In this document: in pieces, positions 1 to 64,000 of the stretch
Layout of the letters: every line of letters starts with the position of its first letter
Numbering within the stretch: the first letter of the stretch is position 1
Origin: Spinacia oleracea
Lineage: Eukaryota > Streptophyta > Magnoliopsida > Caryophyllales > Amaranthaceae
Direction of reading: 5' to 3'
NCBI RefSeq assembly: GCF_020520425.1
Contig: NC_079492.1
Coordinates: 68,067,671 to 68,131,670 of the forward strand
Length of the DNA: 64,000 nucleotides
Program-made: the position numbers and the translations under genes
The notes under the pieces: model-generated
Database searches by the model: none
What the model was told of the DNA's origin: nothing
What the model saw: only the letters and a program-made list of their open reading frames with translations

Positions 1-322
1 TTTTGCATTCGAAAAACTAAAACCTTCGAAAAGTCATAGTTAAGCTTCGAATTTGAGAATTCTGGGTTCGGCCGAAAAATACTATTTTTGTCAAAATTTT
101 AGAATGCCTTTTACATGCGGAATTGACCCAAAAATCACTCGATTTGGATGAGTAACGAAGAAACTGCCGAAAAACTGCGTACGTATAATTAAATAAACGC
201 AATTTGCAATTAATTAACAATTACGAAAATTAATCACCCCTTTTAATTCTTGCAAATTTGTAATATTTAACCATGTTTATGCAATTTAGATTATGAAAAT
301 AATAAGGGGCTCGTGATACCAC
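1..322 (-). mobile_element. Ty1/copia element 1, internal leader next to 5' LTR (partial)
   Basis: This stretch is nearly identical to 15448-15769, the untranslated leader of the complete copia element in this window, so it is the same part of a second family member. Coding sense is the minus strand; the rest of the element lies beyond the left edge. Its right end holds a primer-binding site (306-321, minus strand TGGTATCACGAGCCCC), which resembles the complement of plant initiator tRNA-Met. It sits one base from the LTR at 323. Confidence 0.85.
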
Positions 323-1757
323 TGTTAGGTTATGATACATATGATATTACATAAATCATGCGGAAACAACCATTAACCCAGGAATACATATTATTTACAC
401 ATAATCATATAGCATAATTTAGATGCATACTCTTTGTTGCGTGCCCTCCCTAGCTGCGCCCGAACCGAACAAGAACAAGTCTTTAGGACTCCAAGTGTCG
501 TCCCTCCGTAGATAGTCCACAGCACGTCCGGATCCGCCTTAAGATTGACCAACTAGAATCGCCCTTAAGGTACTAGAATTTTCGGCACTTTTGAGCAAGA
601 TGTGTGGCTGAATTTTTCTCTCAAAAACTCACTTTGAATACTTTGAAAACTCGTTATAAATTGTGAACCCAGGCCACATATTTATAGGGTTATGGAAAGG
701 GAATTGGAATCCTATTCAGATACAAATTAATTAAACCTAGAATCCTACAAGAACTCTAATTTAATTAATTTATAAAATAGAATTAGGAATTTAATCATTA
801 ACCGAACTCTGCACGTTTTAGGAAACGTGCACGAACACAAACACTTACGCACACACACGGCAGCCTCGATGGGCCGCCCATGCGTGCGTGCGAGCAGCAG
901 CCCACGCAGCGAGGCCTGCGCGAGCCACAAGCCCACGCAAGCACCTGCGCGCGCTGTGCGCGCTGCGCGCGCTGTGCGCGCTGCCACGGCCTGCTGGGCC
1001 TGGCCTTGCGCTGGGCCTGGCGTGGCTGTTTGTGTGGCGCGCTTGGCTTGCTGGGCGATGGCCTGGCTTCGTGCTGGGCCCTCGTCCGGCAGGCCTCCTC
1101 CGATGCTTATTCGTACGATACGCTTCCGATTAAATTTCCGATTCCGGAATTCATTTCCGATACGAACAATATTTAACATTTCCGATTCCGGAATTAATTT
1201 CCGTTTCGAACAAATATTTAATATTTCCGTTTCCGGAATTATTTTCCGATTCCGGTAATATTTCCGATTCTGACAATATTTCCGTTTCCGGCAATATTTC
1301 CGATTCTGGTAATATTTCCATTTCCGATAATATTTTCCGATACGTACCATGTTTCCGTTTCCGGCAACATCTACGACTTGGATAATATTTATATTTCCGA
1401 TACGATCCATATTTCCGTTTCCGGTAATATCATCGTTTCCGGAGTATTCATTTCTTGCCTGTGACGATCTCAGCTCCCACTGAAACCAAGATCCGTCGAT
1501 TCCGAATATCCATAGATAGAGTATTTAATGCCATTAAATACTTGATCCGTTTACGTACTATTTGTGTGACCCTACGGGTTCAGTCAAGAGTAAGCTGTGG
1601 ATTAATATCATTAATTCCACTTGAACTGAAGCGGCCTCTAGCTAGGCATTCAGCTCACTTGATCTCACTGAATTATTAACTTGTTAATTAATACTGAACC
1701 GCATTTATTAGACTTATCATAGAATGCATACTTGGACCAAGGGCATTATTTCCTTCA
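323..1757 (-). repeat. Copia element 1, 5' LTR in coding sense (1435 bp)
   Basis: The LTR reads TGTTAGG...TTCCTTCA on the plus strand and has the TG...CA ends of the two LTRs at 6784-8114 and 15770-17100. It is 104 bp longer than those. The extra length is in a tandem TTTCCG-type repeat zone (about 1130-1440), where this copy has more units. A GC-rich CGCGCTG tract lies at 940-1010. The flank at 1758 would begin a 5-bp target duplication (ATACC), but its partner lies outside the window. Open frames seen in the GC-rich tract are low-complexity and not genes. Confidence 0.9.
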
Positions 1758-2892
1758 ATACCATGCAAGGAAATTATTCATTAGTAAAAAAACTCACTTT
1801 GCGATTGATTGATTTCTTCCTCGTTCCCAGGCAACAACAAATTCACAATAAATTCACAATTCTATAGTCAATTCACCCTCCTGCAGTCCTGCCTTATTAA
1901 GCCAGAAATTTTCGAATTCGAATACATAGATCAAATTAAATTGTTGTCTACTGCAATTTTCGAATTCAAATACATAAATCAATTTGAATTGAATTCATGA
2001 ATGATAAATCAAATTAAAATTTTCGAATTGAATACATAAATGATAAATCAAATTAAAATTTTGAATTGAATACATGAATGATAAATCAAATTAAAATTTT
2101 CGAAAAAAAACATGAATGATAAATCAAATTAAAATTTTCGAATTGAATACATGAATGATAAGTCAAATTAAAAATTTCGAAATTTTCGAATTGAAAACAT
2201 GAATTATAATCAAATCAAATTAAAATTTCAAAATTTAAAATTTCAAATTAAATCAAATCAAATTAAAATTTCAAAAGTATGCAAATGAAATCAAATCAAA
2301 TTAAAATTTCAAAATTTAAAGTATGCAAATTAAATACTTAAATCAAATTAAAATTTCGAAAATCAATTCATCTAAACCATCAAATCAATTGAAAGTAGAA
2401 GTACTCAAATTGAAAGAAAAAATGAAGAAAAATAGCAAAAGAAATTACCTTGTGTGGACCGTGTGGTGGTGTGCTGGAGAAATCATGAAGCAGCGTGGAC
2501 CCGTGGAGAAGTGATGTAGCAGCGAGCTTCAATTCGAGCAAGAGGAGGCTGAGCAGCGAGCTTCTATTCGAGAAGAAGAGGAATGGGTAGCAGCGCGTAG
2601 GAGAAGATGAATTTAGGGCATCAAATCTCACGTGGGGTTTGTTTTTTTGTCTTAAGTGGGCTTCAAACAGGGGGTTTTAATTTGGGCTTCATTTCAGCGA
2701 CCAAAAGCAGGATCGTTAGAATCGGTGGAGGGATCGCGATTTTATACGATCCCACCGATTCTACACGATCCTGAACGATCGTATGTACGATCCTGGAGTA
2801 TTTGCGATTTTAGCACCGATCCGGATCGTTTTGAAAAATACAGATCGTAGGATCGTACGATTCTACGATCCGGATCGCGATCCTAACAACAT
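1758..2892. other. AT-rich tandem-repeat DNA and GATC-palindrome block of unknown origin
   Basis: No credible gene is visible. 1988-2170 holds about five units of a 38-39-bp tandem repeat centred on TGATAAATCAAATTAAAAT, grading into simpler AAATCAAATT repeats to about 2370. 2700-2885 is dense in GATC palindromes such as GATCGTACGATCC. Homology to CACTA element Y resumes abruptly at about 2893, so this block looks like part of another insertion that interrupts X. Its family and left end cannot be determined from this window. Confidence 0.5.
1988..2170. repeat. 38-39-bp AT-rich tandem repeat, about 5 units
   Basis: TGATAAATCA recurs at about 2002, 2041, 2079, 2117 and 2156, a period of 38-39 bp. 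Each unit continues with AAATTAAAATTTTCGAATTG. Units differ by single bases and small indels. Diverged related units lie on either side. Confidence 0.75.
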
Positions 2893-3434
2893 TGATGTCA
2901 GATATCTTAAACTTCTTTATAAAATTTTAATATCTTTATGTTATAGTTATAAAAACTAGACTTTAATATCTTATGGTTATTTTTTCTTGTGCAATATGTT
3001 TAGGGCCTTGCACGAAAAAATGCAAGAACTTGAGTGTTGACTCAATCACATTCATGTGTCCGCAATTGATTTCGACAACTACATTGTTGGCAAGTTCGGA
3101 GAACATAGATAAAGCATGTGAATACATGGCAAGGGTAATGAAAGAAGCTTCCGAAAACAATCAAAAGATCCTAGCCCCATATCATCAGAGGTAAGATAAT
3201 CTTAACACCTACTCTTGATGCTCTAACAAATTAAATACATCTGAAATACACTGTTATTTGGTTTTGAAATCCAATGGTTCAAACTTTAGTCTATTATAAA
3301 TTTCTACAAGTTCTGAACACCACAACAAAATTAATTAACAAGTTGTCCAAAATTTTTGCTAGTATCTCCCTAAAAGTATAACAAATGATCAACATATAGT
3401 TGTTCTTCAAGCTGTAACCCAGCCATTTATTTCC
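2893..3434 (+). mobile_element. CACTA element X, internal segment left of the gypsy insertion
   Basis: From about 2893 the sequence matches the reverse complement of 36290-36597 in CACTA element Y, including intron and exon. It is therefore a fragment of a second copy of that family, here with its second gene on the plus strand. It ends at the gypsy target duplication AGCCT (3435-3439). The next piece of X is found in reverse at 30925-27991, because AGCCT recurs (as AGGCT) at 30926-30930 beside the other end of the gypsy LTR. Confidence 0.75.
3004..3190 (+). pseudogene. Exon of the CACTA second gene (Ulp1-region) in X, frameshifted
   Basis: The exon is bounded by a TTTAG acceptor and a GTAAGAT donor, as in the homologous exon at 36304-36489 (minus) in Y. 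The encoded stretch around CKNLSVDSITFMCPQL and YMARVMK is nearly the same in both. It lies just upstream of the catalytic-His exon of a C-terminal Ulp1-like cysteine-peptidase region typical of plant CACTA second genes. X has six A residues at 3015-3020 where Y has five, so the exon is out of frame with its neighbours. This copy is not functional. Confidence 0.7.
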
Positions 3435-3439
3435 AGCCT
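3435..3439. repeat. Target-site duplication AGCCT of the gypsy element, left copy
   Basis: AGCCT immediately precedes the LTR start TGATAAGTG. The partner is AGGCT at 30926-30930, which is AGCCT on the minus strand, next to the displaced and inverted LTR end. Confidence 0.8.
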
Positions 3440-4862
3440 TGATAAGTGTGTTTTATATAGTGTTTTCACCCCCGTCCCTTAGTACTTTTATGCGTTAAAT
3501 GAGCTCTTAGGAGCCGTTTTTAGTACTAATGTCTTTGAGTGTGCCTCGAGTTTCAGGACTACTTAGTCAGAAATTGGTCTTTTTGGACCCGTTTCATGAT
3601 GATTTAGGCCACTACGCGATCCCGAGAGAGTTCGGGACGACTATCGTCAACTTGTGGGAGCCTTAGATGCTCATGGTTGAGCCCCGGAAGTTAGACTCGA
3701 TGTTACAGACGAAGGGCGGTTCATTCAGCCTACCGCCCAGTTGATCTCCCCTCGCCCACCGGACGAGCAAGCAGAAAAAGCAACAGTCAGCAGGCGTCCG
3801 ACGGGCGTAATACTGCCCGGTGCCCACCGGGCGCCCATCAAAAGCAAAGGCAACCATTTTCTCTTCTCGCCCGAAGAGCGTGAGGCGCCCGACCGGGCGC
3901 GTGCAGATGAGTTCCAGAGTGTCTCCCTCCGCCCGGCGGGCAGACCTGCGCTCGACGGGCGGAAGGCTGCCCGACCGGGCGACGACAACCCAGCAGGCCA
4001 AGCGCGAGGTTTTCTTCCGGTTTTTTCTTTATTTTTATGGGCAAACTATAAATATTAGGCTTCATTATTTGTAGGGGACATATTATTTTCTAGTATTAGA
4101 CCCTTAGTTTATTTTCTCTTAATCTAGTTTTCACTCCAATTTGTTCCAAGCACTTATTTTTAGTTTCAATCAAAGCTCCAATTTTTAGTTCATCCTTTTG
4201 TTCTACAATTAGGTATTGCTTTCTATTTTTCTTTATTAATTACTTTTGATCATGTTTTCCATTATGTTGATTACTTTGTTATTTGTTATTATGCTTGAGT
4301 AATTTATTTTCTAGGGTTTGGGGATCCTTGAATAATATGAAGGGACATTGAATAATTGTGATTGTTGGCATTGTAATTAATTCCTATTGATTGGTTTATT
4401 TCACTATACAATTAGATTTGCGCAGGTTAATTGTGCTAGTTATGCAATATCAAGTTAAGATTCGAGAGATGCAATTTGATGTTTAGGCTTGTGTCAATAG
4501 GTGGAATTAGAGTTAATACGTAGCGAGAGCCCGTTAATTCTAAGTCTATGATTAGTATCGATTCGAGAGAGCATGCTAGTCTAATTAATTGCTTTGTTGA
4601 TTATCGTGATTGTTTATTGTCCTGGATTGTTATTTGTTGGTGAACCTATACCCTATATTCCTTAATATCTTGATTCTTAATTGTTTAATTATCGCCGTAG
4701 TTTTAGCAAACCATCAACCAAACTCTTGTTCCCAATAGTCTAGCCTAATTGATTAATAGTAGAAAGAACACGGTTTCCCTGTGATTCGATCTTGACTTCC
4801 CTTGCTACCTAGCTAGTGGACTTAGGTTATCTTTGATTAGGTGATACGACTTTAGCATGTCA
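3440..4862 (+). repeat. Athila-like gypsy 5' LTR (1423 bp)
   Basis: The start is TGATAAGTGTG after the AGCCT duplication. The end is ...TAGCATGTCA at 4862, five bases before a tRNA-Asp-type primer site. 3720-3990 is GC-rich with many CGCCCGACCGGGCG-like palindromes. A TATA box lies near 4047. The second half (about 3950-4862) matches the 3' LTR pieces at 23685-23967, 24323-24739 and, in reverse, 30931-31153. The first 500 bp or so have no counterpart on the 3' side, so that LTR is truncated. Confidence 0.88.
4047..4054 (+). promoter_or_regulatory. Probable TATA box of the gypsy LTR
   Basis: TATAAATA lies in the LTR about 0.8 kb before its end, in a block conserved in the other LTR copy near 23782. 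Position and sequence fit a pol II LTR promoter; the transcription start is inferred only. Confidence 0.45.
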
Positions 4863-4867
4863 AATTT

Positions 4868-4885
4868 TGGCGCCGTTGCCGGGGA
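4868..4885 (+). promoter_or_regulatory. Gypsy primer-binding site (tRNA-Asp type)
   Basis: TGGCGCCGTTGCCGGGGA lies five bases after the LTR. This sequence is characteristic of Athila/Tat-type elements primed by tRNA-Asp. Confidence 0.85.
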
Positions 4886-4997
4886 AACGGTTTTTTTTCT
4901 ATTGTTGATTGTTTATCCTAGATTATTGTTTGTTACTATTCAAGGAACTCACGTTCCTTGAGACCGGATCTCACATTGTTTTGTAGTTTCTTTGTCT

Positions 4998-6783
4998 ATG
5001 CCCAGGACCGTAGGTACTAGTAATCTTACTCCATTCGATCCTGAGCCCGAAAGAACCTTTCGTAGACGAAGAACTTTCATTGCATAGTGTGGGAATTATT
5101 CTGATTCTGATAATAATATTGGCGATCTTTTTACTTCAGATACAGATTCAGTATCAGAGATAGAGATGGGTGACGAAACTCCACCGCTGCAACCTACCCC
5201 ACGGCTTACAGACTATTCTAAGCCAAGTTTGTCTGTGCTACCAAAGGCAATCATGCCTTCTATTGCAGCTGAGACCTTCAAGATTGAGCCTGCATTGATT
5301 AACATGATTGAGAGACGCCAGTACGGTGGCGAACCAGGTGAAGAACAGAATCTTCACATTCAGTCCTTCATCCAATACTGTTCCACCATCAAGCAAAAGG
5401 GATTGACTCCAGAGCAAACTATGGAGATACTCTTCCCATTCTCTCTGAGTGGGAAAGCTAAGTTGTGGATTAATGGGTTGAATCGGGCGGCTTTAAAAAT
5501 CACTAATTGGGAGTCCTTAGCCCTTGCTTTTTATGTTAAATATTTCCCACCTGAGAAAACAGCTCGTCTGAGGGATCAGATATTAGGTATCTCTCAACAA
5601 GCAAATGAGAGTTTGTTCGAGGTTTGGGAGAGATTCAAGGACTTGCAGAGAGAGTGCCCGCACCATGGTTTGGATGATTGGTTCTTGATTCAACAGTTTT
5701 ATAATGGTCTGGGTAATGAGTCTAGATGTCTTTTGGATTCGGCTGCCAGTTGGAGATTCATGCAACTTGAGGTGCCTATAGCTATGGAAGTAATTGAGGA
5801 GATAGCCATTCATAATGCCCAGTATGGGAATTCTAGAGGTCTATCTAACAAGGGTGGTAAGCATGATCTGAATTCTATAGAACAATTAACTGCCCAATTG
5901 ACTGCTTTACATTATAAGTTTGATAATATGCAAGCAGCAAATGCTCAATCTGCCCAACCTGTTAGTGTAGCTGCTATGAGTGCCCAATCTGCTACTGTTT
6001 GTGAAAGTTGTGGAATGTCTGTTCATTATGCACAGGAATGTAGGAGCTCTATTGAACAATGTAACGCATTTCGATCCTACAAACAAAATAACCCATTCTC
6101 CAACTCTTACAATGAGGGCTACAAAAACAACCCTCTACTATCCTACAGGAGCAACAACATCCAGAACCCTCACCAAGTCCAACATCCACCACAATAACCA
6201 TACCAACCCCCACATCAACAATCCTAGCTACCAACCACGGAACAACTACAACCAACAGTCTAGTGGACCACCTGGGTTCCCTAGACAACACACATCACCT
6301 CCACCACCAAAACCTCAAGCCACACAGCCTGACCCTATGTTAGTAGAGATGAGAAATATGATGCTACAAATGCAAAAATCTCTAAGTGAAAAGGATGCGA
6401 AGATCGATGCTCTTACTGCTCACAACAAGATCATTGATACACAGTTGGAACAGATGGCTACTACTATTGCAGGGAGACCCCCAGGCCAACTTCCTTCACA
6501 GCCCGAAAATAGGGAAACTGCAAATGCTATTACATTGAGGAGTGGTAGGGGTTATGATGGTCCTTTTATTCCAGATGAGGTTGATTCTGGGGTGTCTGCT
6601 AGTGGTCTGGTTAGTGAGGAAGTCCCAGAGATAGTCATGGATGGTAAGGAAGCTGAAAAGGCAGTCAAAGAGAATGAGGCTACAACTGAGGTTAAGAAGG
6701 GGACAGATATTCAAGTACCACCTATTGTACTCCCCTTCCCAAACCGGCAACTCAAGAATAAGCTACACAAGCAGTTTGGCAGA
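4998..6783 (+). pseudogene. gag: Athila-like gypsy gag (broken)
   Basis: Gag would form the particle coat of the retrotransposon. Reading starts at ATG 4998 (MPRTVGTSNL). A TAG at 5085-5087 stops it, but the frame continues through 5166-6194 with a retrotransposon-gag domain (WESLALAFYVKYFPPEKT, FEVWERFKDLQRECPHH). A TAA at 6195-6197 and a frameshift before about 6225 follow. The distal part is a proline/glutamine-rich stretch, then a coiled-coil-like segment (about 6330-6460) and an acidic tail. The frame is cut at 6783 by copia element 2 and resumes at 17101. It cannot give a full protein. Confidence 0.85.
6779..6783. repeat. Target-site duplication GCAGA of copia element 2, left copy
   Basis: GCAGA precedes TGTTAGG at 6784 and is repeated at 17101-17105 after the other LTR end. 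It marks insertion into the gypsy gag-pol frame. Confidence 0.93.
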
Positions 6784-8114
6784 TGTTAGGTTATGATACA
6801 TATGATATTACATAAATCATGCGGAAACAACCATTAACCCAGGAATACATATTATTTACACATAATCATATAGCATAATTTAGATGCATACTCTTTGTTG
6901 CGTGCCCTCCCTAGCTGCGCCCGAACCGAACAAGAACAAGTCTTTAGGACTCCAAGTGTCGTCCCTCCGTAGATAGTCCACAGCACGTCCGGATCCGCCT
7001 TAAGATTGACCAACTAGAATCGCCCTTAAGGTACTAGAATTTTCGGCACTTTTGAGCAAGATGTGTGGCTGAATTTTTCTCTCAAAAACTCACTTTGAAT
7101 ACTTTGAAAACTCGTTATAAATTGTGAACCCAGGCCACATATTTATAGGGTTATGGAAAGGGAATTGGAATCCTATTCAGATACAAATTAATTAAACCTA
7201 GAATCCTACAAGAACTCTAATTTAATTAATTTATCAAATAGAATTAGGAATTTAATCATTAACCGAACTCTGCACGTTTTAGGAAACGTGCACGAACACA
7301 AACACTTACGCACACACACACGGCAGCCTCGATGGGCCGCCCATGCGTGCGTGCGAGCAGCAGCCCACGCAGCGAGGCCTGCGCGAGCCACAAGCCCACG
7401 CAAGCACCCGTGCGCGCTGCGCGCGCTGTGCGCGCTGCCACGACCTGCTGGGCCTGGCCTTGCGTTGGGCCTGGCGTGGCTGTTTGTGTGGCGCGCTTGG
7501 CTTGCTGGGCGATGGCCTGGCTTCGTGCTGGGCCCTCGTCTGGCAGGCCTCGTCCGATGCTTATTCGTACGATACGCTTCCGATTAAATTTCCGATTCCG
7601 GAATTCATTTCCGATACGAACAATATTTAACATTTCCGATTCCGGAATTAATTTCCGTTTCGAACAAATATTTAATATTTCCGTTTCCGGAATTATTTTC
7701 CGATTCCGGTAATATTTCCGATTCTGACAATATTTCCGTTTCCGGCAATATTTCCGATATGATCCATATTTCCGTTTCCGGTAATATCATCGTTTCCGGA
7801 GTATTCATTTCTTGCCTGTGACGATCTCAGCTCCCACTGAAACCAAGATCCGTCGATTCCGAATATCCATAGATAGAGTATTTAATGCCATTAAATACTT
7901 GATCCGTTTACGTACTATTTGTGTGACCCTACGGGTTCAGTCAAGAGTAAGCTGTGGATTAATATCATTAATTCCACTTGAACTGAAGCGGCCTCTAGCT
8001 AGGCATTCAGCTCACTTGATCTCACTGAATTATTAACTTGTTAATTAATACTGAACCGCATTTATTAGACTTATCATAGAATGCATACTTGGACCAAGGG
8101 CATTATTTCCTTCA
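6784..8114 (-). repeat. Copia element 2, 3' LTR in coding sense
   Basis: The LTR is 1331 bp with TG...CA ends. It contains the CGCGCTG-rich tract (about 7400-7440) and the TTTCCG-type short tandem repeats (about 7580-7800). It matches 15770-17100 at about 99%. Confidence 0.95.
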
Positions 8115-8126
8115 GTCTCCCACTTG
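8115..8126 (-). promoter_or_regulatory. Copia polypurine tract
   Basis: On the minus strand the bases just before the 3' LTR read CAAGTGGGAGAC, a typical copia-type polypurine primer for plus-strand DNA synthesis. Confidence 0.7.
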
Positions 8127-8979
8127 TCCTTAGGGACAAGTGTGCATTTCCTAATTCCTTTGTCGCTCGATGCTTGCTCTTGAACATAAGGTAAGAGTTG
8201 TCATCCTTATTATGTCCAGAGGTGTTCCTCGGTTTCAGAGTTCAACTGATCAATTAAACAGATAATCATAGCTTATGATTCATCCGAGCACGGCCATGCA
8301 TTTCACAGTTTCTAGCTCTCCGAATGGCCTTGTACAACTTTTAAGCATCTCATCCCGATTTATGGGAGGACAATCCCAATCTTGCGATCTTGAGATTAGA
8401 CTTCGTTTGATAGGTGATTACCTGAGCGTTGCCTTTATAGCCTCCTTTTACGGTGCGACGGTTGGTCAACGTCAAAGCAACCAGTTCTCAAACAAGTAAT
8501 CTCAAATCACTCAGGTATTGAGGATTTAGTGTCTAATAATTTTAATGAAATTTACTTATGACAGATTTTCATCTCTTACAGTAAAGTTTCATAGGTCTTG
8601 TCCGATACTAGTCTTCCCAAAGTAAGTATCTATGCAAATGATTATGACATTGCCATGTCCATATAGTTCAAGAAACAGAACTACTAGTCATCTTGCATTC
8701 TAATCGTCTAACGTTTTCTATGCGTCCAATTTTATAGAAAACTCCGACTAGGGACCATTTTCAATCTTTGACATTCAAGTTCACTTGATAGACATTTCTT
8801 AGTCACAGGACTGGTCCTGACAGTCTATCTTGAATATATCGTCAAATTGAAGGGACTCATCATTTAATAAACCACAAATTAAATGGAAAAATGAATTCTT
8901 TTCATTTATTGTGAATGATTAACCAATAATGTTTTACAAAGATTTAAACTCTAAAACTTTAAAACATTAAACAGAGACA
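8127..8979 (-). other. Copia element 2, 3' untranslated region
   Basis: These 850 bp lie between the stop codon of the polyprotein and the polypurine tract. I see no coding sequence or strong repeat. Confidence 0.6.
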
Positions 8980-11900
8980 TCAAAGCCATTCTCCAATATG
9001 CTTGATTCCCATAGCTGCAGTGTGCGAGTTGTGCTTCGCCTGCGGCAGAGGTTTAGTTAATGGATCTGATATGTTGTCATCAGTTCCAATTTTGCTTATC
9101 TCGACTTCTTTTCTTTCAACGAACTCTCGTAGAAGGTGAAATCTACGAAGTACATGCTTGACTCTCTGGTGGTGTCTAGGCTCTTTTGCCTGTGCAATAG
9201 CTCCGTTATTGTCACAATACAGGGCTATTGGTCCTTTAATGGAGGGGACTACACCAAGTTCACCTATGAACTTCCTTAGCCATATAGCTTCCTTTGCTGC
9301 TTCATGTGCAGCAATGTACTCCGCTTCAGTTGTAGAATCCGCAATGGTGCTTTGCTTAGCACTTTTCCAGCTTACTGCTCCTCCGTTGAGGCAGAAGACA
9401 AACCCAGACTGTGATCTGAAATCATCTTTGTCGGTTTGGAAACTTGCGTCCGTATAGCCTTTAACAATTAATTCATCATCTCCACCATAGACCAGGAAGT
9501 CATCTTTGTGCCTTTTCAGGTACTTCAGAATGTTCTTGGCAGCAGTCCAATGCGCCTCTCCTGGGTCTGACTGGTATCTGCTCGTAGCACTGAGTGCGTA
9601 CGCAACATCCGGGCGTGTACATATCATAGCATACATTATTGAACCAATTAATGATGCATATGGAATCCCATTCATTCGTCTACGCTCATCAAGTGTTTTT
9701 GGGCACTGAGTCTTGCTTAGAGTCATTCCATGAGACATGGGTAGGTAGCCTTGCTTGGAGTCCGCCATCTTGAACCTATCAAGCACCTTATTGATATAAG
9801 TGCTTCGACTAAGTCCAATCATCTTTTTAGATCTATCTCTGTAAATCTTGATGCCCAATATGTACTGTGCTTCTCCTATATCCTTCATCGAAAAACATTT
9901 CCCAAGCCAAATCTTGACAGAGTTCAACATAGAAATGTCATTTCCGATAAGCAATATGTCGTCGACATATAATACTAGGAAAGAAATTTTGCTCCCACTG
10001 ACCTTCTTGTATACACAAGATTCGTCTGCGTTCTTGATGAAACCAAAGTCACTGACTGCTTCATCAAAACGTATATTCCAGCTCCTGGATGCCTGCTTCA
10101 ATCCGTAGATTGATTTCTTTAGCTTGCATACCTTTTTAGCATTCTTTGGATCCTCAAAACCTTCAGGCTGTGTCATAAACACAGTTTCTGTTAAATCGCC
10201 GTTTAAGAAAGCAGTTTTGACATCCATCTGCCATATTTCGTAATCGTAATATGCAGCGATTGCTAACATTATTCGAATAGACTTTAGCATTGCAACTGGT
10301 GAAAAGGTTTCATCGTAATCCATACCGTGGACTTGCCTGTAACCTTTTGCAACCAATCTAGCTTTGAAAACTTCAAGTTTCCCATCCTTGTCCTTTTTCA
10401 GTTTGAAAACCCATTTGCTTCCAATGGCTTGATAGCCATCTGGCAAATCGACCAAATCCCATACTTGGTTTTCAGACATGGAGTCTAATTCAGATTGCAT
10501 GGCTTCTTGCCATTGCTTGGAGCTAGGGCTCGTCATAGCTTGTTTGTAAGTCGCAGGTTCATCACTTTCAAGTAATAGAACGTCATAGCTCTCGTTCGTC
10601 AAAATACCTAAGTACCTTTCCGGTTGAGATCTATATCTTTGCGATCTACGCGGGGCAACATTTCTAGATTGACCATGATTCTCACCAGATTCTTCTAAAG
10701 ATCTCTGAGTTTCATCCTGAATGTCATCTTGAGCATTCTCTAGAGTTTGTTGTTCGACTCGAATTTCTTCGAGGTCTATTTTTCTCCCACTTGTCATTTT
10801 GGAAATATGATCTTTCTCCAAAAAGACACCATCTCGAGCAACAAACACTTTGTTCTTAGATGTATTGTAGAAGTAATACCCCTTTGTTTCCTTTGGATAG
10901 CCCACAAGGATACATTTGTCAGATTTTGGATGAAGTTTGTCTGAAATTAATCGTTTGACGTATACTTCACATCCCCAAATCTTAAGAAAAGACACATTTG
11001 GAGGCTTTCCAAACCATAATTCGTATGGAGTCTTTTCGACAGCTTTAGACGGAGCTCTATTTATAGTGAGTGCAGCTGTATTTAGTGCATGTCCCCAAAA
11101 TTCTAATGGAAGTTCGGCCTGACCCATCATTGACCTGACCATGTCTAGTAAGGTTCTGTTCCTCCGTTCCGACACACCGTTCCATTGTGGTGTTCCAGGA
11201 GGAGTCAACTCTGATAGAATTCCACATTCTTTCAGATGGTCATCAAATTCATAGCTCAGATATTCACCGCCTCTATCAGACCGCAGTGCCTTAATCTTCT
11301 TGCCTAATTGATTCTCTACTTCACTCTGAAATTCCTTGAATTTGTCAAAGGATTCAGATTTATGCTTCATTAGGTAGACATAACCATACCTACTGAAGTC
11401 ATCAGTGAAAGTGATAAAGTAGCTGAAACCACCTCTAGCATTTGTACTCATTGGTCCACATACATCTGTATGGATTAAACCCAATAGTTCATTTGCTCTT
11501 TCTCCAACTTTAGAGAAAGGTTGCTTTGTCATTTTGCCAAGTAAACATGATTCGCATTTACCATAATCCTCTAAGTCAAATGGTTCTAGAATTCCTTCCT
11601 TTTGAAGTCTTTCTAAGCGTTTCAAGTTTATATGACCTAATTGACAATGCCACAGATAGGTGAGATCTGAATCATTCTTTTTGGCCTTTTTGGTATTTAT
11701 GTTATATACTTGTTTGTCGTGATCTAATAAATAAAGTCCATTGACTAATCTAGCAGATCCATAAAACATCTCTTTAAAATAAAACGAACAACTATTGTCT
11801 TTTATTAAAAAGGAAAATCCCTTAGCATCTAAGCAAGAAACTGAAATGATGTTTTTAGTAAGACTTGGAACATGGAAACATTCTTCCAGTTCCAAAACTA

Positions 11901-12945
11901 GCCCGGAGGGCAACGACAAATAGTAAGTTCCTACAGCTAATGCAGCAATCCGTGCTCCATTTCCCACTCGTAGGTCGACTTCACCCTTGCTTAACTTTCT
12001 ACTTCTTCTTAGTCCCTGTGGATTGGAACATAAGTGTGAGCCACAACCTGTATCTAATACCCAAGAAGTTGAATTAGCAAGTATACAGTCTATAACGAAA
12101 ATACCTGAAGATGGAACGACTGTTCCGTTCTTCTGATCTTCCTTTAGCTTCAAGCAATCTCTCTTCCAATGCCCCTTCTTCTTGCAGTAGAAGCATTCGG
12201 ATTCAGAAGTGGGTTGACTGACCTTCCTCTTTGCAGATTTGGCGCCAGTTTGCTTAGTTGGGCTGGTCTTGTTGCCACCTTTCTTAGCATTCCTCTTCTT
12301 TCCAGATTTCTTGAACTTGCCCCCACGCACCATAAGCACATCCTGCTTATCACTTTTGAGCGTCTTTTCAGCGGTCTTCAGCATACCGTGAAGCTCAGTG
12401 AGCGTTTTGTCCAGACTATTGATACTGTAGTTCAGTTTGAACTGATCATACCCGCTATGAAGAGAATGGAGGATGGTGTCTATAGCCATTTCCTGAGAAA
12501 ATTGCTGATCCAGCCGACTCATATTCTCAATGAGTCCAATCATTTTGAGAACATGTGGACTTACGGGCTCGCCTTTCTTAAGTTTGGTCTCAAGAATTTG
12601 CCTATGAGTCTCGAATCTTTCGACTCGAGCCAGATCTTGGAACATGTTCTTCAACTCACTGATGATTGTGAAAGCATCTGAGTTGATGAACGTTTTCTGC
12701 AGATCCGCACTCATGGTGGCGAGCATTAGACATTTCACATCCTTGTTGGCATCAATCCAACGATTGAGGGCTGCCTGAGTGACCCCGTCGTCTGCAGCTT
12801 CGGGCATCGCCTCATCTAGGACATACTCCTTTTCTTCCTGCATAAGAACTATTTGCAAGTTCCTTTGCCAGTCAAGGAAGTTTTTCCCGTTCAACTTCTC
12901 CTTTTCGAGAATTGATCGAATGTTGAATGAATTGTTGTTTGCCAT
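8980..12945 (-). CDS. Ty1/copia gag-pol polyprotein (intact ORF, 1321 aa)
   Basis: A single frame encodes every activity needed for retrotransposition. The start is placed at ATG 12943-12945 (MANNNSFNIR), where the gag similarity begins; an upstream in-frame ATG at 13038 adds 31 residues that look unrelated to gag. Order: gag; zinc knuckle CFYCKKKGHWKRDC (about 251-264); aspartic protease DTG (about 298); GAG-pre-integrase HLGH-type zinc motif; integrase catalytic residues in HTDVCGP (about 491), SDRGGEY (about 553) and NGVSERR (about 588); reverse transcriptase YVDDI (about 991); RNase H with YTDAS, STTEAEY and YCDNNGA (about 1160-1245). I see no stop or frameshift, so it may be competent. 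Expression cannot be judged from sequence. Confidence 0.96.
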   Translation of the reverse strand: MANNNSFNIRSILEKEKLNGKNFLDWQRNLQIVLMQEEKEYVLDEAMPEAADDGVTQAALNRWIDANKDVKCLMLATMSADLQKTFINSDAFTIISELKNMFQDLARVERFETHRQILETKLKKGEPVSPHVLKMIGLIENMSRLDQQFSQEMAIDTILHSLHSGYDQFKLNYSINSLDKTLTELHGMLKTAEKTLKSDKQDVLMVRGGKFKKSGKKRNAKKGGNKTSPTKQTGAKSAKRKVSQPTSESECFYCKKKGHWKRDCLKLKEDQKNGTVVPSSGIFVIDCILANSTSWVLDTGCGSHLCSNPQGLRRSRKLSKGEVDLRVGNGARIAALAVGTYYLSLPSGLVLELEECFHVPSLTKNIISVSCLDAKGFSFLIKDNSCSFYFKEMFYGSARLVNGLYLLDHDKQVYNINTKKAKKNDSDLTYLWHCQLGHINLKRLERLQKEGILEPFDLEDYGKCESCLLGKMTKQPFSKVGERANELLGLIHTDVCGPMSTNARGGFSYFITFTDDFSRYGYVYLMKHKSESFDKFKEFQSEVENQLGKKIKALRSDRGGEYLSYEFDDHLKECGILSELTPPGTPQWNGVSERRNRTLLDMVRSMMGQAELPLEFWGHALNTAALTINRAPSKAVEKTPYELWFGKPPNVSFLKIWGCEVYVKRLISDKLHPKSDKCILVGYPKETKGYYFYNTSKNKVFVARDGVFLEKDHISKMTSGRKIDLEEIRVEQQTLENAQDDIQDETQRSLEESGENHGQSRNVAPRRSQRYRSQPERYLGILTNESYDVLLLESDEPATYKQAMTSPSSKQWQEAMQSELDSMSENQVWDLVDLPDGYQAIGSKWVFKLKKDKDGKLEVFKARLVAKGYRQVHGMDYDETFSPVAMLKSIRIMLAIAAYYDYEIWQMDVKTAFLNGDLTETVFMTQPEGFEDPKNAKKVCKLKKSIYGLKQASRSWNIRFDEAVSDFGFIKNADESCVYKKVSGSKISFLVLYVDDILLIGNDISMLNSVKIWLGKCFSMKDIGEAQYILGIKIYRDRSKKMIGLSRSTYINKVLDRFKMADSKQGYLPMSHGMTLSKTQCPKTLDERRRMNGIPYASLIGSIMYAMICTRPDVAYALSATSRYQSDPGEAHWTAAKNILKYLKRHKDDFLVYGGDDELIVKGYTDASFQTDKDDFRSQSGFVFCLNGGAVSWKSAKQSTIADSTTEAEYIAAHEAAKEAIWLRKFIGELGVVPSIKGPIALYCDNNGAIAQAKEPRHHQRVKHVLRRFHLLREFVERKEVEISKIGTDDNISDPLTKPLPQAKHNSHTAAMGIKHIGEWL

Positions 12946-14559
12946 ATTAAAAACTACAATTGAAAAGAATAAACAAATAAATAACCATTCACAGTTTCTC
13001 TTAATAAACTTAAATTCTAGCATACATGCATAATTCAATGTTTATTAAGCATTTTATTCAAATTATGTGTTCCGGCAGGTGTGAATAAAAATGATTCCAA
13101 GATCCTAAAATCATTAAAGAACTAAGCACCGTTTGTCGACTTAATCCTAGAACATCTTAGGTAAGCAAAAGCCTTTTGCTAATAGTCTAGAAACTATTCT
13201 TGGTTGATAGGTACGTCTAAGAACTTATTAGGTAAACCTATCGAATTTGCCACGACATAAAAGGACTCCTTACTTATATCGTTGAGTTTCACCAAAACTA
13301 ACATGTACTCACAATTATTTGTGTACCTTGCCCCTTTAGGACCAATAAGTAACACCTCGCTGAGCGAAAACTATTACTAGATTGATGTAAAGGATATCCA
13401 AGCAAGTGTATATTTTGGCATGGCACCTTTTAACTCAATTTTTAAGTTTGGAACTTAAGGCTCTTACTATGTTGGTTAGATTTTAAGTGAACTAAAATCC
13501 TTAATCATGCAACATAATCAAGCTTTTGATCTCATGCATTTTAAGACATATTTAAAAGCAATAAATAACTTAAAACATGCATAAGATATTTGTGATCTAG
13601 TATGGCCCGACTTCATCTTGAAGCTTTAACTTCAAAGTCCGTCTTGAAAATCTCCGTGGGAGGCACCATTTTCTTCAAATAGGATAAGCTATAACTAATT
13701 ACAACTATTTGATGGTACGCAGACCATATTTGAATTGAAAAATAACTTTGGTACTTTAGACCAATTACATTCAAATTAATGGTACGCAGACCATATTTTC
13801 TATCCTATTTGGGCCATACTAGTCACTTCATAACCTGCAAAACAGTACATATACAATATATACCATTCACCCATTCATTATCATGAATGGCCCACTTAGC
13901 TGGTTAGTAAAACACATTATGCATCACGTAAATATTTGCAGCAATTAATCAAGGGCACCAATAATCTACCAATTATTCAGTCCTTATTAATTCTAATCAA
14001 GTTGTTTTAACCTTAAGGATTTGTAGACCTAATCAAGAGTTTATGACTAAAATACGCTCCCACTTAAACCAATAAATTCATATGCTTTACTAATTTTAAA
14101 CATAAAAATGTATTTCTAGTCTAACCGGAAACATACAAATTTAATTAAAATTTAAAGCTCATATAAATTTATAATTGAATCCAAAAAGTTTAATTTAATT
14201 TCAGTCGTTATTAATTAATTCATGATTTTAATTTTAGTAAAATAATTAGAATAAATAACATTTATTATAATTACAATATTCAAAATTAAAATCCAAGAAA
14301 ATAATTTAAATTATTAATTTTAAAATTAATTAAAATTACGTGAACTGAAATTTTCAAATTAAACATTCAAAACGATCTAATCGTAACGCAAACACCCTAC
14401 GCATTGCACGCCCATGGGCCGCACGCATACAGCCATTGCTAGCCATATGCGCGCAGCCCATGCGCTCGTCGCATAGCTGCTGCATCTCCAGCGCAAGCCA
14501 TCGCACGCTGTGGTGCTTGCTGCGCGCGCGCCAGCGCTCGTCGCACGCGAGCCATCGCT

Positions 14560-14710
14560 TGCAGTGCGCGCGAGCCATCGCTCGCTGGGCGCGCGACATC
14601 GCTCGCTGTGCGCGCGACATCGCTCGCTGGGCGCGCGACATCGCTCCCTGTGCGCGCGACATCGCTCGCTGTGCGCGCGAGCCATCGCTCGTTGTGCGCG
14701 CGAGCAACGC
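14560..14710. repeat. GC-rich 21-bp minisatellite in the copia leader
   Basis: The unit GCGCGCGACATCGCTCGCTGT recurs about six to seven times with variants, including a GCGAGCC form replacing GCGACA. It lies in a 600-bp island whose base composition contrasts strongly with the AT-rich flanks. Confidence 0.8.
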
Positions 14711-15752
14711 TGGGCGCAGCGCTCGTGGCTCGCGAGCTTGCGCTCGCTGCGCGCGAGGCTGCGCGCTCTTGCGCGAGGCAGTGCGCGTTGTGGCGCAGCT
14801 CGCTTGCTGCCCACACGCGACTGCCTTGGCTCGCCCTTCGCCCATGCCCATTCGTCCATTGCTCGTGGCCCACGACACAAGGCAGGGCTGCTGCCTTGTG
14901 CTCGTGCACTACGCCCTTGCTCATTGCATTCGTGCCGCACGGGCGACGAGCTCCCTTGCTCGTCGTCGCATGCCCGCATTATACAACACCCCTTAAGGGT
15001 TACACGAAGCGTCCATTGCTTTGTGCGTGCAAGTTATATGAACGAATCGCATAAAAAATTTAAAATTTATAAAATTAATGACAAATTAATAAATATTATT
15101 AATTTCATAATTTTAGGGCGAAAAATCGAAAATTTATTATCCAATTGATTTCCGATTGTTATGGATTCAAGTCTAAGTCATAAAAATTTAAAATTTATCA
15201 TAAAATTACAATTTTTATGGTGGTTTTTAATCATAGGTTTCTAATTAAATTACAATTAATTATGAAAATCAAATTAATTCTAAATTATTCTAATTTTCAA
15301 CAAATTAATCATAATTACAAATTAGATTGCATAATTAACAAGACTAGGCATTCAAACTTGTTAAACATATGCAGTAGGTCAATCAAAAATTCAAGATTTA
15401 TCAACAAGAATCGCAAATATTTAATTTAACATCTTAAATTTACGAAATTTTGCATTCGAAAAACTAAAACCTTCGAAAAGTCATAGTTAGGCTTCGAATT
15501 TGAGAATTCTGGGTTCGGCAGAAAAATATTTTTTTTGTCAAAATTTTAGAATGCCTTTTACATGCGGAATTGACACAAAAATCACTCGATTTGGATGAGT
15601 AACGAAGAAACTGCCGAAAAACTGCGTACGTATAATTAAATAAACGCAATTTGCAATTAATTAACAATTACGAAAATTAATCACCCCTTTTAATTCTTGC
15701 AAATTTGTAATATTTAACCATGTTTATGCAATTTAGATTATGAAAATAATAA

Positions 15753-15768
15753 GGGGCTCGTGATACCA
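15753..15768 (-). promoter_or_regulatory. Copia primer-binding site (initiator tRNA-Met type)
   Basis: The minus strand reads TGGTATCACGAGCCCC one base from the LTR. It resembles the usual TGGTATCAGAGC site of plant copia elements, with a local change after TGGTATCA. Confidence 0.8.
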
Positions 15769-15769
15769 C

Positions 15770-17100
15770 TGTTAGGTTATGATACATATGATATTACATA
15801 AATCATGCGGAAACAACCGTTAACCCAGGAATACATATTATTTACACATAATCATATAGCATAATTTAGATGCATACTCTTTGTTGCGTGCCCTCCCTAG
15901 CTGCGCCCGAACCGAACAAGAACAAGTCTTTAGGACTCCAAGTGTCGTCCCTCCGTAGATAGTCCACAGCACGTCCGGATCCGCCTTAAGATTGACCAAC
16001 TAGAATCGCCCTTAAGGTACTAGAATTTTCGGCACTTTTGAGCAAGATGTGTGGCTGAATTTTTCTCTCAAAAACTCACTTTGAATACTTTGAAAACTCG
16101 TTATAAATTGTGAACCTAGGCCACATATTTATAGGGTTATGGAAAGGGAATTGGAATCCTATTCAGATACAAATTAATTAAACCTAGAATCCTACAAGAA
16201 CTCTAATTTAATTAATTTATCAAATAGAATTAGGAAATTAATCATTAACCGAACTCTGCAAGTTTTAGGAAACGTGCACGAACACAAACACTTACGCACA
16301 CACACACGGCTGCCTCGATGGGCCGCCCATGCGTTCGTGCGAGCAGCAGCCCACGCAGCGAGGCCTGCGCGAGCCACAAGCCCACGCAAGCACCCGCGCG
16401 CGCTGCGCGCGCTGTGCGCGCTGCCACGGCCTGCTGGGCCTGGCCTTGCGCTGGGCCTGGCGTGGCTGTTTGTGTGGCGCGCTTGGCTTGCTGGGCGATG
16501 GCCTGGCTTCGTGCTGGGCCCTCGTCCGGCAGGCCTCGTCCGATGCTTATTCGTACGATACGCTTCCGATTAAATTTTCGATTCCGGAATTCATTTCCGA
16601 TACGAACAATATTTAACATTTCCGATTCCGGAATTAATTTCCGTTTCGAACAAATATTTAATATTTCCGTTTCCGGAATTATTTTCCGATTCCGGTAATA
16701 TTTCCGATTCTGACAAAATTTCCGTTTCCGGCAATATTTCCGATACGATCCATATTTCCGTTTCCGGTAATATCATCGTTTCCGGAGTATTCATTTATTG
16801 CCTGTGACGATCTCAGCTCCCACTGAAACCAAGATCCGTCGATTCCGAATATCCATAGATAGAGTATTTAATGCCATTAAATACTTGATCCGTTTACGTA
16901 CTATTTGTGTGACCCTACGGGTTCAGTCAAGAGTAAGCTGTGGATTAATATCATTAATTCCACTTGAACTGAAGCGGCCTCTAGCTAGGCATTCAGCTCA
17001 CTTGATCTCACTGAATTATTAACTTGTTAATTAATACTGAACCGCATTTATTAGACTTATCATAGAATGCATACTTGGACCAAGGGCATTATTTCCTTCA
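15770..17100 (-). repeat. Copia element 2, 5' LTR in coding sense
   Basis: The LTR is 1331 bp, TGTTAGG...TTCCTTCA, followed by the GCAGA target duplication (17101-17105). It would drive transcription of the minus-strand ORF. Confidence 0.95.
16123..16136 (-). promoter_or_regulatory. Probable TATA box of the copia LTR
   Basis: The minus strand reads CCCTATAAATATGT, about 350 bp before the LTR boundary toward the leader. The same sequence is kept in the other two LTRs. The start site is inferred. Confidence 0.5.
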
Positions 17101-20100
17101 GCAGATTCTTGGAAGTGGTCAAAAATTTGCAGGTAACGGTTCCTTTTACTGAATTGATTTTACAGGTTCCTGCTTATGTTAAATTCATGAAAGATATTTT
17201 GACCAGGAAACGTGCTATTTGTGAGGTAGAGACGGTAGCTTTTACTGAGGAATGTAGTGCTTATTTGCAAAACAAGTCTCCACCTAACCTTAAAGACCCC
17301 GGGAGTTTTTCCATCCCATGTAACATTGGCACTTTGTTTATTGATAAAGTTTTATGTGATTTAGGTGCTAGTGTGTCTGTCATGCCTTTGTCTGTCTGTA
17401 CTAAACTGAATATGGGTGAGCTTAAGGTTACCAATATCACTCTGCAAATGGCCGACCGTTCTGTCAAATACCCCTTAGGTGTTTTAGAGGACGTCCCTGT
17501 TAGAGTAGGTAAATTCTATATACCTATAGACTTTGTGGTACTAGACATGCAAGAGGATTCTCAAATTCCCATTATCTTAGGTAGACCCTTCCTTCACACG
17601 GCGGGGGCGGTCATTGATGTTAAAAGTGGGAAATTGACATTGTCTGTTGGGGATGATAAGGTGACTTTTAATCTGAATAGTGCCTTAAAGAGTCCCATGC
17701 TAGAGGAAGAACAATGCTATCGAATTGATGTGGTTGGTTTTATTACGCGTGATAACGTCTCCCAAGTTCTCGAAAGAGATCCTTTGGAGGCAGTGCTTTG
17801 TTGTGAGTCTTCTGCAGGTGATAGCAGTTCTTGGAGTGCTGAAGTGGATGCTCTAGAGTTGGCTCTTGATGGTAAAGGGTCTGAACCAGGGAGCAGCAAA
17901 TTGAAGAGGTTAGTTTGGCCGGTTTGTCCTGTTAAAGAGGTAAAGAAACCTGAACTTAAGCCTCTACCTGCTAACCTTAAATATGCATTTTTGGATGATG
18001 AACAACTTTGCCCTGTAATCGTCAGTACTGCACTTGATGCAGACCAGTTATTCCAACTTCTTATTGTGTTGAAAAGGCATAAAAAGGCCATTGGGTACAG
18101 TATTGATGATTTAAAGGGTATTAGCCCTGACTTTTGCATGCATAGGATACATCTAGATGAAAATCATAAAACATGCATTCAACCCCAACGTCGTTTGAAC
18201 CCTGTCATGCAAGATGTTGTAAAAGCTGAAGTTATAAAATTGCTTGATGCGGGTATTGTCTATGCTGTCTCTGATTCTAAGTGGGTGAGTCCTGTTCAGG
18301 TAGTGCCTAAGAAAGGGGGGACAACTGTGGTCAGAAATGAGAAAAATGAGTTGTACCAACTAGGATAGTCACAGGTTAGCGCATGTGCATTGATTATAGG
18401 CGTCTGAATGTTGCTACTAAAAAGGACCACTTTCCCCTTCTCTTTATTGATCAAATGTTAGAAAGGCTAGCCTGTCACAGGTTTTTCTGTTATCTGGATG
18501 GTTATTCTGGTTTCTTTCAAATCCCCATACATCCAGACGACCAGGAAAAGACCACTTTCACCTATCCCTATGGTACCTTTGCATATCGTAGGATGCCCTT
18601 TGGTCTGTGTAATGCACCTGCTACTTTCCAACGTTGCATGATGAGCATCTTTTCTGAGTTTATTGAGTCTATCATGGAAGTGTTTATGGATGATTTTAGT
18701 GTCTATGGTACTTCTTTTTATTCTTGCTTGCTAAATCTGACTAAAGTGTTGAAAAGATGTGAAGAGTGTAATTTAGTCCTAAACTGGGAAAAGTGTCATT
18801 TCATGGTTGCTGAAGGGGTGGTCTTGGGACATTTAATATCTGATAAGGGCATTAAGGTGGATCGAGCTAAGGTCCAAGTGATTGAACAATTGCCCCCTCC
18901 AGTTACTGTGAAAGGTGTTAGAAGTTTTCTTGGTCATGCGGGATTTTATCGCCGCTTTATCAAGGATTTTTCTAAAATTGTTAAACCACTTACCCAGCTC
19001 CTCCTCAAGGATGCCCCGTTTGTGTTTACTGATGCTTGTCTTGAGGCTTTTGATAGGATTAAACAGGCACTGATTTCGGCTCCTATCATTCGTTCTCCCG
19101 AATGGGATCTTCCGTTCGAGATAATGTGTGATGCAAGTGATTATGCAGTTGGGGCAGTTTTGGGTCAGAGAAAGGAAAAGGTTTTGCATGCCATATACTA
19201 TGCAAGTAAGACCTTAGATGAAGCTCAAGTTAATTATGCTACTACTGAGAAAGAGCTTCTAGCCATAGTCTATGCCTTGGATAAGTTTTGCACCTATCTG
19301 ATTGGGTCCAAGGCGATAGTCTACACTGACCATGCGACTCTTAAGTATCTGCTCTCAAAGAAAGAAGCCAAGCCCAGGCTTATTCGATGGATACTACTGC
19401 TACATGAGTTTGATCTGGAGATTCGCGGTAAGAAAGGGGATGAGAATGTGGTTGCAGATCACCTGTCTAGATTGAGGTCTGATGATGGAAAAGTGTCTAC
19501 ACCAATAGATGATTCATTTCCGGATGATCACTTACTTGCACTTGCCAGTCAATCACCATGGTCCGCAGATTTTGCTAACTACATTGTAGGGGGTATTCTT
19601 CCGGCCGATCTTACATATCAACAGAAGAAGAAGTTCCTACATGATGTTCTGTTCTACTTTTGGGATGACCCTTATTTGTTTCGTGAGATTGCTGAAGGGT
19701 TGTACAAGCGTTGTGTTTCGGAATAGGAAGTCCAAGGTATTATCAGTAGGTGTCATTCTTCACCTTATGGTGGTCACCATGGACCGTCAAAGACTAACGC
19801 TAAGTTGTCACAATGTGGTTTTTACTGGCCTACTATGTTCAAGGATGCACAGGCTTTTATTATGGCTTGTGATGCATGCCAGAGGGTCGGCACTATTTCG
19901 AGGAGGTATGAGATGCCACAGAACGGGATCCTTGAGGTTGAGGTCTTCGATGTGTGGGGAATTGACTACATGGGACCATTCCCATCGTCCAAGGGTAACC
20001 TGTATGTCCTTGTTGCTGTAGATTATGTGTCCAAGTGGGTGGAAGTCGTTGCCTCACCTACTAATGATGCTAAGACGGTCATCTCTCTGTTCAAGAAGGT

Positions 20101-20846
20101 CATTTTTTCCTAGATTTGGGGTTCCGCGAGCTTTGGTTAGTGATGGAGGGTCACACTTCCATGACAAGCATCTAGATGCGCTCCTGCGCAAGTATGGGGT
20201 TTATCACCGCACTGGGCTAGCCTACCAGCCTCAGACGAGTGGGCAAGTTGAGGTCTCCAACCGGGAGATCAAATCTATCCTTGAGAAAGTGGTGGCGAAG
20301 TCCAGGAAGGATTGGAGCGATAAGATGGATGATACTCTATGGGCATACAGAACCACCTTTAAGACACCTATTGGTACCTCCTCGTATCGGTTGTTGTATG
20401 GCAAGGTGTGTCACTTACCAGTAGAAATGGAGTACAAGGCTTATTGGGCAATCAAACAGCTCAACATGGATGCAAAGTTAGCCGGTGAGAAGCGGTTACT
20501 TCAATTGGGTGAGCTCGATGAATTCCGACTATAAGCTTATAATAGTGCCCGGATTTATAAGGAAAAGACCAAGAGGTGGCACGACAATCACATTCCGCGT
20601 AGAGAGTTCGCGGTGGGCGACAAGGTTCTACTATTTAACTCCAGGCTTAAGTTATTTCCTGGAAAACTTAAGTCTAGGTGGTCTGGGCCGTTCACCGTGA
20701 CTATGGTAAGCAAGTTTGGGTCAGTTGAAGTAGAGAATGATAATGGTGAGCGATTCAAAGTCAACGGGCAACGTCTGAAGTTGCACCATGATGGGGCCAC
20801 TGTAGGAGTGGTTGAGGTCCATCACCTCAATCCCTCCGCCCCATAA
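17101..20846 (+). pseudogene. pol: Athila-like gypsy pol (broken)
   Basis: Continuation of the gypsy gag-pol frame after the copia insertion. Protease has LCDLGASVSVMP near 17355. Reverse transcriptase has MCIDYRRLN (18383), [15 protein letters not shown] and the FMDD catalytic box (about 18685). RNase H has the YTDH and ADHLSRL motifs. Integrase has a zinc-binding CDACQ segment, [17 protein letters not shown] and [11 protein letters not shown]. Breaks: a frameshift near 18352, TAG at 18377-18379, TAG at 19724-19726, an extra T in the T-run near 20105 (frameshift) and TAA at 20532-20534. It ends at TAA 20844-20846. Not functional. Confidence 0.9.
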
Positions 20847-21645
20847 CCTGCATATTCGAGGTAACAAGGTCGAGCGGGACCTAGAAATAAACCAGCGCTT
20901 TGCGGGAGGCAACCCGTATTTTATTGCTTTCGATAGTATAGTTTTATTTTGTGTGTTTTGTAGTTTATTCTTTGCTTTAGAGTGGTAAGGAGAGGGTATT
21001 TTTATTGTTTTGGGTGTTTAATGATGTATAGGTGTTAGCTCCTAAGTACGAAGAGTTAGAAAACATCGTAAGGAGCAAGTTCGATAATGGCCCGACGGGA
21101 GAGAGCCGCCCGACCGGGCGCGTGTTGAAGAATGGAGAAAAGTCTCTCTCCGTCCGGTGGGCAGCCCTGCGCCCGACGGGTGGTCTGATACGGGTCCATG
21201 GGAGCGAAATCGTCCTCCGCCCTGTGGGCATCGGGCGAGAAGCGCCCGACCGGGCGCGTGCGGAAGGAACTTAATTGTCGCCCACCGCCCGACGGGCAGA
21301 CGTGCGCCCGTCGGGCGAGTTTCGGGTTGCTGGCCCGTTGGGAGGGCGTTGGTCCGGCGGGGGACAGGAGATTTTGGCCGAATATACACGGGATCCCTCC
21401 TATTCTCTCCACTTTTCCTCTCACTCATCTTCTTCATCCTCTCACATACTCCATTAAACCCCAAACCCTAAGAACTTCAAACCTCCATATCTCCCTCATC
21501 TCTCACTCAAATTCATCAATCCACATACCAAATTCATCCTCATAACATCCTCTTCAACCTCCACCAAACAATTTTCACCCTTACTCACTCCCCACAAAAA
21601 ACCCAATTTCCACCAAAAACCTCAAATACTCAAAACTCTTCAACA
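20847..21645 (+). other. Gypsy spacer between pol and env-like ORF, GC-palindrome cluster
   Basis: No gene. 21090-21350 is GC-rich and dense in GCCCGACGGGC / CGCCCGACCGGGCG palindromes, resembling the cluster in the gypsy LTR (3720-3990). The rest is CT-rich and probably the leader for the third ORF. Confidence 0.6.
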
Positions 21646-22679
21646 ATGGGTTCTAGGCCAAAGAGGACTTGCACGTGAGCATCAAGGAGACAAGAGGAGG
21701 CTTCCACAAGCCGTCCACCACCACCACATCAGTTTGCACCCGATCCGGCTTTCCCGAACATAATCCTTGTTAGTGAGGAGCAACAAACTCGCCTTGCACA
21801 CCTCAAGCTTCGGAAGGTAGTCCCAACTCGATTTATATGTCAAAAAACTTTGAATGATATGGGTATTGAGAGGGATGTTAAGAGATTATTTCATGGGGTG
21901 GGCATGAAGCATATGTTTTCCATGGTTAGGTTGACATTTAGAGATCTTACTCTTGAATTTCTTAGCTCCTTTAATGTCAGAAAGAATGGATACAAGGATG
22001 TCACTAGAGTTTCTTTTCGGTTGTTGAATACTAGTTTTGATATGTCTATTAAAGATTTTGGTGCGATATATATTTGGTTTGTTTGTTGAGCATAATAGGT
22101 TCCCCGGGGAGGGGCATCTTAATAGTACTGTGTGGGGGAAGTTGACTGGGGATTTCAATCCTAGTAGCATGCAACATTTGCACGCCTCTAGCGTGCAACA
22201 CCCCGTCCCTTTTGTTTGGTTCCGGTTTATGGCCTTTACTATCTTTGGGAGGGACCAAAAGGAGAATGTGAGGAGCACGGAGTTGGAGGTGCTCGGGGGG
22301 TATTTTTTGGATGGTAATGAGGGCTATCGGATGAATTTGGCCCATCATTTGGCCATGTAGTTGCTTACTACTGCCACCCACCGCTACTTGACCGATATTG
22401 CTTTAGGGGGTCTGGTCACCCACATTGCCATACCGGTGGCAAACTTTGCTGAGAGGGACCATGCTGCGGTCCGGGGCAACAATCTGTTGGATATAGAGTA
22501 CTTTGGGAGTCCTTACAGGGTACACTCTGAGTACGGGGAACTTCTTTCCGGTCATATGTCATGGATGTTCCAGAGGAACACCCTCTTTATTCTACCGGAC
22601 ACTACCGAGCTCACCGGTTTTGTGAGGGGTCAGTCCCATTATCTGTATGTAGGTGAGCAGGCACCACCCTTAGCCTAGC
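21646..22679 (+). pseudogene. Athila-type third ORF, env-like (broken)
   Basis: Athila elements carry an extra ORF between pol and the 3' LTR, often called env-like; its role is unproven. Here ATG 21646 is followed by TGA at 21676-21678. The frame then continues with a segment typical of this ORF (LRKVVPTRFICQKTLNDMGI). There is a frameshift near 22060, TAG at 22358-22360, and an end near 22679. I see no clear signal peptide or membrane helix in the readable parts. It cannot produce a full protein. Confidence 0.7.
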
Positions 22680-22734
22680 TCCAGCCCCAGCCACATCCCG
22701 AGGCCGCGCCTCGTACCTATTTCCGTAGGGGTGG

Positions 22735-23396
22735 GCGAAACTGAGTACACACTGTCCAACCTGAAACTCATTTTAGTGGCTTAAAACATAATTTTGTGTT
22801 TTATTTATTTCAAAGATAATACTGTTTCAATACGAATCAAATCATATTCAATTTAAGCTCAGTAATCAAATGGCAATAATTTAAAGCACATGAAATATTG
22901 AACATAACTTTGATGTTCATAATTGATAAATAAATCAAGAAAAGGTTTGGACTCAGTCACCAAGTGTTTCCCAAAGATTATAATGTTTATATTTTCAGAA
23001 GTTTTTAAATCCATTTATCAACATAACTAATCTCATCTCTTTTGAGAATCCATCACAATATTCTCAACCCGTATCTCAGAGTCTACCCGAGCTTAAACAA
23101 CTAACACAACTCAACTTAGACTAATTCTCCATTCCGCAATGTAACATGAACAAAATCTCATGTTGAGGCTCACATCCAAATCACACATATGTATATTCCT
23201 TTTGACAACAATGAACATCAAAGTTATGTTCAATATTTCATGTGCTTTAAATTATTTCCATTTGATTACTAAGCTTAAATTGAATATGATTTGATTCGTA
23301 TTGAAACAGTATTATCTTTGAAATAAATAAAACACAAAATTATGTTTTAAGCCACTAAAATGAGTTTCAGGTTGGACAGTGTGTACTCACTTTCGC
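22735..23396. mobile_element. Fold-back element with 186-bp inverted arms
   Basis: 22735-22920 and 23211-23396 are near-perfect inverted repeats. The outer ends read GCGAAACTGAGTACACACTG and, on the other strand, GCGAAAGTGAGTACACACTG. The 290-bp spacer holds no ORF. The RNA would form a long hairpin. It lies in the gypsy region between the env-like ORF and the 3' LTR. I could not define a clear target duplication, so whether it is one MITE or an inverted duplication remains open. Confidence 0.75.
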
Positions 23397-23684
23397 TGAC
23401 TTTGTACTTTGAACTTGTCCTGGTGGGGGGAGATTCCTATGTAGTGATTTTGCAGGTTTGGTAAATGCCGAAGTTGAATCAAGGCTCGTGAGCGGGGAAA
23501 GAATATGCTAGCTGGATTGTATAAATTGATAAGGTTGTAATAGTTTTACTTGTGAATTTCTTAAGTTAAAATAGGAGAGTTGTTCATGAGATTGATTTGA
23601 TTCTTGGTGGATTAAGAGTTAAGTGTGATTAATGTTCAATAAGATATTCTACTTAGCATCTCGTAGAGAGCGGGCTGTTACACC
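23397..23684. other. Unassigned sequence before the truncated gypsy 3' LTR
   Basis: No gene. It holds a G-rich purine run TGGTGGGGGGAGA (23421-23433), which could be the gypsy polypurine tract, but no LTR start follows it. It ends with GAGCGGGCTGTTACA. The reverse of this, TGTAACAGCCCG, resembles the start of some gypsy LTRs, so part of this stretch may be a second LTR remnant that replaced the 5' part of the Athila 3' LTR. Confidence 0.35.
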
Positions 23685-23967
23685 TGCTCCCGACGGGCGG
23701 ATTTCGAGCTGGTGACGACAACCCAGCAGGCCAAGCGCGCGGTTTTCTTCCGGTTTTTTCTTTATTTTTATGGGCAAACTATAAATATTAGGCTTCATTA
23801 TTTGTAGGGGACATCTTATTTTCTAGTATTAGACCCTTAGTTTATTTTCTCTTAATCTAGTTTTCACTCAAATTTGTTCCAAGCACTTATTTTTAGTTTC
23901 AATCAAAGCTCCAATTTTTAGTTCATCCTTTTGTTCTACATTTAGGTATTGCTTTCTATTTTTCTTT

Positions 23968-24322
23968 AGGAAAATTTGGTAATATTAATCCAAGCTTTGG
24001 CCGGTTTTCTTTTATTAATCCCACCTACGACATATTTTTTAATAATCCCACCTTTACTACCCAACGACTTTTATTAGCCTTAAGTGACCGGTAATCGGTG
24101 AAAAAGTCATCGAGATGGTGATGAATTGATGATGATGACTTAATATATCGAGAGAGAGTACTTCCACGTAGGGACATATTACCGCCTACAATAGGTTTAT
24201 GACGTGTTGGGCCCAATAAAAGTCGCTGGGTAGTAAAGGTGAGATTATTAAAAAATATGTCGTAGGTGGGCTTAATAAAAGAAAATCGGCCAAAGGTTGG
24301 ATTAATATTATCAAATTTTCCT
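23968..24322. mobile_element. MITE with about 110-bp terminal inverted repeats in the gypsy LTR
   Basis: The ends read AGGAAAATTTGGTAATATTA and, on the other strand, AGGAAAATTTGATAATATTA. The inverted similarity extends about 110 bp inward. The 5' LTR lacks this 355-bp segment (empty site near 4235), which proves insertion. No clean target duplication is visible, so the superfamily is uncertain. Confidence 0.8.
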
Positions 24323-24736
24323 TTGCTTTATTAATTACTTTTGATCATGTTTTCCATTATGTTGATTACTTTGTTATTTGTTATTATGCTTGAGTAATTT
24401 ATTTTCTAGGGTTTGGGGATCCTTGAATAATATGAAGGGATATTGAATAATTGTGATTGTTGACATTGTAATTAATTCCTATTGATTGGTTTATTTCACT
24501 ATACAATTAGATTTGCGTAGGTTTAATTGTTGTAGTTATGCAATATCAAGTTAAGATTCGAGAGATGCAATTTGATGTTTAGGCTTGTGTCAATAGGTGG
24601 AATTAGAGTTAATACGTAGCGAGAGCCCGTTAATTCTAAGTCTATGATTAGTATCGATTCGAGAGAGCATGCTAGTCTAATTAATTACTTTGTTGATTAT
24701 CGTGATTGTTTATTGTCCTGGATTGTTATTTGTTGG

Positions 24737-24739
24737 TGA
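24737..24739. repeat. Target-site duplication TGA of CACTA element TE1
   Basis: TGA at 24737-24739 and TCA (TGA on the minus strand) at 31151-31153 flank the two TE1 termini. The empty site is TGA at 4641-4643 in the 5' LTR. A 3-bp duplication is the CACTA hallmark. Confidence 0.75.
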
Positions 24740-27700
24740 CACTCGTGGACAAACAATCATTTGCATCACCACATTTGCCTCGCGTATTTAAACATGTGAC
24801 GCAATTGGCAGTTTTTAGTATTAAAATTAGTCATTTGCGTCGCAGAATTACTAATCTGCGACGCAAAATATTCACTCCTTTGCGTCGCAGAATTAAAAAT
24901 CTGCGACGCAGATGATTCTAAGAGTCATCTGCGTCGCAGATTTGTAATTGTGCGACGCAAGGGAGTAAACAAATTTCGGAACTTTAATTAGTTTTTCATT
25001 TTGGATTTGGCCGCGTCTTCTCTCCTCAAGATTTACTCTAACCAAAGCAACGTCACTGACCTAAGTCTCACTTCACACCTCACTGCCGCTGCCATTCCCA
25101 CCGCCTTCACTACCGTCGTTCTAGCCCGTCGTTCCGGCCCCTGCGTCGTTCTTCTGTTCAACCTCAACGTGCTGTTCGTCCTTATAGCGCATCCCACCAC
25201 AAGGCCCCTGCCGTCGTTCTCTAGACGACGCATCGCACAATAAGGACAAGACCACGACGCTGGTCCCTGTTGACGCCGCCGACCACGCCGCCGACCACTC
25301 CGGCGGCGCCCCTGCTCAGTTGGTTTTGTTGAATTTTAAAAAGACTCCTAGAGAACCTAAAGAAAGTGTTCTCAAGCAAAGTAAGTCGAATTTCCCCTCC
25401 CTTTGTTATCGAATTTTTGGGATTTTATAAATTTGGATTTTTATTAGGGTTTGGGTTGATGAATTTTTGATTTTTTTGTGTGGGATTGGCAGAATCACCA
25501 GCTGAATTTTTTGCGGAGAATAAGAATATTGCAGGATTTGACAATGTAAGTTCCAAGCTCAATCCTTTACAAGTATTTAGTGCTTTTTTCTTCCTTATGT
25601 GTGTGATTTTTAATTAATTTTTGACCTAGGAATTGTTGTTTTATGGCCATCTAAGAGAAATGAATACGATCTCGCTTGAACTATATGATTCTCTTGTTGT
25701 TTGGTTGGACGCATAATTCGTCAATTGGTAGAAGGTACACCCGGTTGCATGCTAACAAATTTCATTAAATAATTTGGTTAATGAAAATAACAGCTTGCTG
25801 AAATAGCCAATTAATTTCTCTATTGTGAAATAGTGATACTGATATTTATTTCTTATTGCTCCTGCATCACTCGAATTGTATTGAAGTAATCGCCTTCTTC
25901 TACCGTGCATTCACTGAAATTTTACCAATAATGAGTCTCTACTCAATATTTATGGTACTGCCAACATGAAATTTGAGGGGAATTTGAGGTGTGTTAATAG
26001 GTTGTAGTGGAAAGTAATGCGGGTAATATCATTTCTAGAATTTCATATCGTGATATTGTTCTTTTGCAGCCTGGTAAGTCCCTGTATACTACTGTTAGAG
26101 AGTTGGTGGAAAATGCTCTCGATTCTGCTGAGTCTATATCAGAGCTTCCTGTTGTGGAGGTCACAATGTAAGTGGTTTCATTCTATGATTATGGCGTGTA
26201 TGTAAAGTTGGCATTGTCCAAATTTGTTGATAAGCTTGGTGTTTGATCAAGTTGTTTTTAATTTAGCATCTGATTTCGTGCTTTTACCAACTGTTGTTAT
26301 TGCAGTGAAGAGATTGGAAAAAGTAAGTTTAACGCCATGATTGGTCTCATTGATCGGGAGCGAGTTGATCAGGAATTATATGATGATTTTGAGACTGCTA
26401 AGGCTCGTGAGGTACGTGAACTTCCAGTGTCCTTTTAAATGCAAGTATTAATTCAAGCATGATTACTCTAGTAGTAGGCTAGTAGTTATAGAATACTTTC
26501 CATGTCTGTGGCTATGTTGACTCGTGGCTTATTCTTGAGTGTTCTCTTTACATCTTAATTTGGTCAGCCTGTTGTCCTAGTCAATGTTACTCAGACTCTT
26601 TATTTTACCTCAAGTACTCGTGTCGATCCTCGACCCGTGTCGGATCCAAGCATCGGTCAGCATCTTTATTTTCCATGCTATATTATGAATGGTATCAGGC
26701 TTATATGATTCGTATTAAACTTATGCAGGCTTTGATTTGGTCCAAGATGAGTACCAGACTACCAATAGAGATATCATCAGCATTGAAAGGCCAAAATTTA
26801 CTATCATTCTGCAGGCTGGATATTGACATTCATAGGTATTATTAATATTGAAAGAATTTGTGGGTTTATACTTGTATTTCCAATGCTTGATAGGTTTATG
26901 CTTGACATAGTTCTACTAATATAGTGATATGCTAGTGTTTTTTATTGCTCCCTTGGAATACAAAGTACTTTTTTTTTAATCATTTATGTAATGATTTTTT
27001 TCCAGCAATATTCCCCACATTCACTTACATGAAAAGCGTGAAAACAAGGACCGTTGGCATGGAGGTGAAATTCAAGTTGTCATTGAGGGAAACTGGACTA
27101 CCTACCGGGTATTTGTTACAATTTTCATATGATCTTTATCCGGACATAGCTTCTTCTGCTTTGCCTATTTGCACTTTAGTTACCAGCACTTGAAATTCCT
27201 GATATTTTCTAATAACTGGTACCATATTCATGCAGTCTAAGATATTGCACTACATGCGTCAGATGGCTGTAATCACACCTTATGCTCAATTCATCTTCAA
27301 ATTTGTCTCAGAAACACCTGAGTATGTTGTCCCCTTTTCTTTAGTTTTCTGCATTTTTCTCTTGCCACATTTGGGCCTTTTCAATGCATGAGAACTCTTA
27401 CTTTTCCCCAGAGTAGGCCTAATTCACTGAGTATGTTGTCTTCTAGGCATTGGCTAATCTTTTTCTTTTGATGCAGTAAAAATATGACGATAGGATTTGC
27501 ACGAAGAACTGATGTAATGCCTCCGGTACCCATGGAGACAAAGTACCATCCATCTGCTGCTGATCTATTACTTATTAAGCGGCTTATTGGGGAAACTTCA
27601 AAGCAGAATTTGTTACAATTTCTTCAACATGAGTTTGTGAATATAGGAAAACCTCACGCTGAGCGTCTGATTGGTAAGTAATTATTAATGTAAATCACAG

Positions 27701-27990
27701 AATGATGTATTAATTACCTTGTAAGTAAAATGGAAAATAATGTTAAATTTGGGAGGTCGAATGAATTTGAGATGCGACAAAGTGAATTTTTACATTGAGG
27801 TTGTGTTGTACTTGTGATTCTCCTATCATTGGATGGTTATCCTTACCTTGTCCATTTCGTGCTCGCTTAGACACTATCAATCCTAGGACAGAAAGATCTG
27901 TTGTAAAGAAGGCTTTGTTTTTGAGGTTACTTACAGAAACACAAGTTTTGTGATTCCATTTTCCCAAAGTTTTTGTCTTGTTATCATAGT
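24740..27990 (+). mobile_element. CACTA element TE1, left part, carrying TOP6B exons
   Basis: The terminus CACTCGTGGACAAACAATCA is followed by a subterminal zone (24760-24965) of repeated TGCGTCGCA / TGCGACGCA motifs in both orientations. The same motifs fill the other terminus at 31154-31600. Captured TOP6B sequence occupies about 25000-27990. The element stops at AGT (27988-27990), where CACTA X sequence now begins. Its continuation is inverted at 31154-33566. This is a Pack-CACTA-like structure (transduplication of a host gene). Confidence 0.75.
25300..27673 (+). pseudogene. TOP6B: DNA topoisomerase VI subunit B fragment, N-terminal exons (captured)
   Basis: TOP6B is the ATPase subunit of plant topoisomerase VI, needed for endoreduplication. 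Exons with good splice sites: end of exon 1 at 25380 (LKQ), 25493-25545 (SPAEFFAENKNIAGFDN), 26070-26167 (YTTVRELVENALDSAE, the ATP-binding N box), 26306-26411, 26729-26835 (ALIWSKM), 27006-27108, 27236-27321 and 27477-27673 (RRTDVMPP). Codon phase is kept at every junction. The exons expected between 26411 and 26729, which carry the DNGxGMP and GKFGLGAK nucleotide-binding boxes, are absent; both boundaries are phase 0. The start codon is not resolved. The next exons are inverted at 33022-33449. It cannot encode an active ATPase. Confidence 0.88.
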
Positions 27991-28677
27991 CACTAGTACA
28001 AAAAAGGGATATTGCCATGAGCCTAAAAGGGGTTATTGATTCGTATTAAGTGCGAAGCATATAGACTCGATGCAATTGAAGGCATTCAATTGCTTCGCGC
28101 GAGTGCGAAGCAATTAAGATTCCTATTGCATTGCACTTACCAATATTTCGAAACATTTGATCGTAGCAACTATTAAAACGTACTAGCAATTGCTTCGCGC
28201 CTATCAATTGTTCGAAGCATTAAAAGTTCCAATTGCTTCGAACTTATGAATTATTCAAATAAATTTATTTAAGTAATTTCTTTGGTCTCAATCATAAGCC
28301 CGAAGCAATATATGCAATTTTTTAATTTTTAAAAAATATTCCACAAAGAGGGAATAACACCTCCATTTTCAACGAGGCAATCTAGTATACCACACGTCCC
28401 ATCATCTATCTCCAAAGCGCTTCATTTTGTACCAATAATAAGCAATTAAAATCAAAAAAAAATCAACTATCATAAAGTATTTCCCATGACCCATACAAAA
28501 TCATTAACCATTAAAAATCCATAAAATCATCCTAAAACGGCATCTATTACAAGTTGTCCAAAACATCAAAATATTTCAAAACAAATAAACTGCAAGGGAA
28601 GATAAGCTTTAACAGTTACAAGTAAATATCTTAATATCTAATAATAGTAGCTTTTAATTCTAACAAAATACTATACT

Positions 28678-29310
28678 TCAGGAGAATACAAAGTCCAAAA
28701 AGTATAGAGCCCAACAAGTTAAAACTTCACGAATTCGCCGATTAGTATAAGGTTTAGTCACCTTAAAATCCTGGAAAGAAAAAAAAAACAATGTTAACAT
28801 ATATAATATCTAAAGATATCATTAACTTAAATCTATTTAAAAAATTCCGTACCTTGAATAGATTTTCACTTCCACTATATGAGTGGACTATGTCATACAT
28901 GAACCTTGATGTAAAATACCCGCACTCAGTACCCCCGTCCTGTTGAGCACACTAGAGAAAACCAATTTAATATTTCACGGGTCAACAAGTCATTACTTAA
29001 ATTAAATTTCCAAAAAAGAAATGATAAAAACTGTAGATATTTACCACAGTAGCACCCCATTGTAATTGTTGACCTTTACTTTTCCCACCATATGCCTTGT
29101 AAGTTTCGAAGGCACTGTTCAATGATCATTATTCAGAAATACTATGAGATAATTGTACAAATTAATCAATTTATAGATAAATGTTGAAAAAATAAATTAT
29201 GAACTTACCTATCCAATACCACTCTTATTGCTAGGCTGCGTTTCTTCTTAATTGAATCAAATACGTGAACCGTATTTATGGTAAGGTAAATCACAAGAAG
29301 CACCTGATTG
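28678..29310 (-). pseudogene. Ulp1-like C-terminal exons of CACTA X second gene, catalytic His lost
   Basis: Four exons: 29209-29310, about 29043-29112, 28853-28951 and 28678-28770. They encode VHVFDSIKKK (catalytic-Asp region), CAQQDGGTECGYFTSRFMYDI (catalytic Gln/Cys region) and the C-terminus. In Y the first exon reads NNHWVLLVI. Here a 3-bp deletion near 29305 changes it to NNQVLLVI and removes the HW motif. With the frameshift at 3015-3020 this copy is dead. The donor at 28851-28852 is still GT, unlike Y. Confidence 0.75.
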
Positions 29311-29421
29311 CTACATGTTTAAAGAACCAATGAACAAAATTAGCTATTGTTTATATGAAAAGGGAAATCCTATAATAATAAGAATGTCAATAGCGTGTGA
29401 ATTAATATTTACCACTCGTAC

Positions 29422-29815
29422 AAGAAACACTTTCCATGCCCTTATTTTGGAGGGCAACGACCTCTTAATTGGTAGTGTGGGATGTAATGCAAAGATCATT
29501 CATACTGGAGAGGGGGGAGCACCTTCTGACCAGTATGGTTAGAATTTTAGTATGTAATGTAAGGGGAATCAACTTGCCTAGTAAACAACTAAAGGTGAAG
29601 AATTTTCTTCACTCATATCCATGTGGGCTTGTTGGTCTCCTGAAAACTAAGGTAAAAGCTACTACTTTGGGATTTTGGTAGCTTCGATTGTTTGAAGGTT
29701 GGTGCTTCACATCAAATATTTCTTGTCACAGTGGGGGTAGAATCATTCTAGTCTGAATCCTACCTCTTATATTGTGAATATTTCTTTTCTTTACATTTAT
29801 AGTTGTGTGTTTTTC
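29422..29815 (+). mobile_element. LINE endonuclease fragment inside CACTA X
   Basis: The plus strand encodes a broken L1-type ORF2 start, ILVCNVRGINLPSKQ and WCFTSNISCHSGGRI. This is similar to the intact LINE ORF2 at 50549 (FVMNVRGLNSAQKQ, WCVTSNFHTHKGGRI). It lies in an intron of the X second gene. A shortened version occupies the same position in Y (34998-35085). Confidence 0.7.
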
Positions 29816-30925
29816 GTGTGAGTGAGGGTGTGTGGTATGTGTGCAAGACTGCAGAGGTATGCAACATGTGTGCAAGCTAGTGTGACAGCAAGAATCTTAG
29901 TTGCTGTGTGCATGTGTGAGGCTTGCAGGGGCAGCAGAAACAAGCATCATATTTATTTGAACTTATCTAAACTTATTGACTCTTATCGGAACTTATTTAG
30001 AACAAGACTGAACAATTCAATCTGCATATATTTGCAGGAGAGGCACTTTAGGCACTTTCTACTGAGAACACTTGGAATTGATTCTCCTACTCAGAACACA
30101 ATTACCAATTCCTTGCAACCACCACCTTGCAGGTTGCTTCATGGCTGTGATCTCATCGAAGATGGAGTGGTTTCTTGACCCTAGGACATTATGATAGTTG
30201 ATGTAGTGGATTTTATGAACAATTTAGAAATATATGAACTTTGTGCTTGTATGCAATTGCCACCTCCCCTCAGCTCACCCCACCCAAATCTGGCCTTGTG
30301 CTTTGATCTTGTTATCCTAAATGCTTTTTTCCTTCCCCCAACAGGGTACGTAAATGAAAACAAGCCTAGAAAAACTGAGAACAGTTATAAGGAATATTGT
30401 AATGCTCATCAATGAGACATTGGTCAAGGAGATATTGAACTTTTTGTAATTTTTGATGGCCATGGAGATATTGAACTTTTAAGTTTGCTTCTTGTATGAT
30501 TCAGTAGCTCTATGATGTTAAAGAAAATCCCTAGTACTGGGTTTTAAACAATAAACTTTGAGGAAGTTTGCAGTGAATCAAAAGTTTTGCTACTATGCTT
30601 TCCCTATGTAGGCAAGGAATAGAAAATTGAGATTTGCTAAGCAAAAATCTTTGCAGAAGCAACCTGACATGCGAAATTTTATGGATGAAGATGAAGCTTT
30701 GAAGCAGGTAACTTTATCAGGTCTCTGAGCACTAACTATATGATTTGTGGTTCTCTTTTGGGGAAAATTTTTAATATTTCTTGGTGAGAAGACTGAGAAC
30801 ACTCAAATAACCTCTCATACTGTTAGTTGTTTTGGGCAAGACTGGAATGCACTTAACAGGGGTGATTATACCTTTATACACAGATTATAGGGGAGCATGC
30901 AATCGTGGATTGAGTTTGACTGTTT
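29816..30925. other. CACTA X internal DNA with exon-like segments, unidentified
   Basis: No recognised gene. Two segments look like exons. 30041-30175 follows TATTTGCAG and reads ERHFRHFLLRTLGID. 30610-30708 lies between TGTAG and GTAACT and reads ARNRKLRFAKQKSLQ. They may be captured host exons or chance. The rest shows nothing I recognise. Confidence 0.35.
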
Positions 30926-30930
30926 AGGCT
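30926..30930. repeat. Target-site duplication of the gypsy element, displaced right copy
   Basis: AGGCT here is AGCCT on the minus strand. It abuts the inverted LTR end and matches 3435-3439. Confidence 0.78.
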
Positions 30931-31153
30931 TGACAGGCTAAAGTGGTATCACCTAATCAAAGATAACCTAAGTCCACTAGCTAGGTAGCAAGGTAAGTCA
31001 GGATCGAATCCACAGGGAAACAATGTTCTTTCTACTATTAATCAATTAGGCTAGACTATTGGGAACAAGAGTTTGGTTGATGGTTTGCTAAAACTACGGC
31101 GATAATTAAACAATTAAGAATCAAGATATTAAGGAATCTAGGGTATAGGTTCA
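30931..31153 (-). repeat. Gypsy 3' LTR, terminal 220 bp, inverted
   Basis: The reverse complement of this stretch matches 4641-4862, the end of the gypsy 5' LTR, starting with TGAACCTATACCC. It is exactly the part missing after 24739. Its outer side carries the AGCCT duplication and its inner side carries TGA plus a TE1 terminus. It is the key evidence for the inversion. Confidence 0.9.
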
Positions 31154-31840
31154 TACTAGTGGAAAAAGGGTCATTTGCATCGCACATTTAAGTGCATTTG
31201 CGTCGCACATTGTGCGTGGCAAAAGCTCTCGACGCAAATGACTAAAAGTCATTTGCGTCGTACATTTGTGCGACGCAAATGACCCTCATTTGCGTCGCAC
31301 ATTAAGCAAATGTGCGTGGCAAATGACTTTTCAGGCACCATGTTGAAAAGTCATTTGCCACGCACATTAGCTTAATGTGCGACGCAAATGACTTTTCAGG
31401 CGCCAAAAAAAAAGTCATTTGCCACGCACAATAGCTTAATGTGCGACGCAAATGACAATTTGAGCGCCAAAAAATTAAGTCATTTGCCTCGCACAATAGC
31501 TTAATGTGCGACGCAAATGACATTTTTGGCGCCAAAAAATTAAGTCATTTGCCTCGCACATTAAGCTAACATGCGTGGCAAATGACATTTTTTGTTTTTT
31601 TTAAAAAATTTGTTTTTTAATATTTTAGTTTGTAAATTCCGACATCATCGTCTTTGAAATTAGATGCTTACCAATACCGGGAATACATTTATAAATAATA
31701 CCTGTCACAAAAGTTTACGACGTAATTAACGTTCCCAATAAAAGGCAATTAAATTCGTCATAGATCAACCAACATGTTACAACAAACATAAAATTATTAC
31801 AACAAAGGTAGCTAGCTAGAGATCGAGTTCATATTACAAA

Positions 31841-32310
31841 TTAAGCTAAAAATTCGACATTGTTCATGAAGTAATCTGCCCAAAAATCTTTCACCTCATT
31901 AATCTCCTCCGGTGAATAAGGCAATGTTCTTGAAAAATCCTAAAAAAGTGTAAATAATTCAATTTATCAACGATCGATCAATATAATAGTTTTGTGTACT
32001 TCAATTTATTATATAAAGTACGTAGTTTATGAGAACATACCTTAGTAAGATCTTGACTATTACCATGATTCATTATTATGTCGTACATAAAACGCATGAC
32101 GTAGTAGCCACAATCTAGTGATCCTGGTTGTTGAGCACACTACATGCATTAAAATAAATAACACAAGTAAAATTTCTATCACATTGTATGTTATAATTTT
32201 GAAAAACTTGATTCTTAGGTAAATAATAAACTAATTATACCTGTGCTGGAATCCATGTTAATTTAGTTCCCTTAGATTGTCCACTTAGTCTCTTTTAACT
32301 CCGAAAAGCA
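31841..32310 (-). pseudogene. Ulp1-like C-terminal exons of TE1
   Basis: Exons 32241-32310, 32041-32139 and 31841-31939 encode GQSKGTKLTW, CAQQPGSLDCGYYVMRFMYDI (Gln and catalytic Cys of a Ulp1-type cysteine peptidase) and the C-terminus ending at TAA 31841-31843. A TAA at 32295-32297 interrupts the first of them, and the upstream part with the catalytic His is missing. It shows that TE1 descends from an autonomous CACTA family distinct from X and Y. Confidence 0.72.
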
Positions 32311-32414
32311 CTACACATTCGATAAAATATGCAATTATATATACTTTGTTTACACATGTAAATGCAAAGAATATTTTACATGTAAGTGCAATTATAAATC
32401 ACTACTTTACTTGT

Positions 32415-32750
32415 TTCCTTGGGTCATATTTAGGCAAAAATGAAGTTTAAGGCTCCTTATAATCTATTATATCACATTTAACGCTAATTGGGTCGTTCTA
32501 GGACATATTTGGGCAAAAATGAAGTTTTCGAACCCAACTTTGAACTAAAGAACCTAAGGAATGTTTTCAAACTTATTACACGTTTAATATGCATATTTAC
32601 AACTTTCTAAGGCTCTTTACAATCTATTATTTCACATTTAAGGCTAATTGGGTCGTTCTAGGACATATTTGGGCAAAAATAACCCAACTTTGAACTAAAG
32701 AACCTAAGAAATGTTTTCAAACTTATTACACGTTTAATACAGCATCAAAA
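32415..32750 (-). repeat. 160-bp tandem repeat, about 2 copies, in TE1
   Basis: GGTCGTTCTAGGACATATTT recurs at 32491 and 32651 (period 160). The reverse complement is the same repeat that forms the larger array at 47371-48374 in element Y. Confidence 0.8.
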
Positions 32751-33021
32751 GCTACAAGGCCCAGGACTTTTTGGACCTGGCCAATACCGTGAAGTTTTAA
32801 TAACCAAACACTTTCGTAATAACAAAATGAATCCTTTCGTGTAAATCTTTAAGATGAAAAACAGACTCATAGCAGTCTTTTCACTATATTCCTTCCTTTT
32901 TTCTGTTTTGAGAGACTACATCATCTCCACCTTTTCGTTCCTCAATTATTGACATCACTGCTCTACCTCAATGGCCAAGATCAACAATGTTAACATTAAC
33001 AAAGCAGTAGGAACTACTTAC

Positions 33022-33449
33022 TTGTTTAACATCTTTGCCACCAACGCTGACTCCAGCCTCCACAAGGAAAGGGTGGCCTTCAAATACTTGAGCACTGCAC
33101 ATAATGACATACAGCAGGATGTCAAGTAAAGAAGAAAACTTAATTAGTTCTCAAAAGTTGATACAATCCTGCCTGAGTAAGTAGCAACCATGTCGGGATG
33201 CAACTCTTTTATAATTCCTAAACGAAGATTGTACTCCCCTGCAGGGCTGAGACACTGCAATGCGAATAACTTGCTATAAAAGATGGACACGGATTTCAAT
33301 GCAAATTGATAATTTATAATTAAGTGTGCTTACATCACCACTAGGATCACCGAATTTAGCCTGACGGAACAACTGGTGTATTCGAACTAGTTGTTGTGAT
33401 GTAAGTGATTTTACAGCCATTTTGGGGGTAAAATCTGTGCCCATTTCTC
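33022..33449 (-). pseudogene. TOP6B: TOP6B fragment, following exons, inverted
   Basis: Exons 33334-33449 (MAVKSLTSQQLVRIHQLFRQ), 33169-33254 (SPAGEYNLRLGIIKELHPDM) and 33022-33094 (AQVFEGHPF, GGKDVKQ) continue directly, in phase, from the plus-strand exon ending at 27673. They lie in reverse on the far side of a rearrangement. The donor after 33169 reads GA instead of GT; the others are canonical. The downstream TOP6B exons are absent, so the captured segment ended in the following intron. Confidence 0.88.
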
Positions 33450-33566
33450 CTGCAAATAGACAATAAACATCATAAAGGATCCATCTACATTAGAAAACTT
33501 GTATAGGCTAGCAAATATCCAAAACAAAATACATCAATTCTATGCAAATCAACCATCTCCATTAAC

Positions 33567-33569
33567 ACT
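33567..33569. repeat. Target-site duplication AGT of CACTA Y (displaced copy)
   Basis: ACT here is AGT on the minus strand. The matching AGT is at 27988-27990, at the other half of the same TOP6B intron. Confidence 0.65.
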
Positions 33570-34997
33570 CACTAGTACAAAAAGGGATATTGCTTCGAGC
33601 CTAAAAAGGGTTATTGATTCGTATTATGTGCGAAGCATATAGACTCGATGCAATTTAAGGAATTCAATTGCTTCGCACAAGTGCGAAGCATTTAAGACTC
33701 CTATTGCATTGCACTTACCAATATTTCGAAGCATTTGATCGTAGCAACTATTAAAACGTACTAGCAATTGCTTCGCGCCTATCAATTGTTCGAAGCATTA
33801 AAAGTTCTAATTGCTTCGAACTTATGAATTATTCAAATCAATTGATTTAAGTAATTGCTTTGGTCTCAATCGTAAGCCCGAAGCAATATATGCAACTTTT
33901 CTATTTTTAAAAAATATTCCACAAAGAGGGAATAACACCTCCATTTACAACGAGGCAATCTAGTATACCACACATCCCATCATCTATCTCCAAAGCGCTT
34001 CATTTTGTACCAATAATAAGCAATTAAAATCAAAAAAAAAAATCAACTATCATAAAATATTGCCCATGACCAATACAAAATCATTAACCATTCAAAATCC
34101 ATAAAATCATCCTAAAACGACATCTGTTACAAGTTGTCCAAAACATCAAAATATTTCAAAACAAATAAAACTGCAATGGAAGATAAGCTTTAACAGTTAC
34201 AAGTAAATATCTTCTAATAATAGTAGCTTTTAATTCTAACAAAATACTATACTTCAGGAGAATACAAAGTCCAAAAAGTATGGAGCCCAACAAGTTAAAA
34301 CTTCACGAATTTGCCCATTAGTGTAAGGTTTAGTCACCTTAAAATCCTGGAAAGAGAAAAAAAAACAATGTTAACATATATAATATCTATAGAGATCATT
34401 AACTTAAATTTATTTAAAAAAATTCGTAGCTTGAATAGATTTTCACTTCCACTATATGAGTGGACTATGTCATACATGAACCTTGAAGTAAAATACCCGC
34501 ACTCAGTACCCCCATCCTGTTGAGCACACTAGAGAAAACCAATTTAATATTTCATAGGTCAACAAGTCATCACTTAAATTAAATTTCCAAAAAAGAAATG
34601 ATAAAAACTGTAGATATTTACCACAGCAGCACCCCATTGTAATTGTGGACCTTTACTTTTCCCACCATATGCCTTGTAAGTTTCGAAGGCACTGTTCAAT
34701 TATCATTATTCACAAATATTATGAGATAATTGTATTAATCAATTTATAGATAAATGTTGAAAAAATAAAATATGAACTTACCTTTCCAATACCACTCTTA
34801 TTGCTAGGCTGCGTTTCTTCTTAATTGAATCAAATACGTGAACCGTATTTATGGTAGGGTAAATCACAAGAAGCACCCAATGATTGCTACATGTTTAAAG
34901 AACCAATGAACAAAATTAGCTATTGTTTATATGATAAAGGAAATCCTATAATAATAAGAATGTCAATAGCGTGTGAAATAATATTTACCACTCGTAC

Positions 34998-36303
34998 TGG
35001 TTCTGCGAGTAGAATCATTCTAGTCTGAATCCAACCTCTATTGTGATTATTTCCTTTTCTTTACATTTATAGTGGGCTTCATCAGTGGAATAGGGCTATT
35101 ACTGGTTCTGCGAGTTCCCTTTGCAAATGTTTTAGCTATAATTTACTTTCTAAAGCATACTACGGGGACTTATGTGCAGGGTTAGCAGAACAGTGACAAA
35201 AAAACTTCTGATGCACGTTGTATGTGATGTCTTGGCTATAGCGTCTAGTGAGGAATGTTTGTTAGCTATCTCCCGAGAATACAGGGTGGTATTACTTGAT
35301 TTGTCTATGCCGATTTGATGGCTTTGAAGTTGCTGTTCAAATAAGAAAAGGGTTCTCAAAGCGTCATGAAAGGCGTTAATTGTAGCACTCAATGGGAGTG
35401 CGGACAGGTTGACCCGAGAAAATTATGTCAGGGTTGGTATGGATGGTTGCGTATTGAAACCTATATCTGTTGATAAAATGAGAAGTGTTTTATCTGAGCT
35501 CCTAGAAAGACGAACTGTGTTTGAGCCGCTCTAGGTATTTGTAGAACACATGGTTCAGTGATATAAAGGAAGGGAGAAACATAGATTATTCTAGGCATGA
35601 CAAGATAGTGCTGCCAAATTTCTCTCTTGTTTTTACTTTCTTTAATTTTTCTTTGTAACCAATCGGGTGACTGGAGGTGTTGGTGTCTGACATTCAGTTC
35701 CAGGTGTTCATTCAATGTATATACCATAGTGTTGAGAATATCACAAAACATTCAATGTATATACCATAGTGTTGAGAATAGCACAGAACTACAGAAGAGG
35801 CAGTTATCAAGCAATGCTAATTAAACAGATATAGAATAGCACTTTTAACAGATTGCCACAGGGGAGCTAAAATTGACAATTCTGTGGCAATTTTGCGGCT
35901 TTTTTTTAATATTTATTTTGGACAATCATTGGTAACTACAGTAGTTAACTACCAAATGTATGATATTACTCAAGTGTACATAAAATTTCAAGCTGCATGA
36001 AGGGCTTCAACTAAACTGAGATCAATCGTGGTGAGCTTTTGGTGTTAACTTTATCAAAGCTTGGCTCGAGATGTACTACCTAAGAAGCCTAGGCCAAACA
36101 TGAGGCCTGATTAGTGATTACACTTGTTCTGCCTTTTCTTAGAGTTTCTATTTTTGACAACTTAGTTTATTTGAAAAGAATATACTTCGTATTTATTTTG
36201 ATGTCAAAAATATTACTCCAACAACAAATATATTTCTTTTGATGTAAAAATAATACTCCAACAAATCTATATCTATCAAGAGTAGGTGTTAAGATTATCT
36301 TAC
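34998..36303. other. Intron of the Y second gene with LINE remnant
   Basis: 34998-35085 is a shortened copy of the LINE fragment seen in X. 35700-35790 holds a 41-bp tandem duplication (TGTATATACCATAGTGTTGA twice). The rest shows no recognisable feature. Confidence 0.55.
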
Positions 36304-36886
36304 TTCTGATGATATGGGGCTAGGATCTTTTGATTGTTTTCGGAAGCTGCTTTCATTACCCTTGCCATGTATTCACATGCTTCATCTATGTTCTCCGAAC
36401 TTGCCAACAATGTAGTTGCTGAAATCAATTGCGGACACATGAATGTGATTGAGTCAACACTCAAGTTCTTGCATTTTTCGTGTAAGGCCCTAAACATATT
36501 GCACAAGAAAAAATAACCATTAGATATTAAAGTCCAGTTTTTATAACTATAACATAAAGATATTAAAATTTAATAAAGAAGTTTAAGATATCTGACATGA
36601 TGAATATTTGTATGGTTGATATATTTAACCAAGCCCCACTGAGAAGTTGGACAACATCCTCCTTTGAGATATAGCTAGAAAAATTTTCCTTGTATCCGAA
36701 TACCTCAGCAGCTAATTGAAAAGATATGGATTCCACACCAGGGGGTAGATCAGTAAGAATATTAGCGAGTCGTTTGCATGACTCACTCAAATGCTTCATT
36801 ACACTATGTGAAACAAGCGGCGTCCTTTCCATAGTGAACTTAACAGTGTTTTGAGTATCAACAATTTTTTCCTTATCCCGCTTGTC

Positions 36887-38657
36887 CTGTTAAGAAACGC
36901 ACAATTTAATTATAAGAATGCTTAGAAGTACCTATGAAGTATGCATTAAATTAACAATGTTTAGATTGTAGAATGAAGTAATCATTTCAGCTTAAATCAG
37001 TACGGATGTAATGATCATTTCATCATTTACCTGTTCTTGGTAAAGAGTTGAAGCTTTGTTACTATGACCCTAAGAGGCTAAGATTGTTAAAATGATACTC
37101 TAATATACATTCTCATAAATTATGCAAAAATAATCATTTTTTCTGTAATAGCAGGTGTGCCGCTACAACCTTACAGCTTATCCTGATTTGAGTCAACAGA
37201 AGACTATGAGTTGAGATGATCAAAGGAAGAGCAGACGAAGTTCTTTTTGTGCAGCTATTACATCTTCTATAATAGGTCTTTTTTAGGTGCTAATTTATAT
37301 AAGGAGCAGGGGTGGCTATAGACATTTGGTACGACATAACTTAAATTACACAGAAATAAACACAAAAGCTCCTGGAAGATTAATCCAATACTTCGTCTAG
37401 TCTATATGTAATGACTGTCTGATATCTTAGTTCTGCTGCAGTGCATGAATAATTTAAGAAGACTTTACGTGCATGCTGAGTGCTGTAAATCATTAATTAA
37501 ACAACATTGAATTATGAGTTACTCCTTCATCCCAATTTATCTTCGACTGAGTCTTTGGGCGCATATTATGAAATAATTGAAAACATTTAGCGGGTGAGCT
37601 GTGAGCATACAGGTTATTCACTGTGTAAATGAAGTGGGAGTGTGAGAGGTTGGTCCTAGGGGTAATTTGGAAGAGTTCAGTCATTATGTTTAAAATCTAT
37701 GTGGTTCTAAATGGTTTCTTCATATTAACCAGGTATATGATATGTGTTATTAAAGAACAACATGAATCAATGCTAAACACCTATCATACTATTTTTTAGT
37801 GAGTTGATTTAGGGACTATATATAGTGTATATATAGCTGGTAATCTTTTCAAGTTCAATTCAAACTATTTAATTTTTCCAAGGTTGACTTCACAACAATT
37901 ATTTCCGTTATAAAATACAAGGACGACATCACAGCATGTCTACAACTCTGCAAGGGAGGTCACTTATCTGACAGGAATGGGGAACCACTTTACCACAAGT
38001 ATTGTAGACAATGATGACTGAGAATGTGAAGGTAACTTAAACTTGGGTAGGAAACAACATTAAATTGGACAGGGTGGTTTAGGAATCTTAAAACGGATGG
38101 TTTTTGATTTATTAATTATTAGTAATTACTGTGAGTTGAGGATGCTATGTGATTATGTCTTTTATTTTGACCAAACAATAAGGGTACCAAGTATATTCCA
38201 ATTACTTGTGGCCTACCAAATAGAGTTGGCTATGTATAGGAGCATCATATAGAATTTCCCACAAAAGAATAGCAACAGGTAGAATATTCAGAGCATTAAC
38301 AACGTGTTTGGGTAGGAAAAGGGAAGGGAAATAAGGAAAAGGGAAGTGGGCTACTTTTCTCTACAAATCTTGCCGACTTTTAAAGGATTTAGTTTATCTA
38401 ATAGGAAAAGAAATAGGGTCATTCCATTTCCCTATCCTTCTCATCCCCAAAATTCATATACATAATGAATCAGTTACATTCTCTTCCCTTCTGTTCTGTT
38501 AAAATCCTCTTATCTTAACACATTGTATGTCAAATGTATACTTTTACATCAAGAAAATGCATTCAATTTCGAACAGAGAATTTATCCTCCTCAAAATATT
38601 ATTAAAATCAATCACTTACCAAAGTATAAATAAATAAATCATACTCTATACCTGTAC
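36887..38657. other. Long intron of the Y second gene
   Basis: 1.8 kb without a recognisable gene. 37890-38010 contains a short open exon-like segment (KYKDDITACLQLCKGGHLSD) of unknown origin. 38290-38510 looks like a separate small insertion rich in GGGAAG / CTTCCC, but no boundaries could be set. Confidence 0.35.
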
Positions 38658-40901
38658 CTTCAACTTCATAGACGAATCAGGATCCACAACGATATCACTA
38701 CTAACAGCAACATTAATCGCTAACGGTTTGTCGCTACTCATCTTGCGTCGCGGAACAAACTCCTAATAAGAGGTCAAATTGTCATCATTTATGCTTCGAG
38801 ATTAATATTAAAATTACATGAAATTAGAATATTAAACAAATTACCTCGTCCCCTATAATCAATTTTCTAGGCCATTGGACAAAAATTTTTACGGCTCCCC
38901 CAACATCCTTCATCTCTAAGTTGGGTACAGGTAGAGGTGCAGTTTCATAGCCAGGAACACATGAGTTCACACTAACTTTCAAATAACCAGGCTTCATTGC
39001 AGAATGGTGTACTACATCTTCAGCATTGAACGGATATGCTACACCCCTAGCCACGACTACTAATTGTTAGGAATCATCAAGTTGGCACAGACGACATGCT
39101 AAAGGACTCTAAAACATTATTCACCCAGCATTAGTAAAGTACTAAAGTACAGTAAAATACTATAGTGAATTTAAGAATAATTTAATATACATATAATATA
39201 TACTTTGTCCTTGACTAATGTCACTTTAACCAATTAGAAAAATATCATTTACAGCAATGACAACAGAAAAGGAGAAGTGCAACTTAGATCATACCTTCAA
39301 CTCCGCAAATGGGTCAGAATTAGGCTCTAGCTCCACAGAAGGTGAGTTGCTACGACTCCGTGTAGTGGTTGTAGTGGTTGTGGTCTTTCCAATCTCCATC
39401 CCAACCGGCAATTTTAGACCTAATTTTGTCACCAAGTTCATGAATTTTTCCTCAACTACGGCCTCCATTTTCTTTTCCATCATAGCTATAGTTTCCTTTC
39501 GCACTTGCTCTATTCTAGCCTCAAAATCGCCTTCAATCTTTTTTAGTCCGGCTTGTGAGAAATGATCATATTCTCCATTATTTCGAACCGGTTTCCCCCA
39601 ATATGCTTGATGGCCGATTGTTCCTCCAACTGCAACCACACGTCCACGACGGTCTTTCTTTCCAAGGGAACGGGATAAGACATCATCTTGCCTATGTGGA
39701 GTCCAAATTCCTTGCTCGACTTCCTGAACCTCCTTGTCCTATTGACAAACACATGCATTTATTAAAGAATTACAAAAACACATTTTTTAGCAAGAAATAA
39801 ATATATTAATCGACGAACAAAAGTGTATGTACAAAGGAAAAACTACCGCAACTTACTATTTTTTCACCAACCAGGCGTGCTTCATCTTTAGGGAAAACAT
39901 ATTCTCCTTTTTCGTTTTTCTTTTGCCGGCCAAAAATCCAATTTAGATGTCGTTTTCTCATGGTTGAATCTGTACTTCCGACTGAAGGGTATCTTCCTTC
40001 AACCTCCCATTCAGTTTCCTTCTGTGAATAGCTTTTTTGCCCCATAAAATGAGGATGCAGATTGTGCGACTGACTCTTCCGTGCCTTCTCGCTTATTTCC
40101 TATTAGAAAAGAAGAAATTAGTGTGGCAGATTGTATATAAGTGTAGATGATTGAACATGATGAAGATTAGTGGGCAAGGTTGTTGGTGCATCTAATTACC
40201 GAATGCATAACAGTGTAATCATAATATATCATGCGTTGAATTGTGTTTTACCTTAAATGTATCGGTGGTCTTAGCTGCAACAAATTGCTGCCATATTTCT
40301 TCAGTGATGGCTTCATATACAAGGTAAGGTGGTTTGGCATTAGGCGAGATTTTTCTTGTCTTTGTGATATTTCCACTTACCAACTTAGCTTTCCAATCCC
40401 TAAACCGGTCACTCAAGTGTGCCATTACATACTTTTTCTTCAGTGGATTGTTGTCAATATGATACATAGTCTACATGGTAAAACAATAATAATTAGACAA
40501 TCATTAGTAGAAAACTTTCCACTAGTCATGTAATTGGATGATGCATATAATGTAACAGTTGATCTATTCTTACCTTAATGTAATCCCAAAGGGTGTCTTG
40601 AAGACCTTGAGGTACCTCTTCCCATTTGTTTGTCAAAATACTGACCTTAGTATGCACTGTCTTCCCAATTTGTTGCCTATAGTCCTTCAACGAATGACCA
40701 GTTGGTCGATTAAATGAATCCCATTCTAGGAATTTTGGCACATTAGGGGACTTTAACCCTTTTACTTCACCTCAATACCTTTTAGTTCCTTTTTGAGAAA
40801 TATCATGCTCCGTCTCAGTTGGATGCTCATAACACAAGGGATCATTGTCCCTAGACATCCCATCATTATACAAGTCTTCTATATCCTCCATGCATATAGA
40901 C

Positions 40902-43014
40902 CTGCATTATTAAAAGAAAAAATAAATCATTAGAACAATACCCGACTTTTTAGGAGTTATCCTCCATGCATAAAGCTATGTTGATTTTGATGGTGAACTC
41001 TCTGGTTTCTTTGGGCGAGTCTACAGTTCAATTACTCTAGGAATTGATAAATATCTTATGAAGGGAAAATATTCAGTAGTTATCATACATCCCAAGAATA
41101 GATCAAATGTTAACAGTCAAAGGGGTTTCTATCTATGTGAAAGCTGCTCACACAAAAACTGTTCTTCCTTCCATATTAACTGAAATAATTTCTTGTGTGT
41201 TTTCTTCTTTGAAAAAGGTTTCTAACTTTTCTGTCGATTCAGTTAAAAACAAGTATTGCTCATCCTTTTAGACCTGATCGGAAACCACCTTTTTTATCAT
41301 AAAAGAAACAGGGAACAAGAGGAAACAAAAAAGAGGAAGAACTCCACCTTGATATGGCCTGCTTATAGTGGAAACCTGGTGTTTTAAACTTTGCTATTCC
41401 AGACTTTTCACAGTAGCCTGATTGGAAGTAGTACTTTGTTTAGGTCTATTGTTTTTAGAGTAGCCTGCAGATGTACTGAGTAAATGAAGCAGTTGTTAAT
41501 TTTGTAAATTAGTTGCTGCACATGAAGAGTTGATGATAACCACCGCCATTTTTAACAACATCCCACGTTGGAATCATGTCTCCACACAGTTTGGCCTCAA
41601 CTAGATGAGAAAAACGAGCTATATCTAATATAGTTAAGAAATAATGCAACTGACCATTTGATATGGAATAATGCAACTGACCATTTGATATGGACTTCAG
41701 AAATTGACAATTGATTAATTGAATTATTCAAAACCAAACTATAGAAAAACCTTAGGATCTGACCATTTGGATGTTATATTTTACATTTATTTCCGTTTTT
41801 GTTATATTAAGGAATAATGCAACTGACCATTTGATATGGACTTCAGAAATTGACAATTGATTAATTGAATTATTCAAAACCAAAATATAGAAAAACCTTA
41901 GGATCTGAATCAATGTTTATTGAAATGTCCTAACATAATTGATCTATCATACATTAACAGAGAACTGTGGGAAGCCGGGAAGATCTAGATCTCAACCAAG
42001 GATCAGAAAGTAGTCTACTCTTATCACGTGTTGAATCGTAACTACCTTCATGTTGAATTAGGGGTTAATAAGAAAATAATCAAAAGATCAAAAGAAAGCG
42101 TTCCAAACAGATTTGGAGAAAAATAACAAACAACTTGCTTCAAAATATTAAGTGGGCTCAGAATAAGGAGAGTGCAAATTAAAAGAAAAATGATTTACAT
42201 TCAGGAAGCAGTGAAGCACCATCAATCTGGATCAACAAATCTAGCTCTTTTTATGAATTAGTTTTGGACAATTATAAATAAATCAACTATAATAATACAC
42301 AACTGTGCTTTCTTGCCAAAAAAATAAATTGAAATCAATTGTTGGGTTGGATATCACATCCTTCTATTTTTAAAGAATCCCTGTGATCATCATAAACTAT
42401 TGGTAAACTAAAGCCAACCAACATACGATATACATCTACATGAAAGAATCCAAATATTCAATGAAATTATTTCCTGGGAAGATGTCACTTTAACCAAAGA
42501 CCATTTAATAGGATCTTATATGGTCAAGTCCATATCAAATGGTCAGTTGCATTATTCAATATAACAAAAACGTATTTCTAGTTCATACTAAGTTCATCTA
42601 CATGAAAGAATCCAAATATTCAATGGTGAGCCTATGCCCTAGATTTCTTGTAAGAGTTCTTTTATGCAAAATATAACAAAAACGTATTTCTAGTTCATAC
42701 TAAGTTCATTGACCACAAGTAAAAAAAATCCTTCTTTGCATCAGATAATTGATAATAATAAATAATACAATTTTTCTTGTAAGGGTTAGGGAAAGTCAGA
42801 TTCCAATGGAAATTAAAGTAAAGATCCAAGTCACATTAAGCAGAAGTGAAAACATTACTCAAGACACTCAAATGATACGGAATCAAAGACACATCTTAAA
42901 AGCAATTTAAAAAAAAATCATAGATGTCATCCAAAATAATACTAAAAAATCAAAGACCATACATAATAGTAAACATGTAATTCAAAATCATTTGGATTTT
43001 TCAACCCATAAGCC
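40902..43014. other. Spacer between the two CACTA Y genes, with short duplications
   Basis: No gene recognised. A segment containing CAACTGACCATTTGATATGG is duplicated (about 41650-41770 and 41818-41905). AACAAAAACGTATTTCTAGT occurs at 42562 and 42675. GAATCCAAATATTCAATG occurs at 42447 and 42608. These look like local slippage or filler duplications. Confidence 0.5.
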
Positions 43015-46000
43015 TTAACAATGATCATAACGCATATAATTTGCATCAAATGCATCTTCCCCGTTTGACTTAGGTAAGCCATTTGATAACGGCGGGTCCT
43101 CATCAAATTGATCATACTCTTCTTCGTCCTCCACATCACCAATACCAAGAATTCTTCTCTTTCCTTGAACAACAATAGACTTTTTTTTATCTTTGGGGTC
43201 AACAATGTAAAATACTTGCTTAACTTGTGCTGCCATGATGAAAGGCTCATTTTGATGACCCAAACGCTTAAAATCAACTTGTGTATATCCATCCTCAACT
43301 CTTCGCACACCACGCCCATTGTCAACCCACTTGCATCGAAATAGAGGGATTCTAAATTTGGTGTAGTCAAGCTCCCAAATATCTTCAATCACCCCGTAGT
43401 ATGGCATAGTTACTTCTAGAGGGCTAGTATCTTTAGCATTAGTGTACTCTGTTGATGATGCAACCACACTTACACCACTATTTTGATTAACAGACTTGGC
43501 ATCTTGGCGCTCCGTATAGAATGTATACCCATTGATATCATAACCTTCATATGAGTCAACTAGAAGCTCAGGACCATATGCAAGCCACTTAATCATTTCA
43601 CAAACTACTTTTGGAGTTTTAGTGCGTTGAGACATAACCTTGACTTGGAACCATGCTATAAAAGTGTCATTGTGCTCCTTAGCTAACCACTGATCATCTT
43701 TCAAAGGATTCTTCTCCTTCAAATAAGCCATGTGATCATCTATATAGGGTTGAACCTTAGAAAGATGTTGTAGTACGTACAAATGAGCCTTAGCCTTCAT
43801 CTTACGATCCACCACGATCCTTTTATGGCCAATTATACCATGACCTTCTAGCCTCTCTTCGTGGCGAGACTTCGGAAGTCCAACCGGTTCTAGCCCTGCT
43901 AGGTATTGAGCAACAAACCCCATAATCTCTTCAGCAATTGTGCCTTCAATAATACTACCTTCGGGATAGTATCGATTCCGGACTTTATCTTGTAAAGTGC
44001 CCAAATGTCTCTCAAACGGATACATGTTCCTCGCCCACACTGGACCACAAATCTTGATTTCTCGAACGAGATGCACGACCACATGTACCATGATATCAAA
44101 GAATGAAGGTGGAAAATACATTTCAAACTGACACAATGTGACGATAACTTCTGATTGTAGATCATCCAAAGTCGAAGGATCAATCTCCTTACTACATATA
44201 GCATTGAAAAAGAAACAAATCCTCGTAATGGCATTCCTCACGTGCTTTGGCAATATCCCTCGGATCGCAATTGGAAGAAATTGTTGCATCATAACATGGC
44301 AATCATGAGACTTCATAACCACCATTTTCAATTCGTTCTTGGACACGAGTCTTTTTATGTTGGACGAGTATCCAGATGGAACCTTTATGCCACGCAAACA
44401 CTCAAAAAAACTTATTTTCTCATTCTTAGACATAGTGTAGCATGCTGGAGGAAGATATTTTCCTTTTTCCTTATCTTCAGGCGCCAGCTCTGGACGGATC
44501 TTCAATTTTTGCATGTCTTTCCTAACATTTTCACCATCCTTTGTCTTTCCCGTTATATTAAGAAATGTCCCAATAATACTTTCAAAAACATTTTTTTCAA
44601 CGTGCATAAAATCGAGACAGTGCCTGACCTCTAAATGCCTCCAATACGGGAGATCCCAAAACGGGGACTTCTTCTTATAAAGGGCTCCTTTTACAGCCTT
44701 GTAAGGCTTTCCATAGACTGTGTTGATATCTTTGACCCGCTCGTACACCTCGCTTCCAGTAAGAGGAGGACGGGAAACTCGAACCTCTGTTTTCCCATTG
44801 AACGGTTTTTTCTTCTTTCGATAAGGGTGATCAAGAGGTAACAACCTACGAGTATGCCAGTATATGTTCTTCTTACAATGTTCTAAGTACTCTCCCACCA
44901 TATCATCTTCACAAATCGGACATGCTTTTGCTCCCTTGTTAATATAACCCGATAAGTTTCCGTATGCCGGAAAGTCATTCACAGTACAAAATATCATAGC
45001 ACGCAAAGTAAAGTTTGTTTCAGTGTAAGAGTCAAACACGGGAACACCTTCATTCCATAGCACTTTCAAATCATCAATAAGTGGTGCTAAGTAAACATCA
45101 ATATCATTTCCCGGATGTTTTGGCCCTGATATCAAAAGGGACAACATGATGTATTTTCGCTTCATACAAAGCCAAGGAGGGAGGTTATATATGGATAAAA
45201 GAACCGGCCAAGTGCTGTGTTGAGTACTAAGTGTGCCAAAAGGGTTCATTCCATCCGTGCAAAGACCGAGCCTTAAATTTCTCATTTCCTTACCGAAATC
45301 ATCGAACTTCTCATCAAAATTCTTCCATTGTGGAGAATCGGCGGGATGTCTAAGATATTCATCTTTCTTTCTCCCTTCTTCGTGCCACCTTAAATTCTTT
45401 GCTTCCTTCTTATTCGCAAACAAACGTTTAAATCTTGGTATTATCGGAAGATACCACAACACCTTTGCCGGAGGTCCTTTCTCATCTGGTGTACCATCCA
45501 CTTTCTTCCGCTTGTAGCGCGAGAACCCATATCTTGGACACTTGTGAAGATCTTCATACTCTTTCCGATACAATATACAATCATTCGGACATGCATGTAT
45601 CTTTTGGTAATCAATACCCATAGGACAAAGCATCGTTTTTGCTCGATAGTTAGATATCGGAATTTCATTCCCTTCCGGAAACATATCTTTCAAATCTTCC
45701 AATAGAGAAGTGAAACTCTGATCACACCAGTTGTATTTTGATTTCTTATTATACAGCTTCAACATAGCAGATAAGATGTTGTACTTAGAGCAACCAGGAT
45801 ACAATGGCTTACTCGCGGCACTCGATAAAGTCTCATACATACTAGGTTGATCATTGAGATAGTCTTCTACATCCTGCATCATCTCATTTATCTCATCATC
45901 CTCAACGTAGTCCAGCTCATCATTATCCATATCATCGCTACCATTATCGTCATCATGGATATCATTATCACCTCCGAAGTTGGTTCCTGAGTGCCCATAG

Positions 46001-46272
46001 TTAATATTGCACTTCCCATGGTTAACACTCTCACCATGCCATATCCACCTTGTATAGTTCAACCTAAAGCCACGACGAACTAAATGTTCCCTAATCTGAT
46101 CAACATTACGAAACCTCCTAGAACAATCACAATTAGAACAAGGGAAAAGTATTGACTCGTCACCATTCTTCAACTGATACGCAACTGCACATGCGATGAA
46201 CTCCTCAACCCCTAGAATGTATTGACTCGTAGTTCTTGAACCGTACATCCAATTGCGATCCATTTCTAACAA
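43015..46272 (-). CDS. En/Spm-type CACTA transposase, tnp2 family (1085 aa, uninterrupted)
   Basis: The transposase cuts and joins CACTA termini in the nucleus. Order: N-terminal transposase-associated zinc region (WMYGSRTTSQYILGVEEFI, FPCSNCDCSRRF, about 1-85); an acidic linker; a long tnp2 catalytic domain (CPNDCILYRKEY, CTDGMNPFG, PKHPGNDIDVYL, LEVRHCLDFMHVEKN, about 210-630); a DUF4218-like part (MMQQFLPIAIRG, GPVWARNMYPFERHLG, about 650-830); and a DUF4216-like C-terminal part (PYYGVIEDIWELDY, about 970-1040). The start is the first ATG (MLEMDRNWMYGS); ATG four codons in is equally possible. No stops or frameshifts, and length is typical. It could be active, or could act on related ends nearby (X). 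Confidence 0.92.
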   Translation of the reverse strand: MLEMDRNWMYGSRTTSQYILGVEEFIACAVAYQLKNGDESILFPCSNCDCSRRFRNVDQIREHLVRRGFRLNYTRWIWHGESVNHGKCNINYGHSGTNFGGDNDIHDDDNGSDDMDNDELDYVEDDEINEMMQDVEDYLNDQPSMYETLSSAASKPLYPGCSKYNILSAMLKLYNKKSKYNWCDQSFTSLLEDLKDMFPEGNEIPISNYRAKTMLCPMGIDYQKIHACPNDCILYRKEYEDLHKCPRYGFSRYKRKKVDGTPDEKGPPAKVLWYLPIIPRFKRLFANKKEAKNLRWHEEGRKKDEYLRHPADSPQWKNFDEKFDDFGKEMRNLRLGLCTDGMNPFGTLSTQHSTWPVLLSIYNLPPWLCMKRKYIMLSLLISGPKHPGNDIDVYLAPLIDDLKVLWNEGVPVFDSYTETNFTLRAMIFCTVNDFPAYGNLSGYINKGAKACPICEDDMVGEYLEHCKKNIYWHTRRLLPLDHPYRKKKKPFNGKTEVRVSRPPLTGSEVYERVKDINTVYGKPYKAVKGALYKKKSPFWDLPYWRHLEVRHCLDFMHVEKNVFESIIGTFLNITGKTKDGENVRKDMQKLKIRPELAPEDKEKGKYLPPACYTMSKNEKISFFECLRGIKVPSGYSSNIKRLVSKNELKMVVMKSHDCHVMMQQFLPIAIRGILPKHVRNAITRICFFFNAICSKEIDPSTLDDLQSEVIVTLCQFEMYFPPSFFDIMVHVVVHLVREIKICGPVWARNMYPFERHLGTLQDKVRNRYYPEGSIIEGTIAEEIMGFVAQYLAGLEPVGLPKSRHEERLEGHGIIGHKRIVVDRKMKAKAHLYVLQHLSKVQPYIDDHMAYLKEKNPLKDDQWLAKEHNDTFIAWFQVKVMSQRTKTPKVVCEMIKWLAYGPELLVDSYEGYDINGYTFYTERQDAKSVNQNSGVSVVASSTEYTNAKDTSPLEVTMPYYGVIEDIWELDYTKFRIPLFRCKWVDNGRGVRRVEDGYTQVDFKRLGHQNEPFIMAAQVKQVFYIVDPKDKKKSIVVQGKRRILGIGDVEDEEEYDQFDEDPPLSNGLPKSNGEDAFDANYMRYDHC

Positions 46273-47370
46273 CTAGAGGCAAACACAACAACCATATTAA
46301 ACAGGCCCGACTATTAAGAGGCCTATCCGGACCTACATCACAGGGCCCAATTATTTGGGCCCTAAAAAAATTTGCTGCAGTTTAATACAAAGGAAACGAT
46401 TCTATTTCCTGAGTAATTACTCGTCCCTTGTGAAAAGACTACCCCATTACCAAAAATTTCAAGTTCTCAGTTTCTCACCGATTAATTGCTTAGTTATCTC
46501 TTCCATAAAAATCCTCTAGTCCATCAATTATGTTCATAATTTGACTAGAACTTGCATTTGCTAAACTAGCTTCACAAATACAAACTCAAAACTGATTCTA
46601 ATCATGTAGGACTATTTATAGTTTCATAGTTGATGCAACAAGGAATAAAAGGGAATTTGTTCAAACAAGTTACATATATAGACAAAGACAATTAGACAAC
46701 TACTAGTATTAGTTTGAAATTTTTGACATCTTATAGTAGGTGGTCCAAAAAACCTCCTTGTGCACTCGTACTTAATCAAATTCAACATAGGAGCTAAATA
46801 AGCCTTACTTTGCAACAAAACACAGGGGGGGATTTGAAATAATTGAAAATGGACATAAAATGAAGAATTTGAATTAATTGACCAATGGAACACCAATTTA
46901 TAGTGTTGAAAGTGATTAAATATAGAAATTAACCATTTTTCAATTTCGACAAGCCAATCATTGAAATATATTCAAGTTCACTAACAACAAGAAATCAAAA
47001 CTATAGGTCTGAAACTCGATGATAATCCAACAAAATTACATACAAATATATACCCATGCAAAAAAAATGGCATTAAAGAAAGAGATCAAAGAAAATAAAA
47101 ATGTTACCTTAATCAACAAAGAATATCTATCTTCTACTACTAGTCACCAACACCTAAAACAAGAAGAAGAAAAAAACAACAAAAAGAACCCATTAATTAA
47201 TATTCAAAATTTGAAAAAATAAACAAAAACGACATGAAATTAAAATCTTTAAAGGGTGCCCATACACGGGACGAAGTTAATTTTTTGTTGAAACATTAAT
47301 TAAATGGTTTGGGCAAGTGGTTAAGATAAGGACAAATTATTTTTACCACCTTTTTTTCACCAAGTTAATT
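46273..47370. other. 5' side of tnp2, no gene recognised
   Basis: AT-rich upstream region of the transposase gene, presumably its promoter and leader. No clear TATA box can be assigned among many AT runs. No coding sequence recognised. Confidence 0.5.
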
Positions 47371-48374
47371 TATAGTTTAGTTCAAAATTTGGTTCGAAAA
47401 TGTGGAATTTTACCCTAAATATGACATAGAATGACCCAATTAGCCTTAAATATGGAATAATTGATTAGAACGAGTCTTAGAAAGTTATAACTATGCATAT
47501 GAGACATGTAATAAGTTTGAAAACAATCCTTAGGTTGTTTAGTTCAAATTTGGGTTCGAAAACGCCATTTTAGCCTAAATATGACCGAGAATGATCCAAT
47601 TAGCCTTAAATGGGGAATAATAGATTAGTAAGAGTCTTAGAAAGTTATAACTATGCATATTAAACGTGTAATAAGTTTGAAAACATTCCTTAGGTTCTTT
47701 ATTTCAAAGTTGGGTTCGAAAACGCCATTTTTGCCTAAATATGACCTAGAACGACCCTATTACCCTTAAATGTAGAATAATAGATTGGAAAGAGTCTTAG
47801 AAAGTTATAACTATGCATATTAAACGTGTAATAAGTTTGAAAACATTCCTAAGGTTCTTTAGTTCAAAGTTAGGTTCGAAAATGTCATTTTTGCCTAAAT
47901 ATGTACTAGAACGACTCAATTAGCCTTAAATGTGGAATAATAGATTGGAAAGAGTCCTATAAAGTTATAAATATGCATATTAAACGTATAATAAGTTTGA
48001 AAACATTCCTTAGGTTGTTTAGTTAAAAGTTGGGTTCGAAAATGTCAATTTTGCCTAAATATGACCTAGAACGACCCTATTAGCCTTAAATATGGAATAA
48101 TAGATTGGAAAGAGTCTTAGAAAGTTATAACTATGCATATTAAACGTGTAATAAGTTTGAAAACATTCCTTAGGTTCTTTAGTTCAAAGTTGGGTCAAAA
48201 ACGCCATTTTAGCCTAAATATGTACTAGAACGACCCAATTAGCCTTAAATGTGGAATAATAGATTATTACGAGTCTTAGAAAGTTATAATTATGCATATT
48301 AAAAGTGTAATAAGTTTGAAAACATTGCTTAGGTTCTTTAGTACAAAGTTGGGTCGAAAACGCCATTTTAGCCT
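47371..48374. repeat. 160-bp tandem array, about 6.3 units, in CACTA Y
   Basis: TAGGTTCTTT or a one-base variant recurs at 47531, 47691, 47851, 48011, 48171 and 48330, a period of 160 (last 159). Units contain AAACGTGTAATAAGTTTGAA and CGACCCAATTAGCCTTAAAT and differ by about 5-10%. The same unit occurs twice in TE1 (32415-32750). Confidence 0.92.
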
Positions 48375-48375
48375 T

Positions 48376-48525
48376 AGAGGGGGAATTCTTAGAGAATGTG
48401 CTGAGAATTACAACCAAGCTGCTCAACTGTTTAATTCTAAGCTATCTGATGAACTTGATTCTCTCACTCAAAAGCTTCCAAACCCAAAAATTGTTTATAC
48501 TGACATCTACACCCCTTTGTTTGAT
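48376..48525 (+). pseudogene. GDSL esterase/lipase exon fragment
   Basis: The plus strand encodes GGILRECAENYNQAAQLFNS and then KIVYTDIYTPLFDM. This matches the conserved region of plant GDSL-type esterase/lipases between catalytic blocks, where NQAA.LFN and VY.DIY.PL are typical. It begins abruptly at the end of the 160-bp array and stops at a possible donor (AT|GTACTG). No other GDSL exons are near, so it is a captured fragment inside CACTA Y, transcribed opposite to the transposase if at all. Confidence 0.7.
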
Positions 48526-48631
48526 ATGTACTGTATCATTTATGTTCCTTCAATAAGAGAATTAAATTAGTAGTTTCTGTAAGTCCGTAACTACGTACCA
48601 TGAATGCAAGAGTTGAATATTAATCTATTGT

Positions 48632-48890
48632 TGATCAGAACTGTGCAGATCAGTGCACGGAACTGATCAGTTCTGATCAGAACTGTGCACTGATCTGCAC
48701 AAAACTGATCTGAGCTGTGTAGATCAGTGCACAGTTCTGATCAGAACTGATCAGTTCTGTGCACTGATCTGCAAAGTTCTGATCTGAGCTGTGCAGATCA
48801 GTGCACAGAACTGATCAGTTCTGATCAGAACTGTGCACTGATCTGCACAGAACTGATCTGAGCTGTGCAAATCAGTGCACAGTTCTGATC
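48632..48890. repeat. Dense GATC-palindrome array (CTGATCAG / TGCACTGATCTGCACAG)
   Basis: About 260 bp is built from alternating palindromic blocks, CTGATCAG, TGTGCAGATCAGTGCACA and variants. The whole array can fold on either strand. Similar short blocks occur at 60699-60752. No coding content. Confidence 0.85.
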
Positions 48891-49250
48891 GAAGCGCAGA
48901 GTTTTAAAGGAGAAAGATAGTTTTGGGGTAAGGGATGGAAAAGGACTCTGTAATGGAAAATTAAAGGAGAAATTTTTGGATTTTCAGTGCTGAAGGAGAA
49001 AGTTTTAGGAGGAGAAAGATTGGATTTTTCAGAAAATTAAAGGATTCATGTTTCTATTGCTGAAAATTCAGACACTTCTATAATGTCTTTTGCAGAAAAT
49101 TAAAGGATTCATGTTTCTATTGCTGAAAATTCATCTTCGCATATGTCTTTTGCCACAATCACAAACTCCAACACCCCAATATATGCAAACCGCTTTTTCT
49201 TGGATTCACATGTATCTTCTTTTGCAGAAACATGTGAAATACCCACTCTT
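48891..49250. other. Spacer before the LINE with a 43-bp duplication
   Basis: CAGAAAATTAAAGGATTCAT and the following TTCTATTGCTGAAAATTCA occur twice (49030-49073 and 49093-49136). No gene recognised. Confidence 0.55.
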
Positions 49251-49264
49251 AACAATTGCCAATT
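49251..49264. repeat. LINE target-site duplication, left (14 bp)
   Basis: AACAATTGCCAATT is repeated exactly at 54151-54164 after the poly(A). Confidence 0.9.
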
Positions 49265-49338
49265 ATATACCTAGTATTTGGAAATTAACATTGTTTTGCA
49301 TGAGCGGAAAACCCTAGTTTCCTCTCCTTCTTCTGCGA

Positions 49339-50586
49339 ATGGCGAAGGGGAAAGGGAACAAGAATAAGAATAATAGTAATAGTAATGCTATTGTTCAGTC
49401 AATGGATGTTCTTGGCAAGGGTAAGAAGCCTGGTGAGCAGCGCACACCAAATTCACCAAAAACACCGGTGCAAGGTTTTGCCCTAAATACGGAGAGTGGG
49501 AGTGCAATTTCGAAATTTGCACTTGATACACCAGCAGATGACAGTGTGTTATTATCTCCAAGTGCAGCGATGGAGGAGATTGTGCAAGGATCGAGGGCAA
49601 AAACGATAGAGGTCCTGCAGACTACTCCATGTGAAGAGGTAATTGCTCAAACCCACGTAAGTGCAGATGTGAATGTGGATAATATGGATGCTTATGATGA
49701 TGATTTGATTGAAATTTGTGATAATGACATAAAAGATGAATTGGAATATTGGTCGTTAAGCGTGATCATGTGTATTTATGGAGCAAACCCTAGAATAGGT
49801 ATGATTGATGGTTATGCACGTCGATTATGGGGTAATTTAAACGTTGACAAGATCATACCTATTAAGAAGAGTTTTTTTATGATTCGTTTCCTTAATAAGG
49901 AGACAATGCAAAAGGCCCTTGATGCTAAGTACCTACTGTTCGATAACAAACCTGTATTCATTAAAGAATGGCAGCATGATGGTATGGTGCTTGATGTTGA
50001 GGAATTTAAGAGGGTTCCAGTATGGGTGCACCTTCCAGCCCTTCCCCTGAGGTACTGGGGCTGCTTGTTAAAATTGCTAGGTAAGGTTGGTAAACCTTTA
50101 CACCCAGATCAGGCTACTACAAATAGGGATCGAATTGCATATGCGAGAGTGCTAGTGGAAATGGATATTGATAAGGTGTTCCCCAAAAACATACAGTTCA
50201 AAAATGAAAAGGGTGTAGTGGTTAGTCAAGAACTAGAGTTTGAATGGAAGCCTCCTACTCAATGGGAGAATGATGGTCAAGGGCTACACAATGTGAAGCA
50301 GAAAAAGGTTTGGAGACCTATAAAGAAGGCAGTGGTAAGTCAAGAAGAAGAGACAACTCAACCAGAACAGCAGCCAACGAATGAGGGGGATGGTTTTGTC
50401 TTAGCTAAGAAGACAATGTCAGCCAGGAGGAATCATAGCAATAGAGAGGAAGTGGGCACATCGAATATGTTTGGATTAATTCAAGCTGATGAACCGGTGA
50501 TCGGTGTGGATGATATGGATGCAGGAGATCAAGAAATGAATGTGTTAGATGGACAATCTGTTCGTGATGAATGTAAGGGGGCTTAA
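49339..50586 (+). CDS. LINE ORF1 protein (DUF4283-type, 415 aa)
   Basis: ORF1 of plant L1 elements encodes an RNA-binding protein. The N-terminus is low-complexity and basic (KGKGNKNKNNSNSN). Residues about 135-285 form a DUF4283-like region (WSLSVIMCIYGANPRIGMID, VPVWVHLPALPLRYWG, AYARVLVEMDI). I do not see the CCHC zinc knuckle that often follows. The frame is open throughout and overlaps the ORF2 start by 38 bp, which suggests reinitiation or frameshift-type expression. Confidence 0.85.
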   Translation: MAKGKGNKNKNNSNSNAIVQSMDVLGKGKKPGEQRTPNSPKTPVQGFALNTESGSAISKFALDTPADDSVLLSPSAAMEEIVQGSRAKTIEVLQTTPCEEVIAQTHVSADVNVDNMDAYDDDLIEICDNDIKDELEYWSLSVIMCIYGANPRIGMIDGYARRLWGNLNVDKIIPIKKSFFMIRFLNKETMQKALDAKYLLFDNKPVFIKEWQHDGMVLDVEEFKRVPVWVHLPALPLRYWGCLLKLLGKVGKPLHPDQATTNRDRIAYARVLVEMDIDKVFPKNIQFKNEKGVVVSQELEFEWKPPTQWENDGQGLHNVKQKKVWRPIKKAVVSQEEETTQPEQQPTNEGDGFVLAKKTMSARRNHSNREEVGTSNMFGLIQADEPVIGVDDMDAGDQEMNVLDGQSVRDECKGA

Positions 50587-53500
50587 CAGCGCCCAAAAGC
50601 AGAAAGAGGTACAAAACCTCTTTCTTACGCAGCAGGCGGGCATTGTGTGTTTAATTGAAACCAAGTTGAAGTCTGCAAGTTTTGATATGGTTTATGCGAA
50701 CTTGTTTCAACAGTGGTGTGTTACTTCGAATTTCCATACGCATAAAGGTGGTAGAATTCTGGTGGCGTGGGTAGAACAGAACTTTGGTGTGAATATAGTC
50801 CATGTTTCGGATCAAATTATCCATGTCGAGGTGTATAATAAGGTCTACAAGAAAGCTTTTCAGTTATCGGTTGTGTACGGTCATAATGACAATGCTAGCA
50901 GGTTGGCTATGTGGAGGGATTTGGAGAGAATTGGTGCAAATATGGTGATGCTGTGGATAGTAGTTGGTGATTTCAACAGTCCACTACATTATGATGATAG
51001 AGTGGGGAGCACTGTGAGTTATGCTGAGATTAGAGACTTTCAACAAATGGTAAATAAGTGTAACTTGGTAGATTTAGCTTGCACGGGGCCTCGGTATACT
51101 TGGAACAACAAGCAATTGGGGAGCAGCCGTGTTCTTAGCAAGATTGATAGGAGTTTAATTAATGATGTTTGGATTGAGAATTGGCCTAATTTGATTGTTC
51201 ATTTCTTACCTGAGGGCTGGTTTGATCATAGTCCCATGGTTATCCGTTTTGACAAGCAGTGTGGTAAGGGGAGGGCTTCTTTTAAATTTTTTGATATGTG
51301 GACCTCTCATCCAGAGTATTTGGACACTGTGAAGCAGGCATGGAACATTGAAGTGACTGGAGTTCCTATGTTCAAAGTGGTTAGGAAGCTAAAATCATGC
51401 AAATATCACTTGAAGAACTTGAATAAGCAGCATTATGATAAGATTGCTGATAAACATGCAAGGGCTAGGGGGGATTTGGAGGACATCCAACAGCTACTAC
51501 ACAGGTGGCCTGCTGATCCCATTGTTGCTTCTTATGAAAGATACGTGGCTGAGCAATTTAAAGAGGCTAACAAGGCCTATGGGAGTTATCTTGCACAAAA
51601 GGCTAAGGTGAAGTGGCTAAAGGAGGGAGATGAAAACACATCCTTTTTCCATAAGATTATTAAAGTGCGGCAACACCAACAGAAGATTTTGCAAGTTAAT
51701 GCAATGGATGGTACTGTAAGATCCACTCCTGATGAGGTTGTTGATGCATTTCAACAATTCTATGTGCAGCTGCTTGGTTCCACATCTACTGAGAGGCAGA
51801 ATATTCAACCGGATATTATCAAGATGGGGCCCACTGTTAATAATGAGCAAGCTAATTTGCTATTACAGGCTTTCTCGGATGATGAGATAAAAGGTGCCAT
51901 GTTCTCTATTCCCAATTTCAAAGCTCCGGGACCGGATGGGTTTAACTCTACCTTCTTCAAGACAGCTTGGGGTGAAATTGGAGGTGAGGTATGTACGGCT
52001 ATCAGAGATTTCTTTTCTTCTGGAAAAATGTTGAAGGAATTGAACTGCACAAAAATCACGTTAATTCCTAAGGTGAGTCACCCTACTTCTGTGACTGAAT
52101 TCAGACCTATAGCTTGTTGTAACACATTGTATAAATGCATTACCAAGCTTATTTGTATGAGACTGAAGAGAGTGTTACCTCAGATTATCTCCCCTAACCA
52201 ATCTGGTTTCATTGAAGGTCGGTAAATTGTTCACAATGTTAGTATCCTTCAGGATTTGGTAGGTGTGTATAACAGGAAATCCGCTCCTCCTGGATGTCTT
52301 CTGAAAGTGGACATTAGGAAAGCATATGATTCTGTGCATTGGGAGTTTTTGAAAGAGATGTTAAAAGAGCTGAATTTTCCTAATAGGTTTATAGACTGGA
52401 TAATGGCCTGTGTTACTACTCCCTCCTATTCTCTTTGTATTAATGGCTCTACCAAGGGTTTCTTTCATGGTAAGCAAGGACTAAGACAGGGGGATCCGAT
52501 GTCTCCATTTCTTTTTGTGATTTGTATGGAGTATTTGTCTAGACTCTTGCAGTATGCTAGCTGTCAACAGGGGTACCAGTTTCACTACAGGTGCAAAGTT
52601 GTGAGGCTCAATCACCTTGTGTTTGCTGATGATTTAATCTTGTTCTCCAGAGGGGATGAGTTCTCTATTATGCAAAATATGAGGGCTTTGGCAACTTTCG
52701 CTAAGGTTTCAGGTTTAGCAGCAAATTCTGGTAAATCTGCGCTCTATGTTTGTAATGTTCCTGATGAGATCAAAAGCAGTATTCTGGATAAAACAGGCTT
52801 CATGGAGGACAAATTGCCTTTTAGATATCTTGGGGTAAAGATTAGTGCCAAGAAGCTTTCGAAAGCTGATTGTGAATTCATGGCTGATAAGATTGGAGCC
52901 AGGATCAGGTCCTGGGGGAGTAGGACGCTTTCTTATGCTGGGAGAGCTCAGTTGGTGAATTCTGTTTTGCTTAATCTTCATACTTATTGGGCCTCGATGT
53001 TTATTATTCCTAAAAAGGTGATAGATATGGTCATTGCTAGTTGCAGGAGCTATCTTTGGGCTGGTCAAGTAGGCTCGTCCAAGGCACTTTTAGCTTGGGA
53101 TTGGGTGTGCAGACCAAAGAATGAAGGAGGTCTTGGTTTCAAAGAAAGTCATGCATGGAATCTGGCTCTTCTTGGAAAATACGTGTGGAGTATTGCGAAA
53201 AAGGAAGATAATATGTGGGTTCGTTGGATTAATCATGTATATTTGAAGCAACAAACTTGGATGAGCTATTGTCCTCCAGCCAATGCGAGTTGGTATTGGA
53301 AAACATTGTGCAAAGTGAAGGACCATTTCAGGTCTGGTTACTACCAGGACAGATGGGTCTTCAACCCCCGAGGTTATTCTGCTAAAACCGGATACCAGTG
53401 GCTTAGAGGAGAGAGGCCGAAAGTGGAGTGGGCATGCTGGGTTTGGAGTCGTTTTAACATTCCTAAAACCAGGTTCATATGTTGGCTCATTATGTGGAAC

Positions 53501-53941
53501 AGGTTGCAAACAAAAGACAAACTTCATCGTTTTGGAGTGATTGATAATGATACTTGTCCTTTGTGTAATCAGGAAGTGGAGAGTATTGATCATGTGTATT
53601 TCAGGTGCAACTACTCGCAAATGTGCTTGACTGAACTGTGCAATCAGCTGGGGATTCGTAGGAGTTTGGCGCAACTTCCTGATATGGACCAGTGGTTACG
53701 GAGGCCAGCTGAAGGAAGATTTAAGGTGGGAGTTATAAGGGCCTGCATTACGGCACTCATGTACTAGATATGGATACAAAGAAATGAAGTAGTGTGGAAG
53801 AAGAAGCTAGGAAGACCTGAAGCTCTTATTCGTTTCATAAAGTGGCAATGTTATTGGAGGATCATGCAGATTCAGCCTAGGAAGATTAGTGTGAATAATC
53901 AACGGTGGTTTGATAAGTCTTTTAGAGATTTGAGTAATTAA
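50549..53941 (+). pseudogene. LINE ORF2: endonuclease, reverse transcriptase, zinc domain (two nonsense codons)
   Basis: The AP-type endonuclease has LIETKLKS, VVGDFNSPL and FDHSPMVI (about 1-230). The reverse transcriptase has GPDGFNSTFFK, FRPIACCNTLYK, GLRQGDPMSPFLF and the FADD catalytic motif near 52625. A zf-RVT-like region follows (RLQTKDKLHRFG, CPLCNQEVESIDHVYFRC). TAA at 52223-52225 falls between RT motifs and TAG at 53765-53767 near the end; otherwise the frame stays open to 53941. The first looks like one C-to-T change of CAA. Only the two stops disable it, so the insertion is young. Confidence 0.92.
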
Positions 53942-54150
53942 TGTTTGTAAGATGTTGCTGCATATGATTGAATTCCCCCTTTTTGAACCCTTCTTAGAAG
54001 GTGGCAATAGGGGAGAATTATGATGCTGGAGCAACGTCTTAGTGGTGAAGTTTTGTTTGTGTTCTGTTAGTTTTGTGGCATGCAGCTGTAATGTTTTGAC
54101 ATTTTTGGTTTGTTTAATATAGTTCTAATTACCTTTCTCAAAAAAAAAAA

Positions 54151-54164
54151 AACAATTGCCAATT
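54151..54164. repeat. LINE target-site duplication, right (14 bp)
   Basis: AACAATTGCCAATT directly follows the poly(A) and matches 49251-49264. Confidence 0.9.
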
Positions 54165-54435
54165 CTCATTCAAGATTATACTTTCACCTTAGACTTAGCT
54201 AATTGCCAAGAGTTTAAGTAGTTTGACAATTTACCATTTTTATATTCAGGAATACAAACAGACTGGATAACATCATAACACATTTGTTTCGTACTTTTTA
54301 CACGACTTATTTTCACTAAACTTGACTTATTTTGGATACTCTGACCTATCTTATTTTGGATACTCCGGCCTAGCGACCAACCATTAACTAACTGATAATT
54401 ATATTGACACTCCAAACTCTACAATAAAAGCTAAA
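54165..54435. other. CACTA Y 5' region after the LINE
   Basis: Continuation of element Y. TTATTTTGGATACTC is duplicated at about 54327 and 54352. The last nine bases (54427-54435, AAAGCTAAA) are a MITE target duplication. No gene recognised. Confidence 0.5.
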
Positions 54436-54978
54436 GGATTTTTTGGTATTTACTACCTTGAAAATACACCATTTTTGTATTTACTACCTTATGAAAATTT
54501 TATTTTAAATTACTACCTTAAAGTTCCAATTTATTTTTATTTACTACCACTTTACAATTTTCTCATTTTAAAATTGAGATATCTCTTTCGTTTCTTAATC
54601 ATTTTAAGTGATTTAAAGCCCATTCTTCTCATTTATATGTAATGATTCCATAGGGATCTTGCTTTTAAAATTTTGTAAAAGATAAAACGAATTAAATATT
54701 ATTTGTAAAAGTTTAAAATATATATGAATTATCAAACGAATTGTTTTGCAATGTCGTTCTCAATGAAATCCCTATAGAGAAAGGAGAATAATGATCTTTG
54801 AATCACATTAAACGATTAAGAAACGAAAGAGATATCTTAATTTTAAAATGAGAAAACTGCAAAGTGGTAGTAAATAAAAAAAAATTGGAAGTTTAAGGTA
54901 GTAATTTAAAATAAAAATTTCATAAGGTAGTAAATGCAAAAGTGGTATATTTTTAAGGTAGTAAATACAAAAATTTCC
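54436..54978. mobile_element. Mutator-like MITE with 9-bp target duplication
   Basis: The ends read GGATTTTTTGGTATTTACTA and, on the other strand, GGAAATTTTTGTATTTACTA. The inverted similarity extends over 200 bp inward. It is flanked by an exact 9-bp AAAGCTAAA (54427-54435 and 54979-54987), typical of Mutator-like elements. No ORF. Confidence 0.85.
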
Positions 54979-56340
54979 AAAGCTAAATAATACAAAATAT
55001 AACTAAAGTTTTTTTTTTGACAAAAAATATAACTATAGTTGAGTGCCACAATTCTCTTTAACCTATAACAACATGCTCCTTTGATAATCCAACTAACAAA
55101 TATATGTTGTTGCTTTCACACATCTATTCTAACTTTCTAAGGCTAAGCTTGATTTAATACAAGCAATCATTCATACTCTTCACCATGAACTACAAGAAGG
55201 ATATTAAACTACATTTATCAACTACCCTACTACTCCAACAGACCATACCAGCGACAACCAAACAGAACCAACACACCATCAGAAAGAATCCAGCAACCAG
55301 AAACCACCAACAACCAAACACTCAAAACGGAGTATAACAAATAATTCCAAATCAAATCGCAATAATTTCTAGTTAGGAATTGAGAGACATGAAGTTACTT
55401 AGAGCATTCAAGGTACATCAAATCACCAAATCCTTTGAGAACAGAATAATGTTCCAATTTCAATGGACAAAAGGGGGAAACTGTTATGCGTGCTAACCTC
55501 TAGAATCTCCTTCGCTATGTCTGACTTGTTCACTTTGTCCAGGACAGGAACTTCTCAGCTAAAACTTCAACTTCTGAACCAACTTCAAAGGATAGCAGGA
55601 GCGCCCTTCTTTATCTGCGATATGAGTTTCAACAAATTATTAGTTTCCATCCTCTTTAAGCAATCAATCTAAAACAATTAAACCAAATTAAAATTCTAAT
55701 TATTTTATACAAGAATAATCAGTTATGGTAAAGAAAAGCAGTAGTCTTTTGCAATGAATACCTCACAACACCACCAACGCCATTGAAACAGACATTTGGT
55801 GGGCAAGAAACGCGAAAACCCCCCCTCAATTCCGACTAATTACATCATAAATAATAGGAAATTAAACCGGTAGTGCAACTAACCTTTCAATTCCGATGAA
55901 TCTTCGAATGAATCTTCCAATTCCAATGAACTCGAGTGCAGAACCGATCGATGAAAGTAACAGCTTACTAGCAGCAACAATGGTGGGTGGTATATTTTGG
56001 TTGTTTTTTCTAATTTACTTTTATGATTGAATTTTCTTGCGCATATTTATGATGTTCCATAGTGAATCACGTCGCCCTGTGACCGGAGAAGTGCGCCGTA
56101 GAGACCGGAGAAGTGCGCCGTGGAGACCGGAGAAGTGGAGAGAAGTGGGAGTTAGTAATGGAGGTTGCTCGTGGTTCTGTACTTTTGAGGAAGGAGGGGT
56201 AGAGGCCAGTCGTGGGTTAAGGTATACTGGTATAGTAATTAGTAATTACAGCTTGGAATGGGCCATCAAATGAATTGAACTTTCGCGTGGCCGATTCAAT
56301 TGGGCCTGCGCAGCTTGCTTACATAAAATCCAAGAATTTT
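54979..56340. other. CACTA Y 5' untranslated or intronic region
   Basis: No gene recognised. 56081-56145 holds three copies of a 22-bp repeat (GACCGGAGAAGTGCGCCGTG). A transcript leader for the minus-strand genes may start here. The small open frames carry no recognisable domain. Confidence 0.45.
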
Positions 56341-56581
56341 ATTGCACCGTTTATAAATAGGCCCGAAGCGTTTTCTTTTTGGCGGAAATATTAAATATTT
56401 TAGCGGATTTATTTCATGCTTAAATGCTTCGAACTCTATTAAGTCCGATGCAATATACTTGACAGAATCTCAAAATCTATCAAATGCTTCAATCCCAAAA
56501 ATAGTACTGAAGCAAATGTAACTTAATGCTTCGAGCATGTTTAGGTTCAATGCATTTAAGGTGAAGCAACATGCATTTTTT
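56341..56581. repeat. CACTA Y 5' subterminal repeats and ragged terminus
   Basis: ATGCTTCGA or close variants occur several times, e.g. near 56424, 56485 and 56526, matching the subterminal motif at the 3' end (28050-28320, 33630-33890). The last 16 bases GCAACATGCATTTTTT match 13 of 16 of the inverted 3' terminus. The expected outer GTACTAGTG is absent; AGAGATCTAG follows instead. Confidence 0.6.
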
Positions 56582-56794
56582 AGAGATCTAGATAAGAAGA
56601 TCGAGTCCTACAACCATCAATGAATTACTTATACAAAATTAGTTCCTTCATGGCCACAAAACATGCTACAAAGCCTACAAACTTATAACATTATTGATGC
56701 CGCATATGCTATTATTTGATGTCTATCTAAAATACCTAAAGAACCCTTCAAAATTTATCTACTCTTTGAAAAATTAAATATTTTCAAATATTAA
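56582..56794. other. Sequence right of CACTA Y, nothing recognised
   Basis: Possible native flank of CACTA X under the inversion model. No gene or repeat was identified. Confidence 0.35.
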
Positions 56795-57047
56795 TATTCC
56801 CTTCGTCCAGGAATATTCGCACCGGTTTGACCGGCAGGTAGTTTATGACAATTTAATTGACTTATTATTTAATTTAGGTACTTGGTAATTGATTTTGGGT
56901 ATTTTTTTAATCCGTAATATAGTTAGTGGGAAATGTGTCAACTTTTTGAGGGTGGTGCAGCCGGGGAAGGGGTGAGTTTTTTTAATGTTCTTTTGGATGC
57001 TGGGAATACAAGTGGGACCTTACGGAAGTGAGAGAAATAATATAAAA

Positions 57048-57470
57048 CTAGCTTTTGAGCCCGTTCATAGAACGAGCAGTTGTATAGTGGTTATTTAATC
57101 TATCTTTTAAAATTCTAATGTTATTGAGTTTGTGATTTTAAAGAGAATATATGATTTAAATAGAGGTAAATTTTAAAAGTTGAAATAATATATAAATTAA
57201 ATAGTGTATTAATATTGAGTGTTAATCGAGAAGATGAAGGGGAAGATGTTGAATGAATAGATTGGTGAATTGATGTTGTATGAGGAATATGAAGTGAAAG
57301 AGGCGATTAGAATTGTATAATATATCAAACAACAAAGAAAAAAATAAAATTAAAAACCAAATCGATGGAGGAAATAATGGATGACACGTGTCATCTAATC
57401 AAATGTGTTGACACGTGTCATCTAATCAAATGTGGTTTCGCTTTTTAAATACTACTAGGTATACATTAGA
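57048..57470 (-). mobile_element. Possible small Helitron nested in the Stowaway MITE
   Basis: On the minus strand the end reads CGTTC-loop-GAACG, a hairpin, then GGGCTCAAAAGCTAG|T, matching the CTRR-T 3' end of Helitrons. The other end could be TCTAATGTATACC. The flanking A is not convincing, so the 5' boundary is uncertain. Confidence 0.4.
57382..57435. repeat. Duplicated palindrome TGACACGTGTCA (G-box)
   Basis: A 27-bp unit, TGACACGTGTCATCTAATCA plus AATGTG, is present twice in tandem. Each holds a perfect 12-bp palindrome centred on CACGTG, the plant G-box bound by bZIP/bHLH factors. Confidence 0.75.
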
Positions 57471-57620
57471 AAAATATGTCATTTAAATAAACAATGCAAG
57501 TATTCCGAAACGGCTTTGTAAGGAAAGCGGTGCGAGTATTCTGGGACGTAGGGAGTATCCTATGAGTTATCATATGTATTTTTTGAAATTTAATACAATG
57601 TTAAATATTTTCAATGTTAA

Positions 57621-58363
57621 TCTCTATTATATAAGTGAAGGGCTGAGGTTATTATCATAATTACACTTTTGGTGTCCCCTACTGAATAGCCTAAAATGCC
57701 CTTTTTCATTACAAAATTAAATTAACCATTTATTAAATCAAATTTTCAAAAAAACATTTATATTAGTGTAAGTTGCAAAATACAATAACAGAATACAACA
57801 TATTAATATTAGGAATGAAAGTAAAAATAAAAAGTCAAAAGAATACCACATTGTCAAACTTTGGAAGAGCTATTTACGGAATATTTGAAATTTGACATAA
57901 TTTGGAAGCTGTTGATTATATTTTTTATATACTCCGTATATAATAAAATCAGTACTTTCATTTTTTTTTGCCGAAATTTCGACTTATATATATAAAAAAA
58001 AAATGGCCAAATGGGGTCTATTACGGAGTATGGTCTAAGTTATCGATGTTTGACAATCTTTGTTCTATGAGGGGACGAATGAAATGTTTTCTTTTTAGTA
58101 TTTCTCTTATTACTTATACTATCTCTAAATCTCTAATCAATATTAAATCACTACGGCATCGAGATACAAAATATTATATCCGATTCCAAAAAATTTCAAA
58201 TATGTTTTATTTTTTCTTTTTTCGGTGCAAATAAGCCATAAGGCAATACAAATTACGAATGAGGAGACTCGAATTTGAGACCTATTATACAAAAGCCTTC
58301 GGTTTTAACCACTAGGACAAGATATCATTGGTCCAATTTGGAATATGTAAACATACAAAAATC

Positions 58364-58454
<91 letters not shown>

Positions 58455-58496
58455 TTCTAATATATTTTCGCACGCATCGCGTGCATATAAGACTAA
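57621..58496 (+). mobile_element. Non-autonomous Helitron candidate
   Basis: The 5' end TCTCTATTATATAAGTGAAG follows an A. The 3' end has a perfect hairpin GCACGC-ATC-GCGTGC (58470-58484), then ATATAAGACTAA before T. This fits Helitron rules (5' TC, 3' hairpin plus CTRR, A-T insertion site). It encloses the (AT)42 tract. No helicase or Rep coding sequence. Confidence 0.55.
58367..58450. repeat. (AT)42 microsatellite
   Basis: 84 bp of perfect AT dinucleotide. It lies 20 bp before the Helitron 3' hairpin. Long Ile-Tyr frames across it are artefacts of the repeat. Confidence 0.97.
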
Positions 58497-58602
58497 TATG
58501 TTAAATAGAGTATCATTCATGTTACAGAGTAATATATATTTCAATGTTAATCTATTAAAGTTTTGTTTGAACATACCACAGTAGGGGTGCGTTCTCAACG
58601 TA

Positions 58603-58860
58603 CACTACGGGAAAACACGGCGCTTTTCGACGCTTTTTTGGTCATATATCGACGGCTTGAAGCGTCGAAAAATAGCATATCGACGCTTCTTTGAACAGTC
58701 GAAATATTCACGGTCGATATATATTTCGACGCTCTATGTCGTCGATATTTACTCCATTAAGACGCTTTTTTCAGTCACTATTTTCCATATTTCGACGCTT
58801 TCTTTGGTCGACATATTTCGACACCCTGTTGCGTCGCTATTTGCTCCACTTTCGCGCAAT
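58603..58860 (+). mobile_element. Terminus of a third CACTA family
   Basis: CACTACGGGAAAACACGGCG begins a zone with at least six TTCGACGC / GCGTCGAA motifs, the usual CACTA layout of CACTA end plus subterminal repeats. The motif differs from those of TE1 (TGCGTCGCA) and X/Y (TTGCTTCG). The opposite end was not found in the window, so the element may continue to the right or be truncated. Confidence 0.6.
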
Positions 58861-61570
58861 ACGAATGCATTTTTTGACTCTTTGCTCCGTCATTTCTCGT
58901 GTTTACATTTTCGTTCCCCCAAATCAAGACCCTTTTGAGGGTCACAATTTGATAATATATTTTTACCGCCAAACAAATTTAGACTCTTCTAAGCGTCACA
59001 ATTTACTCTAAAAATATATATTGAGCACAAATAAAAGCACAATCAAATATAAATATTAATATACTATGTTATCATAAAGCTGCTTTAATTTATACTTAAC
59101 AATAATGTAGCATACAAATAGTGATAATACCATCCATACGATAATTTGCACCGTACGTCTAATGAAGCTGAAATAAAAACAATTCCTCGCATGATTTTTA
59201 TACATTAATCAAGATAGTCCAAAACTAGAATAAAAATAATTTCCTAATTAACTAGGACTAATTAACCGAGTAATTCGTATCCCCGTGCTAGCTTGTTTCA
59301 AGATAACTTGTTGATCTCTTGATCACGTTTTACCATTTACACTTGAATCAACAATATCTGCAAAGAAATTTTAATGTGTCAAACATATGTTTCTTTGGTA
59401 AATAAGCAATCTAATAACCAATGTAAAAACCAAAACATCGTTTTTCCTGCCTCAAAACAACCTTAGGCAAACAACAAAAAACATTCATCGAAAAAGAAAA
59501 CTACCCGACTTTGGCCATCATAAAATCCAGCTCTTCTTTTCAGATGGTCTATTTCTTAATGGAAGAATCAGTAGTGTCGGCTACAGAGAAGAGCACACAC
59601 ATAGTTACTAATCTAGCTAGGACGGAGATGTTACTGACTTATAAGAGTCCGGCTTTCTCGCGGACAGTAGTTTTAGATCCAGCTGTAGAAACCAGTAGTT
59701 TTAGTCCCAACGCAACAACAATAACTCTCAAGACATAGCTGTTGAACATAAACTAGTAGAGCTGAAAAGAAGGACATCAAGTCAAAGGCAACCTCTAACT
59801 CACACACACCAGAAACTAAACAGCACAAACCCGCAACAGAAAAAAGACAACAAATCCCAGACACCTGTAGTCAACAAAGTCACAACAAATGCAGCAGTAA
59901 CAGTTCAGAGAAAGGAACTAGACTGCACTAATCTACTCAGCAGTAGTAATCACTCAAAATTCTAACTTAATGTGCTAATATTGGTGTACCAAACTGTCAT
60001 TATGCAGTAAATAAAAAAAACAAATAGTAAGTATATAAAAAGTGTAAAAGAAAAAGATAATACCCAGTGTAACAACAACAGGGAAGGAGAAATTCACCAA
60101 TTGCTCCAATTATTGTCCCAACAATAGACTGCCGACTATTGAAAACAAAAATTAAATAAAATAGAAAATAAGTAGTACACCATTTTATCCTATTGCAAAA
60201 CAGAGAACTAAGGATCACGACTACAATTCATCTTTGTCCTTGAATTAAGAATGCAGTTATACCATTGGAAAAACGTGAAATAACAATATTATGAACAATT
60301 AGACCATTGAGAAGTCCTATTTTAAAATCTTACTTTGATCCGCTACCTGTATGATATCCGACATAAATTAAATTTGTGTAGTATAATGCATACCTGCAGC
60401 CTACAGAAATAGCAAATAGTTCTTTATGCAGTAATTCAATCAATTAGAGAAGCTTTTGGGATGAGCGACTATTTAGTATTTACGTATTACGTGTATCACT
60501 GTTTCTAGGTCTGTGCAAGATTTTCCAAGACCCTTTTTATACCTAGGACAATACTCTGAGAAATTACCTTACTTTTGGCAACAGTGTCCATGTCTCATGT
60601 CTCGACCTACTTTTCACCATTGCCACCAGAATCATCATTAATCTAAAAAAAGCATTTTAATATGCCACATTTCAGGTACGATACGCTACTGTGTAGCTGA
60701 TGTAACTCTTATCAGATCAATTCTGATCAGTTCTGTTCTGATCAATTCAGTGTGAGGATGTTCTTAAGAGAGTAATTCTCATTGCGAGGCATTCTATTGT
60801 GTGTCTCAAGGAGGAAGAGTTTGTTTTATTGTTTATCATCCTTTAATCTTCTTTCCTTGGTTCTTTACCTTCGGCACTTATCACCAGCCTTGGCCTTATT
60901 CCATGAAAGATCTTTTAACTTGGAAAGAAAAGAAAGGTTGGCTTGCTTAAGTGGAAGATGATTCTAGTAGCAATCTGGAATTGCACATGGAAAGAAAAAA
61001 ACGAAAGGAATTTCAGGACATGACTTCCCCTTGTCAAGGTCTCAAGTTCTTTTCCCGACATTTAATTTTGTAGTTAAACTAAATCATGATAGTTTGAAGG
61101 CACTAGTTCTTTTTCAAGTTTTTGCTTACCCCCTCCTTTTCTATATGGGTGGCACTCCATCCATGACCTCCAAATATATCTCTTTATGACTTGCAAAAAC
61201 AAGTATTCAAAAGCAGTTGCTTGTATTTTGGTCACGAAATAAAGGAAGAACACATAGGTAAACCCCAAGTATAGTAAAGTACGCATGAACCAGACATTAA
61301 TAATAGTTTTGACTATTAACTATTTCCACCGGTAATTGAATCTCGAATATGTACACTTTTAAGTTTACAGACACCACAGACATACATATGAATAAAAAAA
61401 GTAACTAGAAATTCAACCTTATAGGAGCTTAAATGTGAGTTACAGACTAAAAGGCTCCCAAAGACACGAAATTGCACCCTTAGAGCTCAGGTTTCAACCG
61501 GCTAAAGGGTTTACATCATCACAGAAAGCATGCTTACAAGAGCCAAGGGCCACTATCACAAACATAATTC
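58861..61570. other. Interior of the third CACTA element or flank, no gene identified
   Basis: No domain recognised. 60065-60130 on the minus strand is exon-like, between TTCAATAG and GTATTATC, reading RQSIVGTIIGAIGEFLLP, a hydrophobic segment of unknown protein. 60699-60752 contains TGATCAG palindromes like those at 48632. The rest shows nothing I can support. Confidence 0.35.
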
Positions 61571-61574
61571 CAGC

Positions 61575-61795
61575 AAATTTATTTCTGCTTCTAAGTTCAG
61601 ACCCCAGCCAAGAAAAAAAAGATGCAGCAAATATATGAAGTATAAAGAAAGAGAAAAGTAAGAGTAAACCGTAATTGTGCTTCTTGAATCAGCCATTAGA
61701 GTGTACTAATCCGACATCGTGCTTTCGTCTCTTTCGGACGACCATTGAAGTTCCCAGCTTGACTTGCTCTCAGGTTGTCTTAACCTTTCAATTGT
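61575..61795 (-). repeat. Degenerate about 210-bp duplication, copy A
   Basis: Similar throughout to 62640-62860, including CTTCTTGAATC, CCATTAGAGTGTAC, CATCGTGCTTTCG and CCATTGAAGTT. On the minus strand it holds a short frame, ATG then ADSRSTI, followed by a possible donor. The pair may be two copies of a first exon with its leader, but the gene is not recognised. Confidence 0.6.
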
Positions 61796-62639
61796 AAGGA
61801 CATTCATTTTTAAACAAGAACTGATCTACCTATTTGATACCAATTATCAAACTACACTAGCAGTAAAACAGGGGGGGCCAGGAAGGCAGGAGCACAATGA
61901 TCAGTCATCAAACAACCATTCTTAAAGAATAAAATCATTTTATAATCTCAGGAATTGCAGACGTACTAATAAAATTGTCGTCTTCCCATGTTTAATACGT
62001 ATGAAATATCCAAATTCGTTCTCACTATGATACCCAAGTGCTTACAATATCTAGCAAGAAATTCTATCCAAGTAACATAATTCGTTGTATAACACACCTA
62101 CCAAATATACTGCCACAAAAATCTTAGATTAGTAACACCATAACACTGAAGTATTGGAACATCCAAGGTTGGCCAAACACCCAACTGATTTTAACAAAGA
62201 ATCAAAGTGCACTCGACTTTATATCTACTACATAGTATATTTTAGTATCTAAACCAATAACAATGAGTTATACATCATAAAACTATAGGCAAGGTAATAA
62301 AATCAAGATTGATTAAACTAAAATATTAAACAAATACTCATATTCTGTTATAACAAAACATTTTCACACAAATTAAAGCAAGAATATACTTTGACAAATT
62401 CAAAAAATCACAAATGAATTAAATATAACTGAATAAAGAAAAATTTTAACCAATTTTAACCCTTCTCATGTCATACTAGAGAAAACCAAAGCTTGTCCGA
62501 AAAATAGCGAAAAAACCAAATCGTAAGTTAACAATTAAATACCAAAATTTTGAGATTATAACCCTAACTATTTCGAATAAACCCTAAATTGTGAAAAAGA
62601 CGAAAAAATGGGAGAAAAGGAAGATCTATGCAAACAAAC
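61796..62639. other. AT-rich spacer between duplication copies
   Basis: No gene or clear repeat was seen. Confidence 0.4.
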
Positions 62640-62860
62640 TTGATTCCTACTTCTAAGTTTAGACCTCTAGCCAAGAAAAAGTTTTAGCAAACATATAAAG
62701 TGCAAAAAATAGATAAAAATAAGAACAAACCTAGCTTAATTGTGCTTCTTGAATCCGCCATTAGAGTGTACAACTCGAACATCGTGCTTTCGAATCTTTC
62801 GGCAGTCCATTGAAGTTGGAATTTTGAGATCCTTGAGAAAACCCTAGAAAATCTGAAGAA
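62640..62860 (-). repeat. Degenerate about 210-bp duplication, copy B
   Basis: Counterpart of 61575-61795. The minus strand starts ATG with ADSRSTIK and then GTTTGTTC. The copies differ by substitutions and small indels of perhaps 15-20%, so the duplication is not recent. Confidence 0.6.
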
Positions 62861-63685
62861 AAAGGTGAGAGAAATGCAGGAACAGAAATTATGAAATCAA
62901 ATCTGCAAAATTATAATCACTTTTGAAACGCATACGAGAGTATTTGGTGGAGCAGATAGATTTACAAAATATTAAATTACAACAGTTATCTACTTGCATT
63001 AGTATAGAAATAAATCATGGCATGTGCATGTGATTATGTGATTGCATGAGTGGTGTATTAGAATGATGTGCAGGTTAACTTGAAGTTATAGGAGAGACTA
63101 TAATTGTTAATCTTTTAGGAAAACTTAAGTCAGGGATTTTACACAAACTATGGATTGAGCAGCCTGAGAATTCTCCAACATGATTAGCCACTAAGACATA
63201 TTCTAAATCCGTCATATCTCCTTTTTTAGAAAGCTTAAACTTTGCAAGTGATTCTTGTTAAACTTCTGCTAAATTTTCCTTTTGGTTAATCATCTGGCAT
63301 ATGGCTATTGTTTTATTTCCAAATATTTTATTGATGTTTAGTCAACGTGCGTAGTGATATGGAATGGTAAATTTCAAGTGTTATCTGACAAACAATTGCT
63401 TGTAAAATTACATAGTCACATTTCTCAGCTTTTCACAAATCGTAGTGATGAAAGTAAGGTGAAATAACAATAAGTGAATGTGTCTTCTGAATTTACTTGA
63501 AAACAATTGCTTGGCATATCCACATATACAGAACAACGATGGTGGGATGGTATAGTTGCATAAACAATAACTAAATAAATGAAGGAAATTACCTAGTCAG
63601 TTTATCTGGTTATCAAAGTTGTTTATCTAAATTTTACTTCAGAAGAAAATCAGGTTACCGTATCAAAATTCGAGCCTTGAGCATT
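62861..63685. other. AT-rich sequence, nothing recognised
   Basis: No coding sequence, RNA gene or repeat that I can support. Confidence 0.4.
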
Positions 63686-64000
63686 TTTTTCTTTTTGGTA
63701 AATAAGATATATTTATTACCAAAAGGTAGAAACCACACAACATTCAACCAACGAAACAAGAAGAAAAAGGCGCACAAACCCGCAACCCAAGCTAAAACGC
63801 AAAGCAACAGATGAAAAAAAACAACAGTCAAAACTACAAACAAGCCATCCGCAGCTACAACAAAGACGAAGCAGCAGCAGCAAAGAGTAGCAGCAGAGCC
63901 TAGCAAAGAAAGCAGCAGTGCAACCAGAAAAGAAGCAAAGCACCAGAACCACGCTTCAGCAAACAGAACAGCAACAACAACAGAGAAGCACATACCAGAA
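63686..64000 (-). mobile_element. 3' end of a LINE, truncated by the window edge
   Basis: On the minus strand the sequence ends GGTAATAAATATATCTTATT then TACCAAAAAGAAAAAAATG, a common 3' tail of plant L1-type elements. Upstream is a low-complexity stretch rich in TTGCTGCTGC that gives Leu/Cys/Val-rich frames, best read as 3' UTR and not a protein. Confidence 0.5.

Follow-up and report, generated by a model that had tools for sequence, protein, structure and literature searches.

A block of 28.6 kb is inverted within the window (the whole stretch of 64,000 nucleotides of Spinacia oleracea DNA analysed here), and this inversion, read from one assembly, is real at sequence level. Our analysis shows a nested ancestor, the inversion of part of it, breakpoints at the ends of two elements and a loss of 9 bp. 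Both breakpoints lie no more than 15 bp from the tips of two elements of the same CACTA family, X and Y, and the two tips are of opposite type (5' for Y, 3' for X). We propose, with a probability of about 0.7, that a transposase paired the Y 5' end and the X 3' end as a 28.6-kb macrotransposon, and that the block was then rejoined backwards, on the right side through T microhomology.

Features of the window by position:
1..3439, + strand: left part of CACTA element X, with an LTR copy at ~1-1757; collinear with Y in pieces at 88-97% identity
3435..3439: AGCCT, left copy of the gypsy target duplication in X; empty site in 4/4 relatives examined
3440..24739, + strand: Ty3/gypsy element in X, with gag and pol domains and LTR matches; 3' LTR split by TE1
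~6784-17101: copia element nested in the gypsy element
24740..27990, + strand: left half of TE1, CACTA-like, with captured TOP6B sequence including introns; target duplication TGA, empty site in the LTR
27988..27990: AGT, left copy of the Y target duplication, now adjoining the X 3' end; single AGT in the parental intron
27991..56581 (28,591 bp): inverted block; a single flip restores TOP6B, the gypsy LTR, X and Y
27991..28005, - strand: X 3' terminal repeat CACTAGTACAAAAAA, at the left junction, ambiguous across 15 bp
27991..30925, - strand: inverted right part of X; in 4 relatives it runs on without a break from the left part
30926..30930: AGGCT, inverted copy of the gypsy target duplication
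30931..31153, - strand: gypsy 3' LTR end, inverted; 96.4% identical to 4641-4863, with the TE1 duplication TCA at 31151-31153
31154..33569, - strand: right half of TE1 with the subsequent TOP6B exons; ACT copy of the Y duplication at 33567-33569
33570..56581, - strand: CACTA element Y, with its 3' tip at 33570 and a 5' end at 56581 that is missing the last 9 bp
43015..46272, - strand: tnp2 transposase frame of Y, 1085 codons, stop-free
49318..53767, + strand: LINE-type retroelement frames within Y (DUF4283, Exo_endo_phos, RVT_1, zf-RVT)
56576..56581: run of six T (T6) adjoining the right junction, with 3-6 bases of microhomology
56582..56794: right-hand flank, read as the native 3' flank of X; TTT fits the X left flank

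Empty sites and the ancestral order

Three independent empty sites in the same genome, found in the parental TOP6B intron, in relatives of X and in the gypsy 5' LTR, agree on one flip. Together they show the earlier order, and each of them demands that the block from 27991 onward be turned round. The gypsy element in X is preceded by AGCCT (3435-3439) with its LTR starting TGATAAG at 3440, and the inverted side of the insertion reads AGGCT (30926-30930) beside the LTR end CTGTCA. Five further copies of the right part of X were found, and in all four whose insertion site was examined the site is unbroken (...TTTATTTCC-AGCCT-AAACAGTC). A separate insertion of an X-like end at 27991 is ruled out, as the halves of X are continuous in these same four relatives. 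The TE1 duplication in the gypsy LTR is TGA at 24737-24739 and TCA, inverted, at 31151-31153; its empty site is the gypsy 5' LTR near 4641, to which the joined 120-base flanks align with 2 mismatches and without a gap at the join. Y in TOP6B is flanked by AGT (27988-27990) and ACT (33567-33569), and the parental TOP6B gene (C4:1166054, 93%) runs through this site with one AGT, matched in order by 26511-27962 and then by 33559 down to 32731. The fit to the parental gene is imperfect: the parent has ~40 additional bases ~21 bases left of the Y site, and there are a few mismatches at the site itself.

The sequence-only reading had deduced this nesting (Y in TE1/TOP6B, within the gypsy element, within X), had held that AGCCT, TGA and AGT pair only after a flip, and had stated that flipping 27991-56581 restores the LTR, TE1 and the TOP6B order together. 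The three empty sites bear this out, including the TE1 site that it had located at about 4641.

Within the left half of TE1, 26668-27962 is 92.6% identical to the parental TOP6B gene. The ends of TE1, CACTCGTGG and TACTAGTGG, both depart from an exact CACTA and differ by one base from CACTAGTGG; a 3-bp target duplication is present. At E 0.01 the left-hand exon string had no match in Pfam, and neither had two peptides from the far end of TE1. We take the exon string to be TOP6B from its continuity with the parental locus.

X and Y belong to one CACTA family

X and Y are members of the same CACTA family. The terminal inverted repeat CACTAGTAC stands at the 3' ends of both and, with at most one change (16 exact), in 19 of 19 other 5' ends examined, X included; the 5' tip of Y is lost. 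Target duplications of the family are 3 bp long and match in 10 of 12 end pairs, and the AGT of Y is backed by the parental empty site. The stretch 27990-29421, in the right part of X, is 95% identical to the 3' part of Y, and X DNA matches the tnp2 stretch of Y at 89-96%, in pieces. X starts 58.8 kb to the left of the window, and its 5' end (G000:C6:68008887) is likewise collinear with Y in pieces.

The tnp2 frame of Y contains Transposase_21 (E 3.9e-88), Transpos_assoc, DUF4218 and DUF4216 domains. Additionally, two family copies that have both tips and matching duplications share 99.1% identity with Y across 3.3 kb. Given these copies and the stop-free tnp2 frame, the family looks recently mobile. 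X carries one changed base in its own 5' tip (CATTAG), and if this change predates the event, the Y 5' end may have been the better partner for the X 3' end.

The two junctions

The right edge of the block is 56581|56582, as 36 of 39 Y 5'-end copies outside the window lose similarity exactly there (40 scored of 1560 candidates). In the remaining three the match stops at query ends 291, 299 and 301. Members of a single tandem array on C2 make up nine of the 39 and are not independent of one another. Nineteen Y 5'-end copies examined from this search run on, with at most one change, into GTACTAGTG, and these 9 bp are absent from Y at the right junction. The damaged Y 5' terminus and the loss of about 9 bp on one side, both noticed earlier from the letters, are thus confirmed by other copies of the family.

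In a search for a paralogous empty site of X, no second copy of the first 213 bases of the right-hand flank was found among 40 scored of 3608 candidates. A 3-bp match beside the left end of X, outside the window, had been anticipated; TTT flanks the X 5' end and is compatible with the right junction, which as a test amounts to three bases within a T run (TTT frequency 0.038). As for the partition of the donor duplications, AGT was kept at the left junction, and the TTT of X is only compatible with the right, inside the T run.

The left junction can be placed only to within 15 bp, because the family 5' tips and the X 3' tip both start with CACTAGTACAAAAAA. With tips identical over 15 bp the join may lie anywhere inside, and microhomology and precise joining are indistinguishable there. 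The sequence-only reading had called this junction exact; AGT does adjoin the X 3' end, but the position is ambiguous over the bases common to both tips. Taken alone, the left junction does not by itself prove precise cleavage at the X end. No new target duplication was seen for the returned block, which is back at its own site, and for these reasons the event is not classed as reversed-ends transposition.

Proposed mechanism and alternatives

A CACTA element X would first have received the gypsy element, then TE1 with its part of TOP6B, and last Y, a sibling element that brought a transposase frame with it. This would have left the Y 5' end and the X 3' end facing outward in the normal way at a distance of 28.6 kb, as if they bounded a single very large element. 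CACTA transposase may have cut at these two ends and freed the block, which would have returned reversed, the X 3' end joining the AGT left beside Y and the Y 5' end joining the right flank of X. At the right join 9 bp would have been lost (9-12 counting the TTT duplication of X), with 3-6 bases of T microhomology. Cutting by transposase, release of the block and joining by end repair are putative steps that we infer from the sequence. Since the ends used face outward as 5' and 3', the geometry would be that of a macrotransposon (direct ends) and not of the reversed-ends class. The alternative-ends transposition of Y 5' and X 3' that had been suggested before is thus supported by the breakpoints and refined to direct ends, with the transposase step as its conditional part.

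Exchange or template switching between the inverted 15-bp terminal repeats could produce the same order without transposase, if the Y end had afterwards shed ~12 bp lying between TTT repeats. CACTAGTACAAAAAA is common to the Y-family 5' tip and the X 3' end, and the left junction is exactly as expected from exchange within it, but a second event is required at the right junction. Moreover, the ancestral-order window alone contains 98 exact inverted matches of at least 15 bp (simple repeats excluded), and 39 of them span 2 kb or more. A single repeat (~300 bp at 88%, its exact runs 22-64 bp long) accounts for many of these matches. With longer inverted matches this numerous, the 15-bp pair is not a favoured substrate, and we regard such an exchange as unlikely. 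Slightly less likely still is excision of the macrotransposon and its inverted re-insertion by transposase into the repaired donor site, creating a new right AGT that was later lost together with the right end. The clean left junction beside AGT would fit true strand transfer; however, an identical trinucleotide must then have been re-used and a deletion must have followed, and the right-hand AGT leaves no trace.

That the order is an assembly error is improbable. Only one assembly was used and the region is repeat-rich, but long shared repeats are where one would expect a false join, whereas of the two joins one falls in a repeat of 15 bp and the second links Y less 9 bp to DNA without a second copy among the candidates scored. 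Ectopic recombination of the ordinary kind, involving the homologous bodies of X and Y, which are 95% identical over 1.4 kb, has next to no probability: the breakpoints are at tips and not at homologous internal places, and because X and Y are parallel in the ancestor, a crossover would delete and not invert. It was rejected as contradicted by the ancestral orientation.

In a wider form, the macrotransposon reading would mean that a plant CACTA transposase can synapse the ends of two different nested elements separated by nearly 29 kb and invert the intervening DNA in situ, that nested CACTA families may act as local inversion machines, and that T6 end loss could be a recurrent scar; we give this generalization even odds. 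With a natural case resolved to the base, nests of CACTA elements would come under suspicion as sources of small gene-splitting inversions, with a searchable signature of mismatched duplications that pair after a flip.

Comparison with known systems

Alternative transposition is established and has been documented mainly for Ac/Ds; its reversed-ends class is known above all from maize p1. Plants are rich in CACTA elements. Among the literature matches listed, mostly papers open to all readers, no inversion by alternative transposition of a CACTA element was found.

As in the Ac/Ds macrotransposons of maize, two linked elements of the same family would here supply a 5' and a 3' end, so that the whole interval moves. 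A 28-kb Ac macrotransposon was excised leaving a modified duplication behind (PMC9910405), and up to 100 kb of mostly nested retrotransposons have been mobilised (as cited in PMC3260210). Unlike this case, those are hAT elements with 8-bp duplications; here the elements are CACTA with 3-bp duplications, two of them nested, and the block is reversed at its own site. Reversed-ends inversions at maize p1 also arise from the ends of two different elements, but they use reversed ends and a new target site, with 8-bp duplications at the inversion endpoint, whereas the ends used here face outward. One point against the transposase reading is that no new target duplication can be seen, unlike in the Ac inversions of PMC9910405; another is that a survey of the close family gave no second clear case.

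For VANDAL21 in Arabidopsis met1, alternative transposition including inversions has likewise been proposed for a plant DNA transposon besides Ac/Ds (PMC12312487). It differs in being MuDR-type, in involving a head-to-head pair and in resting on somatic reads; further head-to-head class II pairs were sought there, and none is reported. Galileo in Drosophila resembles our case in having a transposon at both inversion breakpoints and exchanged target duplications, but is attributed to ectopic recombination of inverted copies, which yields chimeric elements (PMC2775673); the copies here are parallel and inverted only in their 15-bp tips. The Jozin CACTA elements of Chenopodium have terminal inverted repeats, e.g., CACTAGTGGAAAAAAGTTCATTTGCAAC and CACTAGTACAAAAACGTACATTTACTTC, that resemble the tips of TE1 and of X/Y; the main text is without the word 'inversion' (PMC8978399).

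Survey of close family members

The survey covered 19 5' ends (22-base pattern, at most 1 mismatch) and 26 3' ends (30-base pattern, at most 3 mismatches), paired by strand and distance, so that strand agreement follows by construction. No second clear inversion was found among these ends. A same-strand 3' end within 125 kb was present for 12 of the 19 5' ends, and the two pairs without matching duplications are a ~350 bp derivative on C2 and, on C6, a pair whose ends are separated by 124 kb. No 3' partner is listed for five of the 5' ends. The other two unpaired 5' ends are those of X and Y: the 3' end listed for X has the opposite strand, and the pattern missed that of Y because of one deleted base. 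Another 5' end, L065, is also cut at T6.

Nested insertions around the inversion

In the searched genome (one 894-Mb assembly of 242 contigs, with the window at C6:68067671-68131670), self-comparison and domain searches resolve a stack of insertions: a Ty3/gypsy element lies in the CACTA element X, the CACTA-like element TE1 lies in the gypsy 3' LTR, and Y, a CACTA element of the same family as X, lies in TE1. The 5' end of X lies outside the window, 58.8 kb to its left (C6:68008887). X and Y are collinear in pieces at 88-97% identity, with LTR elements interrupting, and a domain search finds in Y a tnp2 transposase frame that stays open for 1085 codons. The window holds the following features:

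22735-23396 and 23968-24322, a pair of palindromic stretches within or adjoining the gypsy 3' LTR (self-comparison suggests that roughly the initial 500 bp of the 5' LTR have no counterpart in this 3' LTR)
24950-27990 and 31590-33566, large piece of topoisomerase VI subunit B (TOP6B) in TE1, containing intron sequence; identity to the C4 parental gene is about 93%
27991-56581, inverted block (28.6 kb)
47376-48374, 160-bp tandem repeat within Y, with an inverted counterpart (about 88%) at 32443-32739 in the TOP6B portion of TE1
48632-48890, dense palindromic array in Y of TGATCAGAACTGTGCA-like words
58367-58450, 42 perfect AT dinucleotide repeats beyond the right edge of the inversion

TE1 has near-CACTA ends, and its TOP6B content is a gene capture by a CACTA-like element. 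The exon string right of the break matches Topo-VIb_trans (E 1.9e-15) and solved TopoVI-B chains (E 5.8e-14). A Pfam search gave no match for the string left of the break, whose TOP6B identity is supported by the parental locus.

Empty sites and the extent of the flip

The parental TOP6B on C4 reads ...TTATCATAGTGCTATAAGAGATGG... with a single AGT (93% identity to the flank used), and its counterpart in the window reads ...TTATCATAGT at 27990 and, backwards from 33566, GTTAATGGAGATGG. In this parent, the TOP6B block 26511-27962 is followed collinearly by the block running from 33559 back to 32731; roughly 40 extra bases stand there some 21 bases to the left of the site. The gypsy 5' LTR differs by 2 mismatches from the joined halves of its partner (24739 and 31150). 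A search found five other copies of the right part of X in the genome, and in all four whose junction was read it continues from the left part around a single AGCCT. Taken together, these empty sites bear out the sequence-only reading that the three insertions fit only with the block flipped; they place the left edge at 27990/27991 (within 15 bp) and the right edge beyond 33569, and the latter is fixed by comparison with the Y family. At the level of the assembled sequence, the inversion is confirmed.

The two breakpoints

The right breakpoint was searched with 300 bases either side of 56581|56582; of 1560 candidates, 40 received a score, the window itself among them. Matches to the Y 5' end stop exactly at base 300 in 36 of the 39 other copies and at 291, 299 and 301 in the remaining three; nine of the 39 form one tandem array on C2. 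The tip GTACTAGTG follows the T run with at most one change in all 19 other copies read, X included (16 exact). A census with a 22-base pattern, allowing up to one mismatch, gave 19 five-prime ends, 17 of which keep the tip, altered at one position at most; the two without it are Y and a divergent copy, L065. Since other copies carry the tip, Y is missing it by 9 bp, as had been proposed for one side. L065 (C4:56866438) is cut right at its T6 run and joined to copia-like DNA, perhaps a repair scar like that of Y.

The left junction had been called exact. It does lie at the 3' tip of X, but this tip equals the Y-family 5' tips over 15 bp (CACTAGTACAAAAAA), so the join may be anywhere within them and its clean look is no proof of tip cutting. 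Each break is nevertheless firmly placed no more than about 15 bp from an element end, one break at a 5' end and the other at the 3' end of a related element.

A 3-bp match was expected at the far end of X. The triplet adjoining its 5' end on the left is TTT, and the right junction reads GCATTTTTT|AGAGATC, compatible with a native TTT-AGAGATC flank of X that would overlap the T run of Y. At a window-wide TTT frequency of 0.038, this match counts as supporting and not as decisive. Identical 3-bp duplications were found in 10 of 12 family end pairs used as control; the failing two are a pair separated by 124 kb and L052 (C2:49024713). The latter, a derivative about 350 bp long, links a family 5' end with a 3' end of greater divergence, and its target triplets are mismatched (TCA/TGT).

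Origin of the inversion

With its two ends facing outward, as they would in one element, the unit is a macrotransposon. Transposase would have cut at both outward-facing ends (Y 5', X 3'), the block would have turned around, and the ends would have been joined via 3-6 bases of T microhomology. Cutting, turning and end joining would explain both junctions in one event, and we give this mechanism a probability of about 0.7; the earlier proposal of paired Y 5' and X 3' ends is supported with two refinements. Exchange between the 15-bp repeats could also have made the inversion, but alone it predicts a surviving Y tip at the right junction and so needs a second deletion. Also to be set against it are the 39 exact inverted matches of at least 15 bp spanning at least 2 kb in the ancestral window order (98 in all), many of the 39 deriving from one repeat. 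Transposase may instead have re-inserted the block at its own site, though this account is less simple.

Direct-orientation pairs are reportedly the subject of Huang and Dooner 2008, which PMC2775673 cites. No CACTA case of alternative transposition was among the literature matches listed, mostly from outside subscription journals. Related papers describe Ac macrotransposons and reversed-ends inversions (PMC9910405), Ds/Ac macrotransposition (cited in PMC3260210), a proposal of alternative transposition for VANDAL21 (PMC12312487) and, in a general statement on Aegilops, the presence of CACTA elements at hot spots for large rearrangements (PMC8978399). Compared with the Ac/Ds macrotransposons, this case is set apart by the CACTA superfamily, the nested donors and the inverted return of the block to its own site. 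The 5' tip of X itself reads CATTAG; if this change predates the inversion, it may explain why the end of Y was used.
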